The notes under the pieces are model-generated. The model searched no databases. It saw only the letters and a program-made list of their open reading frames with translations, and had not been told where the DNA came from. A stretch of 64,000 bases of DNA, from contig JAHBTL010000001.1 of assembly GCA_019638615.1 (NCBI GenBank), positions 62,001 through 126,000 on the forward strand. Direction: 5' to 3'. The position numbers were made by a program, and so were the translations under genes. Source of the DNA: Chitinophagaceae bacterium (GTDB lineage: Bacteria; Bacteroidota; Bacteroidia; Chitinophagales; Chitinophagaceae). Positions 1 through 64,000 of this stretch are shown here, piece after piece; position 1 is the stretch's first letter; every line of letters begins with the position of its first letter.

Positions 1-195
1 CACGGAACAGCCTTCGATATTGCTGGCAAAAACAAAGCCGATGAATCTTCTTTCCGCCAGTCTGTATTTTCCGCCGTTGATGTTTTCCTGCAAAGGATTG
101 AATACGCCAACAACCGCTCTAATCCCATGAAGCGCATGTCGGGCGCTGTATTGACCAATGCGGAAGATGAGAAGATAGAGGAGCCGGGGGGGTAA
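1..195 (+). CDS. pdxA: 4-hydroxythreonine-4-phosphate dehydrogenase, C-terminal part
   Basis: The frame is open from base 1 and ends with TAA at 193-195, giving the last 64 residues of a protein that begins outside the window. It opens with HGTAFDIAGKNKADESSFRQ, which resembles the C-terminal PdxA signature containing the metal-binding histidine of the HGTA(Y/F)DIAG motif. PdxA oxidises 4-phosphohydroxy-L-threonine with NAD in the DXP-dependent vitamin B6 pathway in the cytoplasm. After the conserved helix the tail is low in similarity and ends E-E-P-G-G, which is common for this end of the protein. The family assignment rests on this one motif, so it is strong but not complete. Confidence 0.85.
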   Translation, partial: HGTAFDIAGKNKADESSFRQSVFSAVDVFLQRIEYANNRSNPMKRMSGAVLTNAEDEKIEEPGG

Positions 196-881
196 GCAGT
201 CCGCGAACAGGATTTTGTGCAAGTATAGTATTCATTTGCCCACTGTGGCACTGGAAACGTGGGAACAATGCGGGCTCTTTTGCAGAGTTGGCTTTTGTCT
301 GTTAGTTTTGAACACCTTGCAAAAGAGCCTTCATTGGTGTGTTGGTGCGCTTTCCCTTGCCTATCAACTTTAATAAGGATATATTAGTAATTTATTCTAG
401 TCGCTATCCTGAGATAAAATCAATAGAGCATTCTACATTCAGCAATAGGCTTGATGGGTAACCAGAGTATTCAATATTGCCAATTTCGATTTCATTCAAA
501 ATAAAATAATCTTCTATTGATATTGGCTTACCTGTAGTGATTTCTCAATAAAAAGTCGTTGACAAGCCGTTAAACCTGTATTTTTATGGCTGATTATTTG
601 CATAGTGTTAGCATATTTAATAAATTACCTTTACAGCGTAAAACAAAAAAAAGAATTATTAAAGATAAAAAAGGAAGATAGGTTGGATTGGATCTGGATG
701 CAATTCCGCAATGCAATGCTACTTCCTTAGATACCGGGGAGGCCTTGAATAAAGGTTTCCCTTTATTTTTTCTTATGTTGAAAGATCGCTGTGATGGATT
801 AGTACCTAATGTCTGGACTAATAATTAATCAGAAAGCATAGTAATCATATAAATCAAATAAATCATAGTCCAGACAGCTTT
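196..881. other. 686-bp gap without a convincing gene
   Basis: This stretch is AT-rich and holds no ORF with recognisable similarity. It contains a 12-bp perfect inverted repeat (273-284 with 318-329) and a 31-codon ATG frame at 586-681 whose product is lysine-rich and unconvincing. The rest shows no promoter, tRNA or repeat that I can support. Confidence 0.6.
273..329. repeat. 12-bp perfect inverted repeat downstream of pdxA
   Basis: GGCTCTTTTGCA at 273-284 is the exact reverse complement of TGCAAAAGAGCC at 318-329, separated by 33 bases. It lies about 80 bases after the pdxA stop codon. It could fold as a long-loop hairpin at the 3' end of the transcript, but no T-run follows, so it is not a classical intrinsic terminator. 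Confidence 0.6.
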
Positions 882-1808
882 TTATAAAAAGCTATCGCTT
901 TCGCGGTACGCTTTTATCAACGCCAGTTCGCCTTCTTTACCCGGCTTTGAATTGCCATGCTCCATACCCATCACACCCTTATATCCTTTGTCGTAAATGT
1001 ATTTGAAAACATTTTTATAATTGATTTCACCGGTAGTAGGTTCTTTTCTGCCAGGGTTATCACCGATCTGGAAGTAAGCGATCTCGCTCCATGTAAGTTC
1101 TATATTCCTGATCAAATGCCCCTCATTCTTCTGCATGTGGTATATATCGTATAAAATTTTGCATGACGGGCTGTTGACTCCCCTGCATATTTCGTAAGTC
1201 TGGTCAGACGTACGGAGGAAAAGATTGGGAGTATCGCTCAATGGCTCCAGCACCATAACAATGCCGTGCGGCTCCAGTATCTCCGCTCCCCTGCGAAGCG
1301 CGTCAATAACATGCCCTGTTTGCACTCCAACAGGAAGGTTCCTCTCAAAATCGCCCGGTACTACGGTTACCCATTTGGCATTTACCCTTTTGGCTATTTC
1401 AACCGACTGCCGGCAGCCATTCAAAAATATATCTACATACTCTTTTTTCCCAGCTGCCAGTGAGTTCTCGGAGTTACCGCCTTTGGGCACTACAAAAACG
1501 CCCATCGTCATTCCTAACTTTGCCAGGGTTTCTCCTATTTTTTTCTGCTGTTCTACCGGTCTGCCCGACATACCATTGTCTTCAATGGCACGAAAGCCCT
1601 GGTCATACATGTATTTTATCTGGTCGATAAAATCATTGCCGCCAAGGTTTTTAAACATACCGTCATGTGGCGCATAATTCAGGTTAAATGTTTTTTCTGC
1701 CGAACCTGGAACAGGTATTTCATTGCGATCTCCCGCCACAGCACCCGACCCCACTATTGCCGAAGCGCCGGCAAGCAAGCCAGTTTGTAAAAAATTTCTA
1801 CGTTGCAT
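882..1808 (-). CDS. Secreted sugar phosphate isomerase/epimerase-like TIM-barrel protein
   Basis: The product (308 aa from the start chosen here) begins MQRRNFLQTGLLAG, a twin-arginine-like export signal followed by a hydrophobic stretch, so folded export is likely. An upstream in-frame start at 1892 would put 28 hydrophobic residues before the twin arginines and is rejected. The body fits the xylose isomerase-like TIM-barrel family that includes hydroxypyruvate isomerase: ligand segments such as VLEPLSD, the LYDIYHMQ segment and the C-terminal GMEHGNS carry the acidic and histidine residues that bind metal in this family. Substrate is unknown. It stands alone on this strand and is divergent from the SUMF1-Gfo/Idh pair; such proteins often sit beside Gfo/Idh oxidoreductases in sugar catabolism (family knowledge), so a shared role is plausible. 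Confidence 0.85.
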   Translation of the reverse strand: MQRRNFLQTGLLAGASAIVGSGAVAGDRNEIPVPGSAEKTFNLNYAPHDGMFKNLGGNDFIDQIKYMYDQGFRAIEDNGMSGRPVEQQKKIGETLAKLGMTMGVFVVPKGGNSENSLAAGKKEYVDIFLNGCRQSVEIAKRVNAKWVTVVPGDFERNLPVGVQTGHVIDALRRGAEILEPHGIVMVLEPLSDTPNLFLRTSDQTYEICRGVNSPSCKILYDIYHMQKNEGHLIRNIELTWSEIAYFQIGDNPGRKEPTTGEINYKNVFKYIYDKGYKGVMGMEHGNSKPGKEGELALIKAYRESDSFL

Positions 1809-1989
1809 AATTAAGTTGAGTTTGAAAAATAAAAATAGAACAAACCAGAGCAAAAAATCAAAACATTTTAAAAGGCTGCTGACATCATTCAATCATTTGC
1901 CTGCCTGTACAGGGCTTTTGCAATAATTAACGCTCACATTTCAATACTTTTCTTATCTTTCCTCTCCAATTTTAAAAAGTTTACAAAAG

Positions 1990-2940
1990 GTGAGAAAGCC
2001 CGGATTTACAGTTGCATTCGTTTTATTTACACTTATTACTACCGCCCAGGATGACTTCAAAGCATACGACCAGAAAGTACCTGAAAGTCAATTAAATATT
2101 AAAATGGTTCCTGTGCCCGCAGGTTCATTTACCATGGGGGGAAGCGCCTCAGATAAAGCTGCAAAGCCAGATGAAAACCCTGCCAGGAAAGTGAACATAG
2201 AAGCTTTCTGGATGGGAGCATATGAAATAACCCACGATATTTTTGATATCTTTTTCCGCGATGAAGCCACTTCGGTAGGGTCGGCAGTGGATGCGGTGAC
2301 CCGGCCCACTCCGCAATATATTGACCTTAGCTGGGGCATGGGGAAAACCGGCGGCTTCCCGGTAAACAGCATGAGCCAGGATGCAGCCATGATGTTTTGC
2401 AAATGGCTCTATAAAAAAACAGGTATTTTTTACCGTTTGCCCAGCGAAGCAGAGTGGGAATATGCCTGCCGCGCAGGCAGCACTACTGTCTATCCCTTTG
2501 GCGACAATGTAAAAGAGCTGGGGAAATATGCATGGTATAAAGGCAATAGTAAAAACAAGTATCAAAAAGTAGGGCAAAAATTACCTAATTCCTGGGGATT
2601 GTATGATATACTCGGCAATGTTTCGGAATGGACACTTGATCAATATGACGAGAGGTATTTCGACAAAATAAGCGACAATGCATCGGAGCCCGTTTTAGCG
2701 CCTGCGAAACGTTATCCCAGGAGCATCAGGGGCGGCAGTTACCTGGACGGACCGGAGCTATTGAGAAGCTCCAGCAGGCAACATTCAGAGCCTTCGTGGA
2801 ACAAAAGAGATCCCCAGATCCCTAAAAGCCGCTGGTGGCTTACCGATGGCATGTTTGTTGGTTTCCGGGTTATCCGCCCGGTTAAACAGCCCAGCGCCGA
2901 AGCAGCAGAAACGTTTTACAACACTTATCTTAAAAATTGA
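1990..2940 (+). CDS. SUMF1/formylglycine-generating-enzyme-fold protein without catalytic cysteines
   Basis: The 316-aa product starts at GTG; no in-frame ATG lies upstream, and a signal peptide follows directly (MRKPGFTVAFVLFTLITTAQ). SUMF1-fold hallmarks are present: VPVPAGSFTMGG at about residue 41, EITHDIFDIFF, a RLPSEAEWEYACRAG block, LYDILGNVSEWT, IRGGSYLDG and the terminal VGFRVIRP. In true formylglycine-generating enzymes two cysteines follow the GGS motif; here the segment reads GGSYLDGPELLRSSSRQ, with serines and no cysteine, so sulfatase activation is unlikely. A binding or structural role in the periplasm fits better. The gene lies 28 bp before the Gfo/Idh gene and is probably cotranscribed with it. 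Confidence 0.85.
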   Translation: MRKPGFTVAFVLFTLITTAQDDFKAYDQKVPESQLNIKMVPVPAGSFTMGGSASDKAAKPDENPARKVNIEAFWMGAYEITHDIFDIFFRDEATSVGSAVDAVTRPTPQYIDLSWGMGKTGGFPVNSMSQDAAMMFCKWLYKKTGIFYRLPSEAEWEYACRAGSTTVYPFGDNVKELGKYAWYKGNSKNKYQKVGQKLPNSWGLYDILGNVSEWTLDQYDERYFDKISDNASEPVLAPAKRYPRSIRGGSYLDGPELLRSSSRQHSEPSWNKRDPQIPKSRWWLTDGMFVGFRVIRPVKQPSAEAAETFYNTYLKN

Positions 2941-2968
2941 TTGCTCATAACCATAAAATCAAAATTGC

Positions 2969-4288
2969 ATGGACAACAATAATAATTCAGGGAACAATAC
3001 TTCCCGCCGCGAATTTGTAAAAAATTCATCGCTGCTGGCTGGCGGACTGATCGCCGCTCCTTTTTTAAGCAGGGCCAATTATTTTTCCGGAGCTGATGAT
3101 ACCATTAAAATCGCCCTGATCGGTTGTGGAGGCCGGGGTACCGGCGCCGCTACACAAGCCTTGCTAACCAAACAAAATGTAAAGCTGGTAGCCATGGCCG
3201 ATGCCTTCCAGGACAGGCTTGACAGTGCCTACAAATCAATAGGCGAGGAAATAGACGCAAAAAGGATCGATGTTCCGGCCGAAAGAAAATTTGTAGGCTT
3301 TGACGCGTACAAAAAAGCCATCCCGCTGGCAGATGTGGTAGTACTTGCGACACCTCCCGGTTTCCGTCCGATACATTTTGAAGAAGCTGTAAAGCTGGGT
3401 AAGCATGTATTCATGGAAAAGCCGGTAGCCACCGACCCTGCAGGCGTTCAAAAGGTACTGGCGGCAGCGGCAATAGCCAAACAAAAAAAATTAAATGTAG
3501 TGGTGGGCCTGCAGCGTCATTACCAGAACTCCTACCGCGAGCTGTTTAAACGCAAAGATCTTATTGGTGATATAACATCCGCACAGGCATGGTGGAATGG
3601 TGATGGCGTATGGGTGCATCCACGCAAAGAGGGGCAAACAGAAATGGAATACCAGATGCGCAACTGGTATTATTTCAACTGGCTTTGCGGCGATCATATC
3701 ACCGAGCAGCACATTCATAATATAGATGTGATCAACTGGTTCAAGGGCGCCTATCCCGTTAAAGCACAGGGTATGGGTGGTCGCGAAGTAAGAACCGGTA
3801 AGGAATACGGTGAAATTTTCGACCATCACTATGTTGAGTTTCATTATGCCGATGGCTCTATCCTTAACAGCCAGTGCCGGCATCAGCCTAAAACCATGAG
3901 CAAGGTAGATGAGTTGCTGATTGGAACAAAAGGAAAAATATTTGCAGGAGATGCCAATATTAAAGATCACAAGGGTAAAGTAATTTACCAGTTCGATAAA
4001 AAAACAGAGAACAATCCTTACCAGAGCGAGCACGATGAATTGTTCGAGGCCATAGCAAAAGGGCAATACAAATTCTGGGATGCTGAAAACGGGGCTAAAA
4101 GCAGCATGACCTCTATTATGGGTCGCATGGCTACCTACAGCGGCCAGGTAATTGATTGGGATAAGGCTTTAAACTCAGGCATAGATATTCAACCTAAAGT
4201 ATACGATTGGGCTGCATCTCCATCGGTGTTACCCAACGCAGATGGGTTTTACCCGGTTGCTATACCAGGTACAACCAGGTACGTTTAA
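2969..4288 (+). CDS. Gfo/Idh/MocA family oxidoreductase, Tat-exported
   Basis: The 439-aa protein starts with a hydrophilic asparagine-rich stretch and then a Tat signal (SRREFVKNSSLLAGGLIAAP). A Rossmann dinucleotide motif IALIGCGGRGTGA follows at about residue 48, and the family lysine motif MEKPVATDP at about 149, then the substrate-side GDHITEQHIHNIDVINW region with the histidine and aspartate typical of the family. The reaction is expected to be NAD(P)-dependent oxidation or reduction at a sugar hydroxyl; exported members often carry a tightly bound cofactor. It is the second gene of a two-gene unit and ends before a bidirectional terminator. Confidence 0.92.
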   Translation: MDNNNNSGNNTSRREFVKNSSLLAGGLIAAPFLSRANYFSGADDTIKIALIGCGGRGTGAATQALLTKQNVKLVAMADAFQDRLDSAYKSIGEEIDAKRIDVPAERKFVGFDAYKKAIPLADVVVLATPPGFRPIHFEEAVKLGKHVFMEKPVATDPAGVQKVLAAAAIAKQKKLNVVVGLQRHYQNSYRELFKRKDLIGDITSAQAWWNGDGVWVHPRKEGQTEMEYQMRNWYYFNWLCGDHITEQHIHNIDVINWFKGAYPVKAQGMGGREVRTGKEYGEIFDHHYVEFHYADGSILNSQCRHQPKTMSKVDELLIGTKGKIFAGDANIKDHKGKVIYQFDKKTENNPYQSEHDELFEAIAKGQYKFWDAENGAKSSMTSIMGRMATYSGQVIDWDKALNSGIDIQPKVYDWAASPSVLPNADGFYPVAIPGTTRYV

Positions 4289-4310
4289 AGAGCATATTCA
4301 CGGTACTTCT

Positions 4311-4342
4311 GAAAAAAGACGCTTTAAAAAGTGTCTTTTTTC
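4311..4342. terminator. Intrinsic terminator, symmetric, after the Gfo/Idh gene
   Basis: GAAAAAAGAC and GTCTTTTTTC form a 10-bp perfect stem around a 12-base loop, with a T-run on the plus side and an A-run on the other, 23 bases after the stop of the oxidoreductase gene. It can work in both directions. Confidence 0.85.
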
Positions 4343-4720
4343 TTTATATAACGGTGCCGGCTATGCGTAAAGTATTGAAATAAAAAGAACTGTACAACAA
4401 AGAATTCAAAGCGCACATTAATTGATATACATCAACAAAAAACACACAATAAATCCTGTTTTTTAAAACATCACTTTCTACATTTGTCAAACAAATTCAT
4501 GGTTGCAGCATCGCTGCCACTGTTCCAAGCTACTCCTGTACAAAGCCACAAATTCTGATTCCTGAATTACCCTGATACTTAAGAACCACAGGGCTTTGCC
4601 TTACCATTCAATACATTTTTCCTCTATCCCCAAAAACCACCCGGCTACCGATTGACACATTTTCAATATCAGGGCGAAAAGCCATTCAATTACCGGCAGA
4701 GAACCTCTAAATTGAAAAAA
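4343..4720. other. Gap upstream of the small secreted protein gene
   Basis: This is an AT-rich 378-bp gap. The only signal I can support is a TACATTTG match to the Bacteroidota -7 box at 4479-4486. If used, it would give the downstream gene at 4721 an untranslated leader of about 230 bases. No ORF or RNA gene is evident. Confidence 0.5.
4479..4486 (+). promoter_or_regulatory. Candidate -7 promoter box (TACATTTG)
   Basis: The octamer fits TAnnTTTG, the -7 element known for Bacteroidota housekeeping sigma factor. No TTTG-like -33 element is found about 20 bp upstream (CCTG is there instead), so the support is partial. Confidence 0.4.
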
Positions 4721-5152
4721 ATGAAAAAGTTGATCGTGATTATTTACATAGCAGCCGCTACCATCCTTTTTGGATACGCAAAGGCAGATAATACACATAC
4801 CGCAGATCATCCGTCTATTGTTGCTGAAACAATAACCGATGCCCGGTCGCCGGTTCAAATTGAATCGTTACGGGCCAGATTTGTAAAGAAAACTGTCGAG
4901 ATAAACTGGAGCATTGCAACAGAAGCAGGCAATAAACAGTTTGAAATTCAGAGAAAGGCTGATGGCGAGGACTTTAAAACCATTGGAATCGTATTTACGC
5001 TGGAAGACAGCGGCGCTTCTAAAAACTATATATTCAAAGACGATTTAAAAGGCGTAAAAAAGAAAGAGATATCGTACAGGATTAAACAAGTAAGCATTGA
5101 CGAACAATACAGCTTTAGCAATATTGTATTAGCAGAGGCTACGCGTTCTTAA
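4721..5152 (+). CDS. Small secreted protein with a beta-sandwich segment common in T9SS cargo
   Basis: The chosen start gives MKKLIVIIYIAAATILFGYAKA, a clear signal peptide; the longer frame from 4652 would bury it. The mature part (about 120 aa) has the pattern LRARFVKKTVEINWSIATEA-FEIQRKADGEDFKTIG-YRIKQV-YSFSNIVL, a fibronectin-like unit often placed just before T9SS sorting domains in Bacteroidota. The same pattern recurs near the C-terminus of the 1043-aa protein encoded at 10811-13942. Here the unit stands alone without a sorting domain. Function is unknown. A strong terminator follows. Confidence 0.7.
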   Translation: MKKLIVIIYIAAATILFGYAKADNTHTADHPSIVAETITDARSPVQIESLRARFVKKTVEINWSIATEAGNKQFEIQRKADGEDFKTIGIVFTLEDSGASKNYIFKDDLKGVKKKEISYRIKQVSIDEQYSFSNIVLAEATRS

Positions 5153-5199
5153 AATATTGATCAAGAGTTTATATAGAGGTTGTGAATTCCTAATCGGAA

Positions 5200-5228
5200 A
5201 AAGGCCCCTTGTCCAGGGGGCCTTTCAT
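5200..5228 (+). terminator. Intrinsic terminator
   Basis: AAAGGCCCC (5200-5208) pairs with GGGGCCTTT (5217-5225) across a short loop and is followed by a few Ts. It lies about 50 bases after the stop of the 143-aa secreted protein gene. Confidence 0.85.
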
Positions 5229-5392
5229 TAAAAAATCACTTCCTCCGTTTTCCATCCAATGAAATATTACTACTTTTAGTGTTACAACCTCCCTTAATGT
5301 TTTCATTATTTAATCTCCTTTGAGTAAACCGGTAATTTAATTCGTAAGCATCATTGTCCGTACCCGTACATCATCAACTAAACAACGAGGCA

Positions 5393-6076
5393 ATGAAACA
5401 CATTATCGGTACCTTTAAAACGATTGCACTAAGCAGTGCGGTCGCCATGCTCCCGTTTTGCATTTATGCAAATGAAGGAGGCAACAAAAAGAAAAAAGAA
5501 CAGGCGGAAGCTGTTAACAATGCTCCCGAAGTGGAAGTAATTTCCTTTACCGGGAAAAGGCAGGATAATAATAAGATAGACCTGCTTTGCAAGGTAAAAA
5601 GCAATTGCTGCTACAGCATTACTGTTGAGCGCAGTAAAAACGGCAAGCGCTTTTCCGGGATTGGAAATTTTTCGGATAACAAGCAACTGGCAGAATATGC
5701 TTTTTCTGACGGCAGCCCTTTGAAAAATACCAATTACTACCGGTTAAGATTAACCGACCATAAGGGAAATGTATCCTACTCTAAATTAATGGTGGTACAA
5801 CTATACAACACGGATGCCTTATCTATGGTAAGCGTTACCCCAAATACGGCCCTGCAGGATATACATATTAATGTGCAACTGAAGAACAGGGCATTTGTAG
5901 TAATGAAAATTACTGATGAGAAAGGGCGGGAAGTAATACAAAAAAGACTGGCAGGTACGGAAGGATTGAATACATACGAGCTGGAAGGCACACATACAAT
6001 GATTCCCGGTAATTACTTGCTGGAAGTGCGTGTTAACAACACAGATCAATTGTTGCTGCCTTTGATCAAAGATTGA
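5393..6076 (+). CDS. Secreted protein with T9SS-tail-like C-terminus
   Basis: The 227-aa product begins MKHIIGTFKTIALSSAVAML, a signal peptide, so this ATG is preferred over the alternative start at 5354. After a lysine-rich linker it carries a beta-sandwich unit (ISFTGKRQDNNKIDLLCKV, then YYRLRLTDHKGNVSYSKL) and a C-terminal part with a sorting-domain-like pattern: SVTPNTALQDIHINV, MKITDEKGREV and a final GNYLLEVRVN. The usual asparagine-proline start of a type A sorting domain is replaced by TPN, so secretion through T9SS is only a possibility. It resembles the upstream gene at 4721 in domain type. No function can be assigned. Confidence 0.7.
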   Translation: MKHIIGTFKTIALSSAVAMLPFCIYANEGGNKKKKEQAEAVNNAPEVEVISFTGKRQDNNKIDLLCKVKSNCCYSITVERSKNGKRFSGIGNFSDNKQLAEYAFSDGSPLKNTNYYRLRLTDHKGNVSYSKLMVVQLYNTDALSMVSVTPNTALQDIHINVQLKNRAFVVMKITDEKGREVIQKRLAGTEGLNTYELEGTHTMIPGNYLLEVRVNNTDQLLLPLIKD

Positions 6077-6121
6077 TGAAAGGCCTTAAAAGGTAAACCC
6101 CGTTTTCTCAGGTATCCTACA

Positions 6122-6150
6122 AGCGCAGAATATTTCTGCGCTATTTTTTT
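6122..6150 (+). terminator. Intrinsic terminator overlapping the end of the opposite gene
   Basis: AGCGCAGAA and TTCTGCGCT form a 9-bp perfect stem with a 3-base loop, followed by seven Ts on the plus strand. It terminates the plus gene ending at 6076. Its right arm and T-run contribute the stop codon and last lysine codons of the minus gene ending at 6141. Confidence 0.9.
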
Positions 6151-6461
6151 ACTTTTCCTTTGCCCACATAATCCTGCAGGTTCTTAACATATTCTTCAAA
6201 TGCGTTAAGGCCCCTTGGGGTTAATTTACAAAGCGTTTGCGGATAATTGTCTTTAAACCTTTTTTCCACATCAATATAACCAGCCTCTCTCAGCTTCTGT
6301 ATCTGCACACTAAGATTACCGGCCGTTGCATTGGTTTTTTCGCGTAAAAAAGTAAATTCTGCTTCTTTTACTCCTACCAGTAACGACACCACCGCCAGCC
6401 TGAGTTGAGAATGCAATATGGGATCAAGGTCTTTAAACATTTGCTCCGCTTCGTTGGTCAA
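6141..6461 (-). CDS. Winged-helix transcriptional regulator (HTH_34/MarR-like)
   Basis: The 106-aa protein is a single winged helix-turn-helix domain: DPILHSQLRLAVVSLLV, then LREKTNATAGNLSVQIQKLREAGYI as recognition region, then the wing VEKRFKDNYPQTLCKLTPRG. This matches the small regulator family in which the domain stands alone and works as a dimer. Its start overlaps the 3' end of the membrane-protein gene upstream by 29 bp, so the two are translationally linked. Such pairs in Bacteroidota commonly control their own membrane partner and neighbouring transport genes (inference). The last codons coincide with a terminator hairpin for the opposite strand. Confidence 0.88.
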   Translation of the reverse strand: MTNEAEQMFKDLDPILHSQLRLAVVSLLVGVKEAEFTFLREKTNATAGNLSVQIQKLREAGYIDVEKRFKDNYPQTLCKLTPRGLNAFEEYVKNLQDYVGKGKVKK

Positions 6462-7116
6462 GGTATTTTCTCCGCAGCATTAGCCCGGGTATCAGCCAGC
6501 AGCAAACAGCCGCCAGGCCCGACAATAACATGTCGTAAGTAAAGCTGGTAAACAATGATACTATAAAAAAAGCATAACAAATGCCTGCTCCTGCTAAAAA
6601 AGGGCGGTATTTTGCTATCAGCCCTGTTGCCAACGTTGGAAATGCATATACTGCCATCATGATCGATGAAAAACTAGGCGCAAAAATTTTAAAGGGTTTT
6701 ATCTCTCCTGTTTTTACATTCTTCGAAAATATTTCCAGGTCATTCTGCGCCAGTATACCGGGAGAAGTAAAATAAGTAACGTTGGCATATACCAGCATAG
6801 CCGCAATTGTAATCACATATACCATCCAGATGGTATCTATCGCGCTCTCCTCGTAAGTTTTTGTGATCTTCCGCTTATTTTCCTGTATTACGATCCATAC
6901 CTGGGGGATGATCGCCACGCATGTAAGATACCAGATATTGAAGCCAATATCAAATTTCCAGAATGACTGGGCAAAGCTGAAAAATGAACAAAACGAAATG
7001 ACAACTCCCCATAAAATAGTACTTGCGCCACTTTCATGAAAATGCATTTTTGCCTTACCGATCATTTCAGTAATAATGTTCAGGCTTTCCTGTTCGCTAA
7101 GTTGTTTTTCTATCAT
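6433..7116 (-). CDS. Multi-pass inner-membrane protein paired with the regulator
   Basis: The 227-aa protein begins with a soluble helix (MIEKQLSEQESLNIITEMIGKAK) and then has about six hydrophobic segments, including STILWGVVISFCSFFSFAQ, WMVYVITIAAMLVYANV and MLLSGLAAVCCWLIPGLML. No catalytic motif is seen. It overlaps the winged-helix gene by 29 bp, with the membrane protein translated first. A role in sensing or sequestering the regulator is possible but is inference from arrangement only. Confidence 0.75.
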   Translation of the reverse strand: MIEKQLSEQESLNIITEMIGKAKMHFHESGASTILWGVVISFCSFFSFAQSFWKFDIGFNIWYLTCVAIIPQVWIVIQENKRKITKTYEESAIDTIWMVYVITIAAMLVYANVTYFTSPGILAQNDLEIFSKNVKTGEIKPFKIFAPSFSSIMMAVYAFPTLATGLIAKYRPFLAGAGICYAFFIVSLFTSFTYDMLLSGLAAVCCWLIPGLMLRRKYLDQRSGANV

Positions 7117-7124
7117 AATATTTG

Positions 7125-7340
7125 AGATTTCAAATTTGAGATGTTTGGGGTTTATTGTTTATAGTCTGGAGCTAAGAATAATGGACAATGGATGATGGAC
7201 AATGAAATCACCGTCAACCGTCAATTGTCAATCTTCAATCAACCTGTACCCTGCAACAACCATCAAATCTCGAATTTCAAATCTCAAATTCCCAACATCC
7301 CCAAACCATAAACTCGAAACCACAAACCACCAACCCCACA
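7125..7340. repeat. Intergenic word-repeat array
   Basis: The gap is built from short recurring words: TTTGAGAT, CAAATCTCAAAT, CCATAAACTCGAAACC, CAATTGTCAAT and TGGACAATGG. Read in the direction of the minus-strand gene that ends at 7343, the part next to its stop is G/T-rich (GGTGGTTTGTGGTTTCGAG) and the far part is A/C-rich (CCAGACTATAAACAATAAAC). The same design recurs at 10320-10810, 21652-21835 and 24787-25008. Confidence 0.75.
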
Positions 7341-7342
7341 CC

Positions 7343-7972
7343 CTACTTACACTGTGCCAGCATTTCTTCTGTCAGCTGCTTGCCCCAACGGGGATACAAT
7401 GGTTTCGGATCTTCTGCATTGAATAAAGAAAGCGCCTTTTCCAACACAGGTTTAGCTTTTGCTTTACCGCCACCAAATTGTTCGGGTGTACCGAATATAC
7501 CTGCCCCTTGCAGGTAATATAACCTCGGGTTGTTAGGATCAAGCTGCAAGCCTTTTTTCATTGCTGCCTCGCTTTCGGCTCCATATGTACTCCAGCGCGA
7601 CTGCGGGTCAACCAGCATTTGTTGGGTAGCCGCCATATTGCGTATGGTGCACAGCTCCGCATTGTCTTCTATTGCTTCTGCTTTCGCGCACAGTTCTTTC
7701 ACCCGTGTCGCATTCGTATCCTTGTCTATTGCAGGGTCTGTCCATGCGGGAGTGAGCAAACAAAGAGCGGCATAGTAATAGGGCAGCCATTGTGTTTTTT
7801 CAGCATCGCCGATTCTTTGAAATGCATCTGCCAGGCTTCTCCAGCCGGCGGCAGACTTCACAGTATCCATTGCAGTCAGCCTTGCTTCCATCGCCTTTGT
7901 ATACTTATCGCTTTGAGCGGTAACATTCAGCACGGCTATGCTTAGAATAGCCAGTATCCATCCTTTTTTCAT
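7343..7972 (-). CDS. Exported TPR-like protein
   Basis: The 209-aa protein starts with a signal peptide (MKKGWILAILSIAVLNVTAQ). The rest is helical with TPR-like elements, for example WRSLADAFQRIGDAEKTQWLPYYYAAL and EAAMKKGLQLDPNNPRLYYLQGAGIF, and a glycine-rich insert EQFGGGKAKAKPVLEKAL near the end. It is encoded 44 bp downstream of the TonB-dependent receptor gene in the same direction, so the two are likely cotranscribed and may form an envelope complex. No enzymatic motif is visible. Confidence 0.8.
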   Translation of the reverse strand: MKKGWILAILSIAVLNVTAQSDKYTKAMEARLTAMDTVKSAAGWRSLADAFQRIGDAEKTQWLPYYYAALCLLTPAWTDPAIDKDTNATRVKELCAKAEAIEDNAELCTIRNMAATQQMLVDPQSRWSTYGAESEAAMKKGLQLDPNNPRLYYLQGAGIFGTPEQFGGGKAKAKPVLEKALSLFNAEDPKPLYPRWGKQLTEEMLAQCK

Positions 7973-8016
7973 TTGTGTTTCATTTATATGTTATTGCATT
8001 ATCGCGGTAAAAAGTT

Positions 8017-10269
8017 TTACAGGTTATTGTTAATAGCATCCTCGGTCCGGTCTATCCCAATACTCATGAACAGCCCCAGGAATACAAAGGTTCTTGAGGG
8101 CGGTACTATGGCGGATTTCCGGTATCCATTATAAGAGTAATTATACCCGTATACCTGGTCAATGCCGAAAATGTTGTTCACTGATAACACCAGCACGGTA
8201 AATCGTTTGCTGTCCTTTTTAAACAAACCAGGCAGGTAGTTTACACTGAAACTTACATTGTGATAATCTTTGGTTTCGCCTCTATCCGAAAATTTATAAT
8301 CTGTACCGTCAAAAATAATATTATAATATGGGCGGCCGCTGGCATAGGTATACGACATATTAAACCCAGTTTTCCACGCTGTCACAAACTTTTTCATTAC
8401 CAGAGACGCAGTATGTTTTGCGGCAAAGCTGGGTTGAATGGCAAAAGGAAAGTTTGTAAAATCTCTTTTCGTATCAAGGTAGGAATAGGAAATCCAGTAG
8501 TCAAGATCTTTGAACGTTTTTTTATCGCGCCAGAACAATTCTAACCCTTTCGCATCACCAAAGCCATTATTATTTATAGCCACCTGCTGATTATTGATCG
8601 TACTAACATTGGTTTTTATAAGGTCTTCGTATTTTTTGTAAAACACTTCCATCCGGAGTGTGACCTTGTCCGTTACTTTTTGATATTGCGCTATATAATG
8701 TGTTGCTTTTGAAAATGTAAGTACAGCAGGTGCAGGCAAATACTTATTCTCAGGGTTTTGATAAAAAATGCCATACGCTACAGATGCCTGGCTTTTTTTA
8801 CCTGTTTTATAGGCAAGGGAAATTCTTGGCGCTATATTGCTTTTTTTGAGCAATGACGAATGCTCAAACCGCCCTCCTGCTTTCATGGCAAGATCGTTGG
8901 TGAGATAAACGTCCGTTTCCGCAAAGAACGCGCTCATATTTTCAACAATACTGTTGCTGAACTGATCTCCCGTATACAACGTATAGTCTGCTTTATCATG
9001 GCTGTGATTATACTCCGTTCCAAACCTAACCACAGAAATGCCCTTAAGCCTTTTATCAACCACAACCCTGGCATTAAAATAGCTTCCCGGCAGCAATACG
9101 TTAAAGTTTTTATATTCAAGTCCCTGAATGGTCTGCTCTTTGTTTTGTTCATCCAGCAGGTTGCCATCAATATGATCCCTGTTGGCAGTAAAAGAAAGCC
9201 CGGTGTTTAATTTCCAGCCATTGCCCAGCAGTTCCCGGTACGACAGGTTGTGGTACATATTAAAATTACTGATGGAAAATGCATCTTTATAGCCCAGCGT
9301 ATCCAGGCTGGGATTCCTTATGCCAACCTTGTTTGCACTGAAGTATCCGTAATATTTTATAATGCCCGTTGAAGAAGTTTTAATACGAAAATTGGCGTCC
9401 GCAGTATGAAAATCAGGTATCCTGGTATACTCAGGGCGCTGCCTGATGGCTTTAAAAGCCAGCCACAGGTTAGCATAACTGTAACTTAAACCCCAGGATG
9501 ATTTTTTGTTTTTTGCAAGATGCTGGTGTCCGGCGCTCACACTCAATACGGATATGCCGAAATCGCTTGAGCTTTGTTCAGGCAGATCTATAGACTCCAG
9601 GATCAAAGCTGAAGAAAGCGCCTGACCGTACAAGGCAGAATAACCACCTGTGCTGAAAACAGTTCCTTTGAAAAGGAAGGGAGAAAACCTGCCACGCTGC
9701 GCTATGTTAGGCACACTGCTGTAAAAGAAATTATTGACCAGCGTACCGTCAATAAAGGTTTTGGTTTCGGCAGCAGTTCCGCCTCTTACAAATAAGCCTT
9801 CGCTTTCTCCTACCTGCTGGGCGCCGGGTAAAGTTTTTAACGCTCCTGTTACATCGGCATTTGCACCGGCCGTAGTAGCAACATCAATAGAGCTCAGCAC
9901 TGTTACTCTTTTTTTATCTCCCGCCTCAAAGCTGCCTGCCGTGATCAGCACTGCTTTTAATTCGCTGATCTCTTCTTTCATATCTATATCCATCACAACA
10001 GGTGTGTCAGCTATTTCTATATTGCTTTCTACCGGCTTGTATCCTGAAGCCGTTGTCACCAATACAAACTTTCCCTTTTCGTCGGTTGAAAAATGATAGC
10101 TGCCGGTTGAATCAGCAGTTGCACCGTCATAAGTATCCTTCAGAGTAATGCTCGCTCCTGCAACCGGCTTTCCCTTTTTATCCCTGACCCGCCCGGATAC
10201 AATTGCCTGAGCGTTTACCACATCACTTATTCCCAGAAACAATACAACCAGCATGAATAATCTCTTCAT
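8017..10269 (-). CDS. TonB-dependent outer-membrane receptor with carboxypeptidase-regulatory-like domain
   Basis: The 750-aa protein has a signal peptide, an N-terminal carboxypeptidase-regulatory-like domain (SGRVRDKKGKPVAGASITLK, about residues 26-115), a plug domain with ALKTLPGAQQVGESEGLFVRG, and a beta-barrel rich in aromatic strands to the C-terminus. It moves a ligand across the outer membrane using TonB energy. It has no SusD partner and is shorter than SusC proteins (about 1000 aa), so the cargo need not be a glycan; the ligand is unknown. A well-formed promoter lies directly upstream at 10287-10318, and the TPR-like gene follows in the same unit. Confidence 0.92.
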   Translation of the reverse strand: MKRLFMLVVLFLGISDVVNAQAIVSGRVRDKKGKPVAGASITLKDTYDGATADSTGSYHFSTDEKGKFVLVTTASGYKPVESNIEIADTPVVMDIDMKEEISELKAVLITAGSFEAGDKKRVTVLSSIDVATTAGANADVTGALKTLPGAQQVGESEGLFVRGGTAAETKTFIDGTLVNNFFYSSVPNIAQRGRFSPFLFKGTVFSTGGYSALYGQALSSALILESIDLPEQSSSDFGISVLSVSAGHQHLAKNKKSSWGLSYSYANLWLAFKAIRQRPEYTRIPDFHTADANFRIKTSSTGIIKYYGYFSANKVGIRNPSLDTLGYKDAFSISNFNMYHNLSYRELLGNGWKLNTGLSFTANRDHIDGNLLDEQNKEQTIQGLEYKNFNVLLPGSYFNARVVVDKRLKGISVVRFGTEYNHSHDKADYTLYTGDQFSNSIVENMSAFFAETDVYLTNDLAMKAGGRFEHSSLLKKSNIAPRISLAYKTGKKSQASVAYGIFYQNPENKYLPAPAVLTFSKATHYIAQYQKVTDKVTLRMEVFYKKYEDLIKTNVSTINNQQVAINNNGFGDAKGLELFWRDKKTFKDLDYWISYSYLDTKRDFTNFPFAIQPSFAAKHTASLVMKKFVTAWKTGFNMSYTYASGRPYYNIIFDGTDYKFSDRGETKDYHNVSFSVNYLPGLFKKDSKRFTVLVLSVNNIFGIDQVYGYNYSYNGYRKSAIVPPSRTFVFLGLFMSIGIDRTEDAINNNL

Positions 10270-10286
10270 TGCAATGAATTATATCT

Positions 10287-10318
10287 CAAACATAAAGTAG
10301 TTTATATTATAAACCAAA
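10287..10318 (-). promoter_or_regulatory. Bacteroidota promoter of the TonB receptor gene
   Basis: On the minus strand TTTG (complement of 10315-10318) and TATGTTTG (complement of 10287-10294) are separated by exactly 20 bases, matching the TTTG-N19/20-TAnnTTTG consensus. The -7 box lies 17 bases before the ATG at 10269, giving a leader of about 10 bases. Confidence 0.8.
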
Positions 10319-10319
10319 T

Positions 10320-10810
10320 ATTTTTGAGTTTCGTTTTGGGTTTATAGTTTCGAGGTTGAAGTTTATGGTTACAGGTCGCAAGTTGCAGGTAAAGGGTTAG
10401 GTATCAGGTATGAGTGTCTCAGGCAATAGACATAGTTGACAGTGGAAAGGATGGAATGTTTATCGTTTGTGGTTTGTAGCTTGTGCGTTGGGGTTACTGA
10501 TTAAAAACATAAACCCACAGCCCATAGCTGGGGGCTCATATCAAATCTCAAATCCCCAAATCAGAAATCATTGTCGACCGTCCATTATCAATTGTCAATT
10601 TATTTTTTTCTTGTCATTCTGAGCGAGCAAATAACTGCCCGATAAAGTGAAACATTTTCGTAAGCGAAGAATCTCTAGTGGCTGTGAGCCGTGGGCTATG
10701 AGCGATGAGGTGGATGAAATGTATAGTTTATAGTTTGAGGTTTATCATCTATAGATTATGGTCTACAACTTCAAACAGCAAACACCAAACACCAAACTAC
10801 AAACCATTAA
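10320..10810. repeat. Long intergenic word-repeat array with an embedded TCATTCTGAGCG element
   Basis: About 490 bp without a gene. Seen from the minus gene ending at 10811, the stop-proximal part is G/T-rich (GGTTTGTAGTTTGGTG) and the distal part is A/C-rich (CCATAAACTTCAACCTCG). Words shared with the other arrays include CAAATCTCAAATC, TCAATTGTCAATT and TTTATAGTTT. A distinct insert at 10611-10678 starts TTGTCATTCTGAGCGAGC and ends GCGAAGAATCTC, a sequence type often scattered in Bacteroidota genomes. The promoter of the TonB receptor gene sits at the left end. Confidence 0.75.
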
Positions 10811-13800
10811 CTACTTTTTAATCACCAGCCTTTCATGCTCCCACCTGTCGCCCAAACGTAACACCAAAGTATATACCCCTTCGCTCAACCTGTCTAGATC
10901 GTTTACCGTAATGCTGTTCTGACCAGATTCAGCCATATACTGCTTACGAAGCACCACCTTCCCGGTCATATCAAGTATCTGATACTCTACAGGTCCCCGA
11001 ACTGAGGTATTAAAACTAATTTGAACAGAGGAAGATGCCGGATTAGGGCTGATCTTCAATTTTTCGCCGGTACGGTTAGAAAGTCGTACCACCAGGACAT
11101 TACTGTACTTACGAACCCCATCTTTACTTACTACGCATATCCTGTAGTACAGTACATCTGTATTCACATGTAAAGAAGCATCCTGGTATGTGAGCGTAAC
11201 CGCTTCGTTTTGAGGCACTGCTTTTTTAACTTCCCCGATTCTTCCGAAATTGGTACCGTCAGTTGACCGCTCTACTTCAAAGTGGCTGATCTGTTCTGTG
11301 GTGATTATCCGCCAGTTGAGATCTATAGAAGCGCTACGCTGCACTGCAGAGAACTGAAGGAAATCAATTGGTAAGATTGTACATGTTGAAACAGTTACTG
11401 TAGCCTGCGCACATGTAGTGGTATTACAATCTCCTTCTGCACGCGCATAGTATGTAGTACTTGTTGAAGGATATACTGTAACAGAGGCACCGGTTCCAAC
11501 CAGTGTTCCGCCACAGCTTCCGGTGTACCATCTCCACACAGCGTTGGTACCCAATGAACCGCCCTGCACTGTTAAGGTTACGGGGTTGCCCGTACACGTA
11601 GTGAACGCAGGGTTGGCGGCAATGCCGGTTGGCGCGGTGGAGGAGGTTTTTGCCGTAAGCTGGAAGCTGTTAGATATGTACCGGCAGTTTGTATTATTGA
11701 TATTACCCGCTGCAGCCACTATTACACGGTAATACTTTCCAATGTCGGAAGGCATTAAAGGATTAATAGTATAGGTAACATTATTGGCACCTGATATATT
11801 TGACCAGCTACTGTTGTTGCTACTTACCTGCCACTGGTAATCCAGCGTGCCGGAAATAACGGTCGGGTCATTCAATGCGGCGCTAAAGGTAGTGGTACCC
11901 ATAGAACAGCCTGCTGTCGAGTTCACTGTAACCGTTGGCGTCGGATCACACAATCCGAATTGTATATCGTCAATGGCCAGGTCATTACCACAACCACCTG
12001 CGGCAGCATTGTTGATTTCAATTACTACTTTTGTAACCCCTGCCGGCATTACAAATTTCATTCCGTATTGCGTCCATGCGGCGCTGGTAATTTCAGGTGT
12101 TGTAAGGTTGGTAATAATATTTCCATTGCTGGCATTGCGTACTGTAAAAATCAGTTTCGGATATACAAGCCCGCCAAACGCATCGTTACAGAAAGTTTCG
12201 TAAGACGAATTGGCAATATTGGATGCAAAAGCGAACAATGAGTATTTAAGATTGGTGCACGGTATGTTGATGGTATCCCTGTACACTTTGCTGCCCTTTA
12301 CGTCTGCATTTAAAACCATCATCCGTCCGCTGCCGGTAGTGTGGTCTGTAAGGCTTATCCAGCGGGATGTATTGCCCTTATTGGCATTGTTGGTTAATGC
12401 ATATGTTTCTACCGCAAGCGGCTGGCTGGTGCTTCCGGTATATTCGGTTCCGGCTGTTCCTGCGCTTCCGGTTGCTGCAGGTATCGCGGTAGCCAGTGGG
12501 TTTCCCGTACCAAAGTTCTGCATATACAATATCCTGTTCAATGCATCACAAGGCGGCATTTCCGCGGTTGTTAAAATTACGAACGGCGTTGGCTGGTCTT
12601 CACCCACATCATCCGGTTTGGCATTACTGTTTAAATCAGGATTACTGCCATTGGTGGATTTGTCTGTAAGGTTTGCGCTGAGATACCCCCGTGCATATGC
12701 GAATGCACTATTATTATACACACGTCCTATCACGATATTTTTTACGCGAAAACATATCCTCAATGTAAAATGATTCATGGCGGCAGGTGATGCCGGTAAC
12801 CTTGACAGCGTATCAACCAGCAGGTTGGTTCTATCAACGCCACCACTGTTTACACCATTAAACGTGGTATCCAGTACAACGCCTGCGGGATTGTCTATCA
12901 ATGAAACCGAAACATTTGAAATATTTCCTGAGCCATAAACAGTGCCGAGGTTATCTTTCAGCCTCACGCTTGATAATGGCCAGTTGCCGTAGTTCTGAAC
13001 ATAAATATCATAGCAAAGATCATAGGTTCCGGGAGTACCCGTAGCCGTAACTGACGAAAGAGACTTTGCAACGCCGATGGCACTGTTAATATCCGTCATA
13101 TCGGTACTGAAATAGCAGGGAGCGGTAGTGATGGTGGTCTTAGCGCCATCCACAATCCCAATCTCATAGTAGTTACTTCTGTATTTACCTCCTGTAACAT
13201 AATAATCAGAAGCAACCAGCTTTCCATCGGCATAAGACAATCCAATAATGGTATTGCCGCTCAGCTTGCTGATTAAGGTAGCATGCAGCGGGCCCGTACC
13301 ATAATCCTGGTAATTAATGGTTATATAGTTATTATCGAGAATAGCCAGGAACTGACCTGTAGGAGTAATGATAAAATCACCGTTACCAGCGAGCGGATTC
13401 AAACCGGAAGGTAAAGAAACCGGTACAATGGGACCGAGTGTTCCGGTAGTAAAATTAACGCTTTGCAAAGCCAGCCCATAAGGATAAGAGCCGGTATAAA
13501 TCAATTGATAGCCCATACCCTCCGAATCGAAGGTAAGACCAATTACATAAGTATTATTGTACACTGTTAACAGGGCTGTTGCCGGAGGGCAGGCTGCACC
13601 GGGCTTCCATCTCCAGACATATGTATGGGGAGATTTGTAGCGGGTATAATAAAGACTGGTATCCTTGGGATTAAACGAGATACCAGCATTATACTCATCA
13701 AAACCGGGGTTTGCAAGATTAGATAAATTACAGGTGGTAGGCGAAAGGGTATCTAATGTTTGATTGCTGGATGTGTACCTGAATTGGACGAACCCTTTTC

Positions 13801-13942
13801 CCGATCCGCAAGGTTTATTTCCTATGCTTACCGGTACTGCATACGTTGCCTGCGCATGTATTTTTGTTGATGTGCCTCCCATTGCAGCTATAAGCAAAAT
13901 CAACAAGAGTAACTTTTTTACAGGTTGAAACCGGGTTTTCAT
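10811..13942 (-). CDS. Large secreted protein with Ig-like domains and T9SS type A sorting domain
   Basis: The 1043-aa product starts MKTRFQPVKKLLLLILLIAAMGG, a signal peptide; a GTG 24 bases upstream (13966) would add only eight residues and is less likely. The N-terminal third looks like a repeated beta domain with a DUF11-like segment (YDLCYDIYVQNYGNWPLSSV). The middle has a jelly-roll-like part (LRICFRVKN to LAIDDIQFG), followed by two Ig-like repeats with YTINPLMPSDIGKYYRV and TTYYARAEGDC. It ends with a fibronectin-like unit and the sorting domain LKISPNPASSS...GKVVLRK...GVYTLVLRL. Such proteins are exported through T9SS and anchored or released at the surface. It is probably monocistronic. 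Function beyond adhesion or matrix binding cannot be said. Confidence 0.88.
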   Translation of the reverse strand: MKTRFQPVKKLLLLILLIAAMGGTSTKIHAQATYAVPVSIGNKPCGSGKGFVQFRYTSSNQTLDTLSPTTCNLSNLANPGFDEYNAGISFNPKDTSLYYTRYKSPHTYVWRWKPGAACPPATALLTVYNNTYVIGLTFDSEGMGYQLIYTGSYPYGLALQSVNFTTGTLGPIVPVSLPSGLNPLAGNGDFIITPTGQFLAILDNNYITINYQDYGTGPLHATLISKLSGNTIIGLSYADGKLVASDYYVTGGKYRSNYYEIGIVDGAKTTITTAPCYFSTDMTDINSAIGVAKSLSSVTATGTPGTYDLCYDIYVQNYGNWPLSSVRLKDNLGTVYGSGNISNVSVSLIDNPAGVVLDTTFNGVNSGGVDRTNLLVDTLSRLPASPAAMNHFTLRICFRVKNIVIGRVYNNSAFAYARGYLSANLTDKSTNGSNPDLNSNAKPDDVGEDQPTPFVILTTAEMPPCDALNRILYMQNFGTGNPLATAIPAATGSAGTAGTEYTGSTSQPLAVETYALTNNANKGNTSRWISLTDHTTGSGRMMVLNADVKGSKVYRDTINIPCTNLKYSLFAFASNIANSSYETFCNDAFGGLVYPKLIFTVRNASNGNIITNLTTPEITSAAWTQYGMKFVMPAGVTKVVIEINNAAAGGCGNDLAIDDIQFGLCDPTPTVTVNSTAGCSMGTTTFSAALNDPTVISGTLDYQWQVSSNNSSWSNISGANNVTYTINPLMPSDIGKYYRVIVAAAGNINNTNCRYISNSFQLTAKTSSTAPTGIAANPAFTTCTGNPVTLTVQGGSLGTNAVWRWYTGSCGGTLVGTGASVTVYPSTSTTYYARAEGDCNTTTCAQATVTVSTCTILPIDFLQFSAVQRSASIDLNWRIITTEQISHFEVERSTDGTNFGRIGEVKKAVPQNEAVTLTYQDASLHVNTDVLYYRICVVSKDGVRKYSNVLVVRLSNRTGEKLKISPNPASSSVQISFNTSVRGPVEYQILDMTGKVVLRKQYMAESGQNSITVNDLDRLSEGVYTLVLRLGDRWEHERLVIKK

Positions 13943-14189
13943 TGTACGGGTTTTAAGTGTTTTCACAGGTAGGATAGATCTTAAATAAATCGTTTACGCT
14001 GTAAAATTATAAGTGCAAACCTTTACTTCTTTAGCATTTCGATCAGCTTCCAGTTTTTTTCGATTGACATACCACTTCTGTTAACAAACATCAATTACAT
14101 CAAAGGAATACCCTTACAACTCTTTAACTAACGTATTATAACCATGCAAAGTATATGACACAGACAGCGGGGGCATTTATGAAAAAGAA
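13943..14189. other. Gap between the T9SS cargo gene and the atp operon
   Basis: An AT-rich gap with no ORF or repeat words. I find no good -7 box for the minus gene starting at 13942. The only clear element in the neighbourhood is the atp terminator that follows at 14190-14213. Confidence 0.5.
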
Positions 14190-14213
14190 AAGCCCCGGAG
14201 AAATCCGGGGCTT
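14190..14213 (-). terminator. Terminator of the atp operon
   Basis: AAGCCCCGGA (14190-14199) pairs perfectly with TCCGGGGCTT (14204-14213) around a GAAA tetraloop. It lies 32 bases after the atpA stop. On the minus strand it is followed by a mixed TTTCTTTTTC tract, so it ends the operon before any atpG. Confidence 0.9.
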
Positions 14214-14244
14214 ACACAAAAAACAATCTTATGAATATTTAGTA

Positions 14245-15822
14245 TTATTTATACCTTGACATTAGTCCTTTAGCCAACTCGGTCATTTTTTTGATGCCTT
14301 CATCCGGGAGATTGCCACGCTTAAACTCACCTAACACTTCGGGTAACTTATTTTCCATTTCCAGTAAAAACAGCTCTTCAAACTCTTTCACCTTATTCAC
14401 AGGAACATCTCTCAATGCACCCTGGGTACCTAAGTATATAATAGCCACCTGCTTTTCAACAGCGAAAGGAGAATACTGAGGCTGTTTCAGGATTTCCACA
14501 TTGCGGGCGCCTTTATCAATTACTGATTTCGTTGCAGCATCAAGGTCGCCGCCAAACTTAGAGAAGGCTTCCAACTCGCGGTAAAGCGCCTGGTCCAGCT
14601 TAAGCGTACCGGCCACTTTTTTCATGGATTTGATCTGAGCATTACCACCCACACGGCTAACCGAAATACCTACGTTGATCGCAGGACGAATGCCTGAGTT
14701 AAACAGGTTTGATTCCAGGAATATCTGACCATCCGTAATAGAAATTACGTTGGTTGGGATATATGCGGATACATCACCTGCCTGGGTTTCGATGATAGGC
14801 AATGCAGTAAGTGAACCACCTCCCTTCACCATGTGTTTGATACTTTCCGGAACATCGTTCATATTCCTGGCCACCGCATCATCGTTAATTACCTTTGCCG
14901 CCCTTTCCAGCAAACGGCTGTGCAGGTAGAACACGTCTCCGGGGTAAGCCTCACGGCCCGGCGGGCGACGCAACAACAGCGATACCTCACGATAAGCTAC
15001 CGCCTGCTTACTCAAATCATCATACACAATCAATGCAGGACGTCCGGTATCGCGGAAAAACTCACCGATAGCAGCTCCGGCATAAGGTGCAAAGAACTGC
15101 TGGGGAGCAGGGTCTGATGCAGAGGCGGCAACAATTACCGTGTATTCCATTGCGCCATTGTCTTCCAGCGTCTTCATTACGTTGGCAATGGTAGACGCTT
15201 TTTGACCACACGCTACATATATGCAATAAACAGTTTTACCTGCTTTGTGAAATTCTTTCTGATTGATGATGGTATCAATAGCAATAGCTGTTTTTCCTGT
15301 TTGCCGGTCGCCAATGATCAACTCGCGCTGCCCGCGGCCGATAGGGATCATTGCATCGATCGCTTTGATACCTGTTTGCAAAGGTTCTTTTACCGGTTCA
15401 CGATAAATTACGCCCGGCGCCTTACGCTCCAGCGGCATTTCATATGTTTCACCTTTAATAGGGCCTTTACCATCTATAGGCTCACCCAATACATTTATTA
15501 CACGTCCCACAACACCTTCGCCCACTTTCAGCGAAGCAATGCTGCCGGTTCTTTTAACTTTATTGCCTTCTTTAATTTCGCTTGATTCTCCCATCAATAC
15601 CACGCCCACATTGTCTTCCTCAAGATTCAGCGCAACGGCTTTTACTCCATTCTCAAACTCTACCAGTTCGCCGGCACGTACGTTATTTAAGCCGTAAATG
15701 CGGGCAATTCCATCACCTACCTGCAATACAGTACCTACCTCTTCAAGGTCGGCTCCTGCATTAAAATTGCTTAGCTGCTGACGCAGTATCGCACTTATTT
15801 CATCGGGCTTAATTTCTGCCAT
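14245..15822 (-). CDS. atpA: ATP synthase F1 subunit alpha
   Basis: The 525-aa length fits the family. Visible motifs are the N-terminal beta-barrel region ([19 protein letters not shown]), the Walker A loop GDRQTGKTA near residue 170, and [27 protein letters not shown] including the alpha-subunit signature, with the conserved arginine in the [10 protein letters not shown] segment. Alpha forms the F1 hexamer with beta and carries non-catalytic nucleotide sites. It is the last gene of this operon and is followed by a terminator. The gamma-subunit gene that usually follows in this phylum is not here. Confidence 0.98.
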
Positions 15823-15879
15823 ATATCTTTTAGTTTATAGTGTTTAATGAAAATTACAGAATCGTTGGTTTCAATGATG

Positions 15880-16443
15880 TTAACGGATATTGAGTATATA
15901 ATCGTTGTTACGGAACTGCTTTTTAATATCCTTTAAGTCGCGCAATACGCTTGCATCTACCAGGTTATTATCATATTCCAGCACAAATCCACCAATCAGC
16001 TCATCTTTTACTACTGTTTCCAGTTCAATATTTGCCAGTCCTGTATCTGCCTTCACCTTGCTTTCTATAGAAGCGCGCAGATCGTTGCTGATAGGCTGTG
16101 CAGTAGTAAGTTTTACTTTATGAATGTCTTTGATCTTATTGTATTGCTCAATAGCCGCTGCTATGATTTCAGTAAAAATCCCTTCACGTCCTTTTTGAAC
16201 CAGCAGTTTATTAAAAGAAGCAGTTAACTTACTTATTTTACTACCTGCTATCGCTTCAAGAATAGCAAGCTTTTTGTCTGCCGGCACTATCGGGCTGCGC
16301 ATCAGGCTCACAAACTCCCTGCTTTGCCGGCACACCGACTGAAGAAAAAGCATATCGGCATGTACGGCTTCCAACTGGTTGCTTTCCAGCGCCAGATCAA
16401 TCAGGCTTTTTGCATATCGTCCGGCTAAACGTGGCTGAAGCAT
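15880..16443 (-). CDS. atpH: ATP synthase F1 subunit delta
   Basis: The 187-aa product begins MLQPRLAGRYAKSLIDLALE, the usual N-terminal pattern of delta/OSCP, and ends with the conserved region LETVVKDELIGGFVLEYDNNLVDASVLRDLKDIKKQF. Delta joins F1 to the peripheral stalk. It lies between atpF (37 bp upstream) and atpA (57 bp downstream), in the normal order. Confidence 0.96.
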   Translation of the reverse strand: MLQPRLAGRYAKSLIDLALESNQLEAVHADMLFLQSVCRQSREFVSLMRSPIVPADKKLAILEAIAGSKISKLTASFNKLLVQKGREGIFTEIIAAAIEQYNKIKDIHKVKLTTAQPISNDLRASIESKVKADTGLANIELETVVKDELIGGFVLEYDNNLVDASVLRDLKDIKKQFRNNDYILNIR

Positions 16444-16480
16444 CTTACTGATTTTTGATTTCTGATTTTTGATTTGAACC

Positions 16481-16990
16481 TTAATTCAGCTTTATTTCGT
16501 CACTAAGCTGTTTAATATAATGCTCCTGCTGTCCTTTATCGCTCAACTCGCGGCGAAGCACTTTTTCTGCTACCTCCACTACCAGGTTGCCTACCTGGTT
16601 TTTCAGATCCACCACAGCCGCCATCTTTTGATTCTCAATACTTTGCAATGTGTCAGCCTGTATTTTAGCCGCCTCGGCTTTGGCCTGCTCTTTGGCTTCG
16701 TTGATAATTTTATCTTTAATGGCTTTGGCTTCGGCTAATATCTGGGCTCTTTCTTCTCTTGCCTCGGCCAGCAATTTTTCATTATCGCTTTTCAACTGCG
16801 CCATTTCCGCTTTTACTTTTTCAGCAGTTGCAATGGCATCGTTGATGCCTTTTTCTCTTTCCCCGATCGCTTTCATAATAGGCTTCCAGGCAAATTTACC
16901 CAGCACAAATAAAAGGATCAGGAATGCAAGCGTTGACCATATCAATAAACCTGGATCCGGAAGTACCAATGGATTTATTTCTAACAACAT
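16481..16990 (-). CDS. atpF: ATP synthase Fo subunit b
   Basis: From the chosen ATG at 16990 the product is 169 aa and begins MLLEINPLVLPDPGLLIWST, matching family N-termini; the upstream start at 17020 adds ten residues not expected. One membrane helix (IWSTLAFLILLFVLGKF) is followed by a long charged coiled coil rich in alanine, glutamate and lysine that dimerises as the peripheral stalk. The order atpE-atpF-atpH is normal. Confidence 0.96.
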   Translation of the reverse strand: MLLEINPLVLPDPGLLIWSTLAFLILLFVLGKFAWKPIMKAIGEREKGINDAIATAEKVKAEMAQLKSDNEKLLAEAREERAQILAEAKAIKDKIINEAKEQAKAEAAKIQADTLQSIENQKMAAVVDLKNQVGNLVVEVAEKVLRRELSDKGQQEHYIKQLSDEIKLN

Positions 16991-17078
16991 ATTAAAAGCT
17001 TTATAAGCAAAAAAATTCAAAAAGAAATGTACGGGAGCCGTCGCCCTGTGCTAAACACCCGTACAAGATGTTTAATGA

Positions 17079-17306
<228 letters not shown>

Positions 17307-17343
17307 TTAATATTTAAAAGTGAATAAAAACGTTTTCATGCTA

Positions 17344-18450
17344 TTATATTACAGGAATATCCTCATGATGATCGTGATGCTCTTCAATTGCCATTCCTAT
17401 ATATAAAGCGGATAACATCGCGAAAATAAATGCCTGCAGGAAGCCCACCAGCAATTCAATCACACTAATAAAAACGGTGAACGGCACTGCCATTGCTGAA
17501 GCGAACACAGATTCAAAAATAAATATTAGTGAAATCAGGCTCATTACTAAAATATGTCCTGCAGTGATATTGGCAAATAACCGGATGGTGAGTGATATAG
17601 GCTTAATAAAAACACCCAGCACCTCGATAGGCATCAGGAATATTTTCATGGGCGTGGGCAAACCCGGCATCCAGAAAATATGTTTCCAGTAATCCTTTTT
17701 ACCATTCACATTCACTATTATGAATGTAAAAAGTGCCAGTGCCAGCGTAAAAGCGATATTACCACTCAGGTTAGCACCACCGGGGAAAAATGGCACCAGC
17801 CCTAACAGGTTGTTGATCCAGATGAAAAAGAAAATGGTTAAAAGGAAAGGCATGAACCTGGCATACTGATGCCCCAGGTAAGGCTTAGCCACCTCATCTC
17901 TGACAAATAATATAATGGGCTCAATAAAAGACTGGAACCCTTTCGGAGCAGATTTTACTCCTGTTTTTTGATAGGCCCTGGCTACACCGGTAAAGATCCA
18001 TATCAGCAGCAGCACCGTCAAAAACATAGAAGCCACGTTCTTGGTAATGGATATGTCAAAAACCTTTTTAGAGTCTTCTTCATTTACAGTGCCGTCGGCA
18101 TTTACAATTTTAATCTTACCCTCTACCAGCTTATAGGCGTAATTGCCCTGGTAAACAACCGGCTCATGATGTTCGCCGGATAATTTCGAAGAAGAAAAGA
18201 ACTCAAATCCCTTATCTGTTTTTATGATAACCGGCAGAGGTATGGAAGTATGACCCCATAAATGCCAGCTATGATGGTCTTTAACGTGGTCGAGAATAAA
18301 GCCTGTTACATCAAAATCGCCTTTGTGTTCTGTATTTTCAGACGGATGATGTTCTTTGCCATTTTCCTGGGCAAAAGATACATTAGAATTAAAAATTATA
18401 AATAAGCTGAAAACCGCTACCAACAAGGATTTGACGCTCTTTGACATCAT
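17344..18450 (-). CDS. atpB: ATP synthase Fo subunit a, long Bacteroidota form
   Basis: The 368-aa protein is longer than the usual 240-270 aa because of an N-terminal signal peptide (about residues 1-27) and an extra periplasmic part rich in histidine. Membrane helices begin near residue 130. The essential arginine lies in ISLTIRLFANITAGH, and the C-terminal helices follow with FLQAFIFAMLSALYIGMA. Two adjacent ATG codons (18450 and 18447) are possible starts. It heads the operon; no small atpI/atpZ-type gene precedes it. A -7 box lies at 18470-18477. Confidence 0.96.
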   Translation of the reverse strand: MMSKSVKSLLVAVFSLFIIFNSNVSFAQENGKEHHPSENTEHKGDFDVTGFILDHVKDHHSWHLWGHTSIPLPVIIKTDKGFEFFSSSKLSGEHHEPVVYQGNYAYKLVEGKIKIVNADGTVNEEDSKKVFDISITKNVASMFLTVLLLIWIFTGVARAYQKTGVKSAPKGFQSFIEPIILFVRDEVAKPYLGHQYARFMPFLLTIFFFIWINNLLGLVPFFPGGANLSGNIAFTLALALFTFIIVNVNGKKDYWKHIFWMPGLPTPMKIFLMPIEVLGVFIKPISLTIRLFANITAGHILVMSLISLIFIFESVFASAMAVPFTVFISVIELLVGFLQAFIFAMLSALYIGMAIEEHHDHHEDIPVI

Positions 18451-18469
18451 GCTGTCCTGAAATTTGGCG

Positions 18470-18477
18470 CAAAGATA
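18470..18477 (-). promoter_or_regulatory. -7 box of the atp operon (TATCTTTG)
   Basis: The complement reads TATCTTTG, a perfect TAnnTTTG match, 19 bases before the atpB ATG. No TTTG is seen at the expected -33 position. The predicted leader is only about 13 bases. Confidence 0.65.
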
Positions 18478-18563
18478 GGAGTTGGAGATCAGAAATAATA
18501 ATATCTGAAATACGAAATAGGGAATTTATTTTACTTGTTGATAATTGTACCGCTTTTTGCTGC

Positions 18564-18612
18564 GTAAAAGTCAGCCGGCACCCGGTTTTACCGGGTAAAA
18601 CCCAGCTTTTAC
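18564..18612. promoter_or_regulatory. Cluster of four alternating GTAAAA half-sites (candidate operator)
   Basis: GTAAAA occurs at 18564-18569 and 18595-18600, and its complement TTTTAC at 18586-18591 and 18607-18612. The central pair forms the dyad GGTTTTAC-CGG-GTAAAACC (18584-18602). The cluster lies just upstream of the -33 element of the promoter at 18643-18674, where an activator would bind. Binding by the operon's own LytTR protein is inference. Confidence 0.5.
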
Positions 18613-18642
18613 CGGAAAAATAACCGTCATGACCTATATCCG

Positions 18643-18674
18643 CTTGCTGACGGCGCCGCGTATTGATAGATTTG
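18643..18674 (+). promoter_or_regulatory. Bacteroidota promoter of the LiaF-LytSR-like operon
   Basis: CTTG (18643-18646) and TAGATTTG (18667-18674) are separated by exactly 20 bases, fitting the TTTG-N19/20-TAnnTTTG consensus. The ATG at 18698 lies 23 bases downstream of the -7 box. Confidence 0.78.
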
Positions 18675-18697
18675 TATAAATAAAATAACAGAGCAGT

Positions 18698-19489
18698 ATG
18701 AAACGCAACAAATTTGAGAATGAAAACAAGACAGGGACGGTACTGGCAGGTTTGTTTTTACTGGTCATTGGGGTAGCCGCCATCCTGCGTCAGACCATTC
18801 TCGATTTTCCTTCCTGGATCATGAGCTGGCCGATGATCCTGATACTGGTAGGGATTTTTATAGGGCTGAAACACGGGTTTCGCGGCCCGGGCTGGATCAT
18901 TCTCATTGGGCTGGGCAGCATATTCCTGGCAGACAAAGTGATTCCGGGAGTAAACCTGAAACCGTTTATATGGCCATTGGTAATTATAGCTGCAGGCTTA
19001 TTCATGATCGCCGGGGCCGGCAGGCGTAAAAAATGGATCCGGGAGCACTGGGAGCTTTATAATGATGAAAAAAAATATATGGGCTTCAGCAATACGGAAG
19101 AAGCAGATGCAGATACAGGGGCAACACAAACGAAAAGCAGAAAGGGAACGGATGAATTGGTAGAGATCACCTCCATATTGGGAAGCGCCAAAAAAGTAAT
19201 TTTTTCCAAGGATTTCCAGGGAGGCGACATTACCAATTTTATGGGAGGAACAGAGATCAACTGCACCCAGGCAGATATCAAGGGCGTTGTTCATCTTGAT
19301 ATCACCCAGATATTTGGCGGCACCAAGCTGATCGTTCCCGCACATTGGACCATAAAATCTACCGCCACCTCCATTTTTGGCGGATTTGAGGACAAACGCA
19401 ATATCATGAACATCATGCCCGACCCCAATAAAGTACTCACGATTGACGGCACTTCCATATTCGGAGGAATTGAAATCAAAAGTTATTAA
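18698..19489 (+). CDS. LiaF-like cell-envelope stress protein
   Basis: The 263-aa protein has four membrane helices (about residues 13-107: GTVLAGLFLLVIGVAAIL, WPMILILVGIFIGL, WIILIGLGSIFLA, WPLVIIAAGLFMIAG) and a soluble C-terminal beta-helix-like domain with repeats ITSILGSAKKVI, ITNFMGGTEIN, ITQIFGGTKLIV and TSIFGGIEI. This is the layout of LiaF/VraT-type modulators, which control an envelope-sensing histidine kinase. It is the first gene of an operon with a LytS-type kinase and a LytTR regulator, which supports that role. Confidence 0.88.
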   Translation: MKRNKFENENKTGTVLAGLFLLVIGVAAILRQTILDFPSWIMSWPMILILVGIFIGLKHGFRGPGWIILIGLGSIFLADKVIPGVNLKPFIWPLVIIAAGLFMIAGAGRRKKWIREHWELYNDEKKYMGFSNTEEADADTGATQTKSRKGTDELVEITSILGSAKKVIFSKDFQGGDITNFMGGTEINCTQADIKGVVHLDITQIFGGTKLIVPAHWTIKSTATSIFGGFEDKRNIMNIMPDPNKVLTIDGTSIFGGIEIKSY

Positions 19490-19510
19490 CCATTTTAAAA
19501 CCAAAGCAGC

Positions 19511-19870
19511 ATGAACTGGTTCCTGGCTAAAATAGTTTACCGCATAGTATGCGGTGAAGGAGATCATACCCCTCAGTTTGATGAACAACTGAGGCTGGTA
19601 GCGGCAACAAATGAAAAAGAGGCGTTGCATAAGGCTTATAGTATAGGACAGCAGGAAGAAGATTGCTTTTATAATACAGCCGACAAACTGGTACAATGGA
19701 AGTTTATCAATGTAACAGAACTGTTCAGCATTACAGAAATGACAGACGGGGCGGAAGTATACAGCCGCATAGAAGAAAAAGACAACGGCGACCAGTATAC
19801 GGAGTTGATACACAGGCGGGCGGCTTATCTTAAGATGAATCCTCCCCTGCGTTTATTAGAAACATTGTAA
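19511..19870 (+). CDS. DUF4288 family protein
   Basis: This 119-aa soluble protein begins MNWFLAKIVYRIVCGEGDHT and has VQWKFINVTELFSI and DGAEVYSRIEE, a pattern I associate with DUF4288. No signal peptide or membrane segment is visible. It is encoded between the LiaF-like gene (21 bp upstream) and the kinase gene (9 bp downstream), so it should be made together with the signalling proteins. Its role is unknown. Confidence 0.75.
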   Translation: MNWFLAKIVYRIVCGEGDHTPQFDEQLRLVAATNEKEALHKAYSIGQQEEDCFYNTADKLVQWKFINVTELFSITEMTDGAEVYSRIEEKDNGDQYTELIHRRAAYLKMNPPLRLLETL

Positions 19871-19879
19871 ACATCTATT

Positions 19880-20911
19880 GTGCCGACAACTGCTTTATCA
19901 ACATACAGGTATAGGCTCTATTACACAGGCTTTTGGATACTGTGGAGCGGCGTGCATGCATGGGTATTGCAGGGGTTGGGATACAGCACCCGCAATGCAT
20001 GGACCGACAGCATGATCAGCAATGGCTTGCTTGCTATAACCGGGTTATTGGTGATCGTGGCATTAAGCTACTACCTGCCACGTAAAGACCAGGTCACTTC
20101 GCTGCTGCTGATGTGCATAGGGTTTACATTGGCGTGGGTAGCTTTAACCAGGATATTCCTTTTTAAAATAGCTGATGAAACAGTTTATACGCATTTTAAT
20201 GAAACCATTCAACTGCGCGGCGCTATCAGTTTTCTTATATTGGGGTGCGTAGTATTGCTGAGTGTATTATGGCATTCACAGGAAGATCAGAAAGAACAGG
20301 AAAGAAGGAAAAACGAGTCGGACAGGATTGCAAGAGACGCGGAGCTTTTTAAGCTGCGACAACAATTGCAGCCGCACTTTTTATTCAACAGCTTAAACTC
20401 TATCAGCGCCCTGGTGGTCAGCCAGCCTTCAGAGGCAAGAAAGATGATACAGCAACTGTCTGATTACCTGCGCAGCACACTTAAAAAGGAGGAGCATACC
20501 TGGGTTACTCTTGCAGAAGAGCTGGAATACCTGCAGCTTTATCTTGATATTGAAAAGGTAAGATTCGGACACCGGTTGTCTACAAAAATAACCAGCCATG
20601 AAAATGCGCCCGATTGTAAGCTGCCGGCGCTGCTGTTACAGCCTGTGGTAGAAAACGCTATCAAATTTGGGTTGTATGATACTACCGAAAATATAACCAT
20701 AAGCGTACATGCGGGTATTTCAGACAAGCTATTGGTTATTACGGTTGAAAACCCTTTTGACTCCAGCCTGTCGCAACCTAAAACAGGAACGGGATTTGGA
20801 CTCAGTTCAGTGCAACGGCGCTTATACCTGCTGTTTGCAAGAAACGATTTGCTTGAAACGGCAGCTAAAGAAAATGTATTCATTACACGCATCAAAATTC
20901 CGCAGCAATGA
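19880..20911 (+). CDS. LytS-type sensor histidine kinase
   Basis: The 343-aa protein starts at GTG; no better start is seen. About four membrane helices occupy residues 12-130. The His_kinase domain (PF06580 type) follows, with the phosphoacceptor histidine in QLQPHFLFNSLNS near residue 165, the YLQLYLDIEKVRFG segment, and an ATP-binding domain with LLQPVVENAIKFG and GTGFGLSSVQRRL. It phosphorylates the LytTR regulator encoded next, with which it overlaps by 4 bp (ATGA). Confidence 0.93.
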   Translation: MPTTALSTYRYRLYYTGFWILWSGVHAWVLQGLGYSTRNAWTDSMISNGLLAITGLLVIVALSYYLPRKDQVTSLLLMCIGFTLAWVALTRIFLFKIADETVYTHFNETIQLRGAISFLILGCVVLLSVLWHSQEDQKEQERRKNESDRIARDAELFKLRQQLQPHFLFNSLNSISALVVSQPSEARKMIQQLSDYLRSTLKKEEHTWVTLAEELEYLQLYLDIEKVRFGHRLSTKITSHENAPDCKLPALLLQPVVENAIKFGLYDTTENITISVHAGISDKLLVITVENPFDSSLSQPKTGTGFGLSSVQRRLYLLFARNDLLETAAKENVFITRIKIPQQ

Positions 20912-21651
20912 TAAAAACGATCATTATTGATGATGAGCCTTTGGCCAGAAACATTGTGAAAGAATACCTTGCTGACTATAGCCGGGTAGAAATACTGGAG
21001 GAATGCAATGATGGGTTTGAAGGGGTGAAAGCGATCATGCAGCATCAGCCTGATCTTATTTTCCTTGACATACAAATGCCCAAGATCAACGGTTTTGAAA
21101 TGCTGGAGCTGGTGGAGCAACCTCCAGCCGTTATCTTTACTACCGCTTTCGATGAGTATGCAATACGTGCATTTGAGGCGCACGCCATCGATTATCTTTT
21201 GAAACCCTTCAGCAGGGAACGATTTGATAAAGCGATGCAGAAATGGCTGCAACAGCATGATAATAACATACGCCCGTCGCTTTCGGCTTCCCTGTTCGAA
21301 ACAGCGGCGCATACTTCTTTGCACAGCAATCGTATTGTAGTTAAAACCAACAATAAAATAAAGATCATTCCTGTTCATGATATACAGTACCTGGAAGCCG
21401 CTGATGATTATGTAAAGATTCATACGGCGGGCGGGGCATATCTCAAAAACAAAACCATGCAATATTTTGAACAGCTTTTGGATGAACATGTTTTTGTAAG
21501 ATCACACAGATCCTATATTATCAATATGCAGCACATTACAAGAATCGACCCTTACGAAAAAGAAAGTTACCTGGCATTGCTCAACACAGGGCAAAAAGTT
21601 CCTGTAAGCAAAACGGGGTATGCAAAATTAAAGCTGATGCTGGGGCTATGA
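20908..21651 (+). CDS. LytTR family response regulator
   Basis: A 247-aa protein with a receiver domain (acidic pair at residues 8-9, phosphoacceptor Asp54 in FLDIQMP, and the conserved lysine in LLKPF) and a C-terminal LytTR DNA-binding domain (about 145-245; IQYLEAADDYVKIHT and FVRSHRSYIINMQHI). It is cotranscribed with its kinase and probably regulates the operon itself; candidate sites lie at 18564-18612. A word-repeat array starts directly after the stop. Confidence 0.95.
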   Translation: MIKTIIIDDEPLARNIVKEYLADYSRVEILEECNDGFEGVKAIMQHQPDLIFLDIQMPKINGFEMLELVEQPPAVIFTTAFDEYAIRAFEAHAIDYLLKPFSRERFDKAMQKWLQQHDNNIRPSLSASLFETAAHTSLHSNRIVVKTNNKIKIIPVHDIQYLEAADDYVKIHTAGGAYLKNKTMQYFEQLLDEHVFVRSHRSYIINMQHITRIDPYEKESYLALLNTGQKVPVSKTGYAKLKLMLGL

Positions 21652-21835
21652 GGATTTGAGGTTTATGGTTTGGAGTTTATGGTTAACAAAAAACTACAAA
21701 CACTACAACTCATCTAAAATTTCAAATCTCAAATCGTAAAATTCTTTCCCGTGCAACGCTGTTGCTCTCGTGGCTCTGTGGTTCAGGGTTTCAACTATAA
21801 ACAAAAAACCACAAACTATAAACTCCAGGTATTTC
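21652..21835. repeat. Intergenic word-repeat array
   Basis: It begins immediately after the LytTR stop with G/T-rich words (GGTTTATGGTTTGGAG, GTTTATGGTT) and ends with A/C-rich complements (ACCACAAACTATAAACTCC). The middle holds TTTCAAATCTCAAATC. The polarity matches the arrays at 7125, 10320 and 24787. Confidence 0.75.
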
Positions 21836-21921
21836 AGTTTTACATAAAAATTTCCAAAAAAAAGGCTATATAGTGTCCGCTGATCGTAGTTTCTTTATCT
21901 TTAGTGAAAGATATTTGTGGA

Positions 21922-22404
21922 ATGAAAAACTTTTTCCTGTTCCTGTGCCTTATATTTTTTTATGCAGCCTGTAACAGTACATCCGAAAATACACCTGTTG
22001 ATATTGCGCCTGCATTGAAAAATAATGGTGGAAGAGAACTTGATTCATCCCACCTTACATTTGTTGGTACATTCGAAGGCATTTTACCATGTGTCGATTG
22101 CGGTGGCATTAAAACTGAACTCATCCTGTACCAGGATATTGCCAATTCAGAAAACAATTCTTATACACTCAAAGAAACTTATCTTGGCGGCAAGTTGGGC
22201 GACACAACTTTCAGCAGCAATGGCAAGTGGGATATTCTTAAAGGAATAAAAGGCGATGACGCGGCGATCGTATACTTTCTTAATTACGATGAGCCCGATG
22301 ATTCCCGCTACTACCTGAAAAAGGGAGATACCACCATTATCATGCTTGATAAAGATCAGAAACTGATCGAGCCTCCGCTCAACCACATATTGCGCCGCAA
22401 ATAG
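21922..22404 (+). CDS. NlpE-like copper-resistance/envelope lipoprotein
   Basis: The 160-aa product begins MKNFFLFLCLIFFYAACNS with a lipobox cysteine, so it is a lipoprotein; the start at 21922 is preferred over a GTG 18 bases upstream. The NlpE N-terminal signature appears as FVGTFEGILPCVDCGGIKTEL with its CxxC pair, then YTLKETYLGG. NlpE-like proteins bind metal and signal envelope stress in other bacteria; the C-terminal domain of E. coli NlpE is absent. A near-match -7 box TATCTTTA lies about 25 bases upstream. Confidence 0.85.
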   Translation: MKNFFLFLCLIFFYAACNSTSENTPVDIAPALKNNGGRELDSSHLTFVGTFEGILPCVDCGGIKTELILYQDIANSENNSYTLKETYLGGKLGDTTFSSNGKWDILKGIKGDDAAIVYFLNYDEPDDSRYYLKKGDTTIIMLDKDQKLIEPPLNHILRRK

Positions 22405-22516
22405 CCCTCCGGCATATGCGATTAAATTACTGGGTTTCAACATCTAATTAGTAAAATAGTTGAATGTTGATACAATCCGGAGTACCCATACCCGTTATAT
22501 GCAGAAACAATTTTCT

Positions 22517-23092
22517 ATGAAAAGATCAATTTTACTCGTTGTAGCTACTGCTGCATTGTTTTCAGTTATTACCGTTCAGGCTCAAAAAGACGGTAAAAAA
22601 TTCAGCGCAGGCTTTGGTATTGAAAGTGGCCTAATACTCGGAGACGATGCCATGAAAGAATCATTTGGAGCAGAGTTTGGATTCAGCGCCCGGTTTTCAG
22701 TAAAAGCAGGCCCCGGTTATGCTACATTTACACCAGGTGTAATGCTTGTTTTTCCCAAATCATTAAATATCAACGAAGAAGAGGGAAGCGCAGACCTTAA
22801 AGTGGGTACACATATTCCCTTAAAGCTTGGATATAAATATATCATCGCCGAAAAATTCTTTGTAATGGCGGAGGCCGGATATGCCCGTTATACATTTTAT
22901 TCTACCGAGGGAGAGAGTGATGATGTTTTAAAACAAAAAGCCGGTGGTTTTACCTACGCACCTTCTATTGGTGCTAACCTTGGTAAATTCGAAGTAGGGC
23001 TCCGTTACGAAGCTTCTTCCTTAAAATTAAAAGGCAGCGATTTCAAAGTAAAACCTTCCATGCTGGGCTTAAGGATTGGCTTTAACTTCTGA
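22517..23092 (+). CDS. Outer-membrane beta-barrel protein
   Basis: The 191-aa product starts MKRSILLVVATAALFSVITVQAQ, a signal peptide; longer frames from 22460 or 22499 only extend it. The mature part has alternating amphipathic strands typical of small eight-stranded barrels (FSAGFGIESGLILGD, FGFSARFSVKAGPGYATF, KLGYKYIIAEKFFVMAEAGY) and ends with LGLRIGFNF, an aromatic barrel terminus. Function unknown. A terminator follows. Confidence 0.83.
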   Translation: MKRSILLVVATAALFSVITVQAQKDGKKFSAGFGIESGLILGDDAMKESFGAEFGFSARFSVKAGPGYATFTPGVMLVFPKSLNINEEEGSADLKVGTHIPLKLGYKYIIAEKFFVMAEAGYARYTFYSTEGESDDVLKQKAGGFTYAPSIGANLGKFEVGLRYEASSLKLKGSDFKVKPSMLGLRIGFNF

Positions 23093-23122
23093 TCTCCTGC
23101 CCCAACTTTCTTAATAGATCAT

Positions 23123-23150
23123 AGCCGTTGTCATATGATAACGGCTTTTT
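23123..23150 (+). terminator. Intrinsic terminator after the barrel protein gene
   Basis: AGCCGTT and AACGGCT form the outer stem, with TCATATGA extending it as an inner palindrome, followed by five Ts. Confidence 0.88.
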
Positions 23151-23563
23151 AATGACATTGCCTGTATCCAGCTTCTTTTTAAAACAAAAAACCGGGCACG
23201 TATGTCCGGTCAAAATATTTCGTCGGGGGTTGTTCATTCATCTAACGGGTGTTGCCGTTTGCATTTCCAGGCTGGTGGTGTTCTCCGTTCAGGGTTGACA
23301 GTTTTCATAGAGTAAGTGGTTTTCATGGACAGGTTCATTTTTCAAAGGATCGGGTACGGACTAAATAACGGGCCTTTTTCAAAAGTTAAGGTCATTTTCT
23401 CAGGATAAGATTTTTTGGCAACGTTGACAGTACAAAGATGTACAATCATTCCTGCCGGTTATAATTTATTCGCTGCAAGCTGTATTTTATTCGATTTCCG
23501 AACGAAATATGCCGATAAACACATTGAATTTTAAATGTTGGCGCCGGGGTTTTTAAATTAAAG
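23151..23563. other. Gap before nadC, with an orphan minus-strand terminator
   Basis: About 410 bp without a confident gene. It contains a hairpin oriented for minus-strand termination (23187-23210), a GTACA-N4-TGTAC dyad near 23430-23443, and a minus-strand frame of 35 codons that ends shortly before the hairpin. Whether a small transcript is made here cannot be decided from sequence alone. Confidence 0.45.
23187..23210 (-). terminator. Orphan terminator oriented to the minus strand
   Basis: On the minus strand ACCGGACA-TACG-TGCCCGGT forms a hairpin with one mismatch and is followed by a TTTTTTG-TTTT tract. No annotated minus-strand gene lies to its right before nadC. Confidence 0.55.
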
Positions 23564-23571
23564 TAGTTTTG
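23564..23571 (+). promoter_or_regulatory. -7 box of nadC (TAGTTTTG)
   Basis: A perfect TAnnTTTG match ends only four bases before the ATG at 23576, so transcription should begin at or next to the start codon. GTTG at 23537-23540 is a possible -33 element, with a somewhat long 23-base spacer. Confidence 0.65.
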
Positions 23572-23575
23572 CCGC

Positions 23576-24430
23576 ATGATGACTTACGAACAGGCGCTGG
23601 AATTGCTTATACAAAACGCGCTAAAGGAGGATATAGGCGATGGAGACCATTCCACCCTGAGCTGTATTGCCCCCGAAGCAAAAGGGAAGGCTGTATTAAA
23701 AATCAAGGAAAACGGTATACTGGCGGGAATGGAAGTAGCAGAAAAAATATTCAGGTATATGGAACCCACGATCCTTTTTAAGCCTTTTAAAAAGGATGGC
23801 GATGTGATGCAGTACGGGGAAACCGCTTTTGAAGTAGAAGCGAAGGTTCATACCATATTGCAATGCGAACGATTGGCGCTGAATTGCATGCAACGCATGA
23901 GCGGCATTGCCACACTCACCCGGAAATTTACGGATCAATTAAAAGGCTACCATACCCGGCTGCTCGATACCCGGAAGACTACGCCCAACTTCCGGTTGCT
24001 TGAAAAAGAAGCCGTGCGGATAGGCGGCGGGCTGAATCATCGCATGGGCTTATACGATATGATCATGCTGAAAGACAATCATATTGACTATTGCGGGGGC
24101 ATAGAACAGGCCATATCAAAAGCGTACGGGTATGTACAATCAAAAAAGCCCGGCTTAAAAATAGAGGTGGAAGCAAGAAACATCGAAGACGTAAAAAAGG
24201 CATTGGCTGCCGGTAAGGTCGACCGCATCATGCTGGACAATTTTTCGCCGGATCAAATTAATGAAGCGCTTTTGTTGATAAATGGTAATGTGGAAACAGA
24301 AGCCAGCGGCGGCATCAATCTTGGCAACGTGGTTTCGTATGCTGAAACAGGAGTTGACTTTGTAAGCATCGGCGCCGTCATTCATCATGCCGTAAGCCTC
24401 GATCTTAGTTTAAAAGCAGTATTGATCTGA
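23576..24430 (+). CDS. nadC: Nicotinate-nucleotide pyrophosphorylase (carboxylating)
   Basis: The 284-aa protein converts quinolinate and PRPP to nicotinate mononucleotide in NAD synthesis. Visible motifs are the N-terminal EDIGDGDHST, LQCERLALNCMQRMSGIAT, the active-site LLDTRKTTPNFR with arginine and lysine, GGGLNHRMGLYDMIMLKDNH, IEVEARNIEDV and the terminal phosphate-binding EASGGINLGNV...SIGAV. Two ATG codons (23576 and 23579) sit directly behind the -7 box. The SUI1-like gene follows after 14 bp. Confidence 0.97.
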   Translation: MMTYEQALELLIQNALKEDIGDGDHSTLSCIAPEAKGKAVLKIKENGILAGMEVAEKIFRYMEPTILFKPFKKDGDVMQYGETAFEVEAKVHTILQCERLALNCMQRMSGIATLTRKFTDQLKGYHTRLLDTRKTTPNFRLLEKEAVRIGGGLNHRMGLYDMIMLKDNHIDYCGGIEQAISKAYGYVQSKKPGLKIEVEARNIEDVKKALAAGKVDRIMLDNFSPDQINEALLLINGNVETEASGGINLGNVVSYAETGVDFVSIGAVIHHAVSLDLSLKAVLI

Positions 24431-24444
24431 AACAGCTATACATC

Positions 24445-24786
24445 ATGTCAAAAAAGAATAAACCCGATAACCGGGGCTACGTATACAGCACCGATCCCAA
24501 TTTTTCCTTTAAAGAAGAAGCCGGCAATGAAGCCACTCTTCCGCCGGCTCAACAGCCACTGAGGGTAACACTTGACACCAAACACAGGGCAGGAAAAGCG
24601 GTTACACTTGTATACGGTTTTAAGGGATCGGCAACCGACCTTGAGGAGCTGGGGAAAAAACTCAAAAATTTTTGCGGTACCGGCGGATCTGTAAAGGATG
24701 GTGAAATAATTGTGCAGGGCGACCAGCGCGAAAAGGTAATGCAATGGCTTCAGAAAAACGACTATAAAAAAGCAAGCAGGGTGTGA
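24445..24786 (+). CDS. SUI1/eIF1-like translation initiation factor (YciH family)
   Basis: A 113-aa protein with a charged, probably flexible N-terminus and a SUI1 domain from about residue 38: LRVTLDTKHRAGKAVTLVYGFKG, then LGKKLKNFCGTGGSVKDGEIIVQGDQ. YciH-type proteins affect start-codon selection on the 30S subunit. It is downstream of nadC in one likely transcript. A word-repeat array begins right after its stop. Confidence 0.92.
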   Translation: MSKKNKPDNRGYVYSTDPNFSFKEEAGNEATLPPAQQPLRVTLDTKHRAGKAVTLVYGFKGSATDLEELGKKLKNFCGTGGSVKDGEIIVQGDQREKVMQWLQKNDYKKASRV

Positions 24787-25008
24787 ACGGGTTGCAGGTT
24801 ACAGGTTATTTGAAATTTGAGATTTGAGATTCGAGATTCATTACTCATAGCTGATGGCTGGTGGCTGATAGCTGATAGCTGACAGCCGGTAGCTATTTGT
24901 TTCTCAACCTATAAACTCAAAACTATAAACCACAAACCCTGCAACTTGCAACCCGCAACCGCCATCAAATTTCAAATCTCGAATCTCAAATCCATACCCC
25001 TGCAACAT
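24787..25008. repeat. Intergenic word-repeat array with an 18-bp inverted repeat
   Basis: Directly after the stop of the SUI1-like gene come GGGTTGCAGGTTACAGG and TTTGAGATTTGAG words, then GCTGATAGCTGATAGCTGAC, then A/C-rich complements (ACCTATAAACTC, AACCACAAACC, TGCAACCCG, TCAAATCTC). GATTTGAGATTCGAGATT at 24821-24838 is the exact reverse complement of 24975-24992, and CGGGTTGCA at 24788-24796 of 24947-24955. These two pairs are crossed rather than nested. Confidence 0.8.
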
Positions 25009-25021
25009 ATAAAAATCCTCT

Positions 25022-25029
25022 TATCTTTG
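25022..25029 (+). promoter_or_regulatory. -7 box of glycyl-tRNA synthetase gene (TATCTTTG)
   Basis: A perfect TAnnTTTG octamer ends seven bases before the ATG at 25037. The predicted transcript has almost no leader. A -33 TTTG is not evident in the word-repeat sequence upstream. Confidence 0.65.
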
Positions 25030-25036
25030 CGCCCTT

Positions 25037-26500
25037 ATGTCAACGAATGATAATAATAAATTCCAGGCGATTATTGCGCACGCCAAAGAGTATGGATTTG
25101 TATTTCCCAGCAGCGAAATTTATGATGGACTGAGCGCCGTATATGACTATGGCCCCTGGGGAAGTGAGCTCAAAAAAAATATCCGCGATTACTGGTGGAA
25201 AAGCATGACCCAGATGCATGAAAACATTGTAGGGGTAGACGCTGCCATCTTTATGCATCCTACCACCTGGAAAGCTTCAGGGCACGTTGATAATTTCAGC
25301 GACCCGATGATCGACAACAAAGACAGTAAGAAACGATACAGGGTCGATCACCTCATAGAAGCGCATGCCGAAACCCTGCCGGAACAGGAAAGCACTGCTT
25401 TATTATCCGAAATGGACAAATTACTGGCAGCGGAAGATTTTGCCGGTATAAAAAAACTGATTGAAAACAATAAGATCAAATGCAGCATCAGCGGTACCGC
25501 CAACTGGACCGATGTACGGCAGTTCAACCTGATGTTTAAAACCGAATTTGGTGCGGTGGCTTCCGATAACCAGGAAGACAATATAGTATACCTGCGCCCC
25601 GAAACCGCGCAGGGCATATTCGTTAATTTCCTGAACGTACAAAAAACCGCCAGGATGAAAGTTCCTTTCGGTATAGCCCAAACCGGGAAAGCATTCCGCA
25701 ATGAGATAGTGGCACGACAGTTCATTTTCCGCATGCGTGAATTCGAGCAGATGGAAATGCAGTTCTTCGTTCGTCCCGGAACTCAAAAAGAATGGTTTGA
25801 ATATTGGAAGAATGCCAGAAAACAATGGCATCTAAGTTTAGGCATACCTGAAGAAAAATATCGTTGGCACCCTCATGCAAAACCAGCATTTTATGCCGAC
25901 AATGCCGGAGATATTGAATATGAATTCCCGATAGGCTTTAAAGAAGTTGAAGGTATTCATAGCCGTACCGACTATGACCTTACGCAGCACCAGACCTACA
26001 GTAAAAAGAAATTGCAGTATTTTGATAACGATATAGATGAAGCAACGGGCAAGCCTTATGGCAATTATGTGCCTTATGTAATTGAAACATCCATTGGTCT
26101 AGACCGCATGTTTTTACTGATACTGTCTCAGGCATACGATGAAGAGATCGTTCCAAAAGAAGACGGCTCAAACGAAACGAGAACCGTACTGCGCATTCCG
26201 CCCAAACTGGCTCCCATAAAGCTGGCCATTCTTCCGCTCACCAAAAAAGACGGGCTGCCGGAAATTGCAAGAAGCATCATGAACAATTGCAGGGATGAGT
26301 TCTATTGCTTTTACGAAGAAAAAGACGCGATCGGTAAAAGATACCGCAGAATGGACGCGATCGGTACGCCTTTCTGTATTACGGTAGATCATCAAACCAA
26401 GGAAGACAATACTGTTACCATACGTTACCGGGATACTATGGCGCAGGAAAGACTGCCCATCACTGCCATAAAAGACCTGGTAAAAGACAAGATAAAATAG
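25037..26500 (+). CDS. glyQS: Glycine--tRNA ligase, homodimeric eukaryote/archaea-like type
   Basis: The 487-aa protein charges tRNA-Gly. It begins with the class II motif region [37 protein letters not shown], has motif 2 around [25 protein letters not shown], motif 3 at [14 protein letters not shown], and a C-terminal anticodon-binding domain ([14 protein letters not shown]). The length and motifs fit the single-chain alpha2 enzyme rather than the bacterial alpha2-beta2 type. It is monocistronic, ending in a clear terminator. Confidence 0.97.
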   Translation: [487 protein letters not shown]

Positions 26501-26521
26501 AGTTACTGACCAGGATATTAT

Positions 26522-26552
26522 AAAGCTATACCACTCCCGGTATAGCTTTTTT
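26522..26552 (+). terminator. Intrinsic terminator of the glycyl-tRNA synthetase gene
   Basis: AAAGCTATACC and GGTATAGCTTT make an 11-bp perfect stem with a 6-base loop and a T-run, about 20 bases after the stop. Confidence 0.92.
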
Positions 26553-26566
26553 AATATTGCCGGACG

Positions 26567-26609
26567 AAAAAAACCGGCTTATCTTCCTCCGAAAATTAAA
26601 CCGGTTTTG
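26567..26609 (-). terminator. Terminator of the peroxiredoxin gene
   Basis: AAAACCGG (ending 26577) and CCGGTTTT (26601-26608) pair across a 23-base loop; on the minus strand the stem runs into a seven-T tract. It lies about 20 bases beyond the peroxiredoxin stop. Confidence 0.75.
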
Positions 26610-26629
26610 CCGAACCTAGATTTCTTCTT

Positions 26630-27094
26630 TTACTTTTTCAAGGCTTGCTTTAACGCGGCAAAATTCACCTGTGTACCGGGATTAGCAGTTTCTTCCGCGT
26701 ACACTACGGTGCCGGTTTTATCAACCACTACCACTCCCCTCCTGGATACTCCTTTCAGTCCTAATACAAAATCTTCAAGATACATGTCATAAGCTTTGAT
26801 CATGTCTTTATTAAAATCAGACAACAGATCGAAATTGATATTTTGCTGCGTCTTGAATTCGCCTAACGAAAAAGGCAGATCGACAGATACGCCCACCACC
26901 GTGGCGCCCAGACCATTGTAAAAATCCATATCATCCCGGTTGCTGCACAACTGTTCGGCACATACGCCCGTAAAAGCGGCAGGAAAAAAATTGATCACCA
27001 GTGTTTTACCGGCAAAATCTTTTAAAGAAACTTCTTTTTTCTCGGTATTGATGAGCGTGAAATCGGGTGCTTTTGTTCCAACTGCTATAGCCAT
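26630..27094 (-). CDS. Peroxiredoxin (AhpE/AhpC-TSA type)
   Basis: A 154-aa thioredoxin-fold peroxidase. The peroxidatic Cys45 lies in FFPAAFTGVC, with Cys50 five residues on, which could serve as resolving cysteine; the conserved arginine lies in GVSRRGVVVVDK. It reduces hydroperoxides in the cytoplasm, since no signal peptide is present. It is monocistronic with its own terminator. A near-match -7 box (TAGCTTCG) lies about 20 bases upstream. Confidence 0.93.
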   Translation of the reverse strand: MAIAVGTKAPDFTLINTEKKEVSLKDFAGKTLVINFFPAAFTGVCAEQLCSNRDDMDFYNGLGATVVGVSVDLPFSLGEFKTQQNINFDLLSDFNKDMIKAYDMYLEDFVLGLKGVSRRGVVVVDKTGTVVYAEETANPGTQVNFAALKQALKK

Positions 27095-27232
27095 AATTTT
27101 TTGTTTTAGTAGAGCGAAGCTAAAGAAAAATTATAAGATGCCCGGTCTATAGCATCCATCAAACAAATCAAAAGGCATCATTGCCTGAAATAAAGCAGGC
27201 TGAATTACGTTTCCGCTTTAACAAAATATACA

Positions 27233-27511
27233 GTGAGCGAAGAAAAACAGAGAAATTGGTGGAGAGCATTTTCTCCCTGCATTTTAACCGCCATTTTTGC
27301 CGCTTTTATAGTACTGTTCAGCTTTATTACAGTCAACTCGTCTCAAGGCTGGAGCTTATTGGGAGTCATTATATATTTGCCGGTTTTATTTGCTCTTTTG
27401 ATTGGCACTTTTATATCAAGGCTGATTGCAAGAGAAAATACCTGGCTTCTATGGCTTATCGAAATAGTATTTATTGTGATCGCATTCAGTATTGCTTTCA
27501 GACATCACTAA
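27233..27511 (+). CDS. Small membrane protein of unknown function
   Basis: A 92-aa frame with a GTG start and a charged N-terminus (MSEEKQRNWWRAF), followed by three hydrophobic segments: LTAIFAAFIVLFSFITV, LLGVIIYLPVLFALLIGTFI and WLLWLIEIVFIVIAFSIAF. Distribution of charges fits an integral membrane protein. An overlapping frame from 27181 in another phase gives a less protein-like product. No family is recognised. Confidence 0.6.
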   Translation: MSEEKQRNWWRAFSPCILTAIFAAFIVLFSFITVNSSQGWSLLGVIIYLPVLFALLIGTFISRLIARENTWLLWLIEIVFIVIAFSIAFRHH

Positions 27512-27637
27512 GTAGGCTGTTCCTTATAATAAGCAGTTATTCGTGGTGGGTCTGACTGATGACTTATTTGTCGCAGGCATGTTTTTTCAGTCTTTTTAGA
27601 ACTGACTCATTTTCGTAAACTTGGTAAATTTCGCTGT
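27512..27637. other. Gap before the decayed toxin-antitoxin pair
   Basis: No gene is seen. The in-frame extension upstream of the antitoxin remnant can be read back to about 27602 without a stop but gives no plausible start codon. Confidence 0.4.
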
Positions 27638-27871
27638 ATAGCATCAAAAGATTTAAAAAAGGAATTGCTTTCTTACATTGAGAACACCAATGACGAAGCC
27701 CTACTCTCTTTGCTTAAAGAAGATCTTGTATTTTATGGAAAGGCAAAAGGTGTGGACATTCTTGATCATCTTAATGAACAACAATTAAAAGAACTTACAG
27801 CTCTTTCAGAGGAAGAGGCTCTGAAAGATACCCACGCTTTAGATGAATTCCAAAAGGCTACCCAACAATAG
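27638..27871 (+). pseudogene. Antitoxin remnant of a type II toxin-antitoxin pair
   Basis: The frame reads ASKDLKKELLSYIENTND-EALLSLLKEDLVFYG...DHLNEQQLKELTALSEEEAL and ends DEFQKATQQ. This resembles the short helical antitoxins encoded before RelE/ParE toxins in Bacteroidota. No ATG or GTG lies at the expected start: the codon there is ATA (27638), and the first alternative start is TTG at 27665. The stop TAG at 27869 overlaps the expected toxin start. Reversing one base (A to G at 27870) would restore tryptophan and extend the frame to QQWHTG before a stop at 27881-27883. Confidence 0.6.
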
Positions 27872-27966
27872 CATACAGGGTAATTGTTAAGAAACGTTTT
27901 ACCAATAAAGTTCAGAAAGTCCTTGCCTACCTCGAAAAAGAGCAAAAGGATACAACTAAGCTGTGA
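27868..27966 (+). pseudogene. RelE/ParE-type toxin remnant
   Basis: The frame reads AYRVIVKKRFTNKVQKVLAY followed by LEKE, which looks like the first strand and helix of a RelE/ParE toxin, then diverges (QKDTTKL) and stops at 27964-27966. About 60 residues of the expected 90-100 are missing, including the catalytic sheet. The start codon is ATA instead of ATG. It directly overlaps the antitoxin stop, as expected for a coupled pair. Confidence 0.65.
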
Positions 27967-27977
27967 CTGGCGAGAAG

Positions 27978-28021
27978 ATAGATGCCTCTCCCGACCTTCG
28001 GTTGGGATCGGTATGACAAAC
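27978..28021. repeat. Hairpin-bearing intergenic element replacing the toxin 3' part
   Basis: CCCGACC-TTC-GGTTGGG (27990-28006) forms a 7-bp stem with one G-T pair, followed by GATCGGTATGACAAA. Its layout resembles scattered Bacteroidota elements ending in CAGAATGACAA. It begins close to where similarity to the toxin ends, so insertion or deletion here may have cut the gene. Confidence 0.5.
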
Positions 28022-28082
28022 AATAGTATAGAAATCATCTCTTATACTTTTCTTCAGCACAGTTACCACAAATTGATTGATT

Positions 28083-28140
28083 GCTCATGGCTCAGAGCCC
28101 ATAGCCAACGGCTGATCGCTGACTGCTAATAGCTCATAGC
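28083..28140. repeat. GCTGATAGCTGA-type word repeat
   Basis: Words GCTCATGGCTC, CATAGCCAACGGCTGATCGCTGA and AGCTCATAGCT fill the space up to the stop codon of the minus-strand DUF5916 gene. The stop codon itself lies in the TATAGCTATGAGC word on the coding strand. Confidence 0.65.
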
Positions 28141-30317
28141 TATATATTCCACCAGTAATTAAATTTCAATACCACCGCCCTGGTTTTAACCGATAGCGGG
28201 CCGGGATAATAATTGTCTGTATATACAAGGAACAGATCGGAAGCGGGTTTGTACCGCCACTGAAAACGCGCGTTGATGTTCATGTTCTTCTGCTGCTCAT
28301 TGTATTGTATATAGGTCGTCAGGAACAGCGTATTGGTAAAGGTTACATCAATGCGCGGCCCCACGAGCAAAAAGTTCATTTTGCTCCAGGGTTGCGGCAG
28401 GCTGAGCCGGTTATAGCTGGCGCTCATCGTAATGTTTACGCGAGGCTGAAAACGGTATCCTATATCGCCGTTGATGGTTAACAGGTGACCGTTGGCATAA
28501 TAACCGCCGTAACGAAGCGAACAGGTATAGGTAAGCAAATGCTGCGGTGCGGAAACATGTTCTATCCCTATCGTATTCCAGCGATGCCGGCTGCCAACTA
28601 CCAGGGAATCTTTGCCTGTATTGGTAGGGTCAAAAGGATTCAGCAATTGAACATAATCCTGCTGCCCCAGGATATTCAAGGTAGCTTTGGACCGGAATGT
28701 AATAAAGTAAGACAGGATATTGCTGTGATCCGTTTCGCGCAAACGCGCATTAAAATAGTAGGTACTATTTACCACCGGGCCATGGCTTAAAATATTCCCT
28801 CCTCCCGGAAAGAAATAATACGATACCTGCGGGTTGAGTTTTACATAGTCTCTCCGTGGCACATATCCCACTTCAGGCGTAAAATTTTCTCCCACATATT
28901 GCGTCTGCCCGTATATCAGCCATTTGCGGCTGCTGTATTGCAGGTGACCGGCATAGCTCCAGTCTTTTTTTCCGGCAGTTGGCTGAAATGATTTTAACAA
29001 CATCGCCTTCCCCGTCCATAAATTGCTCGAAGAAGCCAGGTTGTATTCTATACCCAAATTTCTATTGTATTGACTGTATACTCCTTTAGCGCTGTCGGCA
29101 GTGGTAGGATGATACCCCAAAGAAGTTTTATCAATATAGATAATACCGACATTCGATCTTTTAAATACTTTTCGCTGCAGCGAAAGCACTGCGAAATTCT
29201 GGGCAGGCAGCGCTGTTTCGCTTACCCTTGCGGTTTTCATATCCATCACGCCTATGCGCCAGTTCTTATCCAGCTTACCGCTCAGCCGCGCGCCAACATC
29301 AATGGGTACGCCCAATCCTATGCGCCTCGAAAAAAAAGGGCGGAGATCAGCATAGCCGAAATTGGCGAACAGGTCACCATTTTCTAAAAAGAACTGTCTT
29401 CTTTCAGGAAAGAATAATTCGAAGCGACTCAGGTTGGTCACCTGCTTATCCACCTCTACCTGCGAAAAATCGGGGCGTACGGTTAAATCAAGATTCAATG
29501 AAGGCCCCATGGAAATTTTTACATCACCGCCAATGTCTTTTTTGTACACAGGTTTTGTACCAGCTTCATAATTTTTTGAAACCCCTCCCAGCACATAAGG
29601 GATCACAGAAATATTGGAGCGGGGCGCCGGGGGCGGTTCGTCCCAAACCAATACACCGGTATACGCAAGCGATGCGCTGGGGAACTGGCGAGGTACAGGC
29701 GCCCAACTGGATTTTTCAGTGGTCTTCAGATCATTTCTTCCAAAATTGATCCCCCACTGTTTTATATCTTTTTTATAGCGGATCGTTTTAAAAGGAATAG
29801 CCGCTTCAAACACCCATTTGTCAGGGTAATTTTTTACAGCCGAAGTCCATTTGTTATCCCAGTTCAGATCCACTTTGCCACCTTCATACATCGTGCCATC
29901 CCACTGCGCGCCAAAAGCATTAGCCCCAAAAGAAAAGCCGGTGGTCTGGTCTTCAAATGTATCCATGAACAACAGAAAATTGTCGTTCTTCAGGAAGGAG
30001 AAATCCCTTCGCAGCGATTCTACCATGTGTTGTCCTTCACCGAAATTGAAACATTCTGCCAGCAGGTAAAGGTTTTCGTTGTCGTAAGTCATCCGTACAT
30101 CGGTACGCACCTTGGCCATGCTGGTATCCATCGGCAGGATCATGTAAAAATCAGACACCCTTTCCGCATCGAGCCAGGCCTGTTCGTCTGCAACGCCATC
30201 TATGATTACGGGTGAAGAAGCTTTGTGTATATGCAGTTGAAAAGCCGTGTTCTTTTTTTGTGCGTTAACTGTTAAACAGGGGATCAAAAGAAAAAAGGAA
30301 ATAAAAAAACGATTCAA
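28140..30317 (-). CDS. DUF5916/CBM9-like outer-membrane protein
   Basis: A 725-aa protein with a signal peptide (MNRFFISFFLLIPCLTVNAQ). Residues about 28-200 fit a family-9-like carbohydrate-binding module (SPVIIDGVADEQAWLDAERV, and DTFEDQTTGFSFGANAFGAQWDG). The rest resembles DUF5916, probably a beta-barrel: PERRQFFLENGDLF, FFSRRIGLG and a C-terminus with aromatic strands ending LKFNYWWNI. Family function is unknown. It stands alone, flanked by repeats on both sides. Confidence 0.88.
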   Translation of the reverse strand: MNRFFISFFLLIPCLTVNAQKKNTAFQLHIHKASSPVIIDGVADEQAWLDAERVSDFYMILPMDTSMAKVRTDVRMTYDNENLYLLAECFNFGEGQHMVESLRRDFSFLKNDNFLLFMDTFEDQTTGFSFGANAFGAQWDGTMYEGGKVDLNWDNKWTSAVKNYPDKWVFEAAIPFKTIRYKKDIKQWGINFGRNDLKTTEKSSWAPVPRQFPSASLAYTGVLVWDEPPPAPRSNISVIPYVLGGVSKNYEAGTKPVYKKDIGGDVKISMGPSLNLDLTVRPDFSQVEVDKQVTNLSRFELFFPERRQFFLENGDLFANFGYADLRPFFSRRIGLGVPIDVGARLSGKLDKNWRIGVMDMKTARVSETALPAQNFAVLSLQRKVFKRSNVGIIYIDKTSLGYHPTTADSAKGVYSQYNRNLGIEYNLASSSNLWTGKAMLLKSFQPTAGKKDWSYAGHLQYSSRKWLIYGQTQYVGENFTPEVGYVPRRDYVKLNPQVSYYFFPGGGNILSHGPVVNSTYYFNARLRETDHSNILSYFITFRSKATLNILGQQDYVQLLNPFDPTNTGKDSLVVGSRHRWNTIGIEHVSAPQHLLTYTCSLRYGGYYANGHLLTINGDIGYRFQPRVNITMSASYNRLSLPQPWSKMNFLLVGPRIDVTFTNTLFLTTYIQYNEQQKNMNINARFQWRYKPASDLFLVYTDNYYPGPLSVKTRAVVLKFNYWWNI

Positions 30318-30797
30318 GGGAAAAATGTTTAATAAGGAGGAGGAAAGGTAAGAAAAAGCTGTCAGCTATCAGCTATCAGCATTTAGCGTTCAGGGGACAA
30401 CAAGATGATTTAAACAACCATAGAACCTGTAAACTTTGCAGGGCAAAAAGGACATTACGCATTACAGCATTATCGCCTTCGGCGATTACAGCCGTAGCCG
30501 GAGGCTATATGCTTACGTGTGAAGCGAGGACGCTTCACCCAGCAGGATCTGCAATCGGTTTACTATGTCCTCTTACATGTTCAGCAATTACGTATGTCTG
30601 GATTTATATCAGTCTTTAAAATGGGTTTTCGACAAATACGTGCCGGTTGCTATATTAATAAAATAATATACATTCGTTATTCAAATTAAAACTATTGCTA
30701 TCGATCGTTCATAGCAAAATAAAACCAGACCTAAAAAAGCACTATACTTAACTTTCAGGTGTAATCAACCTGAATTTCAAAACTAATTTCTCCCAGA
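30318..30797. other. Gap with AGCTGTCAGC words and three short hairpins
   Basis: The 480-bp gap upstream of the DUF5916 gene contains a GCTATCAGCTATCAGC word run at about 30358-30392, a cluster of three hairpins at 30468-30538 (annotated separately), and AT-rich sequence before the downstream pseudogene. No ORF is convincing. Confidence 0.6.
30468..30538. repeat. Cluster of three hairpins (REP-like or structured RNA candidate)
   Basis: Within about 70 bases lie TCGCC-TTC-GGCGA, AGCC-N9-GGCT and the perfect 8-bp stem GTGAAGCG-AGGA-CGCTTCAC (30519-30538). No T-run follows any of them, so they are not simple terminators. Confidence 0.55.
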
Positions 30798-31740
30798 ATG
30801 AAAACAGCCCTCTTTAATATCCTGCTTTTATTATTGGTATTTCTTTCCTGCAAAAAAGAAAGTCCCTCAGATCAGCCAGATCCTGTAGTAACAGGTCCAG
30901 ATACTTTAAGCACAGGTTGGAGTAAAGTAAATGTTCCCATTGAAACCTATATGGATATTTTTTTACGACATCGACTCACGGCTATTTGATTTCCCGCCAG
31001 AAAATATTTAAATCAATAGATGGTGGATCGACCTGGACCCATATACATTCCATTAAAGACAGTTTACTGAATATTGCGGCATATGGTGTTGACAATGCAA
31101 TATTTATTGCCAAAGGCAATAAGCTGTTTGTCACCAACAATGGTAGTGCTACCTTGAATAGCATTACGCTAACGGATACACGGCTTTATGATGCAATCTT
31201 CGTATCCAGCACAATTGCTTATGCGATAGGAAACAAACTCTGGAAAACTACCGATGGGGGATTAACATGGACTCAGATCTACGATTTTGGTTGGACCAGG
31301 CTAATACATCGACCTATTTTTTGAATCAAACAACAGGATTTGTTTCTGCATTTAACGGGATATATAAAACGATTGATGGAGGACTCACATGGAACAAAGT
31401 GTTTAATCAAGGAGGACGTTTTATATGCTTCCCAGAGCCTGGCTATGGATATGTTTTATCATTTAATGGTATTTTAAAAACTACAAATGAGGGCAGCACC
31501 TGGGCGTTGATAAATAAACAGTTAAGTCAAGAACCTTTAGATTTACATTTTGCAACTGGGCATCTTGGATTTTTCTCTATTGGTAACGAAATTTACAAAA
31601 CAGAAGATGGTGGAAATTCCTGGACCAGAACCGTAAAAATAGGAATTACTGAAGAAAGATTAATCGAACTACATTTCACGGATGAGAATCATGGCTGGGC
31701 ATGTGGATTCAAAGGCACAGTATTGAGATATGAAAAGTAG
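30798..31740 (+). pseudogene. Ycf48-like beta-propeller lipoprotein gene, two frameshifts
   Basis: Three overlapping frames together encode one protein of about 310 residues. It starts MKTALFNILLLLLVFLSCKK, a lipoprotein signal. Blade motifs typical of photosystem II assembly factor-like/BNR proteins follow: FKSIDGGSTWTHI, WKTTDGGLTWTQI, YKTIDGGLTWNKV, LKTTNEGSTWALI and YKTEDGGNSWTRT, ending HGWACGFKGTVLRY. The first shift is at a run of seven Ts (30958-30964); eight Ts would join the frames as DIFFTTSTHGYL. The second lies near 31285-31300, at TTTTGGTTGG. The rest of the sequence is intact, so decay is recent, or the shifts are sequencing errors at homopolymers. In non-phototrophs the family is of unknown function. 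Confidence 0.8.
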
Positions 31741-31802
31741 CGAATAGCTACATTCTCACTTCTCTTTTTCATACTTTTAAGGACATGGAACTTGTGGCGT
31801 GT

Positions 31803-31859
31803 AGACCTATAAGGTTTGCCGGGCAGGAAAGAATACAGCGCTGCAAACCTTATAGGTCT
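31803..31859. repeat. 17-bp perfect inverted repeat
   Basis: AGACCTATAAGGTTTGC (31803-31819) and GCAAACCTTATAGGTCT (31843-31859) are exact reverse complements around 23 bases. It lies between the Ycf48-like pseudogene and the rng 3' end. ACCTATAAGGTTT dyads of this kind recur in Bacteroidota intergenic regions (my recollection, not checked). It may act as a bidirectional 3' end signal. Confidence 0.75.
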
Positions 31860-31881
31860 GCTCCTGCTTTATTAATCTGTA

Positions 31882-33423
31882 CTACAACTTTATCTCCTCC
31901 TCGTTGCTGTCAAAAAAATGAAATTCTGTGAGATAATAATTATTATTCGATTTCAGCTTTATTTTTTGCTTGTATTTCCAGCTCCATTTTCTGCGGATGG
32001 AGATCCAGCCTTTGGTGAGATAAGCGTAGATAATAGGATGCACCACAATGGTAAGCCCTTTGTGCTTCTGCATGACCAGGTAGCTGAGGTTCTTCTCAAT
32101 TTCATCTTCCAATACGAGCGTAGAGGATATTTTACCCGTTCCGTTACAGGTAGGACAAACTTCCAGGGTATTGATATTCACTTCCGGCTTCATGCGCTGC
32201 CGGGTGATCTGCATCAGTCCGAATTTTGAAATAGGCAATACCGCATGTTTGGCCCTGTCTGCTTTCATAAATTCTTCCATCGCTTCGATCAGCCTGCGCT
32301 TGTTATCCGGCAATTTCATGTCTATGAAATCTACCACAATAATCCCCCCGAGGTCACGCAGGCGCAACTGGCGGGCAATTTCCGCTGCCGCTTCCAGGTT
32401 GGTTTCCAGGGCATTCATTTCCTGGTTATTGCTTACGCTTTTATACCCGCTGTTCACATCAATTACATGCAGGGCTTCGGTATGTTCTATTATAAGATAG
32501 GCTCCGCTGGGCAGGTTCACGGTTTTGCCGAATGACGCTTTTACCTGTTTGGTAATACCGTATTGATCAAAAACCGGGGCGCCATTGTTATAAAAAGTAA
32601 CGATCTCCTTTTTTTCAGGCGCTATTTTTTGAATATAGTTGCGGGTATCGTTGTAAATATTCTTGTCGTTTATCACAATGCGGTTAAAGTCTTCGTTCAA
32701 CAGGTCGCGCAGCATGCTGGTGGTTTTGGTTTGCTCACTCAATATCTTACAGGGCGCTACCGCACCTTTCAGATTTTGCTGCAGGCTTTTCCAGCTTTCT
32801 ACCAGCATCAGCAGATCTTCGTGCAGCTCTGCCGTATTTTTTCCTTCGGCGGCCGTACGTACGATCACCCCAAAATTTTTGGGTTTGATGGCTTCCACTA
32901 TTTTATGCAGTCTTTTACGTTCTTCCGAAGAATGTATTTTGCGCGAAACCGCGATGATATCATTGAAAGGCGTAACTACCACAAAGCGACCCGGCAGCGA
33001 AATTTCGCAGCTCAGGCGGGGACCTTTGGCAGCAATGGGCTCTTTTAATATCTGTACGAGGATGTTGGGCTTCTGTCCCAGCACTTCGTTGATCTTGCCC
33101 GTTTTAATGATCTCAGGCTCTGTCTGGAACTGCGAAAAATCGAACGTCCCATTATCATTCATAGCCTGTTGGGTAAATTTAAGAAGCGACCGGGCGTAAG
33201 GGCTCAGGTCTGTATAATGCAGGAAGGCATCTTTTTCAAACCCCACGTCTACAAATGCAGCATTCAACCCGGGAATCAGCTTTTTAACTTTTCCCAGGTA
33301 TAAATCACCCACTGCAAAGCTGGCGTCTGCTTTTTCATGATGCAGCTCAACCAGCTTTTTATCTTCCAGGAGGGCGATTTCCACACCCACAGGGGCAGCA
33401 TTAATAATTAGTTCTTTGTTCAA
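31882..33423 (-). CDS. rng: Ribonuclease G (Rne/Rng family)
   Basis: A 513-aa cytoplasmic endoribonuclease that cuts single-stranded A/U-rich RNA and matures rRNA 5' ends. It has an S1 domain (VGDLYLGKVKKLIPGLNAAFVDVG, about 38-125), the catalytic metal site around LHVIDVNSG and IIVVDFIDM, and the zinc-link pair CPTCNGTG. The length fits RNase G, without the RNase E scaffold tail. It is the last gene in the order HU - TPR protein - COX24-like protein - rng on this strand. Confidence 0.95.
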   Translation of the reverse strand: MNKELIINAAPVGVEIALLEDKKLVELHHEKADASFAVGDLYLGKVKKLIPGLNAAFVDVGFEKDAFLHYTDLSPYARSLLKFTQQAMNDNGTFDFSQFQTEPEIIKTGKINEVLGQKPNILVQILKEPIAAKGPRLSCEISLPGRFVVVTPFNDIIAVSRKIHSSEERKRLHKIVEAIKPKNFGVIVRTAAEGKNTAELHEDLLMLVESWKSLQQNLKGAVAPCKILSEQTKTTSMLRDLLNEDFNRIVINDKNIYNDTRNYIQKIAPEKKEIVTFYNNGAPVFDQYGITKQVKASFGKTVNLPSGAYLIIEHTEALHVIDVNSGYKSVSNNQEMNALETNLEAAAEIARQLRLRDLGGIIVVDFIDMKLPDNKRRLIEAMEEFMKADRAKHAVLPISKFGLMQITRQRMKPEVNINTLEVCPTCNGTGKISSTLVLEDEIEKNLSYLVMQKHKGLTIVVHPIIYAYLTKGWISIRRKWSWKYKQKIKLKSNNNYYLTEFHFFDSNEEEIKL

Positions 33424-33664
33424 GCAAAAAGCCTTTTAATAACTACGAAAGAAACCGATCGTGAGGATTGTTCGCAGGCATATTCCCCCAAATAGCGGCA
33501 AACACACACGGGACACCAGTTTCGCGATCAAACACTCAACCTGTTGATACCTGCTTACAGGTTTTACTATTTTATACATTTACCTGCAACGGTAAGAAGC
33601 GGCAAGCGGTAAAAAAATGGTAAAGCCGGCATTCAACAGCTTAAAAGAAGAATTAAGCAGTAGT

Positions 33665-33760
33665 TTATTTGTTCCTTTTCTTGTGACGATTCTTTCTCAG
33701 GCGCTTTTTGCGCTTATGGGTAGCAATTTTATGACGTTTTCTTTTTTTACCACAAGGCAT
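33665..33760 (-). CDS. COX24/AURKAIP1-domain small ribosomal protein
   Basis: A 31-residue protein, MPCGKKRKRHKIATHKRKKR followed by LRKNRHKKRNK, which is almost entirely basic. This is the conserved mini-protein annotated in Bacteroidota as AURKAIP1/COX24 domain-containing, related to small-subunit ribosomal proteins. The start is fixed by the conserved MPCGKKRKRHK. It lies 26 bp after the TPR gene and 240 bp before rng, and is shorter than many gene finders accept. Confidence 0.93.
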   Translation of the reverse strand: MPCGKKRKRHKIATHKRKKRLRKNRHKKRNK

Positions 33761-33786
33761 AAACCAAATTAATTTTTGTTAGGTAA

Positions 33787-34638
33787 TTATTTTAATGCTT
33801 TAATTCTTTCTTCTATTTCTTTTAATGCTTCGGGATTTTGCACAAACTTTTTCCCCTTTTCATACCATTCGGCAGCTTTGCTGTTTTCACCATGTCTTTC
33901 ATACGCCTCGGCCAGTAAAAAAATCGCTTCTACATTGTTGGGCTCAGCTCTTAAAACCTTATTCAATCTTTCTATAGCCTTATCAATCTGCCCCGTCATA
34001 ATTCCACCATAACCCAACATAAACTGTGCATACATATTTGTTGAGTCTCTCTTCGCTACTTCCAGTATTGTTTGAATACCTTCCATAGGACTTGTTGCAC
34101 CGGAAGCCCCATAAATATAACAACTTCCCAAGCCTACTTTGCTGGAATCGTTATCAGGATTTACCTGCAAAGCATGTTTAAAGAGGTCTGCTGCCTGATT
34201 AGCCATCCATACCTGCAGCGAGTGCTGATCAACAGTTTTTAACTGTCTTAAATATAAATGGGCAGCAAAGGTGAGGTTTTTTTCAGAATTTTCCAATTTG
34301 GACTTTTCTCCCAGATAGTAAATGAACGGTTCAAATACATGAGCCGAATCTTTCCAGAAAGTAGCCAGTTGATCGTACAATTGAATTTTTTGACCTGTCA
34401 GGTCGCCCCGGATAATAGAGTTTTCTTTTGAAGTAACCCAGGCCTGCTGTGCAGGAGTAAGACGTGATTTTGCTGTTTCAATAATTTGTTTGGTATCCAG
34501 CTGGTCATCGGCATGATCGGTATGCGTAAGCTGAGCAGCAGGCTGTTTTGCGGCATTGGGCTTTGTCCTTCCCAAAAAATAAAGGCTCAATAGTAAAATG
34601 AGCCCAGATGCCACAACAATCAACTGTTGTTTTTTCAC
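33787..34638 (-). CDS. Membrane-anchored TPR protein
   Basis: A 283-aa protein with one N-terminal membrane helix (LIVVASGLILLLSLYFLG), so the rest is probably periplasmic. At least three TPR-like units follow: AADLFKHALQVNPDNDSSKV, AIERLNKVLRAEPNNVEAIF and LLAEAYERHGENSKAAEWYEKG. It is placed between HU and the COX24-like protein, an order I recall as common in this phylum. Its role is a protein-protein scaffold of unknown partner. Confidence 0.88.
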   Translation of the reverse strand: MKKQQLIVVASGLILLLSLYFLGRTKPNAAKQPAAQLTHTDHADDQLDTKQIIETAKSRLTPAQQAWVTSKENSIIRGDLTGQKIQLYDQLATFWKDSAHVFEPFIYYLGEKSKLENSEKNLTFAAHLYLRQLKTVDQHSLQVWMANQAADLFKHALQVNPDNDSSKVGLGSCYIYGASGATSPMEGIQTILEVAKRDSTNMYAQFMLGYGGIMTGQIDKAIERLNKVLRAEPNNVEAIFLLAEAYERHGENSKAAEWYEKGKKFVQNPEALKEIEERIKALK

Positions 34639-34655
34639 TATGCTTCAATTTCCGG

Positions 34656-34663
34656 CAAAGTTA
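34656..34663 (-). promoter_or_regulatory. Candidate -7 box for the TPR gene (TAACTTTG)
   Basis: The complement is a perfect TAnnTTTG match, 17 bases before the TPR gene ATG, and overlaps the stop codon of the HU gene. A CAAA at 34687-34690 (TTTG on the minus strand) could be the -33 element with a 23-base spacer. Confidence 0.5.
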
Positions 34664-34993
34664 AATGCTATCTTCCGTCTCGTCGCCAAAATTCTCTTCA
34701 ACCGGCTTGGCAGATTGCAGTTTTTTAACTTCATGCACAAATTCTTTAGCGGGTTTAAATGCAGGGATATAATGTTCGGGAATATGTACTGCTGTGTTTT
34801 TCTTAATGTTACGACCAATTTTGGCAGCGCGCTTCTTGGTTATAAAACTGCCAAAGCCACGGATATAAATATTTTCTCCGTTCGCAAGATTTTCTTTTAC
34901 CTCTTTAAACATGGTTTCAAGTGTAACCAACACATCCACCTTGGGAATTCCTGTTTTTTCAGAGATATTGTTGATAAGATCAGCTTTTCGCAT
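34661..34993 (-). CDS. HU-family DNA-binding protein
   Basis: From the ATG at 34993 the product is 110 aa, beginning MRKADLINNISEKTGIPKVD; the longer frame from 35059 has no matching N-terminus. The DNA-binding arm reads GFGSFITKKRAAKIGRNIKK, with RNIKKN in place of the common RNPQTG, followed by IPAFKPAKEFVHEVKK. An extra tail of about 20 acidic residues (EENFGDETEDS) follows the usual 90-residue fold. It bends and packages DNA. Confidence 0.93.
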   Translation of the reverse strand: MRKADLINNISEKTGIPKVDVLVTLETMFKEVKENLANGENIYIRGFGSFITKKRAAKIGRNIKKNTAVHIPEHYIPAFKPAKEFVHEVKKLQSAKPVEENFGDETEDSI

Positions 34994-35225
34994 GGTATTG
35001 TATTTTATAAGTAAATGAATTTCAACGATAAAATAACGAAAATCTTGTATTCCATGCAAGCTATTCCCTCAAAAATTTTTTTTCAACCCATTTATAGTTG
35101 AAAGAAAACCAATTTATTGCTTCAATTTGCAGGGCTTATTACTGAACGCAGTTAAATTAATAAAATTGTATATCCCCTCAACAAATAAAGAGCCATTTTG
35201 TTGAATAACAGTTAATTATCGGTCA

Positions 35226-36296
35226 ATGAAGGTTTTTTTTACGCAAAAGCTGCTCGAATGGAACAAAAAGTTGAACAAAAGAGCTATGCCCTGGAAAGGC
35301 GAAAAAGACCCTTATAAAATATGGTTAAGCGAAATCATCCTTCAGCAAACCCGGGTTGAACAGGGCTGGAACTATTACCTGAGATTTATAGAGCATTTTC
35401 CCACCATCACCCAACTGGCAAAAGCTCCCGAAACAAAAGTTTTTAAACTTTGGGAAGGATTGGGCTATTACTCGCGGTGCCGCAACCTGATAGCTACCGC
35501 CCATACCATTTTCAATGAGTACAACGGGCAATTCCCCAACGATTACAATAAAATCCTGGCATTAAAAGGAATAGGGCCGTATACAGCATCAGCCATTTCT
35601 TCTTTTGCATTTAACCTGCCATACGCCGTGGTAGACGGGAATGTACAAAGGGTGATTGCCAGGTTTTTAGGTATTGATGTCCCTGTTGACTCTGCCAAAG
35701 GCAAATCTGTATTTAACCAACTGGCGTTTGACCTGCTCGACAAAAAGCAACCCGGTTCTTACAACCAGGCCATCATGGATTTTGGCGCAACCATATGCAA
35801 ACCGCAAGCCCCCTTGTGTACCGTATGCCCGGTGGCTGCCCGATGTGTTGCCCTTAAAGAAAAACGGGTAGAATCACTTCCTGTAAAAGAAAAAAAGATA
35901 CAAAAGAAAACACGCTGGTTTTATTACCTGCTGTTGCATTTCGGCAAAAAAATATATGTAAGGCAGCGGGTTGAAAAAGACATCTGGCAGCAATTACACG
36001 AGTTTTACCTACTGGAGTCGGATAAGAGATTAACAATAGAGGAAATTAAGAAAGATGCCAGGGTAAAGGCTTTTTTCAGGGGAAAACAGGCAGTGATCGA
36101 ATCGGTTTCAAAAGAATATTCGCAACAGTTGACGCACCAGACATTACATGGCAGGTTTATTGAAGTGCAACTGTTAAAAGAGCCCCAACCGGGCAGCGAA
36201 TTTAAGGCCGTAACTTATCATGACCTGGAGCATTTGGCTTTCCCCAAATTTATCATTACTTATTTGCGGGAAAAAAATGTAAATTTAAGTCAGTAA
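35226..36296 (+). CDS. mutY: A/G-specific adenine glycosylase
   Basis: A 356-aa repair enzyme that removes adenine opposite 8-oxoguanine. The catalytic glutamate lies in SEIILQQTRVEQGWNYY, the helix-hairpin-helix in LKGIGPYTASAISSFAF, the aspartate in AVVDGNVQRV, and the iron-sulfur ligands in CKPQAPLCTVCPVAARC (C-X6-C-X2-C-X5-C). A C-terminal NUDIX-like domain follows. It heads mutY-ssb-gldE-gldD, an order conserved in gliding Bacteroidota. Confidence 0.96.
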   Translation: MKVFFTQKLLEWNKKLNKRAMPWKGEKDPYKIWLSEIILQQTRVEQGWNYYLRFIEHFPTITQLAKAPETKVFKLWEGLGYYSRCRNLIATAHTIFNEYNGQFPNDYNKILALKGIGPYTASAISSFAFNLPYAVVDGNVQRVIARFLGIDVPVDSAKGKSVFNQLAFDLLDKKQPGSYNQAIMDFGATICKPQAPLCTVCPVAARCVALKEKRVESLPVKEKKIQKKTRWFYYLLLHFGKKIYVRQRVEKDIWQQLHEFYLLESDKRLTIEEIKKDARVKAFFRGKQAVIESVSKEYSQQLTHQTLHGRFIEVQLLKEPQPGSEFKAVTYHDLEHLAFPKFIITYLREKNVNLSQ

Positions 36297-36337
36297 TGGT
36301 GAGGTAGGTTCTATTGCTTGAATTAAAAATCCGTTTT

Positions 36338-36766
36338 ATGCGTGGTGTAAACAGAGTAATGTTAATTGGCAACCTTGGTAAGGATCCTGACATTCAGTTT
36401 TTGGAAGGAAATATAGCTGTAGCAAAGTTTCCATTGGCAACCACAGAAACCTTTAAAGACCGAACCGGGAAACTGGTAAGCCAAACAGAATGGCATACAG
36501 TGGTTTTATGGCGCGGACTGGCGGAGCTGGCACAGAAATACCTGCACAAAGGAAGCCTGGTGTATATTGAAGGCCGCCTGAGAACCCGCAGTTGGGAAGA
36601 TAAGGAAGGTAACCGGAAATTCGCAACCGAGGTAGTGGGAGACAACCTGATCATGCTGGATAAGCGAATGGACGGAGGCCATAATGCACACAGCGACCAC
36701 ATAGAAGGGTTCAACAGCGATGCACCGCCGCCCCCACCCGATCCGCCTGAAAATATGGCGTTTTAA
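36338..36766 (+). CDS. ssb: Single-stranded DNA-binding protein
   Basis: From the ATG at 36338 the product is 142 aa and starts MRGVNRVMLIGNLGKDPDIQ, the usual OB-fold start; the frame from 36314 adds eight residues with no match. The OB-fold runs to about residue 110 (QTEWHTVVLWRGLAELAQKYLHKG, YIEGRLRTRSWEDKEGNRKF). The tail DAPPPPPDPPENMAF lacks the run of aspartates of the canonical DDDIPF tip but keeps the final phenylalanine. Confidence 0.95.
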   Translation: MRGVNRVMLIGNLGKDPDIQFLEGNIAVAKFPLATTETFKDRTGKLVSQTEWHTVVLWRGLAELAQKYLHKGSLVYIEGRLRTRSWEDKEGNRKFATEVVGDNLIMLDKRMDGGHNAHSDHIEGFNSDAPPPPPDPPENMAF

Positions 36767-36783
36767 GATGTTACACGAATACT

Positions 36784-36791
36784 TATTTTTG
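36784..36791 (+). promoter_or_regulatory. Candidate -7 box for gldE-gldD (TATTTTTG)
   Basis: A perfect TAnnTTTG match between ssb and gldE. Transcription from it would begin near 36797, just before the hairpin at 36806-36829 and 67 bases before the TTG start of gldE. The -33 position reads GTTT rather than TTTG. Confidence 0.5.
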
Positions 36792-36805
36792 TACGTTACT
36801 GTACC

Positions 36806-36829
36806 AGGCAGGCCGGTTGACCTGCCTTT
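36806..36829 (+). terminator. Hairpin between ssb and gldE
   Basis: AGGCAGG and CCTGCCT form a 7-bp perfect stem with an 8-base loop, followed by TTAT. The weak T-run suggests partial termination or an attenuator for gldE rather than a full stop. Confidence 0.6.
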
Positions 36830-36863
36830 ATGATTCAATACTTATTCATCTAAAACCAATATT

Positions 36864-38207
36864 TTGGATTATCCATCTGCGGCACATCTAAGCTTTACTG
36901 CTTTAAAGCCTTTTTTACTGGCTGTCAATTCGCAAAGTGTTACCATACTGCTTATACTGCTCATTGTACTGTTAATTATCGCCTTTTTTCTTTCCGGCGC
37001 GCAGGTTGCATTTTTCTCTCTTGGCTACCGCGATATTAATATGCTTAAAACCAAACAGCATCCTGCTGCAAGAAGGATCACCTCCCTGCTGGAGCAACCC
37101 AAAAAGCTGCTTACCACACTGCAGATATCCGGCATATTCGTGAACATATGCATCATTATTGTCGCCAATGTGCTGATGGATGAATTTCTTACGGAAGCAA
37201 ACACCGGACTTAATTTCTTTATAAAGCTCTTTGTTATCGTATTCCTGCTGGTGTTTTTTGGGGAAATCCTGCCCAGAGTATGGGCAACCCAAAATAATCT
37301 GCGGGTAGCTTACAGCGCTTCACTGCTGGTTGAAATACTGGATGCATTTTTTGGCAGCATGAGCAGGTCCTTTACAAAATTCTCCGATGGCATAGAAAGA
37401 AGTTTCGGGGGTATTAAAGAACATCATGTATACAACCCCGAAGACATAGACCAGGCCATTGAAATGAATACCAATGAACAGACTACGGAAGAAGAAAAGA
37501 ATATACTGCGCGGCATAGCCAGGTTTGGACAGGTTACCGTAAAACAGATCATGCGTACACGGCTCGACGTAAGTGCCATTCATTATTCCATGAGCTTTCC
37601 CGATCTTATAAAAAAAATAGAAGAGCTGCATTATTCCCGTCTGCCGGTATACAAGGGCAGCCTTGATGACGTAGTAGGAATTATTCACACTAAAGATGTA
37701 TTATCCTATGTTGGGGAAAAAGACGATTACGACTGGCGGCAACTGATACGCCCACCTTATTTTGTGCCGGAACAAAACCTGATTAAAGATTTACTGAAAG
37801 ATCTGCAGCGCAAGGGTGTTCACTTTGCAGTAGTAGTAGATGAGTTTGGAGGAACAGAGGGGATTGTAACAATGGAAGATATCATGGAGGAGATCATCGG
37901 CGATATACGGGATGAGTTTGATGATGAAGAAAGCGTTAATAAAAAAATTGATGACCACAATTATATATTCGAAGGGCGCATCATGATAACCGACGCCTGC
38001 AAGGCAATGGGCTTACCGGAAGACACTTTTGACCAGGTAAGAGGAGACAGCGAATCGATTGCAGGGCTGGTGCTTGAACTGGCGGGAGAGATTCCCAAAG
38101 AAAACCAGGTGATACCCATCGGAGATTTTGAATTTACAGTAATGGAAATAGAAAAAAACAGAATTAAAAAGGTAAAAGTAACCATAAGGGTGTTGACTGA
38201 TCAATAA
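36864..38207 (+). CDS. gldE: Gliding motility-associated protein GldE (CorC/HlyC family)
   Basis: A 447-aa inner-membrane protein with a TTG start giving MDYPSAAHLSF, consistent with GldE N-termini; no ATG lies close enough to keep the first helix. It has a DUF21/CNNM region (about 25-190, four hydrophobic segments such as VTILLILLIVLLIIAFFLSG), a CBS pair (VKQIMRTRLDVSAI to VTMEDIMEEIIGDI) and a CorC_HlyC domain (RGDSESIAGLVLELAGEIP). GldE is accessory to gliding and overlaps in function with GldD. gldD follows after 22 bp. Confidence 0.93.
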   Translation: MDYPSAAHLSFTALKPFLLAVNSQSVTILLILLIVLLIIAFFLSGAQVAFFSLGYRDINMLKTKQHPAARRITSLLEQPKKLLTTLQISGIFVNICIIIVANVLMDEFLTEANTGLNFFIKLFVIVFLLVFFGEILPRVWATQNNLRVAYSASLLVEILDAFFGSMSRSFTKFSDGIERSFGGIKEHHVYNPEDIDQAIEMNTNEQTTEEEKNILRGIARFGQVTVKQIMRTRLDVSAIHYSMSFPDLIKKIEELHYSRLPVYKGSLDDVVGIIHTKDVLSYVGEKDDYDWRQLIRPPYFVPEQNLIKDLLKDLQRKGVHFAVVVDEFGGTEGIVTMEDIMEEIIGDIRDEFDDEESVNKKIDDHNYIFEGRIMITDACKAMGLPEDTFDQVRGDSESIAGLVLELAGEIPKENQVIPIGDFEFTVMEIEKNRIKKVKVTIRVLTDQ

Positions 38208-38229
38208 CCGGTTATAAAATCGTAATACT

Positions 38230-38871
38230 ATGAAACAAACCGGCGTAATTTTATTGGTTGCCTGGATACTACTTTTGTTATCGTGCAATAGTGATTATAC
38301 CCCCCGCCCCAGGGGATATTTTTCAATTGATTTTCCCGAGCACCGGTATCAAACATTTGAAAAAGACAACTATCCTTACAACTTCGAATACCCTGTATAC
38401 AGCCACATCGTTAAAGACAGCAGTTTATTTGATGACAATCCCGATAGTCCTTACTGGATCAACGTTGACTTCCCTGCGTTCAATGCGCGTATGTATCTCA
38501 GCTATAAAACGATTGGCGGGCGCTCGGTATATAAAGTAAAAACAGAGAAAGGATACAAAGACTCATCGGTTGTCAATACGTTTGAAAACCTGCGCGAAGA
38601 AGCTTACAAGATTACGTATAAACATACTTCGCGTGCGTCTTCCATCCAGGATTCTGCTTTCAGAACACCCACCGGCCTGGAAGGAGTATTTTTTTCAATA
38701 GGCGGCAACGCGGCCACAGGCAAGCAGTTTTACGCTACCGATTCGATAAAGCATTTTTTACGCGGCGCGCTTTATTTTAACAGCACCCCTAACGAAGATT
38801 CTTTGAATATTGTTTATAACTTCCTCGAAAAAGACATGCTGCACCTGGTAAATACGTTGAAATGGAAATAG
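38230..38871 (+). CDS. gldD: Gliding motility lipoprotein GldD
   Basis: A 213-aa lipoprotein: MKQTGVILLVAWILLLLSCN with the lipobox cysteine. The conserved core PRPRGYFSIDFPEHRYQTF, then PYWINVDFPAFNARMYLSYK, and TGLEGVFFSIGGNAATGKQF matches GldD. It is needed for gliding and T9SS in Flavobacterium johnsoniae. It ends the mutY-ssb-gldE-gldD cluster; a short G/T-rich word run begins right after the stop. Confidence 0.95.
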   Translation: MKQTGVILLVAWILLLLSCNSDYTPRPRGYFSIDFPEHRYQTFEKDNYPYNFEYPVYSHIVKDSSLFDDNPDSPYWINVDFPAFNARMYLSYKTIGGRSVYKVKTEKGYKDSSVVNTFENLREEAYKITYKHTSRASSIQDSAFRTPTGLEGVFFSIGGNAATGKQFYATDSIKHFLRGALYFNSTPNEDSLNIVYNFLEKDMLHLVNTLKWK

Positions 38872-38875
38872 GGAG

Positions 38876-38935
38876 CGGGTTGTTTGTTTGTGATTTATAG
38901 TTTGTTGTTTATTGTTTATTTATTATAGTTGGGAA
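38876..38935. repeat. Short G/T-rich word run after gldD
   Basis: GGGTTGTTTGTTTGTGATTT, ATAGTTTGTTG and TTTATTGTTTATT words start four bases after the gldD stop. Only the G/T-rich half of the array type is present; no A/C-rich complement follows. Confidence 0.55.
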
Positions 38936-39029
38936 CATCTTTTAGCTACCCAATTGCTTTTTCAGCGGCATAAAATTTTGTAATGATGTTTTTGCGCAAC
39001 ACTGCGGGTGGCTGCTGCCGCCCGGTTCC

Positions 39030-40607
39030 TCAATAATTATTCGTTTCCGACATTTCATATACTTCCAAGTTCCCGGCAATTACAGGTTCGTCAGTTGCGA
39101 ATAATTTTATCTGCGTGCTGGTTTTTAATTCGGGGTATACTACCTGGGTAACACATTGCCTGCCATTTGCAAAAACCTCGATAATGGACCGGTCAATAAA
39201 AATATCCAGTTGCAACTGCTCTCCCTTTTTCAATTCAAACGGCGCTCTTTGCCGGGATGTGGTACTCCCGTATCCTTCTATTTTTTCAGGCTTGGAAATA
39301 ACATGCGTTACCATCTCTACAGGATTATGAAAGGATGATTTGATGAAATCGATAATGATCTCTTTCGCTACCGGGTCGTATTTGATAACGGTTTCCTCCC
39401 TGCCATCCGGAGAACAAAGCACCTTAACACCATAAGGTGATTTTTCAGAGCCTTTAAAGTCCACTTTAATTTCAAGCGATGTACCTTCCATGGAAATAAC
39501 CTTTTCTGTATTGGCTGCAATGATGCCAGGTTTTTCCTTCAGCCCACCGGGCAATCTTATATTTTTGATCTCTTCCGGTGGATTGATCTGCATTTCGCCG
39601 CTTTTAGAAAGCGTTAATACCCTTGGCAGGCTCATGATACCCGACCAGCCATAATTGGGAAGATGAGCGGGCTTTCTTTCCAGCACCCATCCCCATATAA
39701 TATTTCTGCCCTTATCATCTACCAACTGCTCCGGGGCAAAAAAAGTTCCGCCGGGCCAATTCATGCGACCATGCTTTTCTACAGTGTATTTATCATTCTC
39801 AAATTTCCCGATATAATATTGTGTGCCTAACTGGTGGCTGATGAACAACAAAATATCTTTATCACCAATCCTGAAAAAGTCAGGACAGGAAATATCTTCA
39901 TAAGTAAAAAGCCGGTTGTTTTTTCTGTCTATAAAATCGCCGATATAATCCCATTTATACATGTCTTTCGACTTAAACAACCCTGCGATCTCTCCTCCTG
40001 CGATCTGGTAATAATGATCTGTTTTTTTATCGAACCAGCATTCGGGATCCCAGGCCCGGTACTCTCCTTCGAGAGCGCTGCCCTTAGCCGGCGTAGCCAG
40101 GACGGGGTTCCCTTCAAACTTTATCCAATTCCTTAGATCCCTGTCTTTCGAGTAGGCAACAAGGTTAACATCAGCCCCTGCCCCATGATAAATAATATGT
40201 GGAACTCCTTCCCTCGAAAGAAAAGTGCCGCCGCTGAATATGCCCAGCTCAACATCACCCGGCTTTACGTCCAGCATATCCGGGTAAAGCGTCCAGTGGA
40301 ACAGGTCACGGGTAACAGCATGACCCCAGAAATGTTCCCGCTTTCCGTTTTGCAGGCTCTGGTAAATAAAGCCCAGGTGGTATTTCCCGTTCCAGTAAAT
40401 ACCGCCGTTGGGATCGAAAGGCATGGCAATACCTTCAGGATTTGCAAAATGAAAGATCGGCCGGTGAGGATCGCGCTGGATCAACTGCCTGAGCTTGCGG
40501 CTTGCATTCATCAGATCGGCATCGTCTTTCTTGTCATACTGAGCATAACAAACCTGGGAAACGAGGATGCCCAGCACCCAAAACATACTTTTGCGCATAA
40601 TGTTCAT
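39030..40607 (-). CDS. GH32-family fructan hydrolase, atypical catalytic motifs
   Basis: A 525-aa exported protein (signal MRKSMFWVLGILVSQVCYAQ, preceded by MNI). The five-blade propeller begins with FHFANPEGIAMPFDPNGGIY, so the nucleophile aspartate of the DPNG motif is kept. WSGS appears as FSGG, RDP as WDPECW, and the acid/base motif ECP as YEDISCPDFF: serine replaces the catalytic glutamate, with an ED pair three to four residues earlier. A C-terminal beta-sandwich ends with DRSIIEVFANGRQ. It lies 24 bp downstream of a second GH32 gene with the same changes, at the end of the fructan locus. Either a subfamily with a shifted acid/base, or a binding protein. Confidence 0.9.
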   Translation of the reverse strand: MNIMRKSMFWVLGILVSQVCYAQYDKKDDADLMNASRKLRQLIQRDPHRPIFHFANPEGIAMPFDPNGGIYWNGKYHLGFIYQSLQNGKREHFWGHAVTRDLFHWTLYPDMLDVKPGDVELGIFSGGTFLSREGVPHIIYHGAGADVNLVAYSKDRDLRNWIKFEGNPVLATPAKGSALEGEYRAWDPECWFDKKTDHYYQIAGGEIAGLFKSKDMYKWDYIGDFIDRKNNRLFTYEDISCPDFFRIGDKDILLFISHQLGTQYYIGKFENDKYTVEKHGRMNWPGGTFFAPEQLVDDKGRNIIWGWVLERKPAHLPNYGWSGIMSLPRVLTLSKSGEMQINPPEEIKNIRLPGGLKEKPGIIAANTEKVISMEGTSLEIKVDFKGSEKSPYGVKVLCSPDGREETVIKYDPVAKEIIIDFIKSSFHNPVEMVTHVISKPEKIEGYGSTTSRQRAPFELKKGEQLQLDIFIDRSIIEVFANGRQCVTQVVYPELKTSTQIKLFATDEPVIAGNLEVYEMSETNNY

Positions 40608-40630
40608 TTTAGATGATTAACCGTGTTGAT

Positions 40631-42301
40631 TTAATATGGATTGGAAGGAGCCATATCCCATGTTTTAACAGACATAACTACCGCGTTACCGCCTTTGGAA
40701 AAAAGCTGTACAGCCGAACCTCCTAATGTGGGGTATACTGTTCTTGCGATGGCCTGCCTGTCGTTTGCAAAAACTTCTATAATTCCTTTATCAATAAATA
40801 CCCGCAGGTTAAGAAGTTCTCCCTTTTTCAATTCAAACGGGGCACTCTCCACATTTCTTCTTCCGTAGCTTACACTTGATTTTGATGCATCCAGCTTCAG
40901 CTTCTTTTCTTTGGCATCGTAGTAAATGACCGTTTCTTCCCTCCCATCTTCCGAACGGTCTACAACAACGCCTGTTTGTGCCGCAGCGCCGGGCTGTATG
41001 GTGATATCCATTTCTGTGTACCGGCTGCTTTGCTCATGTAATGTTAATGGACTGCCTGCAGTAAGGCTGATATTTTTCTTTTCCCTTTCATTCATGCGGA
41101 GGTTCTTCAATTCTTCCACCGGGCGCATTCCCAATTCACCGTCCCTGTTCACCCAAAGCGACCGGGGCAATCCATATATGCCGTTCCATCCATAATAGTT
41201 TTTCAGGCTATCGGGCCGGTCGTCGAAGATCCAGGCCCACATAATCTGCCGCCCCTTGTTATCCACCAAAGCCTCAGGTGCAAAATAAGCGTTGTCGGTC
41301 CAGGTCATTCTTCCGTGCTTATCCGGAAAAAACTGATCATTGCGGTAGCCGCCAATATAATACTGGCAGCCCAGGTTATGACTGATGAACAGCAGGAGAT
41401 GCTTATCGCTTTTGCCTCCATCGGGAGATGATGGCAGGGGCAAAAAGCTGGGACACATATTATCTTCTGTTTTTTGTGTCCACTTCCTGTTCGACCGGTA
41501 AAATTCATGTTTGTATGTCCAATCTTTCAGATTGTCCGATTCAAACAGGTACAACCGGTCTCCCTGGTAATTAAGTGAATCTTCCGGTAAACTTCCTTCT
41601 GTGAAATTGGCGGGTAGTCCGGCACCTCGCGATCCGAATTTCCGGAGCACCAGGAGGTTGCCGGTAGCCATATAATACTTGCCATTCTTTTTCCAGATAT
41701 TGGAAGGGTCTGCCGAACCAACGTAATAAGGCTTTCCATCCTTGTCTTTCATAGCAGTAATACCCCACTCTGTTGACTGTATCACAGGATTAGCGCCGGA
41801 TTTTTGCCAATGCGAAAAATCAGGGTCTTTGCTGCTGGCAAGGCCGATGCCTTTTGCCCCCCACAGCATCCAGTAAGATAATACAGCAGTGCCATCATCA
41901 TCTACGAAGGCTCCACCGCTGAAACAGCCTTCATCACCATCACCTGGTCCTATCGCATCGGGATGATATCTCCAGCGCAGCAGGTCTTTACTGGAGGCAT
42001 GCCCCCAGGCAAACTTACCGTCTGTACGCTTATACAAAAACATCAGGTGATAGAGCCCGTTATGATAAAATGCGCCATTGGGATCCCCCGGGCGTCCATC
42101 GCCTTCGGGAAAGCTAAAATGATACCCCGGGCGATACGGATCGCTCAACAGCCTTTCACGGAAAGCCGCTGTAGCGCTGATTACGCTGGCCGGAATGTCT
42201 TTCTCTTTATTGACCAGTGGCTGGTCTTCTTTATTCTGTGCCCGCAAGTCGCCACAAAATATGGCAGTAATCATTAAAATGCAGATTCTTTTTTTATTCA
42301 T
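40631..42301 (-). CDS. GH32-family fructan hydrolase, second copy
   Basis: From the ATG at 42301 the product is 556 aa (signal MNKKRICILMITAIFCGDLRAQ); an upstream start at 42391 would mask the signal. The nucleophile motif GDPNGAFYHNG is present. RDP reads ADPSNIW, without the arginine, and the acid/base motif reads TEDNMCPSFL, with methionine where glutamate is expected. The C-terminal module has DKGIIEVFANDRQ. It is about as diverged from the neighbouring copy as from the canonical family, so they are not a recent duplication. It follows susD after an 86-bp gap. Confidence 0.9.
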   Translation of the reverse strand: MNKKRICILMITAIFCGDLRAQNKEDQPLVNKEKDIPASVISATAAFRERLLSDPYRPGYHFSFPEGDGRPGDPNGAFYHNGLYHLMFLYKRTDGKFAWGHASSKDLLRWRYHPDAIGPGDGDEGCFSGGAFVDDDGTAVLSYWMLWGAKGIGLASSKDPDFSHWQKSGANPVIQSTEWGITAMKDKDGKPYYVGSADPSNIWKKNGKYYMATGNLLVLRKFGSRGAGLPANFTEGSLPEDSLNYQGDRLYLFESDNLKDWTYKHEFYRSNRKWTQKTEDNMCPSFLPLPSSPDGGKSDKHLLLFISHNLGCQYYIGGYRNDQFFPDKHGRMTWTDNAYFAPEALVDNKGRQIMWAWIFDDRPDSLKNYYGWNGIYGLPRSLWVNRDGELGMRPVEELKNLRMNEREKKNISLTAGSPLTLHEQSSRYTEMDITIQPGAAAQTGVVVDRSEDGREETVIYYDAKEKKLKLDASKSSVSYGRRNVESAPFELKKGELLNLRVFIDKGIIEVFANDRQAIARTVYPTLGGSAVQLFSKGGNAVVMSVKTWDMAPSNPY

Positions 42302-42387
42302 GGCTTCAATTCTTTTGTAAAAATGTAAAATCTGAAAAAGAGGAAGCCATACTATTTTTTTATATGACCTCCTCCTGACCAGGCAAA

Positions 42388-44106
42388 TCAATAACCATAG
42401 TTCTGCCTGTAAAGGTTCTGGCTCAAATCTATCTGCCCTTTAGGTATGGGAAGATATTCATCTCTTTCCTTTGTAAATTTAGCATTTGCCAGGTGTGATC
42501 TCCTGGTTCTTTCCACGTCGAAATAGGCATTCATTTCTTCTGCAAAAACACCCCATCTCATCAGATCATACGCTCTGAACCCTTCACATGCCATTTCCAG
42601 CCGGCGTTCCCATTTCAACGCTTTCCATGCAAACTCTTTTGTCCAGTTGCAATTTACGCCATCCACATACGGCTTTATATTAAAGTTACCAGTAGGATCT
42701 CCGTGTATGTCAACCAGTAAAGTTGTGCTCTGGGCAGCTCTGTTCCTCAATTGATTGATCAGCGGCAATGCTTCCGCATGCCTGTTCAACTGAATCAATG
42801 CTTCTGCTTTCCATAGCATTATATCATCCAAACGGATCACATCCCTGTTCTTTGAATCACTTTTCCAGGGGTTAACCGGTTGATAGCACGGAGAATCATA
42901 AGGTACTGTTTCTTTCATTGACATAAAGCTACCATAGCTCTCCGGCTGGCGCGGCCAGGTGTCGCCATCAAAAATGAAATCTGCCTTATATTTATAAGGT
43001 AGCCCATCCATTGCTACAGTGTGCAGCAAACGGGGATCAATAGTATGCGCTTTTACACTGGCAGCGTTCACAATATTGACACTGTTGTAATTATCGAAAT
43101 CTGGCAGCCCGTTAACTGTTCTGAATGCATTCACCAGGTTTTGAGAGGGTGTATGATAACCGCAGCAGCCATATTCTTTTACCATAGGATATACCACCTG
43201 GTTCGTTCCATTGATACGGCCGGTTGGCGTACCATCGTTATGTGAAAACTGTATTGCCCAAATGGATTCTATACCGTTTTGCGTTTCGCATTGAAAATTA
43301 TCGGCAAAGTCTGCGAACAACTGCTTACCGGAATTCTGAATCACATCGGTCGTCAGGTCCACCACCTGTTGCAGCCCGGCCGCGTTTATATTCACCACCT
43401 GGTTTTTTTCATCCTGTTCATAGGCTGCGTATAGCAATACTTTAGCCATATATGCCTTTGCTGCAAATTTGGTGGGGCGCCCTACCGCTCCATCCATATG
43501 TGTCTCAGGTAAATTATCAATAGCAAACTGAAGATCATCAATGATCTTTCCCCAAAGCTCTTCATCTGTGAGATCATTGCCCACATTTTTATAATCAGCT
43601 ACTTCCATTGTCTCATCAATAAACGGAACATATCTGAAGTTTAGCTTCAGCCAGAAATAATTGTTGGCCCTGAGAAAGCGCATTTCTGCAACCCTTGTTG
43701 TCTTTTCCGGGAAATCTACCATGCTTAGAATTTTTAAAGCCTGGTTGGTACGGGAAATACATTGGTATTCTATCTCCCATTTTCCCGCCACGCCGCCTTC
43801 ATCCGTGGTCATATTCACAAAAGTTTCAGATACATTCCATTCAGGTAAATCACCTATCCCCGCACCTCCTTTATAAGCATCTCCGCCTCTCAGATCGCCA
43901 TACGGCCAAGGGGTGAGTGGTCTCAAATAATACCTTTCATTTCCCTGTGCCGCATAGGCGGCTATTACCATTTTCTCTGCATTTTCGCGGGAGGCGAGCA
44001 AAGCCTCGGTGATGATCCCCTTAGGAGAATCTTCAAGAAATTTATTATTACATGCACACAGCAACAGCATCATTCCGGCTATGGCTATATTTTTTATCTT
44101 TTTCAT
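42388..44106 (-). CDS. susD: SusD/RagB glycan-binding outer-membrane lipoprotein
   Basis: The start at 44106 gives MKKIKNIAIAGMMLLLCAC, a lipobox, so the upstream ATG at 44118 is not favoured. The 572-aa protein has the SusD-like N-terminal region (LRANNYFWLKLNFRYVPFI) and the RagB/SusD C-terminal block (KRL-type ELEMACEGFRAYDLMRWG and YLPIPKGQIDLS). It caps the SusC channel and binds the glycan at the cell surface. It is encoded 18 bp after susC. Confidence 0.96.
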   Translation of the reverse strand: MKKIKNIAIAGMMLLLCACNNKFLEDSPKGIITEALLASRENAEKMVIAAYAAQGNERYYLRPLTPWPYGDLRGGDAYKGGAGIGDLPEWNVSETFVNMTTDEGGVAGKWEIEYQCISRTNQALKILSMVDFPEKTTRVAEMRFLRANNYFWLKLNFRYVPFIDETMEVADYKNVGNDLTDEELWGKIIDDLQFAIDNLPETHMDGAVGRPTKFAAKAYMAKVLLYAAYEQDEKNQVVNINAAGLQQVVDLTTDVIQNSGKQLFADFADNFQCETQNGIESIWAIQFSHNDGTPTGRINGTNQVVYPMVKEYGCCGYHTPSQNLVNAFRTVNGLPDFDNYNSVNIVNAASVKAHTIDPRLLHTVAMDGLPYKYKADFIFDGDTWPRQPESYGSFMSMKETVPYDSPCYQPVNPWKSDSKNRDVIRLDDIMLWKAEALIQLNRHAEALPLINQLRNRAAQSTTLLVDIHGDPTGNFNIKPYVDGVNCNWTKEFAWKALKWERRLEMACEGFRAYDLMRWGVFAEEMNAYFDVERTRRSHLANAKFTKERDEYLPIPKGQIDLSQNLYRQNYGY

Positions 44107-44124
44107 ATTACAATCCATTTATAA

Positions 44125-47100
44125 TTAGAGATTGATGTTAATACCTGCAGTAACAGAAGTAGGTAAAGGAAAGTTAACATCCCAGCTTTTTGGATCAAAG
44201 CCGGTGAAAGTATTACCGGGCAGTTTAAATACATGTAAATTTTCGCCCTGCAGGAAAAATCTTGCTCCTTTTACAAAAGCCTTCGATGCAGACGGTTTCA
44301 AACTGTAACCAAGACTTACAGACTGAAGTTTCACATAGGAAGTTTTTTCTACGAAGTAGGTGGAAAAACGATTTTCAGAGTTGAGGTCAGCTTTTGTGAT
44401 GGCGGGTACAGCAGATGATGGGTTGGTGGGCGACCAACTGTCCAGCACCCGTGTACCATAGTTTTGGCCTCCAAAGAACCCGAAGAAATCAGTATATCCC
44501 TTGGTAGGGCTCGGGATCTGCCTGCCGATCTCGGAATTAAAAAATACCGCCGCATCAAAATTTTTCCATTTAGCCTGCAGGTTCAGTCCCCATGCAAGCC
44601 GGGGCTCATTGATGCCGATCCAGGTTCTGTCGTCTGCGTCAATCTTTCCATCAGGTTTTCCCTGAGGGCCACTGACGTCCTTATACCTCAGCCTCCCTAT
44701 ACCCTTTCCGGGTTGCGCGGCAGCATTATCAACTTCCTGCTGATTCTGGAAAATACCTTCTACCACATAGCCGTAGAGTGAATTAAGCGGTCTGCCAAGA
44801 ATAATCTGATCCCGCCCGTTACCCGGATAAGCGCCAACAGCTTCCGGAACGATATACACAAATTTGTTCGTATTCCTGTAGAAATTTGCTGTAGCAGCAT
44901 ACTCAACATTACCTGTTTTATCTGCATAGGAAAGTATCGCCTCCCATCCCCAGTTTTTCATAGTGGCTCCATTGATCCACATACCTGCTCCATAGCCTGT
45001 AACGGTAAGAGTGGGCGGCTTCACCAGTATGTCTGTAGTATTCTTTATATAATAGTCGAAAGATCCGCTTAATTTATTCTGCAGTAAAGAAAAATCAAGA
45101 CCAAAGTTACTTTGTGTGGTAGCTTCCCACTTCAGGTTGGGATTTCCCAATTGAAGCCTGATATAACCCGAGGGAAGATTGCCCTGATCAGCTCCGTAAA
45201 TATCATAGGCAGCGCTGTTATATACCGGCCATGCATTATCGCCATAAAGCGCCTGGTATTGAGCATACGATGCATAGTTGTCAATAGCCTGGTTACCTGT
45301 TTTGCCCCAGCCGTATCTCAGCTTAAGGTTTGATATCCAGCTCACATTCTTCATGAATGCTTCTTCGCTTAATACCCAACCACCGGAAACAGAAGGAAAG
45401 AACGCGTACCTGTTACTTGCCCCAAAGCGTGAAGAACCATCTCTCCTCATAATACCGGTAAGCAGGTATCTTCCTTTATAATCATAATTCAGTCTTCCAA
45501 AATAGGAATTCTGAGAATTGCCCCATGCAAGTCCACCGTTTCTCACATTTCCGTCTCCTACATCAAGATACATATAGTCTACATCTTCACTTGCAAACCC
45601 GTCCCTGGCACCCCACAGATTCGCTCCGCGGGCCTTGGTTGCTTCCTGGCCTGCCATTACCTGGAAATTATTATCATCTCCTATGTGGAAGTTGTAATCC
45701 ACCACATTATTCCATGTCCAGCTCCCTCCATAATTGGCATTCGTTTGCAATCTGCTGATGGTTTCTGACATGAAGCCTGCCTGGTACTTTAATACCGAGT
45801 TATTATTCCAGTAGCCTACATAGTCAATACCAATGGTAGATCTGAAGTGAAGATTTTTTATGACTTCGATATCCAGGTATGCAGAACCCAGTAACCGGAT
45901 ATCAGTAGTGAAATTCTGCCTGTTTCTCATGATATCGAGCAGTGGATTATTACGATCGCTCATACCCATAACCGGACCGCCCCAGCCAACACCATCAACA
46001 GTTCTTACGGGAACGATCGACTGAATATTAACTGTATTAGCCAACCAGCTTCCCCCGGTATATTTCATTTTAGTAACAGAAAAATTCTCCCCGATTTTAA
46101 CTCTCTCGTTGAACAATTTATAGTTTGAATTCAATCTTACGCTGAACCTGTCCCATTCGTTATACTTTGTTGTTCCTGCACTTTTCAGATAATCTACTGC
46201 CAGCAAGGCTCCTCCGTTTTCTCCAGCATGAGAAATGCTGACATTATTGTTATATGATATCGCATTACGGGATATTTCTTTTTGCCAGTCCGTATTCGCA
46301 GGCTTCATTGTTTGTGCCGCATCCAGGTATTCCGGTAAAATGATCCTGTCAAGAACCCAGTTACCATTGGCATCCTGGTGATCCTCAAAACGGTAAACAC
46401 CATAGTTGGGATCAACATTGTCGTTCCTGGCAGCCATCCATTGTGCTCTGCCATACTGTTCTGTATTTAACAATGGAATCGGGTTGCCGGGTAAAAATCC
46501 AACAGTAACAGAAGAGTTCACTTCCACTTTCGTACCCTTTTTCGCTGATTTGGTAGTGATGATGTATACACCATTCGCCGCTCTCGATCCATATATTGTA
46601 GCAGCAGAAGCATCTTTCAGCACCTGGATGGATTCGATCTCATTGACAGGGAGCTCATTCAACCCTCTGTTAGTAGGTACCCCGTCAATTATAATCAATG
46701 GCGCCGTGCTGCTGTTCAAGGAGCCTCTTCCCCTGATAAGCACAGATGCTCCGCCATTAGGATTACCGTTAAAAGAAGTTGTAATACCCGGTACCCTGTT
46801 GTCCATGGCTTTTACCACATTCCCCGTGGCAAGAGCCTGTTCTTTGATATCTGTCATTTTTACCACGGATACGGCGCCTGTTAAACTGGCTTTCTTTTGT
46901 GTTCCATACCCGACCACAACAACTTCCTGTGCCGCCGCATATGCAGGTTTCAGTTGAATGGCAATCTCTGTTTGATTACCGATATTGATCACGGCCTTTT
47001 CAAATCCCACAAAGCTTACTTCGAGAATATCACCGGGTTTGGCAACGATAGAAAAGTTTCCGTTTCTGTCTGACCTGGTTGATACTGAGGTGCCTGCTAC

Positions 47101-47322
47101 CGTAATGGTAGCGCTTTCGAGGGGATTACCATCATTGTCTGTTATTTTGCCGGTGATAGTGACGGCATTTTTTTCCGGTAGCATCCATCGGAGCGGGTTG
47201 TCTTTTTTAGCGGGCACACCCGCAGCGGTTGTTGAAAGAAAAATAAAAAGCAACAGCGCACTTATCTTCGTAAGCCTACTGTTGAAACTTTGATGCGTTT
47301 TGTAATGAGCAGTTAAGTTCAT
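44125..47322 (-). CDS. susC: SusC-type TonB-linked glycan importer
   Basis: The start at 47322 gives a 1065-aa protein with a signal region ending near SALLLFIFLSTTAAG. Next come a carboxypeptidase-regulatory-like domain (ITGKITDNDGNPLESATITVAG), a TonB box region, the plug (VVVVGYGTQKKASLTGAV to INEIESIQVLKDASAATIYG, the RagA signature) and a large barrel. It forms a complex with SusD to import oligosaccharides. It heads susC-susD-GH32-GH32. The GH32 neighbours suggest fructan as substrate. Confidence 0.97.
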   Translation of the reverse strand: MNLTAHYKTHQSFNSRLTKISALLLFIFLSTTAAGVPAKKDNPLRWMLPEKNAVTITGKITDNDGNPLESATITVAGTSVSTRSDRNGNFSIVAKPGDILEVSFVGFEKAVINIGNQTEIAIQLKPAYAAAQEVVVVGYGTQKKASLTGAVSVVKMTDIKEQALATGNVVKAMDNRVPGITTSFNGNPNGGASVLIRGRGSLNSSTAPLIIIDGVPTNRGLNELPVNEIESIQVLKDASAATIYGSRAANGVYIITTKSAKKGTKVEVNSSVTVGFLPGNPIPLLNTEQYGRAQWMAARNDNVDPNYGVYRFEDHQDANGNWVLDRIILPEYLDAAQTMKPANTDWQKEISRNAISYNNNVSISHAGENGGALLAVDYLKSAGTTKYNEWDRFSVRLNSNYKLFNERVKIGENFSVTKMKYTGGSWLANTVNIQSIVPVRTVDGVGWGGPVMGMSDRNNPLLDIMRNRQNFTTDIRLLGSAYLDIEVIKNLHFRSTIGIDYVGYWNNNSVLKYQAGFMSETISRLQTNANYGGSWTWNNVVDYNFHIGDDNNFQVMAGQEATKARGANLWGARDGFASEDVDYMYLDVGDGNVRNGGLAWGNSQNSYFGRLNYDYKGRYLLTGIMRRDGSSRFGASNRYAFFPSVSGGWVLSEEAFMKNVSWISNLKLRYGWGKTGNQAIDNYASYAQYQALYGDNAWPVYNSAAYDIYGADQGNLPSGYIRLQLGNPNLKWEATTQSNFGLDFSLLQNKLSGSFDYYIKNTTDILVKPPTLTVTGYGAGMWINGATMKNWGWEAILSYADKTGNVEYAATANFYRNTNKFVYIVPEAVGAYPGNGRDQIILGRPLNSLYGYVVEGIFQNQQEVDNAAAQPGKGIGRLRYKDVSGPQGKPDGKIDADDRTWIGINEPRLAWGLNLQAKWKNFDAAVFFNSEIGRQIPSPTKGYTDFFGFFGGQNYGTRVLDSWSPTNPSSAVPAITKADLNSENRFSTYFVEKTSYVKLQSVSLGYSLKPSASKAFVKGARFFLQGENLHVFKLPGNTFTGFDPKSWDVNFPLPTSVTAGININL

Positions 47323-47447
47323 GACATAAATATTTTGGCTTAATAATAGCAATCGCAATGAATGCTGTTTAAATACTTACATTTTTTGTCTTTTAAAGTT
47401 CCTTTACCCATCTCTTGCAGATGAAGCCAGGTAAAATTTGTGTCTTT

Positions 47448-48803
47448 TCATGCCTCAATTTTTTTTGGTTGATCAATATCTTTTACAGAAAGCTCGTCTC
47501 CCAATTGTTCAAGTGTCTTACCTTTTGTTTCAGGGAAATATCTCCAAACTACAATGGCTTGCAGTACCATAGCTATAGAAAACAGCATAAATGCATAGGC
47601 CGCACCATTTTCTCCTTTTTCTACCATTACCGGGAAAATAAATGTGATGATGGCTGCAAAAAGCCAGTGAGTAAAACTGCCCAGTGATTGCCCCTGGCCA
47701 CGTACGGCATTTGGAAAAACTTCTGAGATCAGTACCCAGATCACCGCCCCGGTAGAAAAGGCAAAAAATATGATATAGCCAATAAGAAAGATCAGCAGGC
47801 TGTAACCATGAAAGCTTTGGTCATGGAAGGCTTTGGCAGTAAGCCCCAGGCAAACGGCCATGCCGACAGAGCCCGCGATCAACAGTTTTTTACGTCCTAC
47901 CTTATCTATAATTACCAGTCCCAGCATGGTGAATATACCATTGACAACGCCAATCAGTACCGGTTGCAGCATAGCATCTGCAGCAGACAGCCCGGTTAAT
48001 TCAAAAATGCGGGGCGCATAGTAAAGAATGGCATTGATGCCGGACAACTGGTTGAACATGGCTACCAGGAAAGCGACCAGCAGGGGTTTCGTATACTTAC
48101 CAGAGAACAGCCTGTCCCTGGTTCCACGCATACTCTGTTTTATTTCTTCCATTTCAGCTTCTGTATTCCCTGTTTCGATTTTGCGCAACACTGCCAGTGC
48201 TTCATCGGTTTTGTTCTTTTTGATAAGAAACCTTGGACTTTCGGGAACCAGGAACAATAAAAAGAAATAAGCAACTGCCGGCAACCCGCCCACGGCCAGC
48301 ATCCAACGCCAGGCATCTTCACCCATGCCGCTGAGGGCATAGTTGGATACATAAGCGATCAGTATTCCGAATATCACGTTGAACTGGAACAGGGCTGTCA
48401 TCCTTCCCCGCATGAAAGCCGGCGATATTTCCGATATATACATCGGCGCTACTACCGATGATGCCCCTACAGCAATACCACCCAGGAAACGGAACAGAAT
48501 AAAAATTTCTACATTAAAGGCAATCGCGCTGCCGATAGCCGAGATAAAGAACAACAGGGCTACTATAAACAACACAGGTTTCCTGCCATACTGATCCGTT
48601 GGTTTCCCGGCGAAGAGCGCACCGGCAACCGTACCGAGCAACGCAGAAGCAATTGTAAAGCCATGCCAGAACGGAGAAAGATCAAATAATACCTGTACCT
48701 TTTTCTCCACTCCCGAAATAACAGCAGTATCAAATCCAAAAAGAAACCCTCCCAAAGCCAGAATGATGGACCAAATAAAAACGGTTACATGCTTATTGCT
48801 CAT
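47448..48803 (-). CDS. MFS sugar porter (SP family)
   Basis: A 451-aa protein with 12 predicted membrane helices. Sugar-porter signatures are GKPTDQYGRKPVLF after helix 2, GASSVVAPMYISEISP, PESPRFLIKKNKTDEAL, NQLSGINAILYYAPRIFE, KVGRKKLLIAG and PETKGKTLEQLGDE. It should carry a monosaccharide, fructose being the obvious candidate in this locus, across the inner membrane with protons. It lies between the kinase-like gene and susC on the same strand. Confidence 0.95.
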   Translation of the reverse strand: MSNKHVTVFIWSIILALGGFLFGFDTAVISGVEKKVQVLFDLSPFWHGFTIASALLGTVAGALFAGKPTDQYGRKPVLFIVALLFFISAIGSAIAFNVEIFILFRFLGGIAVGASSVVAPMYISEISPAFMRGRMTALFQFNVIFGILIAYVSNYALSGMGEDAWRWMLAVGGLPAVAYFFLLFLVPESPRFLIKKNKTDEALAVLRKIETGNTEAEMEEIKQSMRGTRDRLFSGKYTKPLLVAFLVAMFNQLSGINAILYYAPRIFELTGLSAADAMLQPVLIGVVNGIFTMLGLVIIDKVGRKKLLIAGSVGMAVCLGLTAKAFHDQSFHGYSLLIFLIGYIIFFAFSTGAVIWVLISEVFPNAVRGQGQSLGSFTHWLFAAIITFIFPVMVEKGENGAAYAFMLFSIAMVLQAIVVWRYFPETKGKTLEQLGDELSVKDIDQPKKIEA

Positions 48804-48888
48804 AAATGATCGGTTTGTATTGTCTGTTGTATGGTTTAAATGATCCTGTTACCTGAATATTATTAGCGTCATGTTGCAATTAACCAGT

Positions 48889-49782
48889 TTATCCGCCCCT
48901 GTATTGATTAAGCAAGGAAGCGGGGCTGGCAGGGTAAAATTCTCCTGAAGAGGATAAAAGTTCTTTTAGCTGTGCGCCGGTTGCTATTGCTTTACCTATA
49001 TCATGTCCGTTCAATATCGCCGAGATTAGTCCTGCCTGGAAAACATGGTCTGTGAAGGGACCTGAGAATCTTTCATCCCCCCGGCTTTCGTATTGATGGC
49101 CTTTGCCCCCGGCATTGATAAAGTAGCTGCCTTTTCCGGTTGATATAACAATGTAGGGGATCATGAATTTTTGCTGCAGTATGCTCACCCTGTCGGCCAA
49201 AGATTGTATATTGCTGAACCAGCCGGTAATCAGTTCCAGTTCCTCTTTACCGGTATGCAGCATGAAAGCTCCCTTTAAACATTGCTCCAGCACCGTTCTT
49301 GAAATGATGGAAGTATGCAGGGTCAGATAAAAAACCCTCCTGATATTTAATTCAATGATTGAAAGCAGGGTTTTCAGGCAGGCAGTGCCAGGATAATAAG
49401 CCGGGATTGAACTGTGTACCCAAATGTCCGCATTTTGAAATTTGCTGATGTAAGCGGGCTCTGCTATGATATTATTCCATGCCTGCAGGGATGCTTGTAT
49501 AGATGCTTTTGTACCATTATTTGTCCATTCTCCTGTGGGGTAATCATAATCAATTTGAAAATAATCTGTGCAAAGCCCTTTTTCTTCTACAAACCGGATG
49601 ATCTTTTTGCCCTGTTCATCCAATCCTACCCGGGTAACTAGCATAGGATCTATTCCCAACCGATGAAGATAAAACGATAGTAGCACCGGAAGCCCGATTG
49701 GATAAGAACCATTGTCCGAACTAAACCAAAAACTTTCCCCGAAACAGACAGCCTGCAGAGATTTGTTGCCCGAATTTTCCAT
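48889..49782 (-). CDS. PfkB/ribokinase-fold protein with degraded active site (fructokinase-like)
   Basis: A 297-aa protein aligned to PfkB sugar kinases by AVCFGESFWF at the start, RVGLDEQGKKIIRFVEEKGL, DYDYPTGEWT and the C-terminal region. Key motifs are altered: the sugar-binding GGAPxNVA stretch reads PIGLPVLLSFY, and the phosphoryl-transfer loop GAGD reads SGPFTD with a single remaining aspartate. Fructokinase activity is therefore doubtful; a regulatory or binding role is possible. In the Bacteroides fructan locus a fructokinase gene sits in the same position beside the transporter (established for BT1757). Confidence 0.8.
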   Translation of the reverse strand: MENSGNKSLQAVCFGESFWFSSDNGSYPIGLPVLLSFYLHRLGIDPMLVTRVGLDEQGKKIIRFVEEKGLCTDYFQIDYDYPTGEWTNNGTKASIQASLQAWNNIIAEPAYISKFQNADIWVHSSIPAYYPGTACLKTLLSIIELNIRRVFYLTLHTSIISRTVLEQCLKGAFMLHTGKEELELITGWFSNIQSLADRVSILQQKFMIPYIVISTGKGSYFINAGGKGHQYESRGDERFSGPFTDHVFQAGLISAILNGHDIGKAIATGAQLKELLSSSGEFYPASPASLLNQYRGG

Positions 49783-50061
49783 ATAAGCAATCGTTATTGG
49801 CAGGCAATTTAACGGCAGTTCCTTCTCTCCCTTTCCAGTTTAGATTCAATCTTTTTAGAAAGAAGATCAATTTTCTTATTTATTCATAATATTAACATAC
49901 AGCCAAGTATACATTTTTAATTTAATTAATTTTTAATAAGGAGATGCTCCTTTTTCAATTTTATCGCGTAAGCTTCATTACTAAAAACATAAAAAATCAA
50001 AATTGAAAAACAATGAAACAATTCCTGAAATGATATTTCGTAAATCTTGCAAATTTGTGCT
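49783..50061. other. Divergent control region of the fructan locus
   Basis: An AT-rich 280-bp gap between the kinase-like gene and the hybrid sensor gene. A CAAATTTG octamer (one mismatch to TAnnTTTG) at 50049-50056 would give the sensor an almost leaderless transcript. I see no clear promoter for the minus side and no binding-site repeat I can support. Confidence 0.4.
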
Positions 50062-50076
50062 ATGATCAGTTTGCCA

Positions 50077-52851
50077 ATGTTTAAGCGAAATAGTGCTGTT
50101 TATATCATTATTGCATTGCTGTTAGGGATATGCGCCTGTAATACAAATGTTGAAATCCCTCCTAAAAAATATAAGATAGGTTTTTCTCAATGCACCGGAG
50201 ATATCAAATGGCGCAATGCTACCCTCGATGGTGTCAACCGGGAGCTCACATTTCACCCGGGATCAGCGTTATTGTATAGGAACGCCGATGATAACAGCAC
50301 CCTGCAAATTCAGCAGATCAGGGAACTGATCAAACAGGGAATTGATATATTGCTCGTTTCCCCCAACGAGGCAGAACCGCTGACAGCCATCGTGGAAGAG
50401 GTTTATAACAAGGGAATACCTGTAGTGGTAATTGACAGGAGGATCTTATCTGATCAATATACGGCGTTTGTTGGCGCCAATAATTTTGAAATAGGCAACA
50501 TGGCGGGCAACTACCTGTCCAATATATATAAACCCAATTCCAATATTATTGAGATCATCGGATTAAAAGGCTCTACATCCTCGGTTGAAAGAAAAAAAGG
50601 CTTTGAAAAGGCTATCCAGGAGAATCCGGAAATAAAAATAAAAGCCAGCATTTATGGTAACTGGCTTAAGGAAAAAGCATCGGAAGAATTATGGAAAATC
50701 AGGGATGTGTTATCACCGGATGACATCATTTTCGCCCAGAATGACCCTATGGCGCTTGGCGCGTATGAAATATATAAAAAGCTTGGCTTTGAAAAGCAGG
50801 CAACTTTTATCGGTGTAGACGGGCTGGCCGGGCCAAACGGGGGGATAGATCTGGTAACGGATAAAAAATTGAAGGCTACCCTTCTGAATCCTACCGGCGG
50901 AGAAGAAGCTGTCCAGATTGCGTTTAAAATTCTTAACAAAGAAGCTTTTAGTAAAGAAAACACCTTGTCCACGGTTGTGATAGATTCTACCAATGTGCGT
51001 ATCATGAAGTTGCAGACGGAAAAGATCAACGCGCAGCAAAGAGACATCGGTAACCAGCAGGATGTGCTGCTTAAGCAACAACGTATACAGGAAAACCAGG
51101 CAGTAATTATTTACATTTTTATCGGGGCTTTGATACTGGTATTAATTCTCGGAGGTATTGCAGTTGTGGCATTAAGGAACAACAGGAGGATCAATAAAAG
51201 GTTGTCTGCCCAGAACCAGGAAATACTGACCCAGCGTAACCAGTTGATTGAAATGACAGCCTATGCTAAACAGGCAACGGATGCCAAATTCAATTTCTTT
51301 ACCAACATATCCCATGAATTCAGAACACCGCTCACGCTGATATTAGGTCCACTGGAAGATGTACTATCTAAAGAGAAATTAAGCTATCCTATTAAAAACA
51401 GTTTGCTTCTCGTTCATAAAAATACGATCCGGCTACTGCGCCTGGTTAACCAATTGATGGATTTCAGGAAGATCGAAGAGCGCAAGATGAAGCTACAGGT
51501 TTCTGAAAATGACCTCGTCGCATTCGTCCAGGAAATTGCAGATTCCTTCGAAGTAATTGCTCATAAAAAATCTATCGGCTTTTTTGTAGACAGCAAGTAC
51601 AAACAGTTGCATATGTGGTTTGACGTAAACATGCTTGATAAAGTTTTATTCAACCTGCTTTCCAATGCTTTCAAGTTCACTCCGGATAACGGATTAATCA
51701 ATATCACTATCGGAAGAAGTACGGATGAAACAATGGCAGTAATAAGAGTGGAAGACTCGGGGATAGGCATGACAGACGAAGAAATCAAGCATGCTTTTGA
51801 TATATTCTACCAGGGAAATTCGTCCTCCTCAAAAGGAACCGGTTTGGGATTGTCCTTATCGGAAGAGCTGGTAAAACTGCATCATGGGAAAATAATGCTG
51901 AAAAGTGAAAAATGGAAAGGTGCATGTTTTGAAGTACACCTGCCCTTAGGTAAAGATCATTTTGATGCCTGTGACTTTAAACAGCCGGATGCTCCCGTAA
52001 ATACCAGTTATGAAGATCTGAAAATATTCATGCAGGAATTTGAGCAGCCCAGTCATGAAACTGAATATTATCCCGATAACAACAGCCCTAAAGAATATTC
52101 CGTATTGATTATAGAAGATGACCCCGATATGCGAAGTTTTTTAAAAACGCGTTTGGGAAAGCATTATGAACTACATGAAGCAGACAATGGCATAAGCGGA
52201 CTGGCGCTCGCCCGTGAGATCGTTCCGGATCTTATTATTTCAGATATCATATTACCAGGCAAAAACGGGCTGCATATTACAGAAATGATCAAGCAGGATA
52301 TTCGAACATCACATATTCCTTTGATCCTGCTCACTGCCAAGAACAGCATAGAGGAGCAGATACAAGGCATACGGATGCAGGCAGATGCATTTATTGTAAA
52401 GCCATTCAATATGGAGTACCTGTTCGAAACGATCAGGAACCTCCTGAAAAGCCGCCTGCAGTTACGCGAGCATTATACCAGTGAACTGCCTTCTGAAGCC
52501 CGATCGGGTCATTCAAAAAAAATTGACCGGAAATTCATTAACGAGTTTACAGCCATCGTAGAAAGCAACCTGTCAAATGAACATTTTTCTATTGATGAAA
52601 TATGCAGGGAGATCGGGATATCGCGGGTGCAGCTATACAGAAAGGTAAAAGCCCTTCTTGGATATAATATCAATGACTATATACTCACTGCAAGAATGCA
52701 GAAAGCAAAGTTCCTGCTGTCCAATGAGGCAATTTCCATTTTTGAAGTAGCCTGTAAAGTGGGGTTTTCATCACAGGCATATTTCTCAACCGTATTCCGG
52801 TCAAAATTTTCGATGACACCATCCGAATACCGGGAAGGAAAACGGTGCTGA
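50077..52851 (+). CDS. Hybrid two-component system with periplasmic sugar-binding sensor
   Basis: About 924 aa from the ATG at 50077 (alternatives 50062 and 50047 add N-terminal residues). Layout: signal/lipobox (LLLGICACN); a periplasmic-binding-protein sensor of the LacI/ribose-binding type (KIGFSQCTGDIKWR to about residue 310, with VVVIDRRI and GVDGLAGPNGG); a membrane helix (FIGALILVLILGGIAVVAL); a HisKA domain (FFTNISHEFRTPLTLILG); an ATPase domain (GTGLGLSLSEEL); a receiver (VLIIEDDPDMRSF, phospho-Asp in IISDIILPGKNG); and a C-terminal AraC-type helix-turn-helix (ISRVQLYRKVKALLG to FSSQAYFSTVFRSKF). This is the architecture of BT1754, which binds fructose and induces fructan genes. Confidence 0.96.
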   Translation: MFKRNSAVYIIIALLLGICACNTNVEIPPKKYKIGFSQCTGDIKWRNATLDGVNRELTFHPGSALLYRNADDNSTLQIQQIRELIKQGIDILLVSPNEAEPLTAIVEEVYNKGIPVVVIDRRILSDQYTAFVGANNFEIGNMAGNYLSNIYKPNSNIIEIIGLKGSTSSVERKKGFEKAIQENPEIKIKASIYGNWLKEKASEELWKIRDVLSPDDIIFAQNDPMALGAYEIYKKLGFEKQATFIGVDGLAGPNGGIDLVTDKKLKATLLNPTGGEEAVQIAFKILNKEAFSKENTLSTVVIDSTNVRIMKLQTEKINAQQRDIGNQQDVLLKQQRIQENQAVIIYIFIGALILVLILGGIAVVALRNNRRINKRLSAQNQEILTQRNQLIEMTAYAKQATDAKFNFFTNISHEFRTPLTLILGPLEDVLSKEKLSYPIKNSLLLVHKNTIRLLRLVNQLMDFRKIEERKMKLQVSENDLVAFVQEIADSFEVIAHKKSIGFFVDSKYKQLHMWFDVNMLDKVLFNLLSNAFKFTPDNGLINITIGRSTDETMAVIRVEDSGIGMTDEEIKHAFDIFYQGNSSSSKGTGLGLSLSEELVKLHHGKIMLKSEKWKGACFEVHLPLGKDHFDACDFKQPDAPVNTSYEDLKIFMQEFEQPSHETEYYPDNNSPKEYSVLIIEDDPDMRSFLKTRLGKHYELHEADNGISGLALAREIVPDLIISDIILPGKNGLHITEMIKQDIRTSHIPLILLTAKNSIEEQIQGIRMQADAFIVKPFNMEYLFETIRNLLKSRLQLREHYTSELPSEARSGHSKKIDRKFINEFTAIVESNLSNEHFSIDEICREIGISRVQLYRKVKALLGYNINDYILTARMQKAKFLLSNEAISIFEVACKVGFSSQAYFSTVFRSKFSMTPSEYREGKRC

Positions 52852-53115
52852 GAGCACATTTTTTAATGGATGCAGGACAGTATCATAACCTTGCGAACAA
52901 CACCGGGAATATACCAGACATGGTAATATATTACCTTATTTGAACAAAATATTGCCGGAAAAAGTGAATATATTTTTATATTTTAGTAAAGACTTTGAAA
53001 TCCTTTCTTTATTCTGAATATCTGATCGGATTTTCATGCCTATGCTTAATACGCTGTCATTCACTTCGGTTTTTTGTCAGTATGTATTTTTAACTGCTTA
53101 TTAATCTTAGACAAC

Positions 53116-54006
53116 ATGAGAATCCTTCAGTTTACCATCCCTGTACCAGAGAATAAATCAATTATTGTTCTCCCGGAATCGCTTCCTCATTTTTTTCCTC
53201 ATTTTCACCGCCATAAGGAAGTGCAGCTTACCTGGGTCATTAAAGGAGAAGGCACCCTGGTTGCCGGTGACAATATGCATCCTTTCCAATCCAATGATAT
53301 TTTTTTCCTGGGAGCCAACCAGCCTCACGTATTTAAAAATGACTCTACTTATTTTATACCCGGCAGCTTAAAAAGTATCCAGGCGCTGACCATTTTTTTC
53401 AATCCCAATGGCATGCTTTCCTCTTTTTTTGACCTGCCGGAAATGAGACAGCTTAGAAATTTTATACAACAGAATCAATCCGGGTTTTGCATTCCGCAGC
53501 CATATACCAATGAAATCTCCAGCAGGATGCAACATGTCAGTGAATTAAAAGACGGAAGCATTGAAAGAATGATATATTTTATTGATTTAATGAAATCCTT
53601 ATCATCTCTGCCGGCTACCAGCGCTTTGTCTTCAGGAAATAAAACAAAATATTACAGCGAAGAGGATGGCAGCAGGATCAGCAAGATATATAAATACATT
53701 ATGGATAATTTCAATAATGATATTTCGCTCGAAGATGTTGCGGCAATCGCTTATATGACAACCCAGTCATTTTGCAGGTATTTCAGAAAACATACAGGAA
53801 AAACTTTTATTAGTTTTTTGAATGAAGTACGGATCAATGAAGCCTGCAGTCAACTGACCAGTGATGCTAACGAAGGGATTTCGACTATTGCATATAATTG
53901 CGGGTTCAACAGCATCACCAATTTCAACAGGGTTTTCAGGGCAGTAAAAGAAATGACCCCCAGTGAATACCTCATGTCATTTAACGCGCATATGTATGAG
54001 GCGTGA
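53116..54006 (+). CDS. AraC-family transcriptional regulator
   Basis: From the ATG at 53116 the 296-aa product has an N-terminal cupin domain (HFFPHFHRHKEVQLTWVIKG, about 30-130) and two C-terminal helix-turn-helix motifs (ISLEDVAAIAYMTTQSFCRYF and ISTIAYNCGFNSITNFNRVF). It binds a small ligand through the cupin and activates sugar genes in typical cases. It is encoded alone, convergent with pepP, between the fructan locus and the peptidase genes, so its target is unclear. Confidence 0.92.
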   Translation: MRILQFTIPVPENKSIIVLPESLPHFFPHFHRHKEVQLTWVIKGEGTLVAGDNMHPFQSNDIFFLGANQPHVFKNDSTYFIPGSLKSIQALTIFFNPNGMLSSFFDLPEMRQLRNFIQQNQSGFCIPQPYTNEISSRMQHVSELKDGSIERMIYFIDLMKSLSSLPATSALSSGNKTKYYSEEDGSRISKIYKYIMDNFNNDISLEDVAAIAYMTTQSFCRYFRKHTGKTFISFLNEVRINEACSQLTSDANEGISTIAYNCGFNSITNFNRVFRAVKEMTPSEYLMSFNAHMYEA

Positions 54007-54009
54007 AGT

Positions 54010-54068
54010 GAGCTGATGGCTATCGGCGATCAGCTTTCAGCAGTCAGCTATCAGCCTTCAGCAGTTAC
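54010..54068. repeat. GCTGATAGCTGA word run between convergent genes, entering pepP
   Basis: GAGCTGATGGCTATCGGCG, GATCAGCTTTCAGCAG, TCAGCTATCAGCC and TTCAGCAG words start three bases after the AraC stop and continue past the pepP stop codon, so the last four codons (T-A-E-G) and stop of pepP are written in repeat sequence. Confidence 0.65.
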
Positions 54069-55442
54069 AGCTTCTATATCCGCGGTAGTTTTAACAAGGG
54101 GCTCTCCCAGGACGCGTTTGCCTGTTTTGGTAATGAGCACATCTTCCTCTACCCGTATACCGCCCATATTTTTATATTGATCCAGCTTATCGTAACAAAT
54201 AAAATCTTTATGCAGCCCCCTGGACTGCCATTCATCTGAAAGCAAATGATTAAAATAAATGCCCGGCTCCACAGTTAATACAAAACCCTCTTCCAGCGCC
54301 CTTCCCAACCGGAGTGATTTCAATCCAAACTGTGTGCTTTTGGTCAAGGCTTCGGTATAGCCCACATATTCCTCTCCCAGGTTTTCCATATCATGGGTAT
54401 CTAACCCCAACATATGACCCAGCCCGCATGGAAAAAATACAGCATGCGCTCCTTCCTGTACAGCCGCTTCTGTATCGCCTTTCATAAGACCCAGCATCTT
54501 TAGCCCCTCTGTTATTTTCCGGCAGGCCAGCAGATGAACATCTTTATATAATACACCAGGTTGCAATACCCCAAGCGCAGCTTCATGTGCGGATAAAACA
54601 AGATCGTATATTTCCTTTTGCTGAGCGGAAAACTTTCCACTTACGGGGAATGTCCGTGTTAAGTCGCCGGCATAATGCATGGCTGTTTCCGCGCCACAGT
54701 CACAAAGCAATAGCTGCCCGTCATGGATCACATTGTTTGCATAATGGTTATGCAGTATTTGCCCGTTTACGGTAAGAATGGTAGGAAAAGAAAGATTACC
54801 GCCTGAACTGATGGCCAGCCCGTGTAACCTGCCTGCGATATCCGTTTCGTTAGCGCCCGCCCTGCCGGCTCGCATTGCCAGTAATTGCATAGCATTGGTG
54901 GTGTTTACCGCCATTTCAATTTGTGCAATTTCGCCTTCCGTTTTAACAGAACGCTGGGCTACAACAGCCTGAATAAAAGGGACAGACATTTTATGCGCTA
55001 CGGCTGTTAACGGAATATGCAGCCACTCGCTCAGGCACAATGCCTGTTCGGGCCTGTAAGGTGGTAAATAGTGTATCTGCCTGTTGGCTGTCAACGCACG
55101 CTGTAACCAGGGATCAATATTTTTCAGCGGCTCCACCGTTGCTATCCCGGCATCATTTGCCATTTCTCTTACAGACTTCCGGTGCCCCGTCCATACAATG
55201 TCTTCTATAGTAAGTTCATCTCCAAACAATATTTCCTGGTTATGATCTATATCAATAACGCTGATAATGTCCGGAACATCCAGTCCGGTAAAATATAAAA
55301 AAGTGCTGTCCTGGCGGAAATGATAAAAATTGTGCAGGTAGTTCATGCTGCTCTCTTTGTTACCAGGCAGCAGTATAACACCGGTTTTTAACTGATGTTT
55401 CAGCATTTCCCTGCGTTGCACATACACAGCGGTAGTAAACAT
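54051..55442 (-). CDS. pepP: Xaa-Pro aminopeptidase (aminopeptidase P)
   Basis: A 463-aa metallopeptidase that removes an N-terminal residue before proline. It has the AMP_N domain (about 10-140) and a pita-bread catalytic domain with the two-metal ligands: the two aspartates in LLCDCGAETAMHYAGDLTRTF, the histidine in GLGHMLGLDTHDME, and glutamates in LTVEPGIYF and IRVEEDVLIT. No signal peptide, so cytoplasmic. It lies 46 bp downstream of the serine dehydratase gene in the same direction. Confidence 0.95.
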   Translation of the reverse strand: MFTTAVYVQRREMLKHQLKTGVILLPGNKESSMNYLHNFYHFRQDSTFLYFTGLDVPDIISVIDIDHNQEILFGDELTIEDIVWTGHRKSVREMANDAGIATVEPLKNIDPWLQRALTANRQIHYLPPYRPEQALCLSEWLHIPLTAVAHKMSVPFIQAVVAQRSVKTEGEIAQIEMAVNTTNAMQLLAMRAGRAGANETDIAGRLHGLAISSGGNLSFPTILTVNGQILHNHYANNVIHDGQLLLCDCGAETAMHYAGDLTRTFPVSGKFSAQQKEIYDLVLSAHEAALGVLQPGVLYKDVHLLACRKITEGLKMLGLMKGDTEAAVQEGAHAVFFPCGLGHMLGLDTHDMENLGEEYVGYTEALTKSTQFGLKSLRLGRALEEGFVLTVEPGIYFNHLLSDEWQSRGLHKDFICYDKLDQYKNMGGIRVEEDVLITKTGKRVLGEPLVKTTADIEAVTAEG

Positions 55443-55488
55443 GGTTAATAGTCGTTCATCAATTTGTTGTTATAATATATGGTGGTCA

Positions 55489-57063
55489 TTAACAGCTTTT
55501 AAAAAACTGCGGCGTGGCATTTAATTTTTCTTCCAAAGCTTTTGCCGCTTTGGTAACAGATAATCCGCCTAAATTGGTACAGCGTAAAGTATGGGGTATG
55601 CTATTTCCTACTTTGTCCATTGCATCAATCACTTCGTCCAGCGGTATTAAATGGTTGTAATCTGCCAGGGCCATATTGGCGCACGAAAGCGCATTGGTGG
55701 CGGCCATTACATTTTTGCCTAAACAGGGCGCTTCTACCCTGTTGGCTATAGGATCGCAAATCATGCCCAGTGAATTTTGTAAGGCCACGGATGCCGCAGC
55801 AATGGATTGATGCAGGCTTCCTCCTGCAAGATAAGTGATGGCGGCAGCAGCCATTCCCGATCCGGAACCGCATTCTGCCTGGCATCCTCCCACCTCAGCA
55901 GCAAAAGTAGCATGGGCGGCAATAAATACGCCAATAACGGCAGCAGCCATCATGGCTTTTATCACTTCTTCTTCATTTATTTTCCTGGCATCCCCCACAC
56001 CAATTACAGCTCCGGGCAACGCACCGCAGGAACCGGCAGTAGGCGCTGCCACAATCACTCCCATAGAACTTTTAACTTCCATCATAGCAGATACATACAT
56101 GATAATCGTATTCAACACTTCACCTTCCACCAGCTTCTTTTTTGCTTTTTTCTCCTGAAACTGAACCGACTGTGCCCCTAAAATACGATCATCATAATGT
56201 GTTCCCTGTAACCCGCTGTAAATGGAGTTGCGCATGATCTGAACGATCTCCCGCATTTTGCTCATGACTTCCTCATGACTAATATTACCCCTCGCCGCTT
56301 CATAATGAACTGCCAGTTGCCATAGTTCCAGGCTTTTGTCTTCGTTGTATGCCATCATTTCTTCGCAGGTAATAAAAGGAACAGATATATTTGGAGAAGA
56401 CAATACCGGTAATACAGGATGTATCTTTTTTATACAACGTACGTTTGGCAGTTGCATCCATTCCTGCAGTAGCGAACCGGAGGGAAAGTGTTGGGATTTT
56501 ATTTCAAAGAACGGAACAGCTCCGTCATGAAAGATTACTGTACCGGATGTAAATGAAGAAGACAAAAAACTGCTGATATCTGCTGCCGCCTCCACGTATA
56601 CCAGGGTTTCAAAATAATCCCCGGCCATTGACACTTTTGCCCCGTCTACTTCTATTATTTCAATCATTCCGCCACCTGTGGAAATGGCCGTCAGCGACCG
56701 GGACTCTTCGCTGTTATGCAGCGTGATCTTATAGGTGTTGGGATGACGGGCTGCAATATCTGTTATCGCAATATCCACCTGAATTCCCGCCATTTCAATA
56801 TATCGCTCCGCCTCCGGTAACCGTTCGTCATACGCTTCCCATCCCAAAAAGCCACCAAACAATCCCATATCCGAACCCTGGCTTTTATGGGTAGTAGCCA
56901 GCGACCCGCCAGGATCAAATTCAACCAGTATATTTTTTATCACGCCACCCATTAAGTCACGCCCTATTCTTCCAATGCGTAAAGCTGCCGCACAGTGCGA
57001 GCTGGAAGGTCCCCGCATTACAGGACCAATGACATCATTAAATATACTGGGATAGGTTTCCAT
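55489..57063 (-). CDS. sdaA: L-serine ammonia-lyase, iron-sulfur dependent, single chain
   Basis: A 524-aa cytoplasmic enzyme that turns L-serine to pyruvate and ammonia. The beta domain comes first (SIFNDVIGPVMRGPSSSHCA, to about residue 160), then the alpha domain with cluster cysteines in APTAGSCGALPG, GGCQAECGSGSGM, MICDPIANRVEAPCLGKN and LSCANMALADY. The length equals beta plus alpha fused. It sits with peptidase genes on the same strand, which suggests use of peptide-derived amino acids (inference). Confidence 0.95.
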   Translation of the reverse strand: METYPSIFNDVIGPVMRGPSSSHCAAALRIGRIGRDLMGGVIKNILVEFDPGGSLATTHKSQGSDMGLFGGFLGWEAYDERLPEAERYIEMAGIQVDIAITDIAARHPNTYKITLHNSEESRSLTAISTGGGMIEIIEVDGAKVSMAGDYFETLVYVEAAADISSFLSSSFTSGTVIFHDGAVPFFEIKSQHFPSGSLLQEWMQLPNVRCIKKIHPVLPVLSSPNISVPFITCEEMMAYNEDKSLELWQLAVHYEAARGNISHEEVMSKMREIVQIMRNSIYSGLQGTHYDDRILGAQSVQFQEKKAKKKLVEGEVLNTIIMYVSAMMEVKSSMGVIVAAPTAGSCGALPGAVIGVGDARKINEEEVIKAMMAAAVIGVFIAAHATFAAEVGGCQAECGSGSGMAAAAITYLAGGSLHQSIAAASVALQNSLGMICDPIANRVEAPCLGKNVMAATNALSCANMALADYNHLIPLDEVIDAMDKVGNSIPHTLRCTNLGGLSVTKAAKALEEKLNATPQFFKSC

Positions 57064-57156
57064 AACACATGCTTTATATGGTGAAATTACTGCTATTATT
57101 CAAAATTTTTGAGCAGCTTCTAAGCCGGATGATGTATAGTACGGCTCATCCCCATC

Positions 57157-59403
57157 TTACAGGTTCTCCTTTAAAAAATTAAACATGGTTCTTCTCAGGT
57201 GCAACGATGTATTCTTCCGTTCGTTAATGCTGTGGGAACGCATGGGGTACGACATCATGCTGAACAGCTTATTGTTCTGTATCAGTTTATCAGCCAGCAT
57301 TTCAAAACTTTGATAATGCACATTGTCATCTCCTGTTCCGTGAATGATCATCAGGTTACCTTTTAAGTTGGCCGCATGTGTTATAGGAGACCCCTCCCTG
57401 TATCCTTCCACATTGTCGTCGGGCAGCCCCATGTACCGTTCCTGGTAAGTGGCGTCGTATAACCGCTGATCCGAAACAAAAGCCAAAGCAATACCGGTTT
57501 TATACAAATCGGGGTACCTGAACATACAATTCATGGTCATCTGCCCACCACCGCTCCAGCCCCATATCCCAACCCGGGCGGCATCAATAAAAGGATATTG
57601 CTGCAGAATTACCCGGGCTGCCGCGTACTGGTCTTTAGCAGCAAGTATGCCGATCTGGCGATAGATGGATTTTCTCCATTCGCGGCCCCGGGGCACATTG
57701 GTTCCCCTGTTATCAATACTCATAACAATATATCCCTGCTGTGCCAGGAAATGATGCCACAGATCGCCACCCTGCCAGCTATCCTGTACCGTAGAAGCGG
57801 CAGGCTCGCCATATACATAGATCAGCAGCGGATATTTTTTGGAAGGATCAAACCCGGGTGGTTTGATCATCCATGCATCCATCTCCGCTTCCGGAGTTTT
57901 AATTTTTACAAACTCTTTAGGCGACAGGGATAATTTTGATACCGCTTCTTTCAGCGCAGTATTTTCCTGCAAGACCCTGATGGTTTTGTGTGCCTGCAAC
58001 TGTATTAAAGCAATTTGCGGAGGAGTGCCGGCACTTTGCCAGGTATGAATGGCCCACTTAGCATCAGCGCTGATCTGATAGCTATGCTGGCCGCCTGTTC
58101 CCGCTGGTGTTACCCTTTCAGCTTTTCCTTTTCCATTCAACCGGCTCCGGTACAAAAAACGCTGCGTATAATTACCGGGAGAGGCAATGTAATATACAAA
58201 ACCACTTTTAGGATCAATGCAGCTAATGCTTACCACATCCAATTGTTCCTGAATGATCGGTTCTGTTTTTGTCCCGTCCCTCGACACTTTATAAAGTTTG
58301 GTCCACCCATCTTTCTCGCTTGTCCAGGTAAATGCTTTTTCATTGTCAAGCCACATGATATTATCATGCAGGTTCAGAAATGCATCATCTTTATCAGTGA
58401 GTATATTTTTCAACTGCATGGAAGTGATATCTGCTACCCAAACACGATTGGTGTTCTGCAGCCTGTTCAACTGCTGGATCATTACTTCACTTGATTTTGG
58501 AATAAAGTCCATACGGGCAATGTAATTATTGCGTGGATCACCGGGTATATCAAACCATCGCGTGACGCCTCCCGTTGCTGCTACTACACCCACTTTAACG
58601 GCAGATAAGGTGGTGCCGACCTTAGGGTAAGGCAACGGGATGGGTTTGGAATAGATTGAGTCAATATTGTTGATCATGTAAAAGACACCTGTACCTTTCG
58701 TATCCGACTGCCAGTAGGCGATATGAGTTCCATCAGGGCTCCACCGGAACCCATCCCTGCAATCGAGCTCTTCTTCGTATACCCAGTCAAAGGTTCCGTT
58801 AATGATATGATCACTACCGTCATTTGTTATCGGGGTGATCATTCCGGATGCCAGTTGCTCCACGTAGATGTTATTCCTGCTGACAAATGCCACCCTGCTG
58901 GCATCGGGAGAAAATTTGGCAAACATCATCGTAGCTTCTTCCAGTGACTTTCCCAGTTGCTGTAACGCTCCGGTTGCTACATGCAGCACCCAATAATCTC
59001 CCCTGGTGTGATAGCGCCACACTTTACGGGTATTGGTAAAAATGAGCAAAAGCTGATTGTCTTCCGACCATGTATAATTTTGTATAGAAAGAGGCAGGGC
59101 TGCGCCTTGCGGTATCAACTGCCGGGCATTGACCAATACGGTTCTTTGCCCTGATTGTGCATCGTATTTTACAATATCGGTACCTCCAGACGTTTCATTT
59201 CTTTCAAGTGTAGAATAGCCTTTATTATCTTTCATCCAGCGTACCGGTCCAAAGCCGGCAACATCATATTTATTGCTGTTGTAAATGTCCTCCAGCGTAA
59301 GACTGCCTGTATATTGTCCCTTCACAGAGAGAGATAACAGCACTATTGGTAAAAAGGCCAGTAAGCGTATTCTGCCTAAAAATGATTTCATGATCCGCTT
59401 CAT
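57157..59403 (-). CDS. Dipeptidyl peptidase IV-type serine peptidase (S9B)
   Basis: A 748-aa exported peptidase. A signal peptide starts at MKSFLGRIRLLAFL (ATG 59391) or four residues earlier (59403). The beta-propeller carries the DPP IV glutamate motif DWVYEEELDC, which binds the substrate amino end. The catalytic triad is serine in GWSGGGQMTM, aspartate in HGTGDDNVH and histidine in RSHSINERKN. It releases X-Pro dipeptides in the periplasm. Its ATG is 3 bp after the GH95 stop, so the two are cotranscribed. Confidence 0.94.
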   Translation of the reverse strand: MKRIMKSFLGRIRLLAFLPIVLLSLSVKGQYTGSLTLEDIYNSNKYDVAGFGPVRWMKDNKGYSTLERNETSGGTDIVKYDAQSGQRTVLVNARQLIPQGAALPLSIQNYTWSEDNQLLLIFTNTRKVWRYHTRGDYWVLHVATGALQQLGKSLEEATMMFAKFSPDASRVAFVSRNNIYVEQLASGMITPITNDGSDHIINGTFDWVYEEELDCRDGFRWSPDGTHIAYWQSDTKGTGVFYMINNIDSIYSKPIPLPYPKVGTTLSAVKVGVVAATGGVTRWFDIPGDPRNNYIARMDFIPKSSEVMIQQLNRLQNTNRVWVADITSMQLKNILTDKDDAFLNLHDNIMWLDNEKAFTWTSEKDGWTKLYKVSRDGTKTEPIIQEQLDVVSISCIDPKSGFVYYIASPGNYTQRFLYRSRLNGKGKAERVTPAGTGGQHSYQISADAKWAIHTWQSAGTPPQIALIQLQAHKTIRVLQENTALKEAVSKLSLSPKEFVKIKTPEAEMDAWMIKPPGFDPSKKYPLLIYVYGEPAASTVQDSWQGGDLWHHFLAQQGYIVMSIDNRGTNVPRGREWRKSIYRQIGILAAKDQYAAARVILQQYPFIDAARVGIWGWSGGGQMTMNCMFRYPDLYKTGIALAFVSDQRLYDATYQERYMGLPDDNVEGYREGSPITHAANLKGNLMIIHGTGDDNVHYQSFEMLADKLIQNNKLFSMMSYPMRSHSINERKNTSLHLRRTMFNFLKENL

Positions 59404-59406
59404 ATC

Positions 59407-61878
59407 TTATTTAAATTGTACGAGATAGTTTTCACCTGCCCTGGTAGGAAATTCAATCATGTTATTCTCCCCGGACCGGGGTTTTATAAGCTTCCCCCTG
59501 CTATCCCGCAGCGTTAAAGCGGCTCCTGCTTTTTTCAACCTGAATATCATACCTGAAGATGAATGTATATTTAATTGAACAGGCTTGCGATCCTTCCATG
59601 TCATATTGATCTCAAAACCGCCTCTTACTTTTATCCCGTCTGCTTTTCCCGCATTCCATTCTGCCGGAACCGCAGGCAGCAGTTCCACGTATCCCTCATT
59701 GGACTGAACCAACATTTCGGTAACACCGGCGGCTAAACCCATCGTTCCGTCAATTTGCATGGGACCCTTCGTAAAAAACTGCGGTGAAGCATGCCTCGCC
59801 AGGTAAAGCTTCAGTATCTTATTAGCCCGCTCCCCATCGCCCATTCTGGCCCATAAAGGTATTTTCCAGGCCATAGACCAGGGCGCATTACCATAAGAGG
59901 AATCTCCACGTTGTTCCAGAGCGGCTCTTACTGCAGGCATTACCTCCGGTGTTTTTTGAAACGATAAAACATTCCCGGGATACAACCCATACAAATGCGA
60001 TAAATGACGATGCCTGATCTCTGTTTGACCCCAGTCATCCAGCCACTCCTGCAACGCACCATCTTTACCTACAAGCGGCGGAGGCAATTGAGATTTCGCC
60101 TGCTGTACCTTTTCTATATAATCCGCATCCAGCTTTAAAAGGTTTGCGGCTTTAATATAATAATCAAACAAATCGTGCAGTATCTGCATGTCAATGGTAG
60201 CGCCCGCACAAACATTGGTGGCCGGGCGAAAACTGGCCGTCACTTCATCAAAATATTTGCCATTGCCGGGGCGATCGGGAAAATTTTCAGGTGAATTGGA
60301 AGGATTTGTGACCAGCCACCCTTTTGTGGGATGCCTCACCAGGAAATCCATAAAGAAATCAACAGAACCTTTTAATACCGGGTAAGCTCTCTTCAAAAAT
60401 TGCTGATCCGGATTATAGAGATAATGTTCCCAAAGATGGTTGGTGAGCCAGGCTCCGCCCACTGTAAACGTACCCCAGGTAGATCCATCCATGGGAGCGG
60501 CTACCCTCCACAGATCCGTATTTTGATGGAACACCCACCCTTTTGCACCGTAATGCTCCCTGGCAACCGCAGCCCCTTCATCCATTAACTCTTCTACCAT
60601 TTTTATCAATGGCTCCGCACATTCCGATAAATTGGCAGACTCTACCGCCCAGTAATTCATCTGGATATTGATATTGGTAGTGTATTTGGAGTCCCACCAG
60701 GGGTTCATATCCTTGTTCCAGATACCCTGCAGATTGGCAGGCTGGGTGCCGGGCCGCGAGGAAGCGATCAATGTATACCGTCCAAACTGATACCCTAATG
60801 CAGCTAATGCCGGATCTGGCTGGTAACGGATATTTTTTATTCTTACGTCTGTAGGTTCATAAGACAGATCCGTAACCGGCAATTGTAAAGTTACCCTGCC
60901 GAATAATTTCCTGTAATCCTGTATATGCCGCTGTTTTAACTGATCATACCCTTTCCCTTGTAAAGCATCTAAATACTTACTGACCCGGCTGTGCGCATCG
61001 GCAGATACATCTTTATAATTTACAAAATTAGTGGCTGCAACAAGATACAATGTAACAGCGTCAGCGTTTTGTATCACCATATTTTCATCATCAACGCTTA
61101 CCGTTCCATTTTCAATAGCGGCTTTCAACTTTACCTCGTATTTCAAAGCGCCTTTTATGCCCATATAATCAGCAGATTTGCCGGTTAATACCAGCCTATC
61201 GTTTCCTTCTCCATCCATCCTGAAGTAATCTGTAGCATAGTTAGAATGCTGCTGGTTCCTTTCACCTCTCAGGTTGGCCTTAAAAGAAACAGCACCCGGC
61301 TTGTCAGCCGTAATACGAATGACAATCGCCTGATCAGGTTCTGAAGCAAATACTTCTCTTTTATACTGTACCCCATTTATCGAATACTGAACGGTGGTAA
61401 CAGCGGTTTCCAGATCCAGCCAACGATGATAATTGCTGACTTCTTTTTCTTCCGGAAAAAACAAATGGATATTACCCAGCGCCTGGTATTTCTGCTGCTC
61501 AACGGGATATCCCATCAGGTAGCGGCCGAAGCGCTTTTGCGCCTCAAAAAACTGCTCATTAAAAACCAGCTCCTGGATCTCCTTCAGTTTCGTATGCCCG
61601 CCCTTTACTACGGTGGAATAAGGACCCCCCGACCAGTAAGTATCTTCATTAAATTGTATTATTTCTTCACCGGTTCTACCAAAAACCATAGCGCCTAATC
61701 TGCCGTTCCCTACAGGTAACGCATCGTCCCATGTACCTGCCGCCTGCCTGTACCACAACAGGGTGGCAGGATCAAAGTTCCTTTCGATGATCTTCTGCAG
61801 CGTTCCGTTCTGCTGGGCGTATGCACCACCCCATATCATAAAGCCAACAATAAAAACTACTTTTCTGAAAAGGGTCAT
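59407..61878 (-). CDS. GH95 family glycosidase (alpha-L-fucosidase or L-galactosidase)
   Basis: From the ATG at 61878 the product is 823 aa with a signal peptide MTLFRKVVFIVGFMIWGGAYAQ; the upstream frame (to 61980) has no matching N-terminus. The N-terminal beta domain has WDDALPVGNGRLGAMVFG and FNEDTYWSGGP. The alpha/alpha barrel carries the GH95 asparagine motif NINIQMNYW, the VTNPSNSPEN and TIDMQILHDLFDYY segments, and LQEWLDDWGQTEIRHRHLSH. GH95 enzymes cut alpha-1,2-L-fucose or alpha-L-galactose from xyloglucan and other plant glycans by inversion. A -7 box lies at 61896-61903. Confidence 0.93.
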   Translation of the reverse strand: MTLFRKVVFIVGFMIWGGAYAQQNGTLQKIIERNFDPATLLWYRQAAGTWDDALPVGNGRLGAMVFGRTGEEIIQFNEDTYWSGGPYSTVVKGGHTKLKEIQELVFNEQFFEAQKRFGRYLMGYPVEQQKYQALGNIHLFFPEEKEVSNYHRWLDLETAVTTVQYSINGVQYKREVFASEPDQAIVIRITADKPGAVSFKANLRGERNQQHSNYATDYFRMDGEGNDRLVLTGKSADYMGIKGALKYEVKLKAAIENGTVSVDDENMVIQNADAVTLYLVAATNFVNYKDVSADAHSRVSKYLDALQGKGYDQLKQRHIQDYRKLFGRVTLQLPVTDLSYEPTDVRIKNIRYQPDPALAALGYQFGRYTLIASSRPGTQPANLQGIWNKDMNPWWDSKYTTNINIQMNYWAVESANLSECAEPLIKMVEELMDEGAAVAREHYGAKGWVFHQNTDLWRVAAPMDGSTWGTFTVGGAWLTNHLWEHYLYNPDQQFLKRAYPVLKGSVDFFMDFLVRHPTKGWLVTNPSNSPENFPDRPGNGKYFDEVTASFRPATNVCAGATIDMQILHDLFDYYIKAANLLKLDADYIEKVQQAKSQLPPPLVGKDGALQEWLDDWGQTEIRHRHLSHLYGLYPGNVLSFQKTPEVMPAVRAALEQRGDSSYGNAPWSMAWKIPLWARMGDGERANKILKLYLARHASPQFFTKGPMQIDGTMGLAAGVTEMLVQSNEGYVELLPAVPAEWNAGKADGIKVRGGFEINMTWKDRKPVQLNIHSSSGMIFRLKKAGAALTLRDSRGKLIKPRSGENNMIEFPTRAGENYLVQFK

Positions 61879-62388
61879 ATAGCTATACTTTGGATCAAAA
61901 ATAAGCGTATAAACAAGCTGTCTCGTAATAGAATTTAACCAATGCAGATACGATTTTACCATCCCAATATGAAATGACATATGTGTTATTGATTACGCAA
62001 TTTTAGCATCAATGCAGTTTTGTATGGATAAACGTACAGGAGACAACAAACAAGACCGGCATCCGATCTTAAGTAGCTCAATCAACAGTTAAGATCAATG
62101 CCAGTCATTGTTATTAACATGAGAAAAAAGACTTTCAAAAATAGTGATCAGCCGTAATAACAAGACCGTTAAAATTACCTGTTGATGATAGTATCTTAAC
62201 TAAAAAGGTTGATCTGCATATTATGCAACATGGTAAAATCATAGCAGCACCGGTTAAAATATGAAGCCACCCCACCTTAGAAAGACATTATCTTTAGAGC
62301 GCATTCCAAACTATCATACGTGTTCGTTCCTGTGAGGCGCCGACAGCGGATTGCCCCATATTTTCAACTGTTTATAAAAATATATGCT
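61879..62388. other. Divergent gap between the GH95 and GH28 genes
   Basis: A 510-bp gap with no ORF of note. It holds a perfect -7 box for the GH95 gene (61896-61903) and a near match TATCTTTA at about 62288 for the plus side, 100 bases before the GH28 start. No repeats were seen. Confidence 0.5.
61896..61903 (-). promoter_or_regulatory. -7 box of the GH95 operon (TATTTTTG)
   Basis: The complement of CAAAAATA is a perfect TAnnTTTG match 17 bases before the chosen ATG at 61878. It supports that start over the longer upstream frame, which would begin upstream of the promoter. No -33 TTTG is found at 19-21 bases. Confidence 0.6.
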
Positions 62389-64000
62389 ATGCAAAAATAT
62401 GTACTCCTGATCTGTGTTGTGGTCTTTTTGGGTCTGCTGAAAAATGCAAGCGGTCAAATGCCGGGTACCGCTCCTGTGCATAATGTAAGAAACTATGGTG
62501 CTGTGGGGGACGGAAAAACAGATGACGCGGCGGCAATTCAAAAAGCAATAGATGCGGCGGCTGTCCAAAATGGAGGGAGGGTATTGCTTGACAATGGTGT
62601 TTTTTTAACCAGTGGCATCCGTTTAAAAAGCAATATCGAATTACATGTCACTGCAAGTGCCTCTGTTATTGCGTCTTTAGAAGTAAGCAAATATTGCGTG
62701 AATGAAAAACTACAATATAAAACACCCATCCGTTCCTTAATTTTTGCAGCAGATTGTTCAAATGTAAGCATAACCGGAAGGGGTAAAATAGACGGGAGGG
62801 GCGACCTGATCAAAGAAACGGCTTTTAACGACCGGCCCGATCTCATTGTATTCCATGGCTGCAAAGCTGTTACAATACAGGATATTTATCTTACCAACTC
62901 AAGCAAGTTCATGACCTTTTTACTGCAATGTGTGGGTGTTCGTGTAGATGGTATTACGGTGGTCAACATCAAAAACTCCAATAACGACGGATTCGATATT
63001 GACGGCAGCAGGGATGTGATCATTTCAAATTCAAACATACATACGCTCGACGATTGCATTGCGTTTAAGGCCAGTACCCGCACCGACCGTTGTGCGGATA
63101 TTGTTGTCAATAATTGTATTTTAAGCTCCCGCTGCGCGGCCATCAGGGTAGGACCTGATGCGATGGCAGATATAGAAAACATTGCCGTTTCTAACTGCGT
63201 CATCAGAAATACGGGATTAAACGGCATTAAGATACAGGAGTCTATGGGAGCTGTTGCACGGAATATGACGTTTTCCAATATTATCATGGATAATGTAAAG
63301 GGGCCTATTTCCATCCGTTTGTCTGGCTGGAATGAGGGACAATATATTGATACCTGGACCAATTTTAATGATAGCAACTGGACAAAGGGGAGACTGCATA
63401 ATATTTTATTTGAGAACATCAGCGCTACCGTGCCTAACATAATGACCATGCCGGCAGACTATGAAGGAGAAGCACCCTGGTTATTAAATATTACGAAAGT
63501 GAATACAGGCATATCTATTACCGGCACTGCTCAAACCCGTCCCCGCGATATTACATTCAGCAACATTGATATCAGCTTTGAAGGCGGAGGTACTAAAGAA
63601 ATGGCTGCCAAAAGAAATTTACCTGATCTTGAAAGGAGCTACCCCGAGATGTTCATTTTCGGAGACCTGCCTGCTTATGGCTTATATATGCACCACGTTT
63701 CAGGCATCACGCTTAATAATGTACGGTTCAGCTTAAAAACACCCGATCTGCGACCGGCTATTGTTTGCGATGACGCCGATGATATAGCATTAAACGGATT
63801 TAAAGCTGAAGGAAATATAAAAGCTGAAAGTCTTATACGCCTGGAAAATTCATGGAATGTCTTTATCAGCGGTTCACGCCCGCTTAATAAAATAACCACC
63901 TTTCTCAGGGTAGAAGGCAGTAAAAGCCGGGATATACTTTTAACGGGGAATAAACTCAATCTTGCTGCGAGAAAAACCGAGCTTGCCGCCGGAGCGCAGC
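62389..64000 (+). CDS. GH28-like polygalacturonase family protein, 3' end outside the window
   Basis: The frame is open from ATG 62389 to the window end (537 codons seen). A signal peptide MQKYVLLICVVVFLGLLKNA is followed by the pectate-lyase-fold start VHNVRNYGAVGDGKTDDAAA. Beta-helix motifs NNDGFDIDGSRD, HTLDDCIAFKAST and NGIKIQESMGA correspond to the GH28 N-x-D, DD and RIK regions. The segment that should hold the GHG histidine reads SSRCAAIRVGPDA, so the usual active site is incomplete. Later come EMFIFGDLPAYGLYMHHVSG and a second domain. The target is probably a pectin-type glycan, though non-catalytic use is possible. Confidence 0.85.
   Translation, partial: MQKYVLLICVVVFLGLLKNASGQMPGTAPVHNVRNYGAVGDGKTDDAAAIQKAIDAAAVQNGGRVLLDNGVFLTSGIRLKSNIELHVTASASVIASLEVSKYCVNEKLQYKTPIRSLIFAADCSNVSITGRGKIDGRGDLIKETAFNDRPDLIVFHGCKAVTIQDIYLTNSSKFMTFLLQCVGVRVDGITVVNIKNSNNDGFDIDGSRDVIISNSNIHTLDDCIAFKASTRTDRCADIVVNNCILSSRCAAIRVGPDAMADIENIAVSNCVIRNTGLNGIKIQESMGAVARNMTFSNIIMDNVKGPISIRLSGWNEGQYIDTWTNFNDSNWTKGRLHNILFENISATVPNIMTMPADYEGEAPWLLNITKVNTGISITGTAQTRPRDITFSNIDISFEGGGTKEMAAKRNLPDLERSYPEMFIFGDLPAYGLYMHHVSGITLNNVRFSLKTPDLRPAIVCDDADDIALNGFKAEGNIKAESLIRLENSWNVFISGSRPLNKITTFLRVEGSKSRDILLTGNKLNLAARKTELAAGAQ

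Follow-up and report, generated by a model that had tools for sequence, protein, structure and literature searches.

Heptad arrays in the window and in the genome sample

The window, a 64,000-nucleotide stretch of the genome of a Chitinophagaceae bacterium (G000), contains four intergenic arrays of short words, each lying beside a stop codon (Table 1). The original prediction that the four gaps are built of the same short words, and that the arrays begin at stop codons, holds in both respects: the words it quoted are present in all four gaps, and word-bearing DNA reaches to or near the stops at the distances given in Table 1. TRF gives a repeat period of 7 bases for the words. Five more of the window's 33 gaps hold a period-7 segment, and an Rfam scan of the window at gathering scores gave no match.

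Table 1. Heptad arrays and further period-7 segments of the window (K, G/T-rich segment; M, A/C-rich segment)
Feature	Position	Strand	Setting
Array 1	7117..7342		Gap from start of gene 6433-7116(-) to stop of gene 7343-7972(-)
Array 1, period-7 segments	7180-7204, 7210-7240, 7254-7289, 7303-7342		Right edge 0 nt from stop
Array 2	10320..10810		Between start of gene 8017-10269(-) and stop of gene 10811-13966(-)
Array 2, period-7 segments	10458-10484 (K), 10538-10570 (M), 10767-10804 (M)		Right edge 6 nt from stop
Array 3	21652..21835		From stop of gene 20908-21651(+) toward gene 21922-22404(+)
Array 3, segments	21712-21740 and 21793-21824 (M)		G/T words at 21654-21685 by eye
Array 4	24787..25008		From stop of gene 24445-24786(+) to just ahead of gene 25037-26500(+)
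Array 4, flanking genes	24445-24786; 25037-26500	+; +	SUI1 family; class II tRNA synthetase
Array 4, segments	24790-24808 (K), 24808-24893 (unclassed), 24906-24938, 24940-24960 and 24965-24992 (M)
Stop codons beside Arrays 1-4	7343, 10811, 21651, 24786	-, -, +, +	Word-bearing DNA at 0, 6, ~2 and 3 nt
Period-7 segment (AGCC/AGCT-type words)	28080..28106		Gap 27095-28139
Period-7 segment (AGCTATC words)	30357..30393		Gap 30288-31266
Period-7 segment (K)	38887..38926	+	Convergent gap, 15 nt past stop of gene 38230-38871(+)
Period-7 segment (A-rich)	49984..50009		Divergent gap 49783-50076; possibly low complexity arising by chance
Period-7 segment (AGCT-type words)	54018..54048		Convergent gap 54007-54050

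The survey covered 1.2 Mb of G000 with 636 gaps; genes were called by a custom script and gaps shorter than 40 nt were left out. Period-7 arrays occur in 96 of these gaps and comprise 220 intergenic segments, compared with 23 in coding DNA and with 5-16 intergenic segments at each of periods 5, 6 and 8-11. Twenty first-order Markov sets of the same length as the real gaps yielded a mean of 6.0 period-7 segments (maximum 13); this control replaced earlier gap shuffles because shuffling could shorten a gap. The intergenic excess appears at periods 7, 14 and 21. The period is independent of the word: several word families are present, yet the excess is at period 7 alone. Six array words each occur in between 13 and 50 of the 96 array gaps, compared with 2 to 8 of the 540 others. 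The arrays are real and genome-wide. The commonest number of units is four, both in G000 (83 of 220 segments) and in G121, a genome of another genus (89 of 139), a mode to be read with a score threshold that hides arrays of two units or fewer.

Polarity, stop codons and folding

Segments were classed as G/T-rich (K) or A/C-rich (M), 76 of the 220 being too little skewed to class. Adjacent segments in G000 form 35 KM, 5 MK, 18 KK and 16 MM pairs, and whole arrays begin and end as K..M in 31 cases and as M..K in one; the polarity tests count loci as independent, and with few ancestral arrays the p-values would be too strong, because an inverted K-then-M array keeps its polarity. Read from stop codons, the flanking segment is K in 53 cases, M in 16 and unclassed in 38; read from start codons, the numbers are 38, 7 and 40. 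Polarity is thus a property of the array ends, with G/T words first from either flank. The proposed order, G/T-rich proximal and A/C-rich distal, stands, while its tie to the coding strand of the gene falls away because an array that passes from G/T to A/C words gives the same order whichever flank it is read from.

Array edges lie within 5 nt of a stop codon in 38 of 107 cases, compared with a mean of 18.3 and a maximum of 27 under random placement, and within 5 nt of a start codon in 7 of 85. The median distance of the edge is 15 nt from stop codons and 83 nt from start codons, the latter being room for a promoter. At 26 of 93 stop-side cases the period enters the stop codon or the last codons of the gene. 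That a mechanism targets 3' ends, as had been suggested, is therefore doubtful, since such overrun is expected if selection on the gene sets the limit. The genome-wide count of words by polarity and stop association that had been proposed as a check did not refute the original prediction in the 1.2 Mb sample; its observation is partly confirmed and its interpretation partly supported.

The position of the arrays bears on the possibility that they are RNA 3'-end elements, long imperfect hairpins selected past the stop to end or protect the transcripts of both neighbours, which we regard as rather unlikely overall. Segments are sparser in divergent gaps (0.63 per kb) than in other gaps (1.15-1.71), and arrays occupy 14 of 129 divergent and 25 of 102 convergent gaps (p 0.008). 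The preference for convergent gaps fits such elements, as do loci that are conserved though their sequence often is not, but arrays also occur in divergent gaps, which have no 3' end. Clusters of hairpins, of which 98% fall no more than 80 nt from a stop, have been reported as terminators for which poly-A/U trails are described as not necessary (PMC8355165), a precedent on the side of the RNA elements.

Folding gave different pictures in the two genomes. The four window arrays have, as a set, RNA z-scores of -1.98, -6.36, -2.43 and -2.42, the second value being in keeping with an RNA element. Over 60 gaps of each kind, array gaps of G000 show little more structure than the rest (mean z -1.66 vs -1.35), whereas in G121 the means are -4.57 and -2.77, and array gaps of G121 fold far better than shuffled sequence and are predicted to form long hairpins. 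The proposed long imperfect stems are accordingly weak in the window's genome and find their counterpart in G121. The arrays had also been called self-complementary end to end, which is correct for the vocabulary but not for the halves as paired arms: among 34 arrays of G000 the A/C part of the same array suits the G/T part no better than A/C parts from other arrays do (1369 of 2000 permutations as good), and first and last segments of 63 arrays fit no better (231 of 2000). First and last segments of 47 G121 gaps do fit beyond permutation (0 of 2000), in favour of RNA elements; within G121 word families, arms fit their own partner no better (729, 309 and 1672 of 5000 permutations), which counts against them. 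A fold-back mechanism by which one arm is copied into the other is unsupported in G000 and within G121 word families.

Classical terminators were sought by a simple custom search for a G+C-rich hairpin followed by a T-run. In contrast to what intrinsic terminators would give, this motif lies behind only 10 of 104 array stops in G000, and the figure for other stops is 55 of 432 (p = 0.50), so that the claim of terminators missing behind array genes and common elsewhere is not borne out. In G121 they are fewer behind arrays (17 of 144 vs 44 of 208, p 0.03), a further point for RNA elements. Selection for pairing, on the other hand, explains neither the G/T-first order nor the 7-nt period.

Sister species and shared modules

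The comparison with the sister species G002 drew on ~400 kb of its genome and kept gaps only where both flanks mapped. Among 92 contiguous syntenic gaps, 16 loci hold an array in both species and two in one species (one in G000, one in G002), where 3.1 shared loci are expected by chance (p ~1e-15). A synteny break at arrays is not supported, 17 of 21 array gaps and 75 of 81 others being contiguous in G002 (p 0.21). The contents of the conserved loci often differ. Whole-gap alignment scores fall below 0.3 in 7 of 16 array gaps and in 2 of 64 others (p 1e-4). Fifteen shared loci were scored, one longer than 700 nt being dropped and one of the fifteen (gap 447) being possibly a chance segment: for nine arrays the top match among 84 arrays elsewhere is at least as good as the counterpart, five are kept and one is partly kept. 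Setting a single counterpart against the top match among 84 tilts this comparison toward the label "replaced"; of the nine arrays so labelled, C1:154160 still has common edges in G002. At several replaced arrays the difference reaches right up to the stop codon; at one locus both outer edges are kept and the interior is new.

The window arrays illustrate this range. Array 3 has mostly different words in G002. Array 4 is kept in G002 with unit indels, has other heptad words in G003, G006 and G008, and on visual inspection has just a G/T arm in G009, and no heptad array was found at its locus in G010 and G011. The locus of segment 38887..38926 holds no period-7 segment in G002. Conserved filling with often swapped letters points to break-and-refill and not to a fixed control signal, as judged from the sequence comparison.

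The 7- and 14-nt indels that separate sister-species arrays, together with the period-7 excess, are what plain slipped-strand expansion of heptads, purged from genes and promoters, would leave behind. This published explanation invokes 7 nt as the stretch touching the polymerase (PMC4679880, crediting Mrazek et al. 2007; repeated in PMC4692102). It predicts, however, neither the inward polarity, the four-unit mode, the shared multi-word modules nor the exchange of words at a locus, and slippage alone is in our estimate unlikely.

Pieces of the arrays recur between loci. Copies elsewhere (at least 40 nt, at least 90% identity) were found for 27 of 96 array gaps compared with 18 of 387 other gaps, and 64 nt of an array absent from G002 have 94% identity to another G000 locus. 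An all-against-all comparison of array gaps gave 1470 hits, of which the best 40 were inspected; among these, pieces of 132-233 nt are common to Array 2 and seven other gaps (69-77% identity) and include the core CTTGTCATTCTGAGCGA..GCGAAGAATCT. Array 1 shares 125 nt with another gap (gap 492; 75% identity) and 57 nt with a third locus (91%), and contains, in reverse orientation, the recurring module ATTTGAR..TTGCAGG. By reading, 14 of 24 matches to ATTTGAR-TGGCTG-TTGCAGG in the 1.2 Mb lie in heptad arrays and the others look coding. Shared modules, unit changes of 7 and 14 nt and exchange between sister species make the copy mechanism offered in the original prediction the better fit of its two readings. 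There is no sign of recent genome-wide copying, because the match between an array and its most similar other array is no closer inside the genome (26.9, 43 arrays) than across the two species (25.6, 42 arrays), and the comparison carries no signal of recent concerted evolution within the genome.

REP/BIME sequences, which are linked to RAYT transposases, are dispersed extragenic repeats that are often inversely paired. The G000 arrays are likewise dispersed and extragenic, but no fixed short palindrome and no association with Y1 transposases was seen in them. The recurrence of pieces between array gaps, and nested word pairs seen in G121 arrays, would suit dispersed MITE- or REP-like mobile elements with heptad ends that insert after stops and into each other. 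Constant ends were not seen, however, and the arms in G000 are unmatched; terminal inverted repeats of the MITE type are rejected, as the halves are unmatched beyond vocabulary in G000 and, within families, in G121. Of 14 Y1 transposase genes in five genomes, 4 have an array within 1.2 kb (one such array being a 17-nt period-8 piece), a share no higher than in random windows (26% in G000, 44% in G121), and sister species share most loci with different contents instead of presence or absence. We consider mobile elements quite unlikely.

Known repeats, other genomes and interpretation

Bacterial heptad repeats are an old observation that still lacks an agreed cause. For cyanobacterial STRR and long simple sequence repeats we know of no two-sided polarity or exchange of a whole vocabulary. 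According to Mrazek et al. 2007, who proposed slippage, units of seven nucleotides form the commonest class of such long repeats in most genomes (via PMC4679880). The GGGNATC and GGGGA(C/T)T repeats of Rehm 2015 are described as a single G-rich word type thought to form G-quadruplexes, and GGGNATC heptads of Xanthomonas and Nostoc as lying near stops on the coding strand and near starts on the non-coding strand (PMC4692102). The G000 arrays resemble them in their intergenic 7-nt tandem units, in the strand rule and, with G121, in the preference for four units; they differ in their many words, their two-sided layout and their start edges, which are not close to start codons. Heptad repeats near stops with this strand rule are thus already known, and the earlier statement that no named family has this design was too strong (PMC4692102). 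Tandem GGGNATC was not found in the array segments examined in G000 and G121. Four runs of three G occur in none of the 220 and 139 segments (four runs of two G in 34 and 2), so a classical G-quadruplex is rejected as the cause of the four-unit mode.

TAACTGA heptamers (MacGregor 2015) are reported as mostly intergenic, with a suspected role in gene rearrangement; in the main species they lie mostly just upstream of start codons, and some Bacteroidetes have "other heptamer direct repeats" in the same gaps (PMC4679880). The G000 arrays are also heptamers and mostly intergenic, but tandem TAACTGA is absent from the sampled gaps and the array edges stand well back from start codons. A literature search with strings of array words gave only an unrelated match.

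The stop-codon rule is repeated in three other genera, and polarity is weak there (G121, KM 9, MK 2, p 0.07; G080, KM 4, MK 2). The 30-base ATTTGAR pattern occurs in at least 116 stretches across many phyla. Among the matches listed, a rough ORF finder placed 41 of 122 inside ORFs of at least 100 aa; for the remaining 81, a stop is no more than 10 nt away in 24 of 81 flank cases and a start in 4 of 54, and polarity is not evident at these loci. Viral contigs hold 26 stretches, an excess of only about fourfold because the reversed pattern gives 7.

The genus of G000 has both heptad-rich and heptad-poor members, counts of one word ranging from 1 to 243 over 12 genomes. Comparison of candidate genes (Ku, RVT_1, Y1) did not reveal the responsible gene. 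Ku is present in 7 of 8 richer genomes given and in 9 of 16 others, and is absent from heptad-rich G121; reverse transcriptase (PF00078, RVT_1) has no match in heptad-rich G008 and G134. Neither is required, because each is missing from some heptad-rich genomes. Y1/RAYT transposase as a cause is rejected, with matches in 21 of 24 genomes, heptad-rich and heptad-poor.

The reading we tentatively prefer, with a little less than even confidence, is that the arrays are self-renewing heptad spacers: dispensable DNA from a stop codon to the next promoter or stop that goes through repeated rounds of breakage, trimming and refilling with seven-base words. Once a spacer is interrupted, its 3' ends would be extended with new DNA, some of it made by slippage over the 7-nt unit and some copied as word modules from other arrays. 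The G/T-rich strand would be the 3'-ending strand on each side, with the composition that RecA filaments may hold best; RecA is reported to prefer TG-rich DNA (PMC3763553). Both halves would grow inward as G/T words and then meet head to head. Since genes and promoters do not tolerate this process, what survives would occupy the gap as far as the stop codon, and the RNA hairpin would be a by-product that may be used in some genomes. The break, RecA and synthesis steps are putative. Replacement abutting a stop is not simply explained by break-and-refill inside the array, and the weak polarity outside the genus and the within-genome matches no closer than those between species also speak against refill.

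It is very improbable that a dedicated 3'-end extension activity adds G/T words of seven or eight bases, about four at a time, to both 3' ends of interrupted spacer DNA, followed by head-to-head fusion of the two ends. The arrays would in that case correspond to fused telomere-like additions in bacteria, and their word libraries would be partly common across phyla.

Because sister species often swap words at the same loci, the polarity is two-sided and the four-unit mode comes without classical G-quadruplexes, the rates, donors and enzyme can be measured. If the refill model is true, part of the spacer DNA behind genes would be the scar of ongoing repair and not regulation.

Heptad words and their placement in gaps

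The words singled out in the original prediction are present in all four gaps of the finding, and their repeat unit is seven bases (GTTTRTR, ATTTGAR, RGTTNCA, RGGTRTA, TGGACAA, AGCTGAY, and others). With our own gene caller, period-7 segments were located in 9 of the 33 gaps of the window, these four and five more. Among the proteins encoded next to arrays are a TonB-plug/CarboxypepD_reg protein and another bearing a Por_Secre_tail domain, which point to Bacteroidota. The genome holding the window (G000) comprises 7.18 Mb in 87 contigs, from which a sample of 1.2 Mb was taken, with genes called by script and 184 kb of gaps. The sample contains 220 period-7 segments in gaps versus 23 in coding DNA; the gap segments at periods 5, 6, 8, 9, 10 and 11 number 10, 7, 16, 6, 8 and 5, respectively. 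First-order Markov sequences of the same length gave a mean of 6.0 period-7 segments (maximum 13 in 20 sets). Periodicity at 7, 14 and 21 is visible in bulk intergenic DNA (800 kb of G000). Overlapping 10-mers, each occurring ~14–18 times in this 800-kb sample, form a set that resembles a CRISPR repeat.

Arrays occupy 96 of 636 gaps: 25/102 convergent, 57/405 same-direction, and 14/129 divergent. GTTTRTR occurs in 50 of the 96, ATTTGAR in 45, AGCTGAY in 44, RGTTNCA in 42, TGGAYAR in 33, and RGGTRTA in 13, versus only 2 to 8 of 540 non-array gaps for the same six words. Array edges lie within 5 nt of 38/107 stop codons and 7/85 start codons, while placing these arrays at random within their own gaps gives 18.3 stops (maximum 27 in 2000) and 8.0 starts (maximum 16). 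In 26/93 stop-side cases the period continues into the final codons or the stop codon itself. In G121, from another genus of the family, the corresponding counts are 50/92 stops and 3/78 starts (random stops 22.3, maximum 30). Small samples gave 11/19 stops and 0/19 starts in G080, 5/5 and 0/5 in G134 (both other genera), and 2/4 and 2/6 in G008 of the same genus.

Array gaps fold little better than other gaps in G000 and much better in G121, where long hairpins flush with stop codons are also found. The fold z-scores of the four arrays of the finding are -1.98, -6.36, -2.43 and -2.42. Classical terminators stand behind G000 arrays about as frequently as elsewhere and are rarer behind those of G121 (17/144 vs 44/208). 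Some arrays may end transcripts.

Features and their coordinates
Feature	Position	Likeness to other loci	Sister species (G002)
Array 1	7117..7342	125 nt at 75% with one other gap	
Array 2	10320..10810	132-233 nt pieces at 69-77% common to seven other gaps, among the best 40 pairs	
Core CTTGTCATTCTGAGCGA..GCGAAGAATCT	~10610-10673	common to several array gaps	
Array 3	21652..21835		counted among replaced
Array 4	24787..25008		kept; two units shorter, 18-nt insert
Further array	C1:154160		counted as replaced; new interior, outer edges common to both species
Gap 617	C16:50530 onward	261 nt identical to C1:256653-256913	
Dispersed repeat of G121, ~240 nt	L079:5297-5556 (G121:C1:45297-45556)	unrelated to heptads	

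Polarity of the array ends

Segments were classed by G+T content as K (G/T-rich, ≥62%) or M (A/C-rich, ≤38%), which divides the 220 into 74 K, 70 M, and 76 unclassed. Neighbouring classed pairs are ordered KM in 35 cases, MK in 5, KK in 18, and MM in 16 (p 1e-6 if loci are independent), and the gap ends read K..M in 31, M..K in 1, and one-sided in 38 (p 2e-8 under the same proviso). The original prediction had the G/T-rich half first on the coding strand of the gene. G/T is indeed first at stop-codon flanks (53 K, 16 M, 38 unclassed), but the tie to the coding strand falls away, as start-codon flanks look alike (38 K, 7 M, 40 unclassed). The polarity thus belongs to the two array ends and survives inversion of an array. 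Counts in the sister species G002 agree (KM 11, MK 1), and outside the genus a weak sign is seen in G121 (KM 9, MK 2) and G080 (KM 4, MK 2).

Turnover between species and copies between loci

For the comparison with G002, both flanks were mapped for 102 gaps, 92 of them contiguous, at a flank identity of ~86%. Both species carry an array at 16 of the 92, G000 alone at 1, G002 alone at 1, and neither at 74; ~3 shared loci would be expected by chance. At the 15 shared loci that were scored, the array is kept in 5 cases and partly kept in 1; in the other 9 it fits its counterpart no better than it fits the best match among 84 arrays elsewhere, a lenient criterion for replacement. Whole-gap alignment is below 0.3 in 7/16 array gaps vs 2/64 other gaps (p 1e-4). 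The array 4 locus holds different heptads in G003, G006 and G008, and a G/T arm only, as read by eye, in G009. No heptads were found at this locus in G010 and G011, and in G001, G004, G005 and G007 no SUI1 gene was found next to glyS.

A second copy of at least 40 nt at ≥90% exists for 27/96 array gaps vs 18/387 others in G000, and one at 60 nt and 85% for 17/96 vs 32/387. The module ATTTGAR-TGGCTG-TTGCAGG lies inside arrays in 14 of its 24 matches, judged by eye in the 1.2 Mb, and one copy is present in a Chitinophagaceae MAG (L160). Closer likeness of arrays within G000 than between G000 and G002 was not found, which suggests that the copying took place long ago, that it goes on steadily within a large pool, or that the words are made by a conserved generator. 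The identical 261-nt pair is probably a recent dispersed copy or a mobile element. A string similar to the core within array 2 occurs in many bacteria.

One word pattern has 243 matches in G000, is present in 33/147 family genomes, and exceeds 40 matches in five; within the genus its counts range from 1 to 243 across 12 genomes. G121 has eight-base words too, with 91 period-8 segments; of these eight-base arrays (ATTGTTNN, AATTTGAA), some directly abut stop codons, and some are nested in each other. Its typical ATTTGAR arm has four units, [ATTTGAR]2[ATTTNAR][ATTTGAR]AT, with A about as common as G at R, in 57 arms picked by a regex that fixes unit one and part of unit two. When G121 arms are compared within a word family, those from one gap are no closer than those from different gaps (14, 20 and 7 pairs); they look like independent draws. 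The ~240-nt repeat of G121 has at least 39 further matches at 89–95% identity (best 40 candidates scored).

Known repeats and a favoured mechanism

GGGNATC-type repeats, according to Rehm et al. (2015, PMC4692102), follow the same strand rule as the G000 arrays, lie close to stop codons, vary across related strains, and prefer four units, a preference linked there to G-quadruplexes. MacGregor (2015, PMC4679880) describes TAACTGA heptamers and mentions other heptamers in Bacteroidetes gaps. New, as far as our searches of the literature show, are arrays of mixed words that run inward from either flank, a four-unit mode in sequence lacking G3 tracts, relatives of the heptads with eight bases, and loci that are conserved although what they contain is often exchanged.

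We favour a model in which the spacer suffers repeated interruption and trimming and is then refilled from its 3' ends, where refilling would proceed via slippage and copying of word modules. From the G/T polarity it would follow that the 3'-ending strand is G/T-rich on each side of the break. TG-rich DNA confers the greatest stability on RecA filaments, according to PMC3763553, which cites Tracy and Kowalczykowski (1996, 1997), and this preference may be tied to the polarity. No responsible enzyme was found: Ku and RVT_1 are each absent from a genome rich in heptads. Under selection on genes and promoters, the refilled array would come to abut stop codons and to keep its distance from starts.
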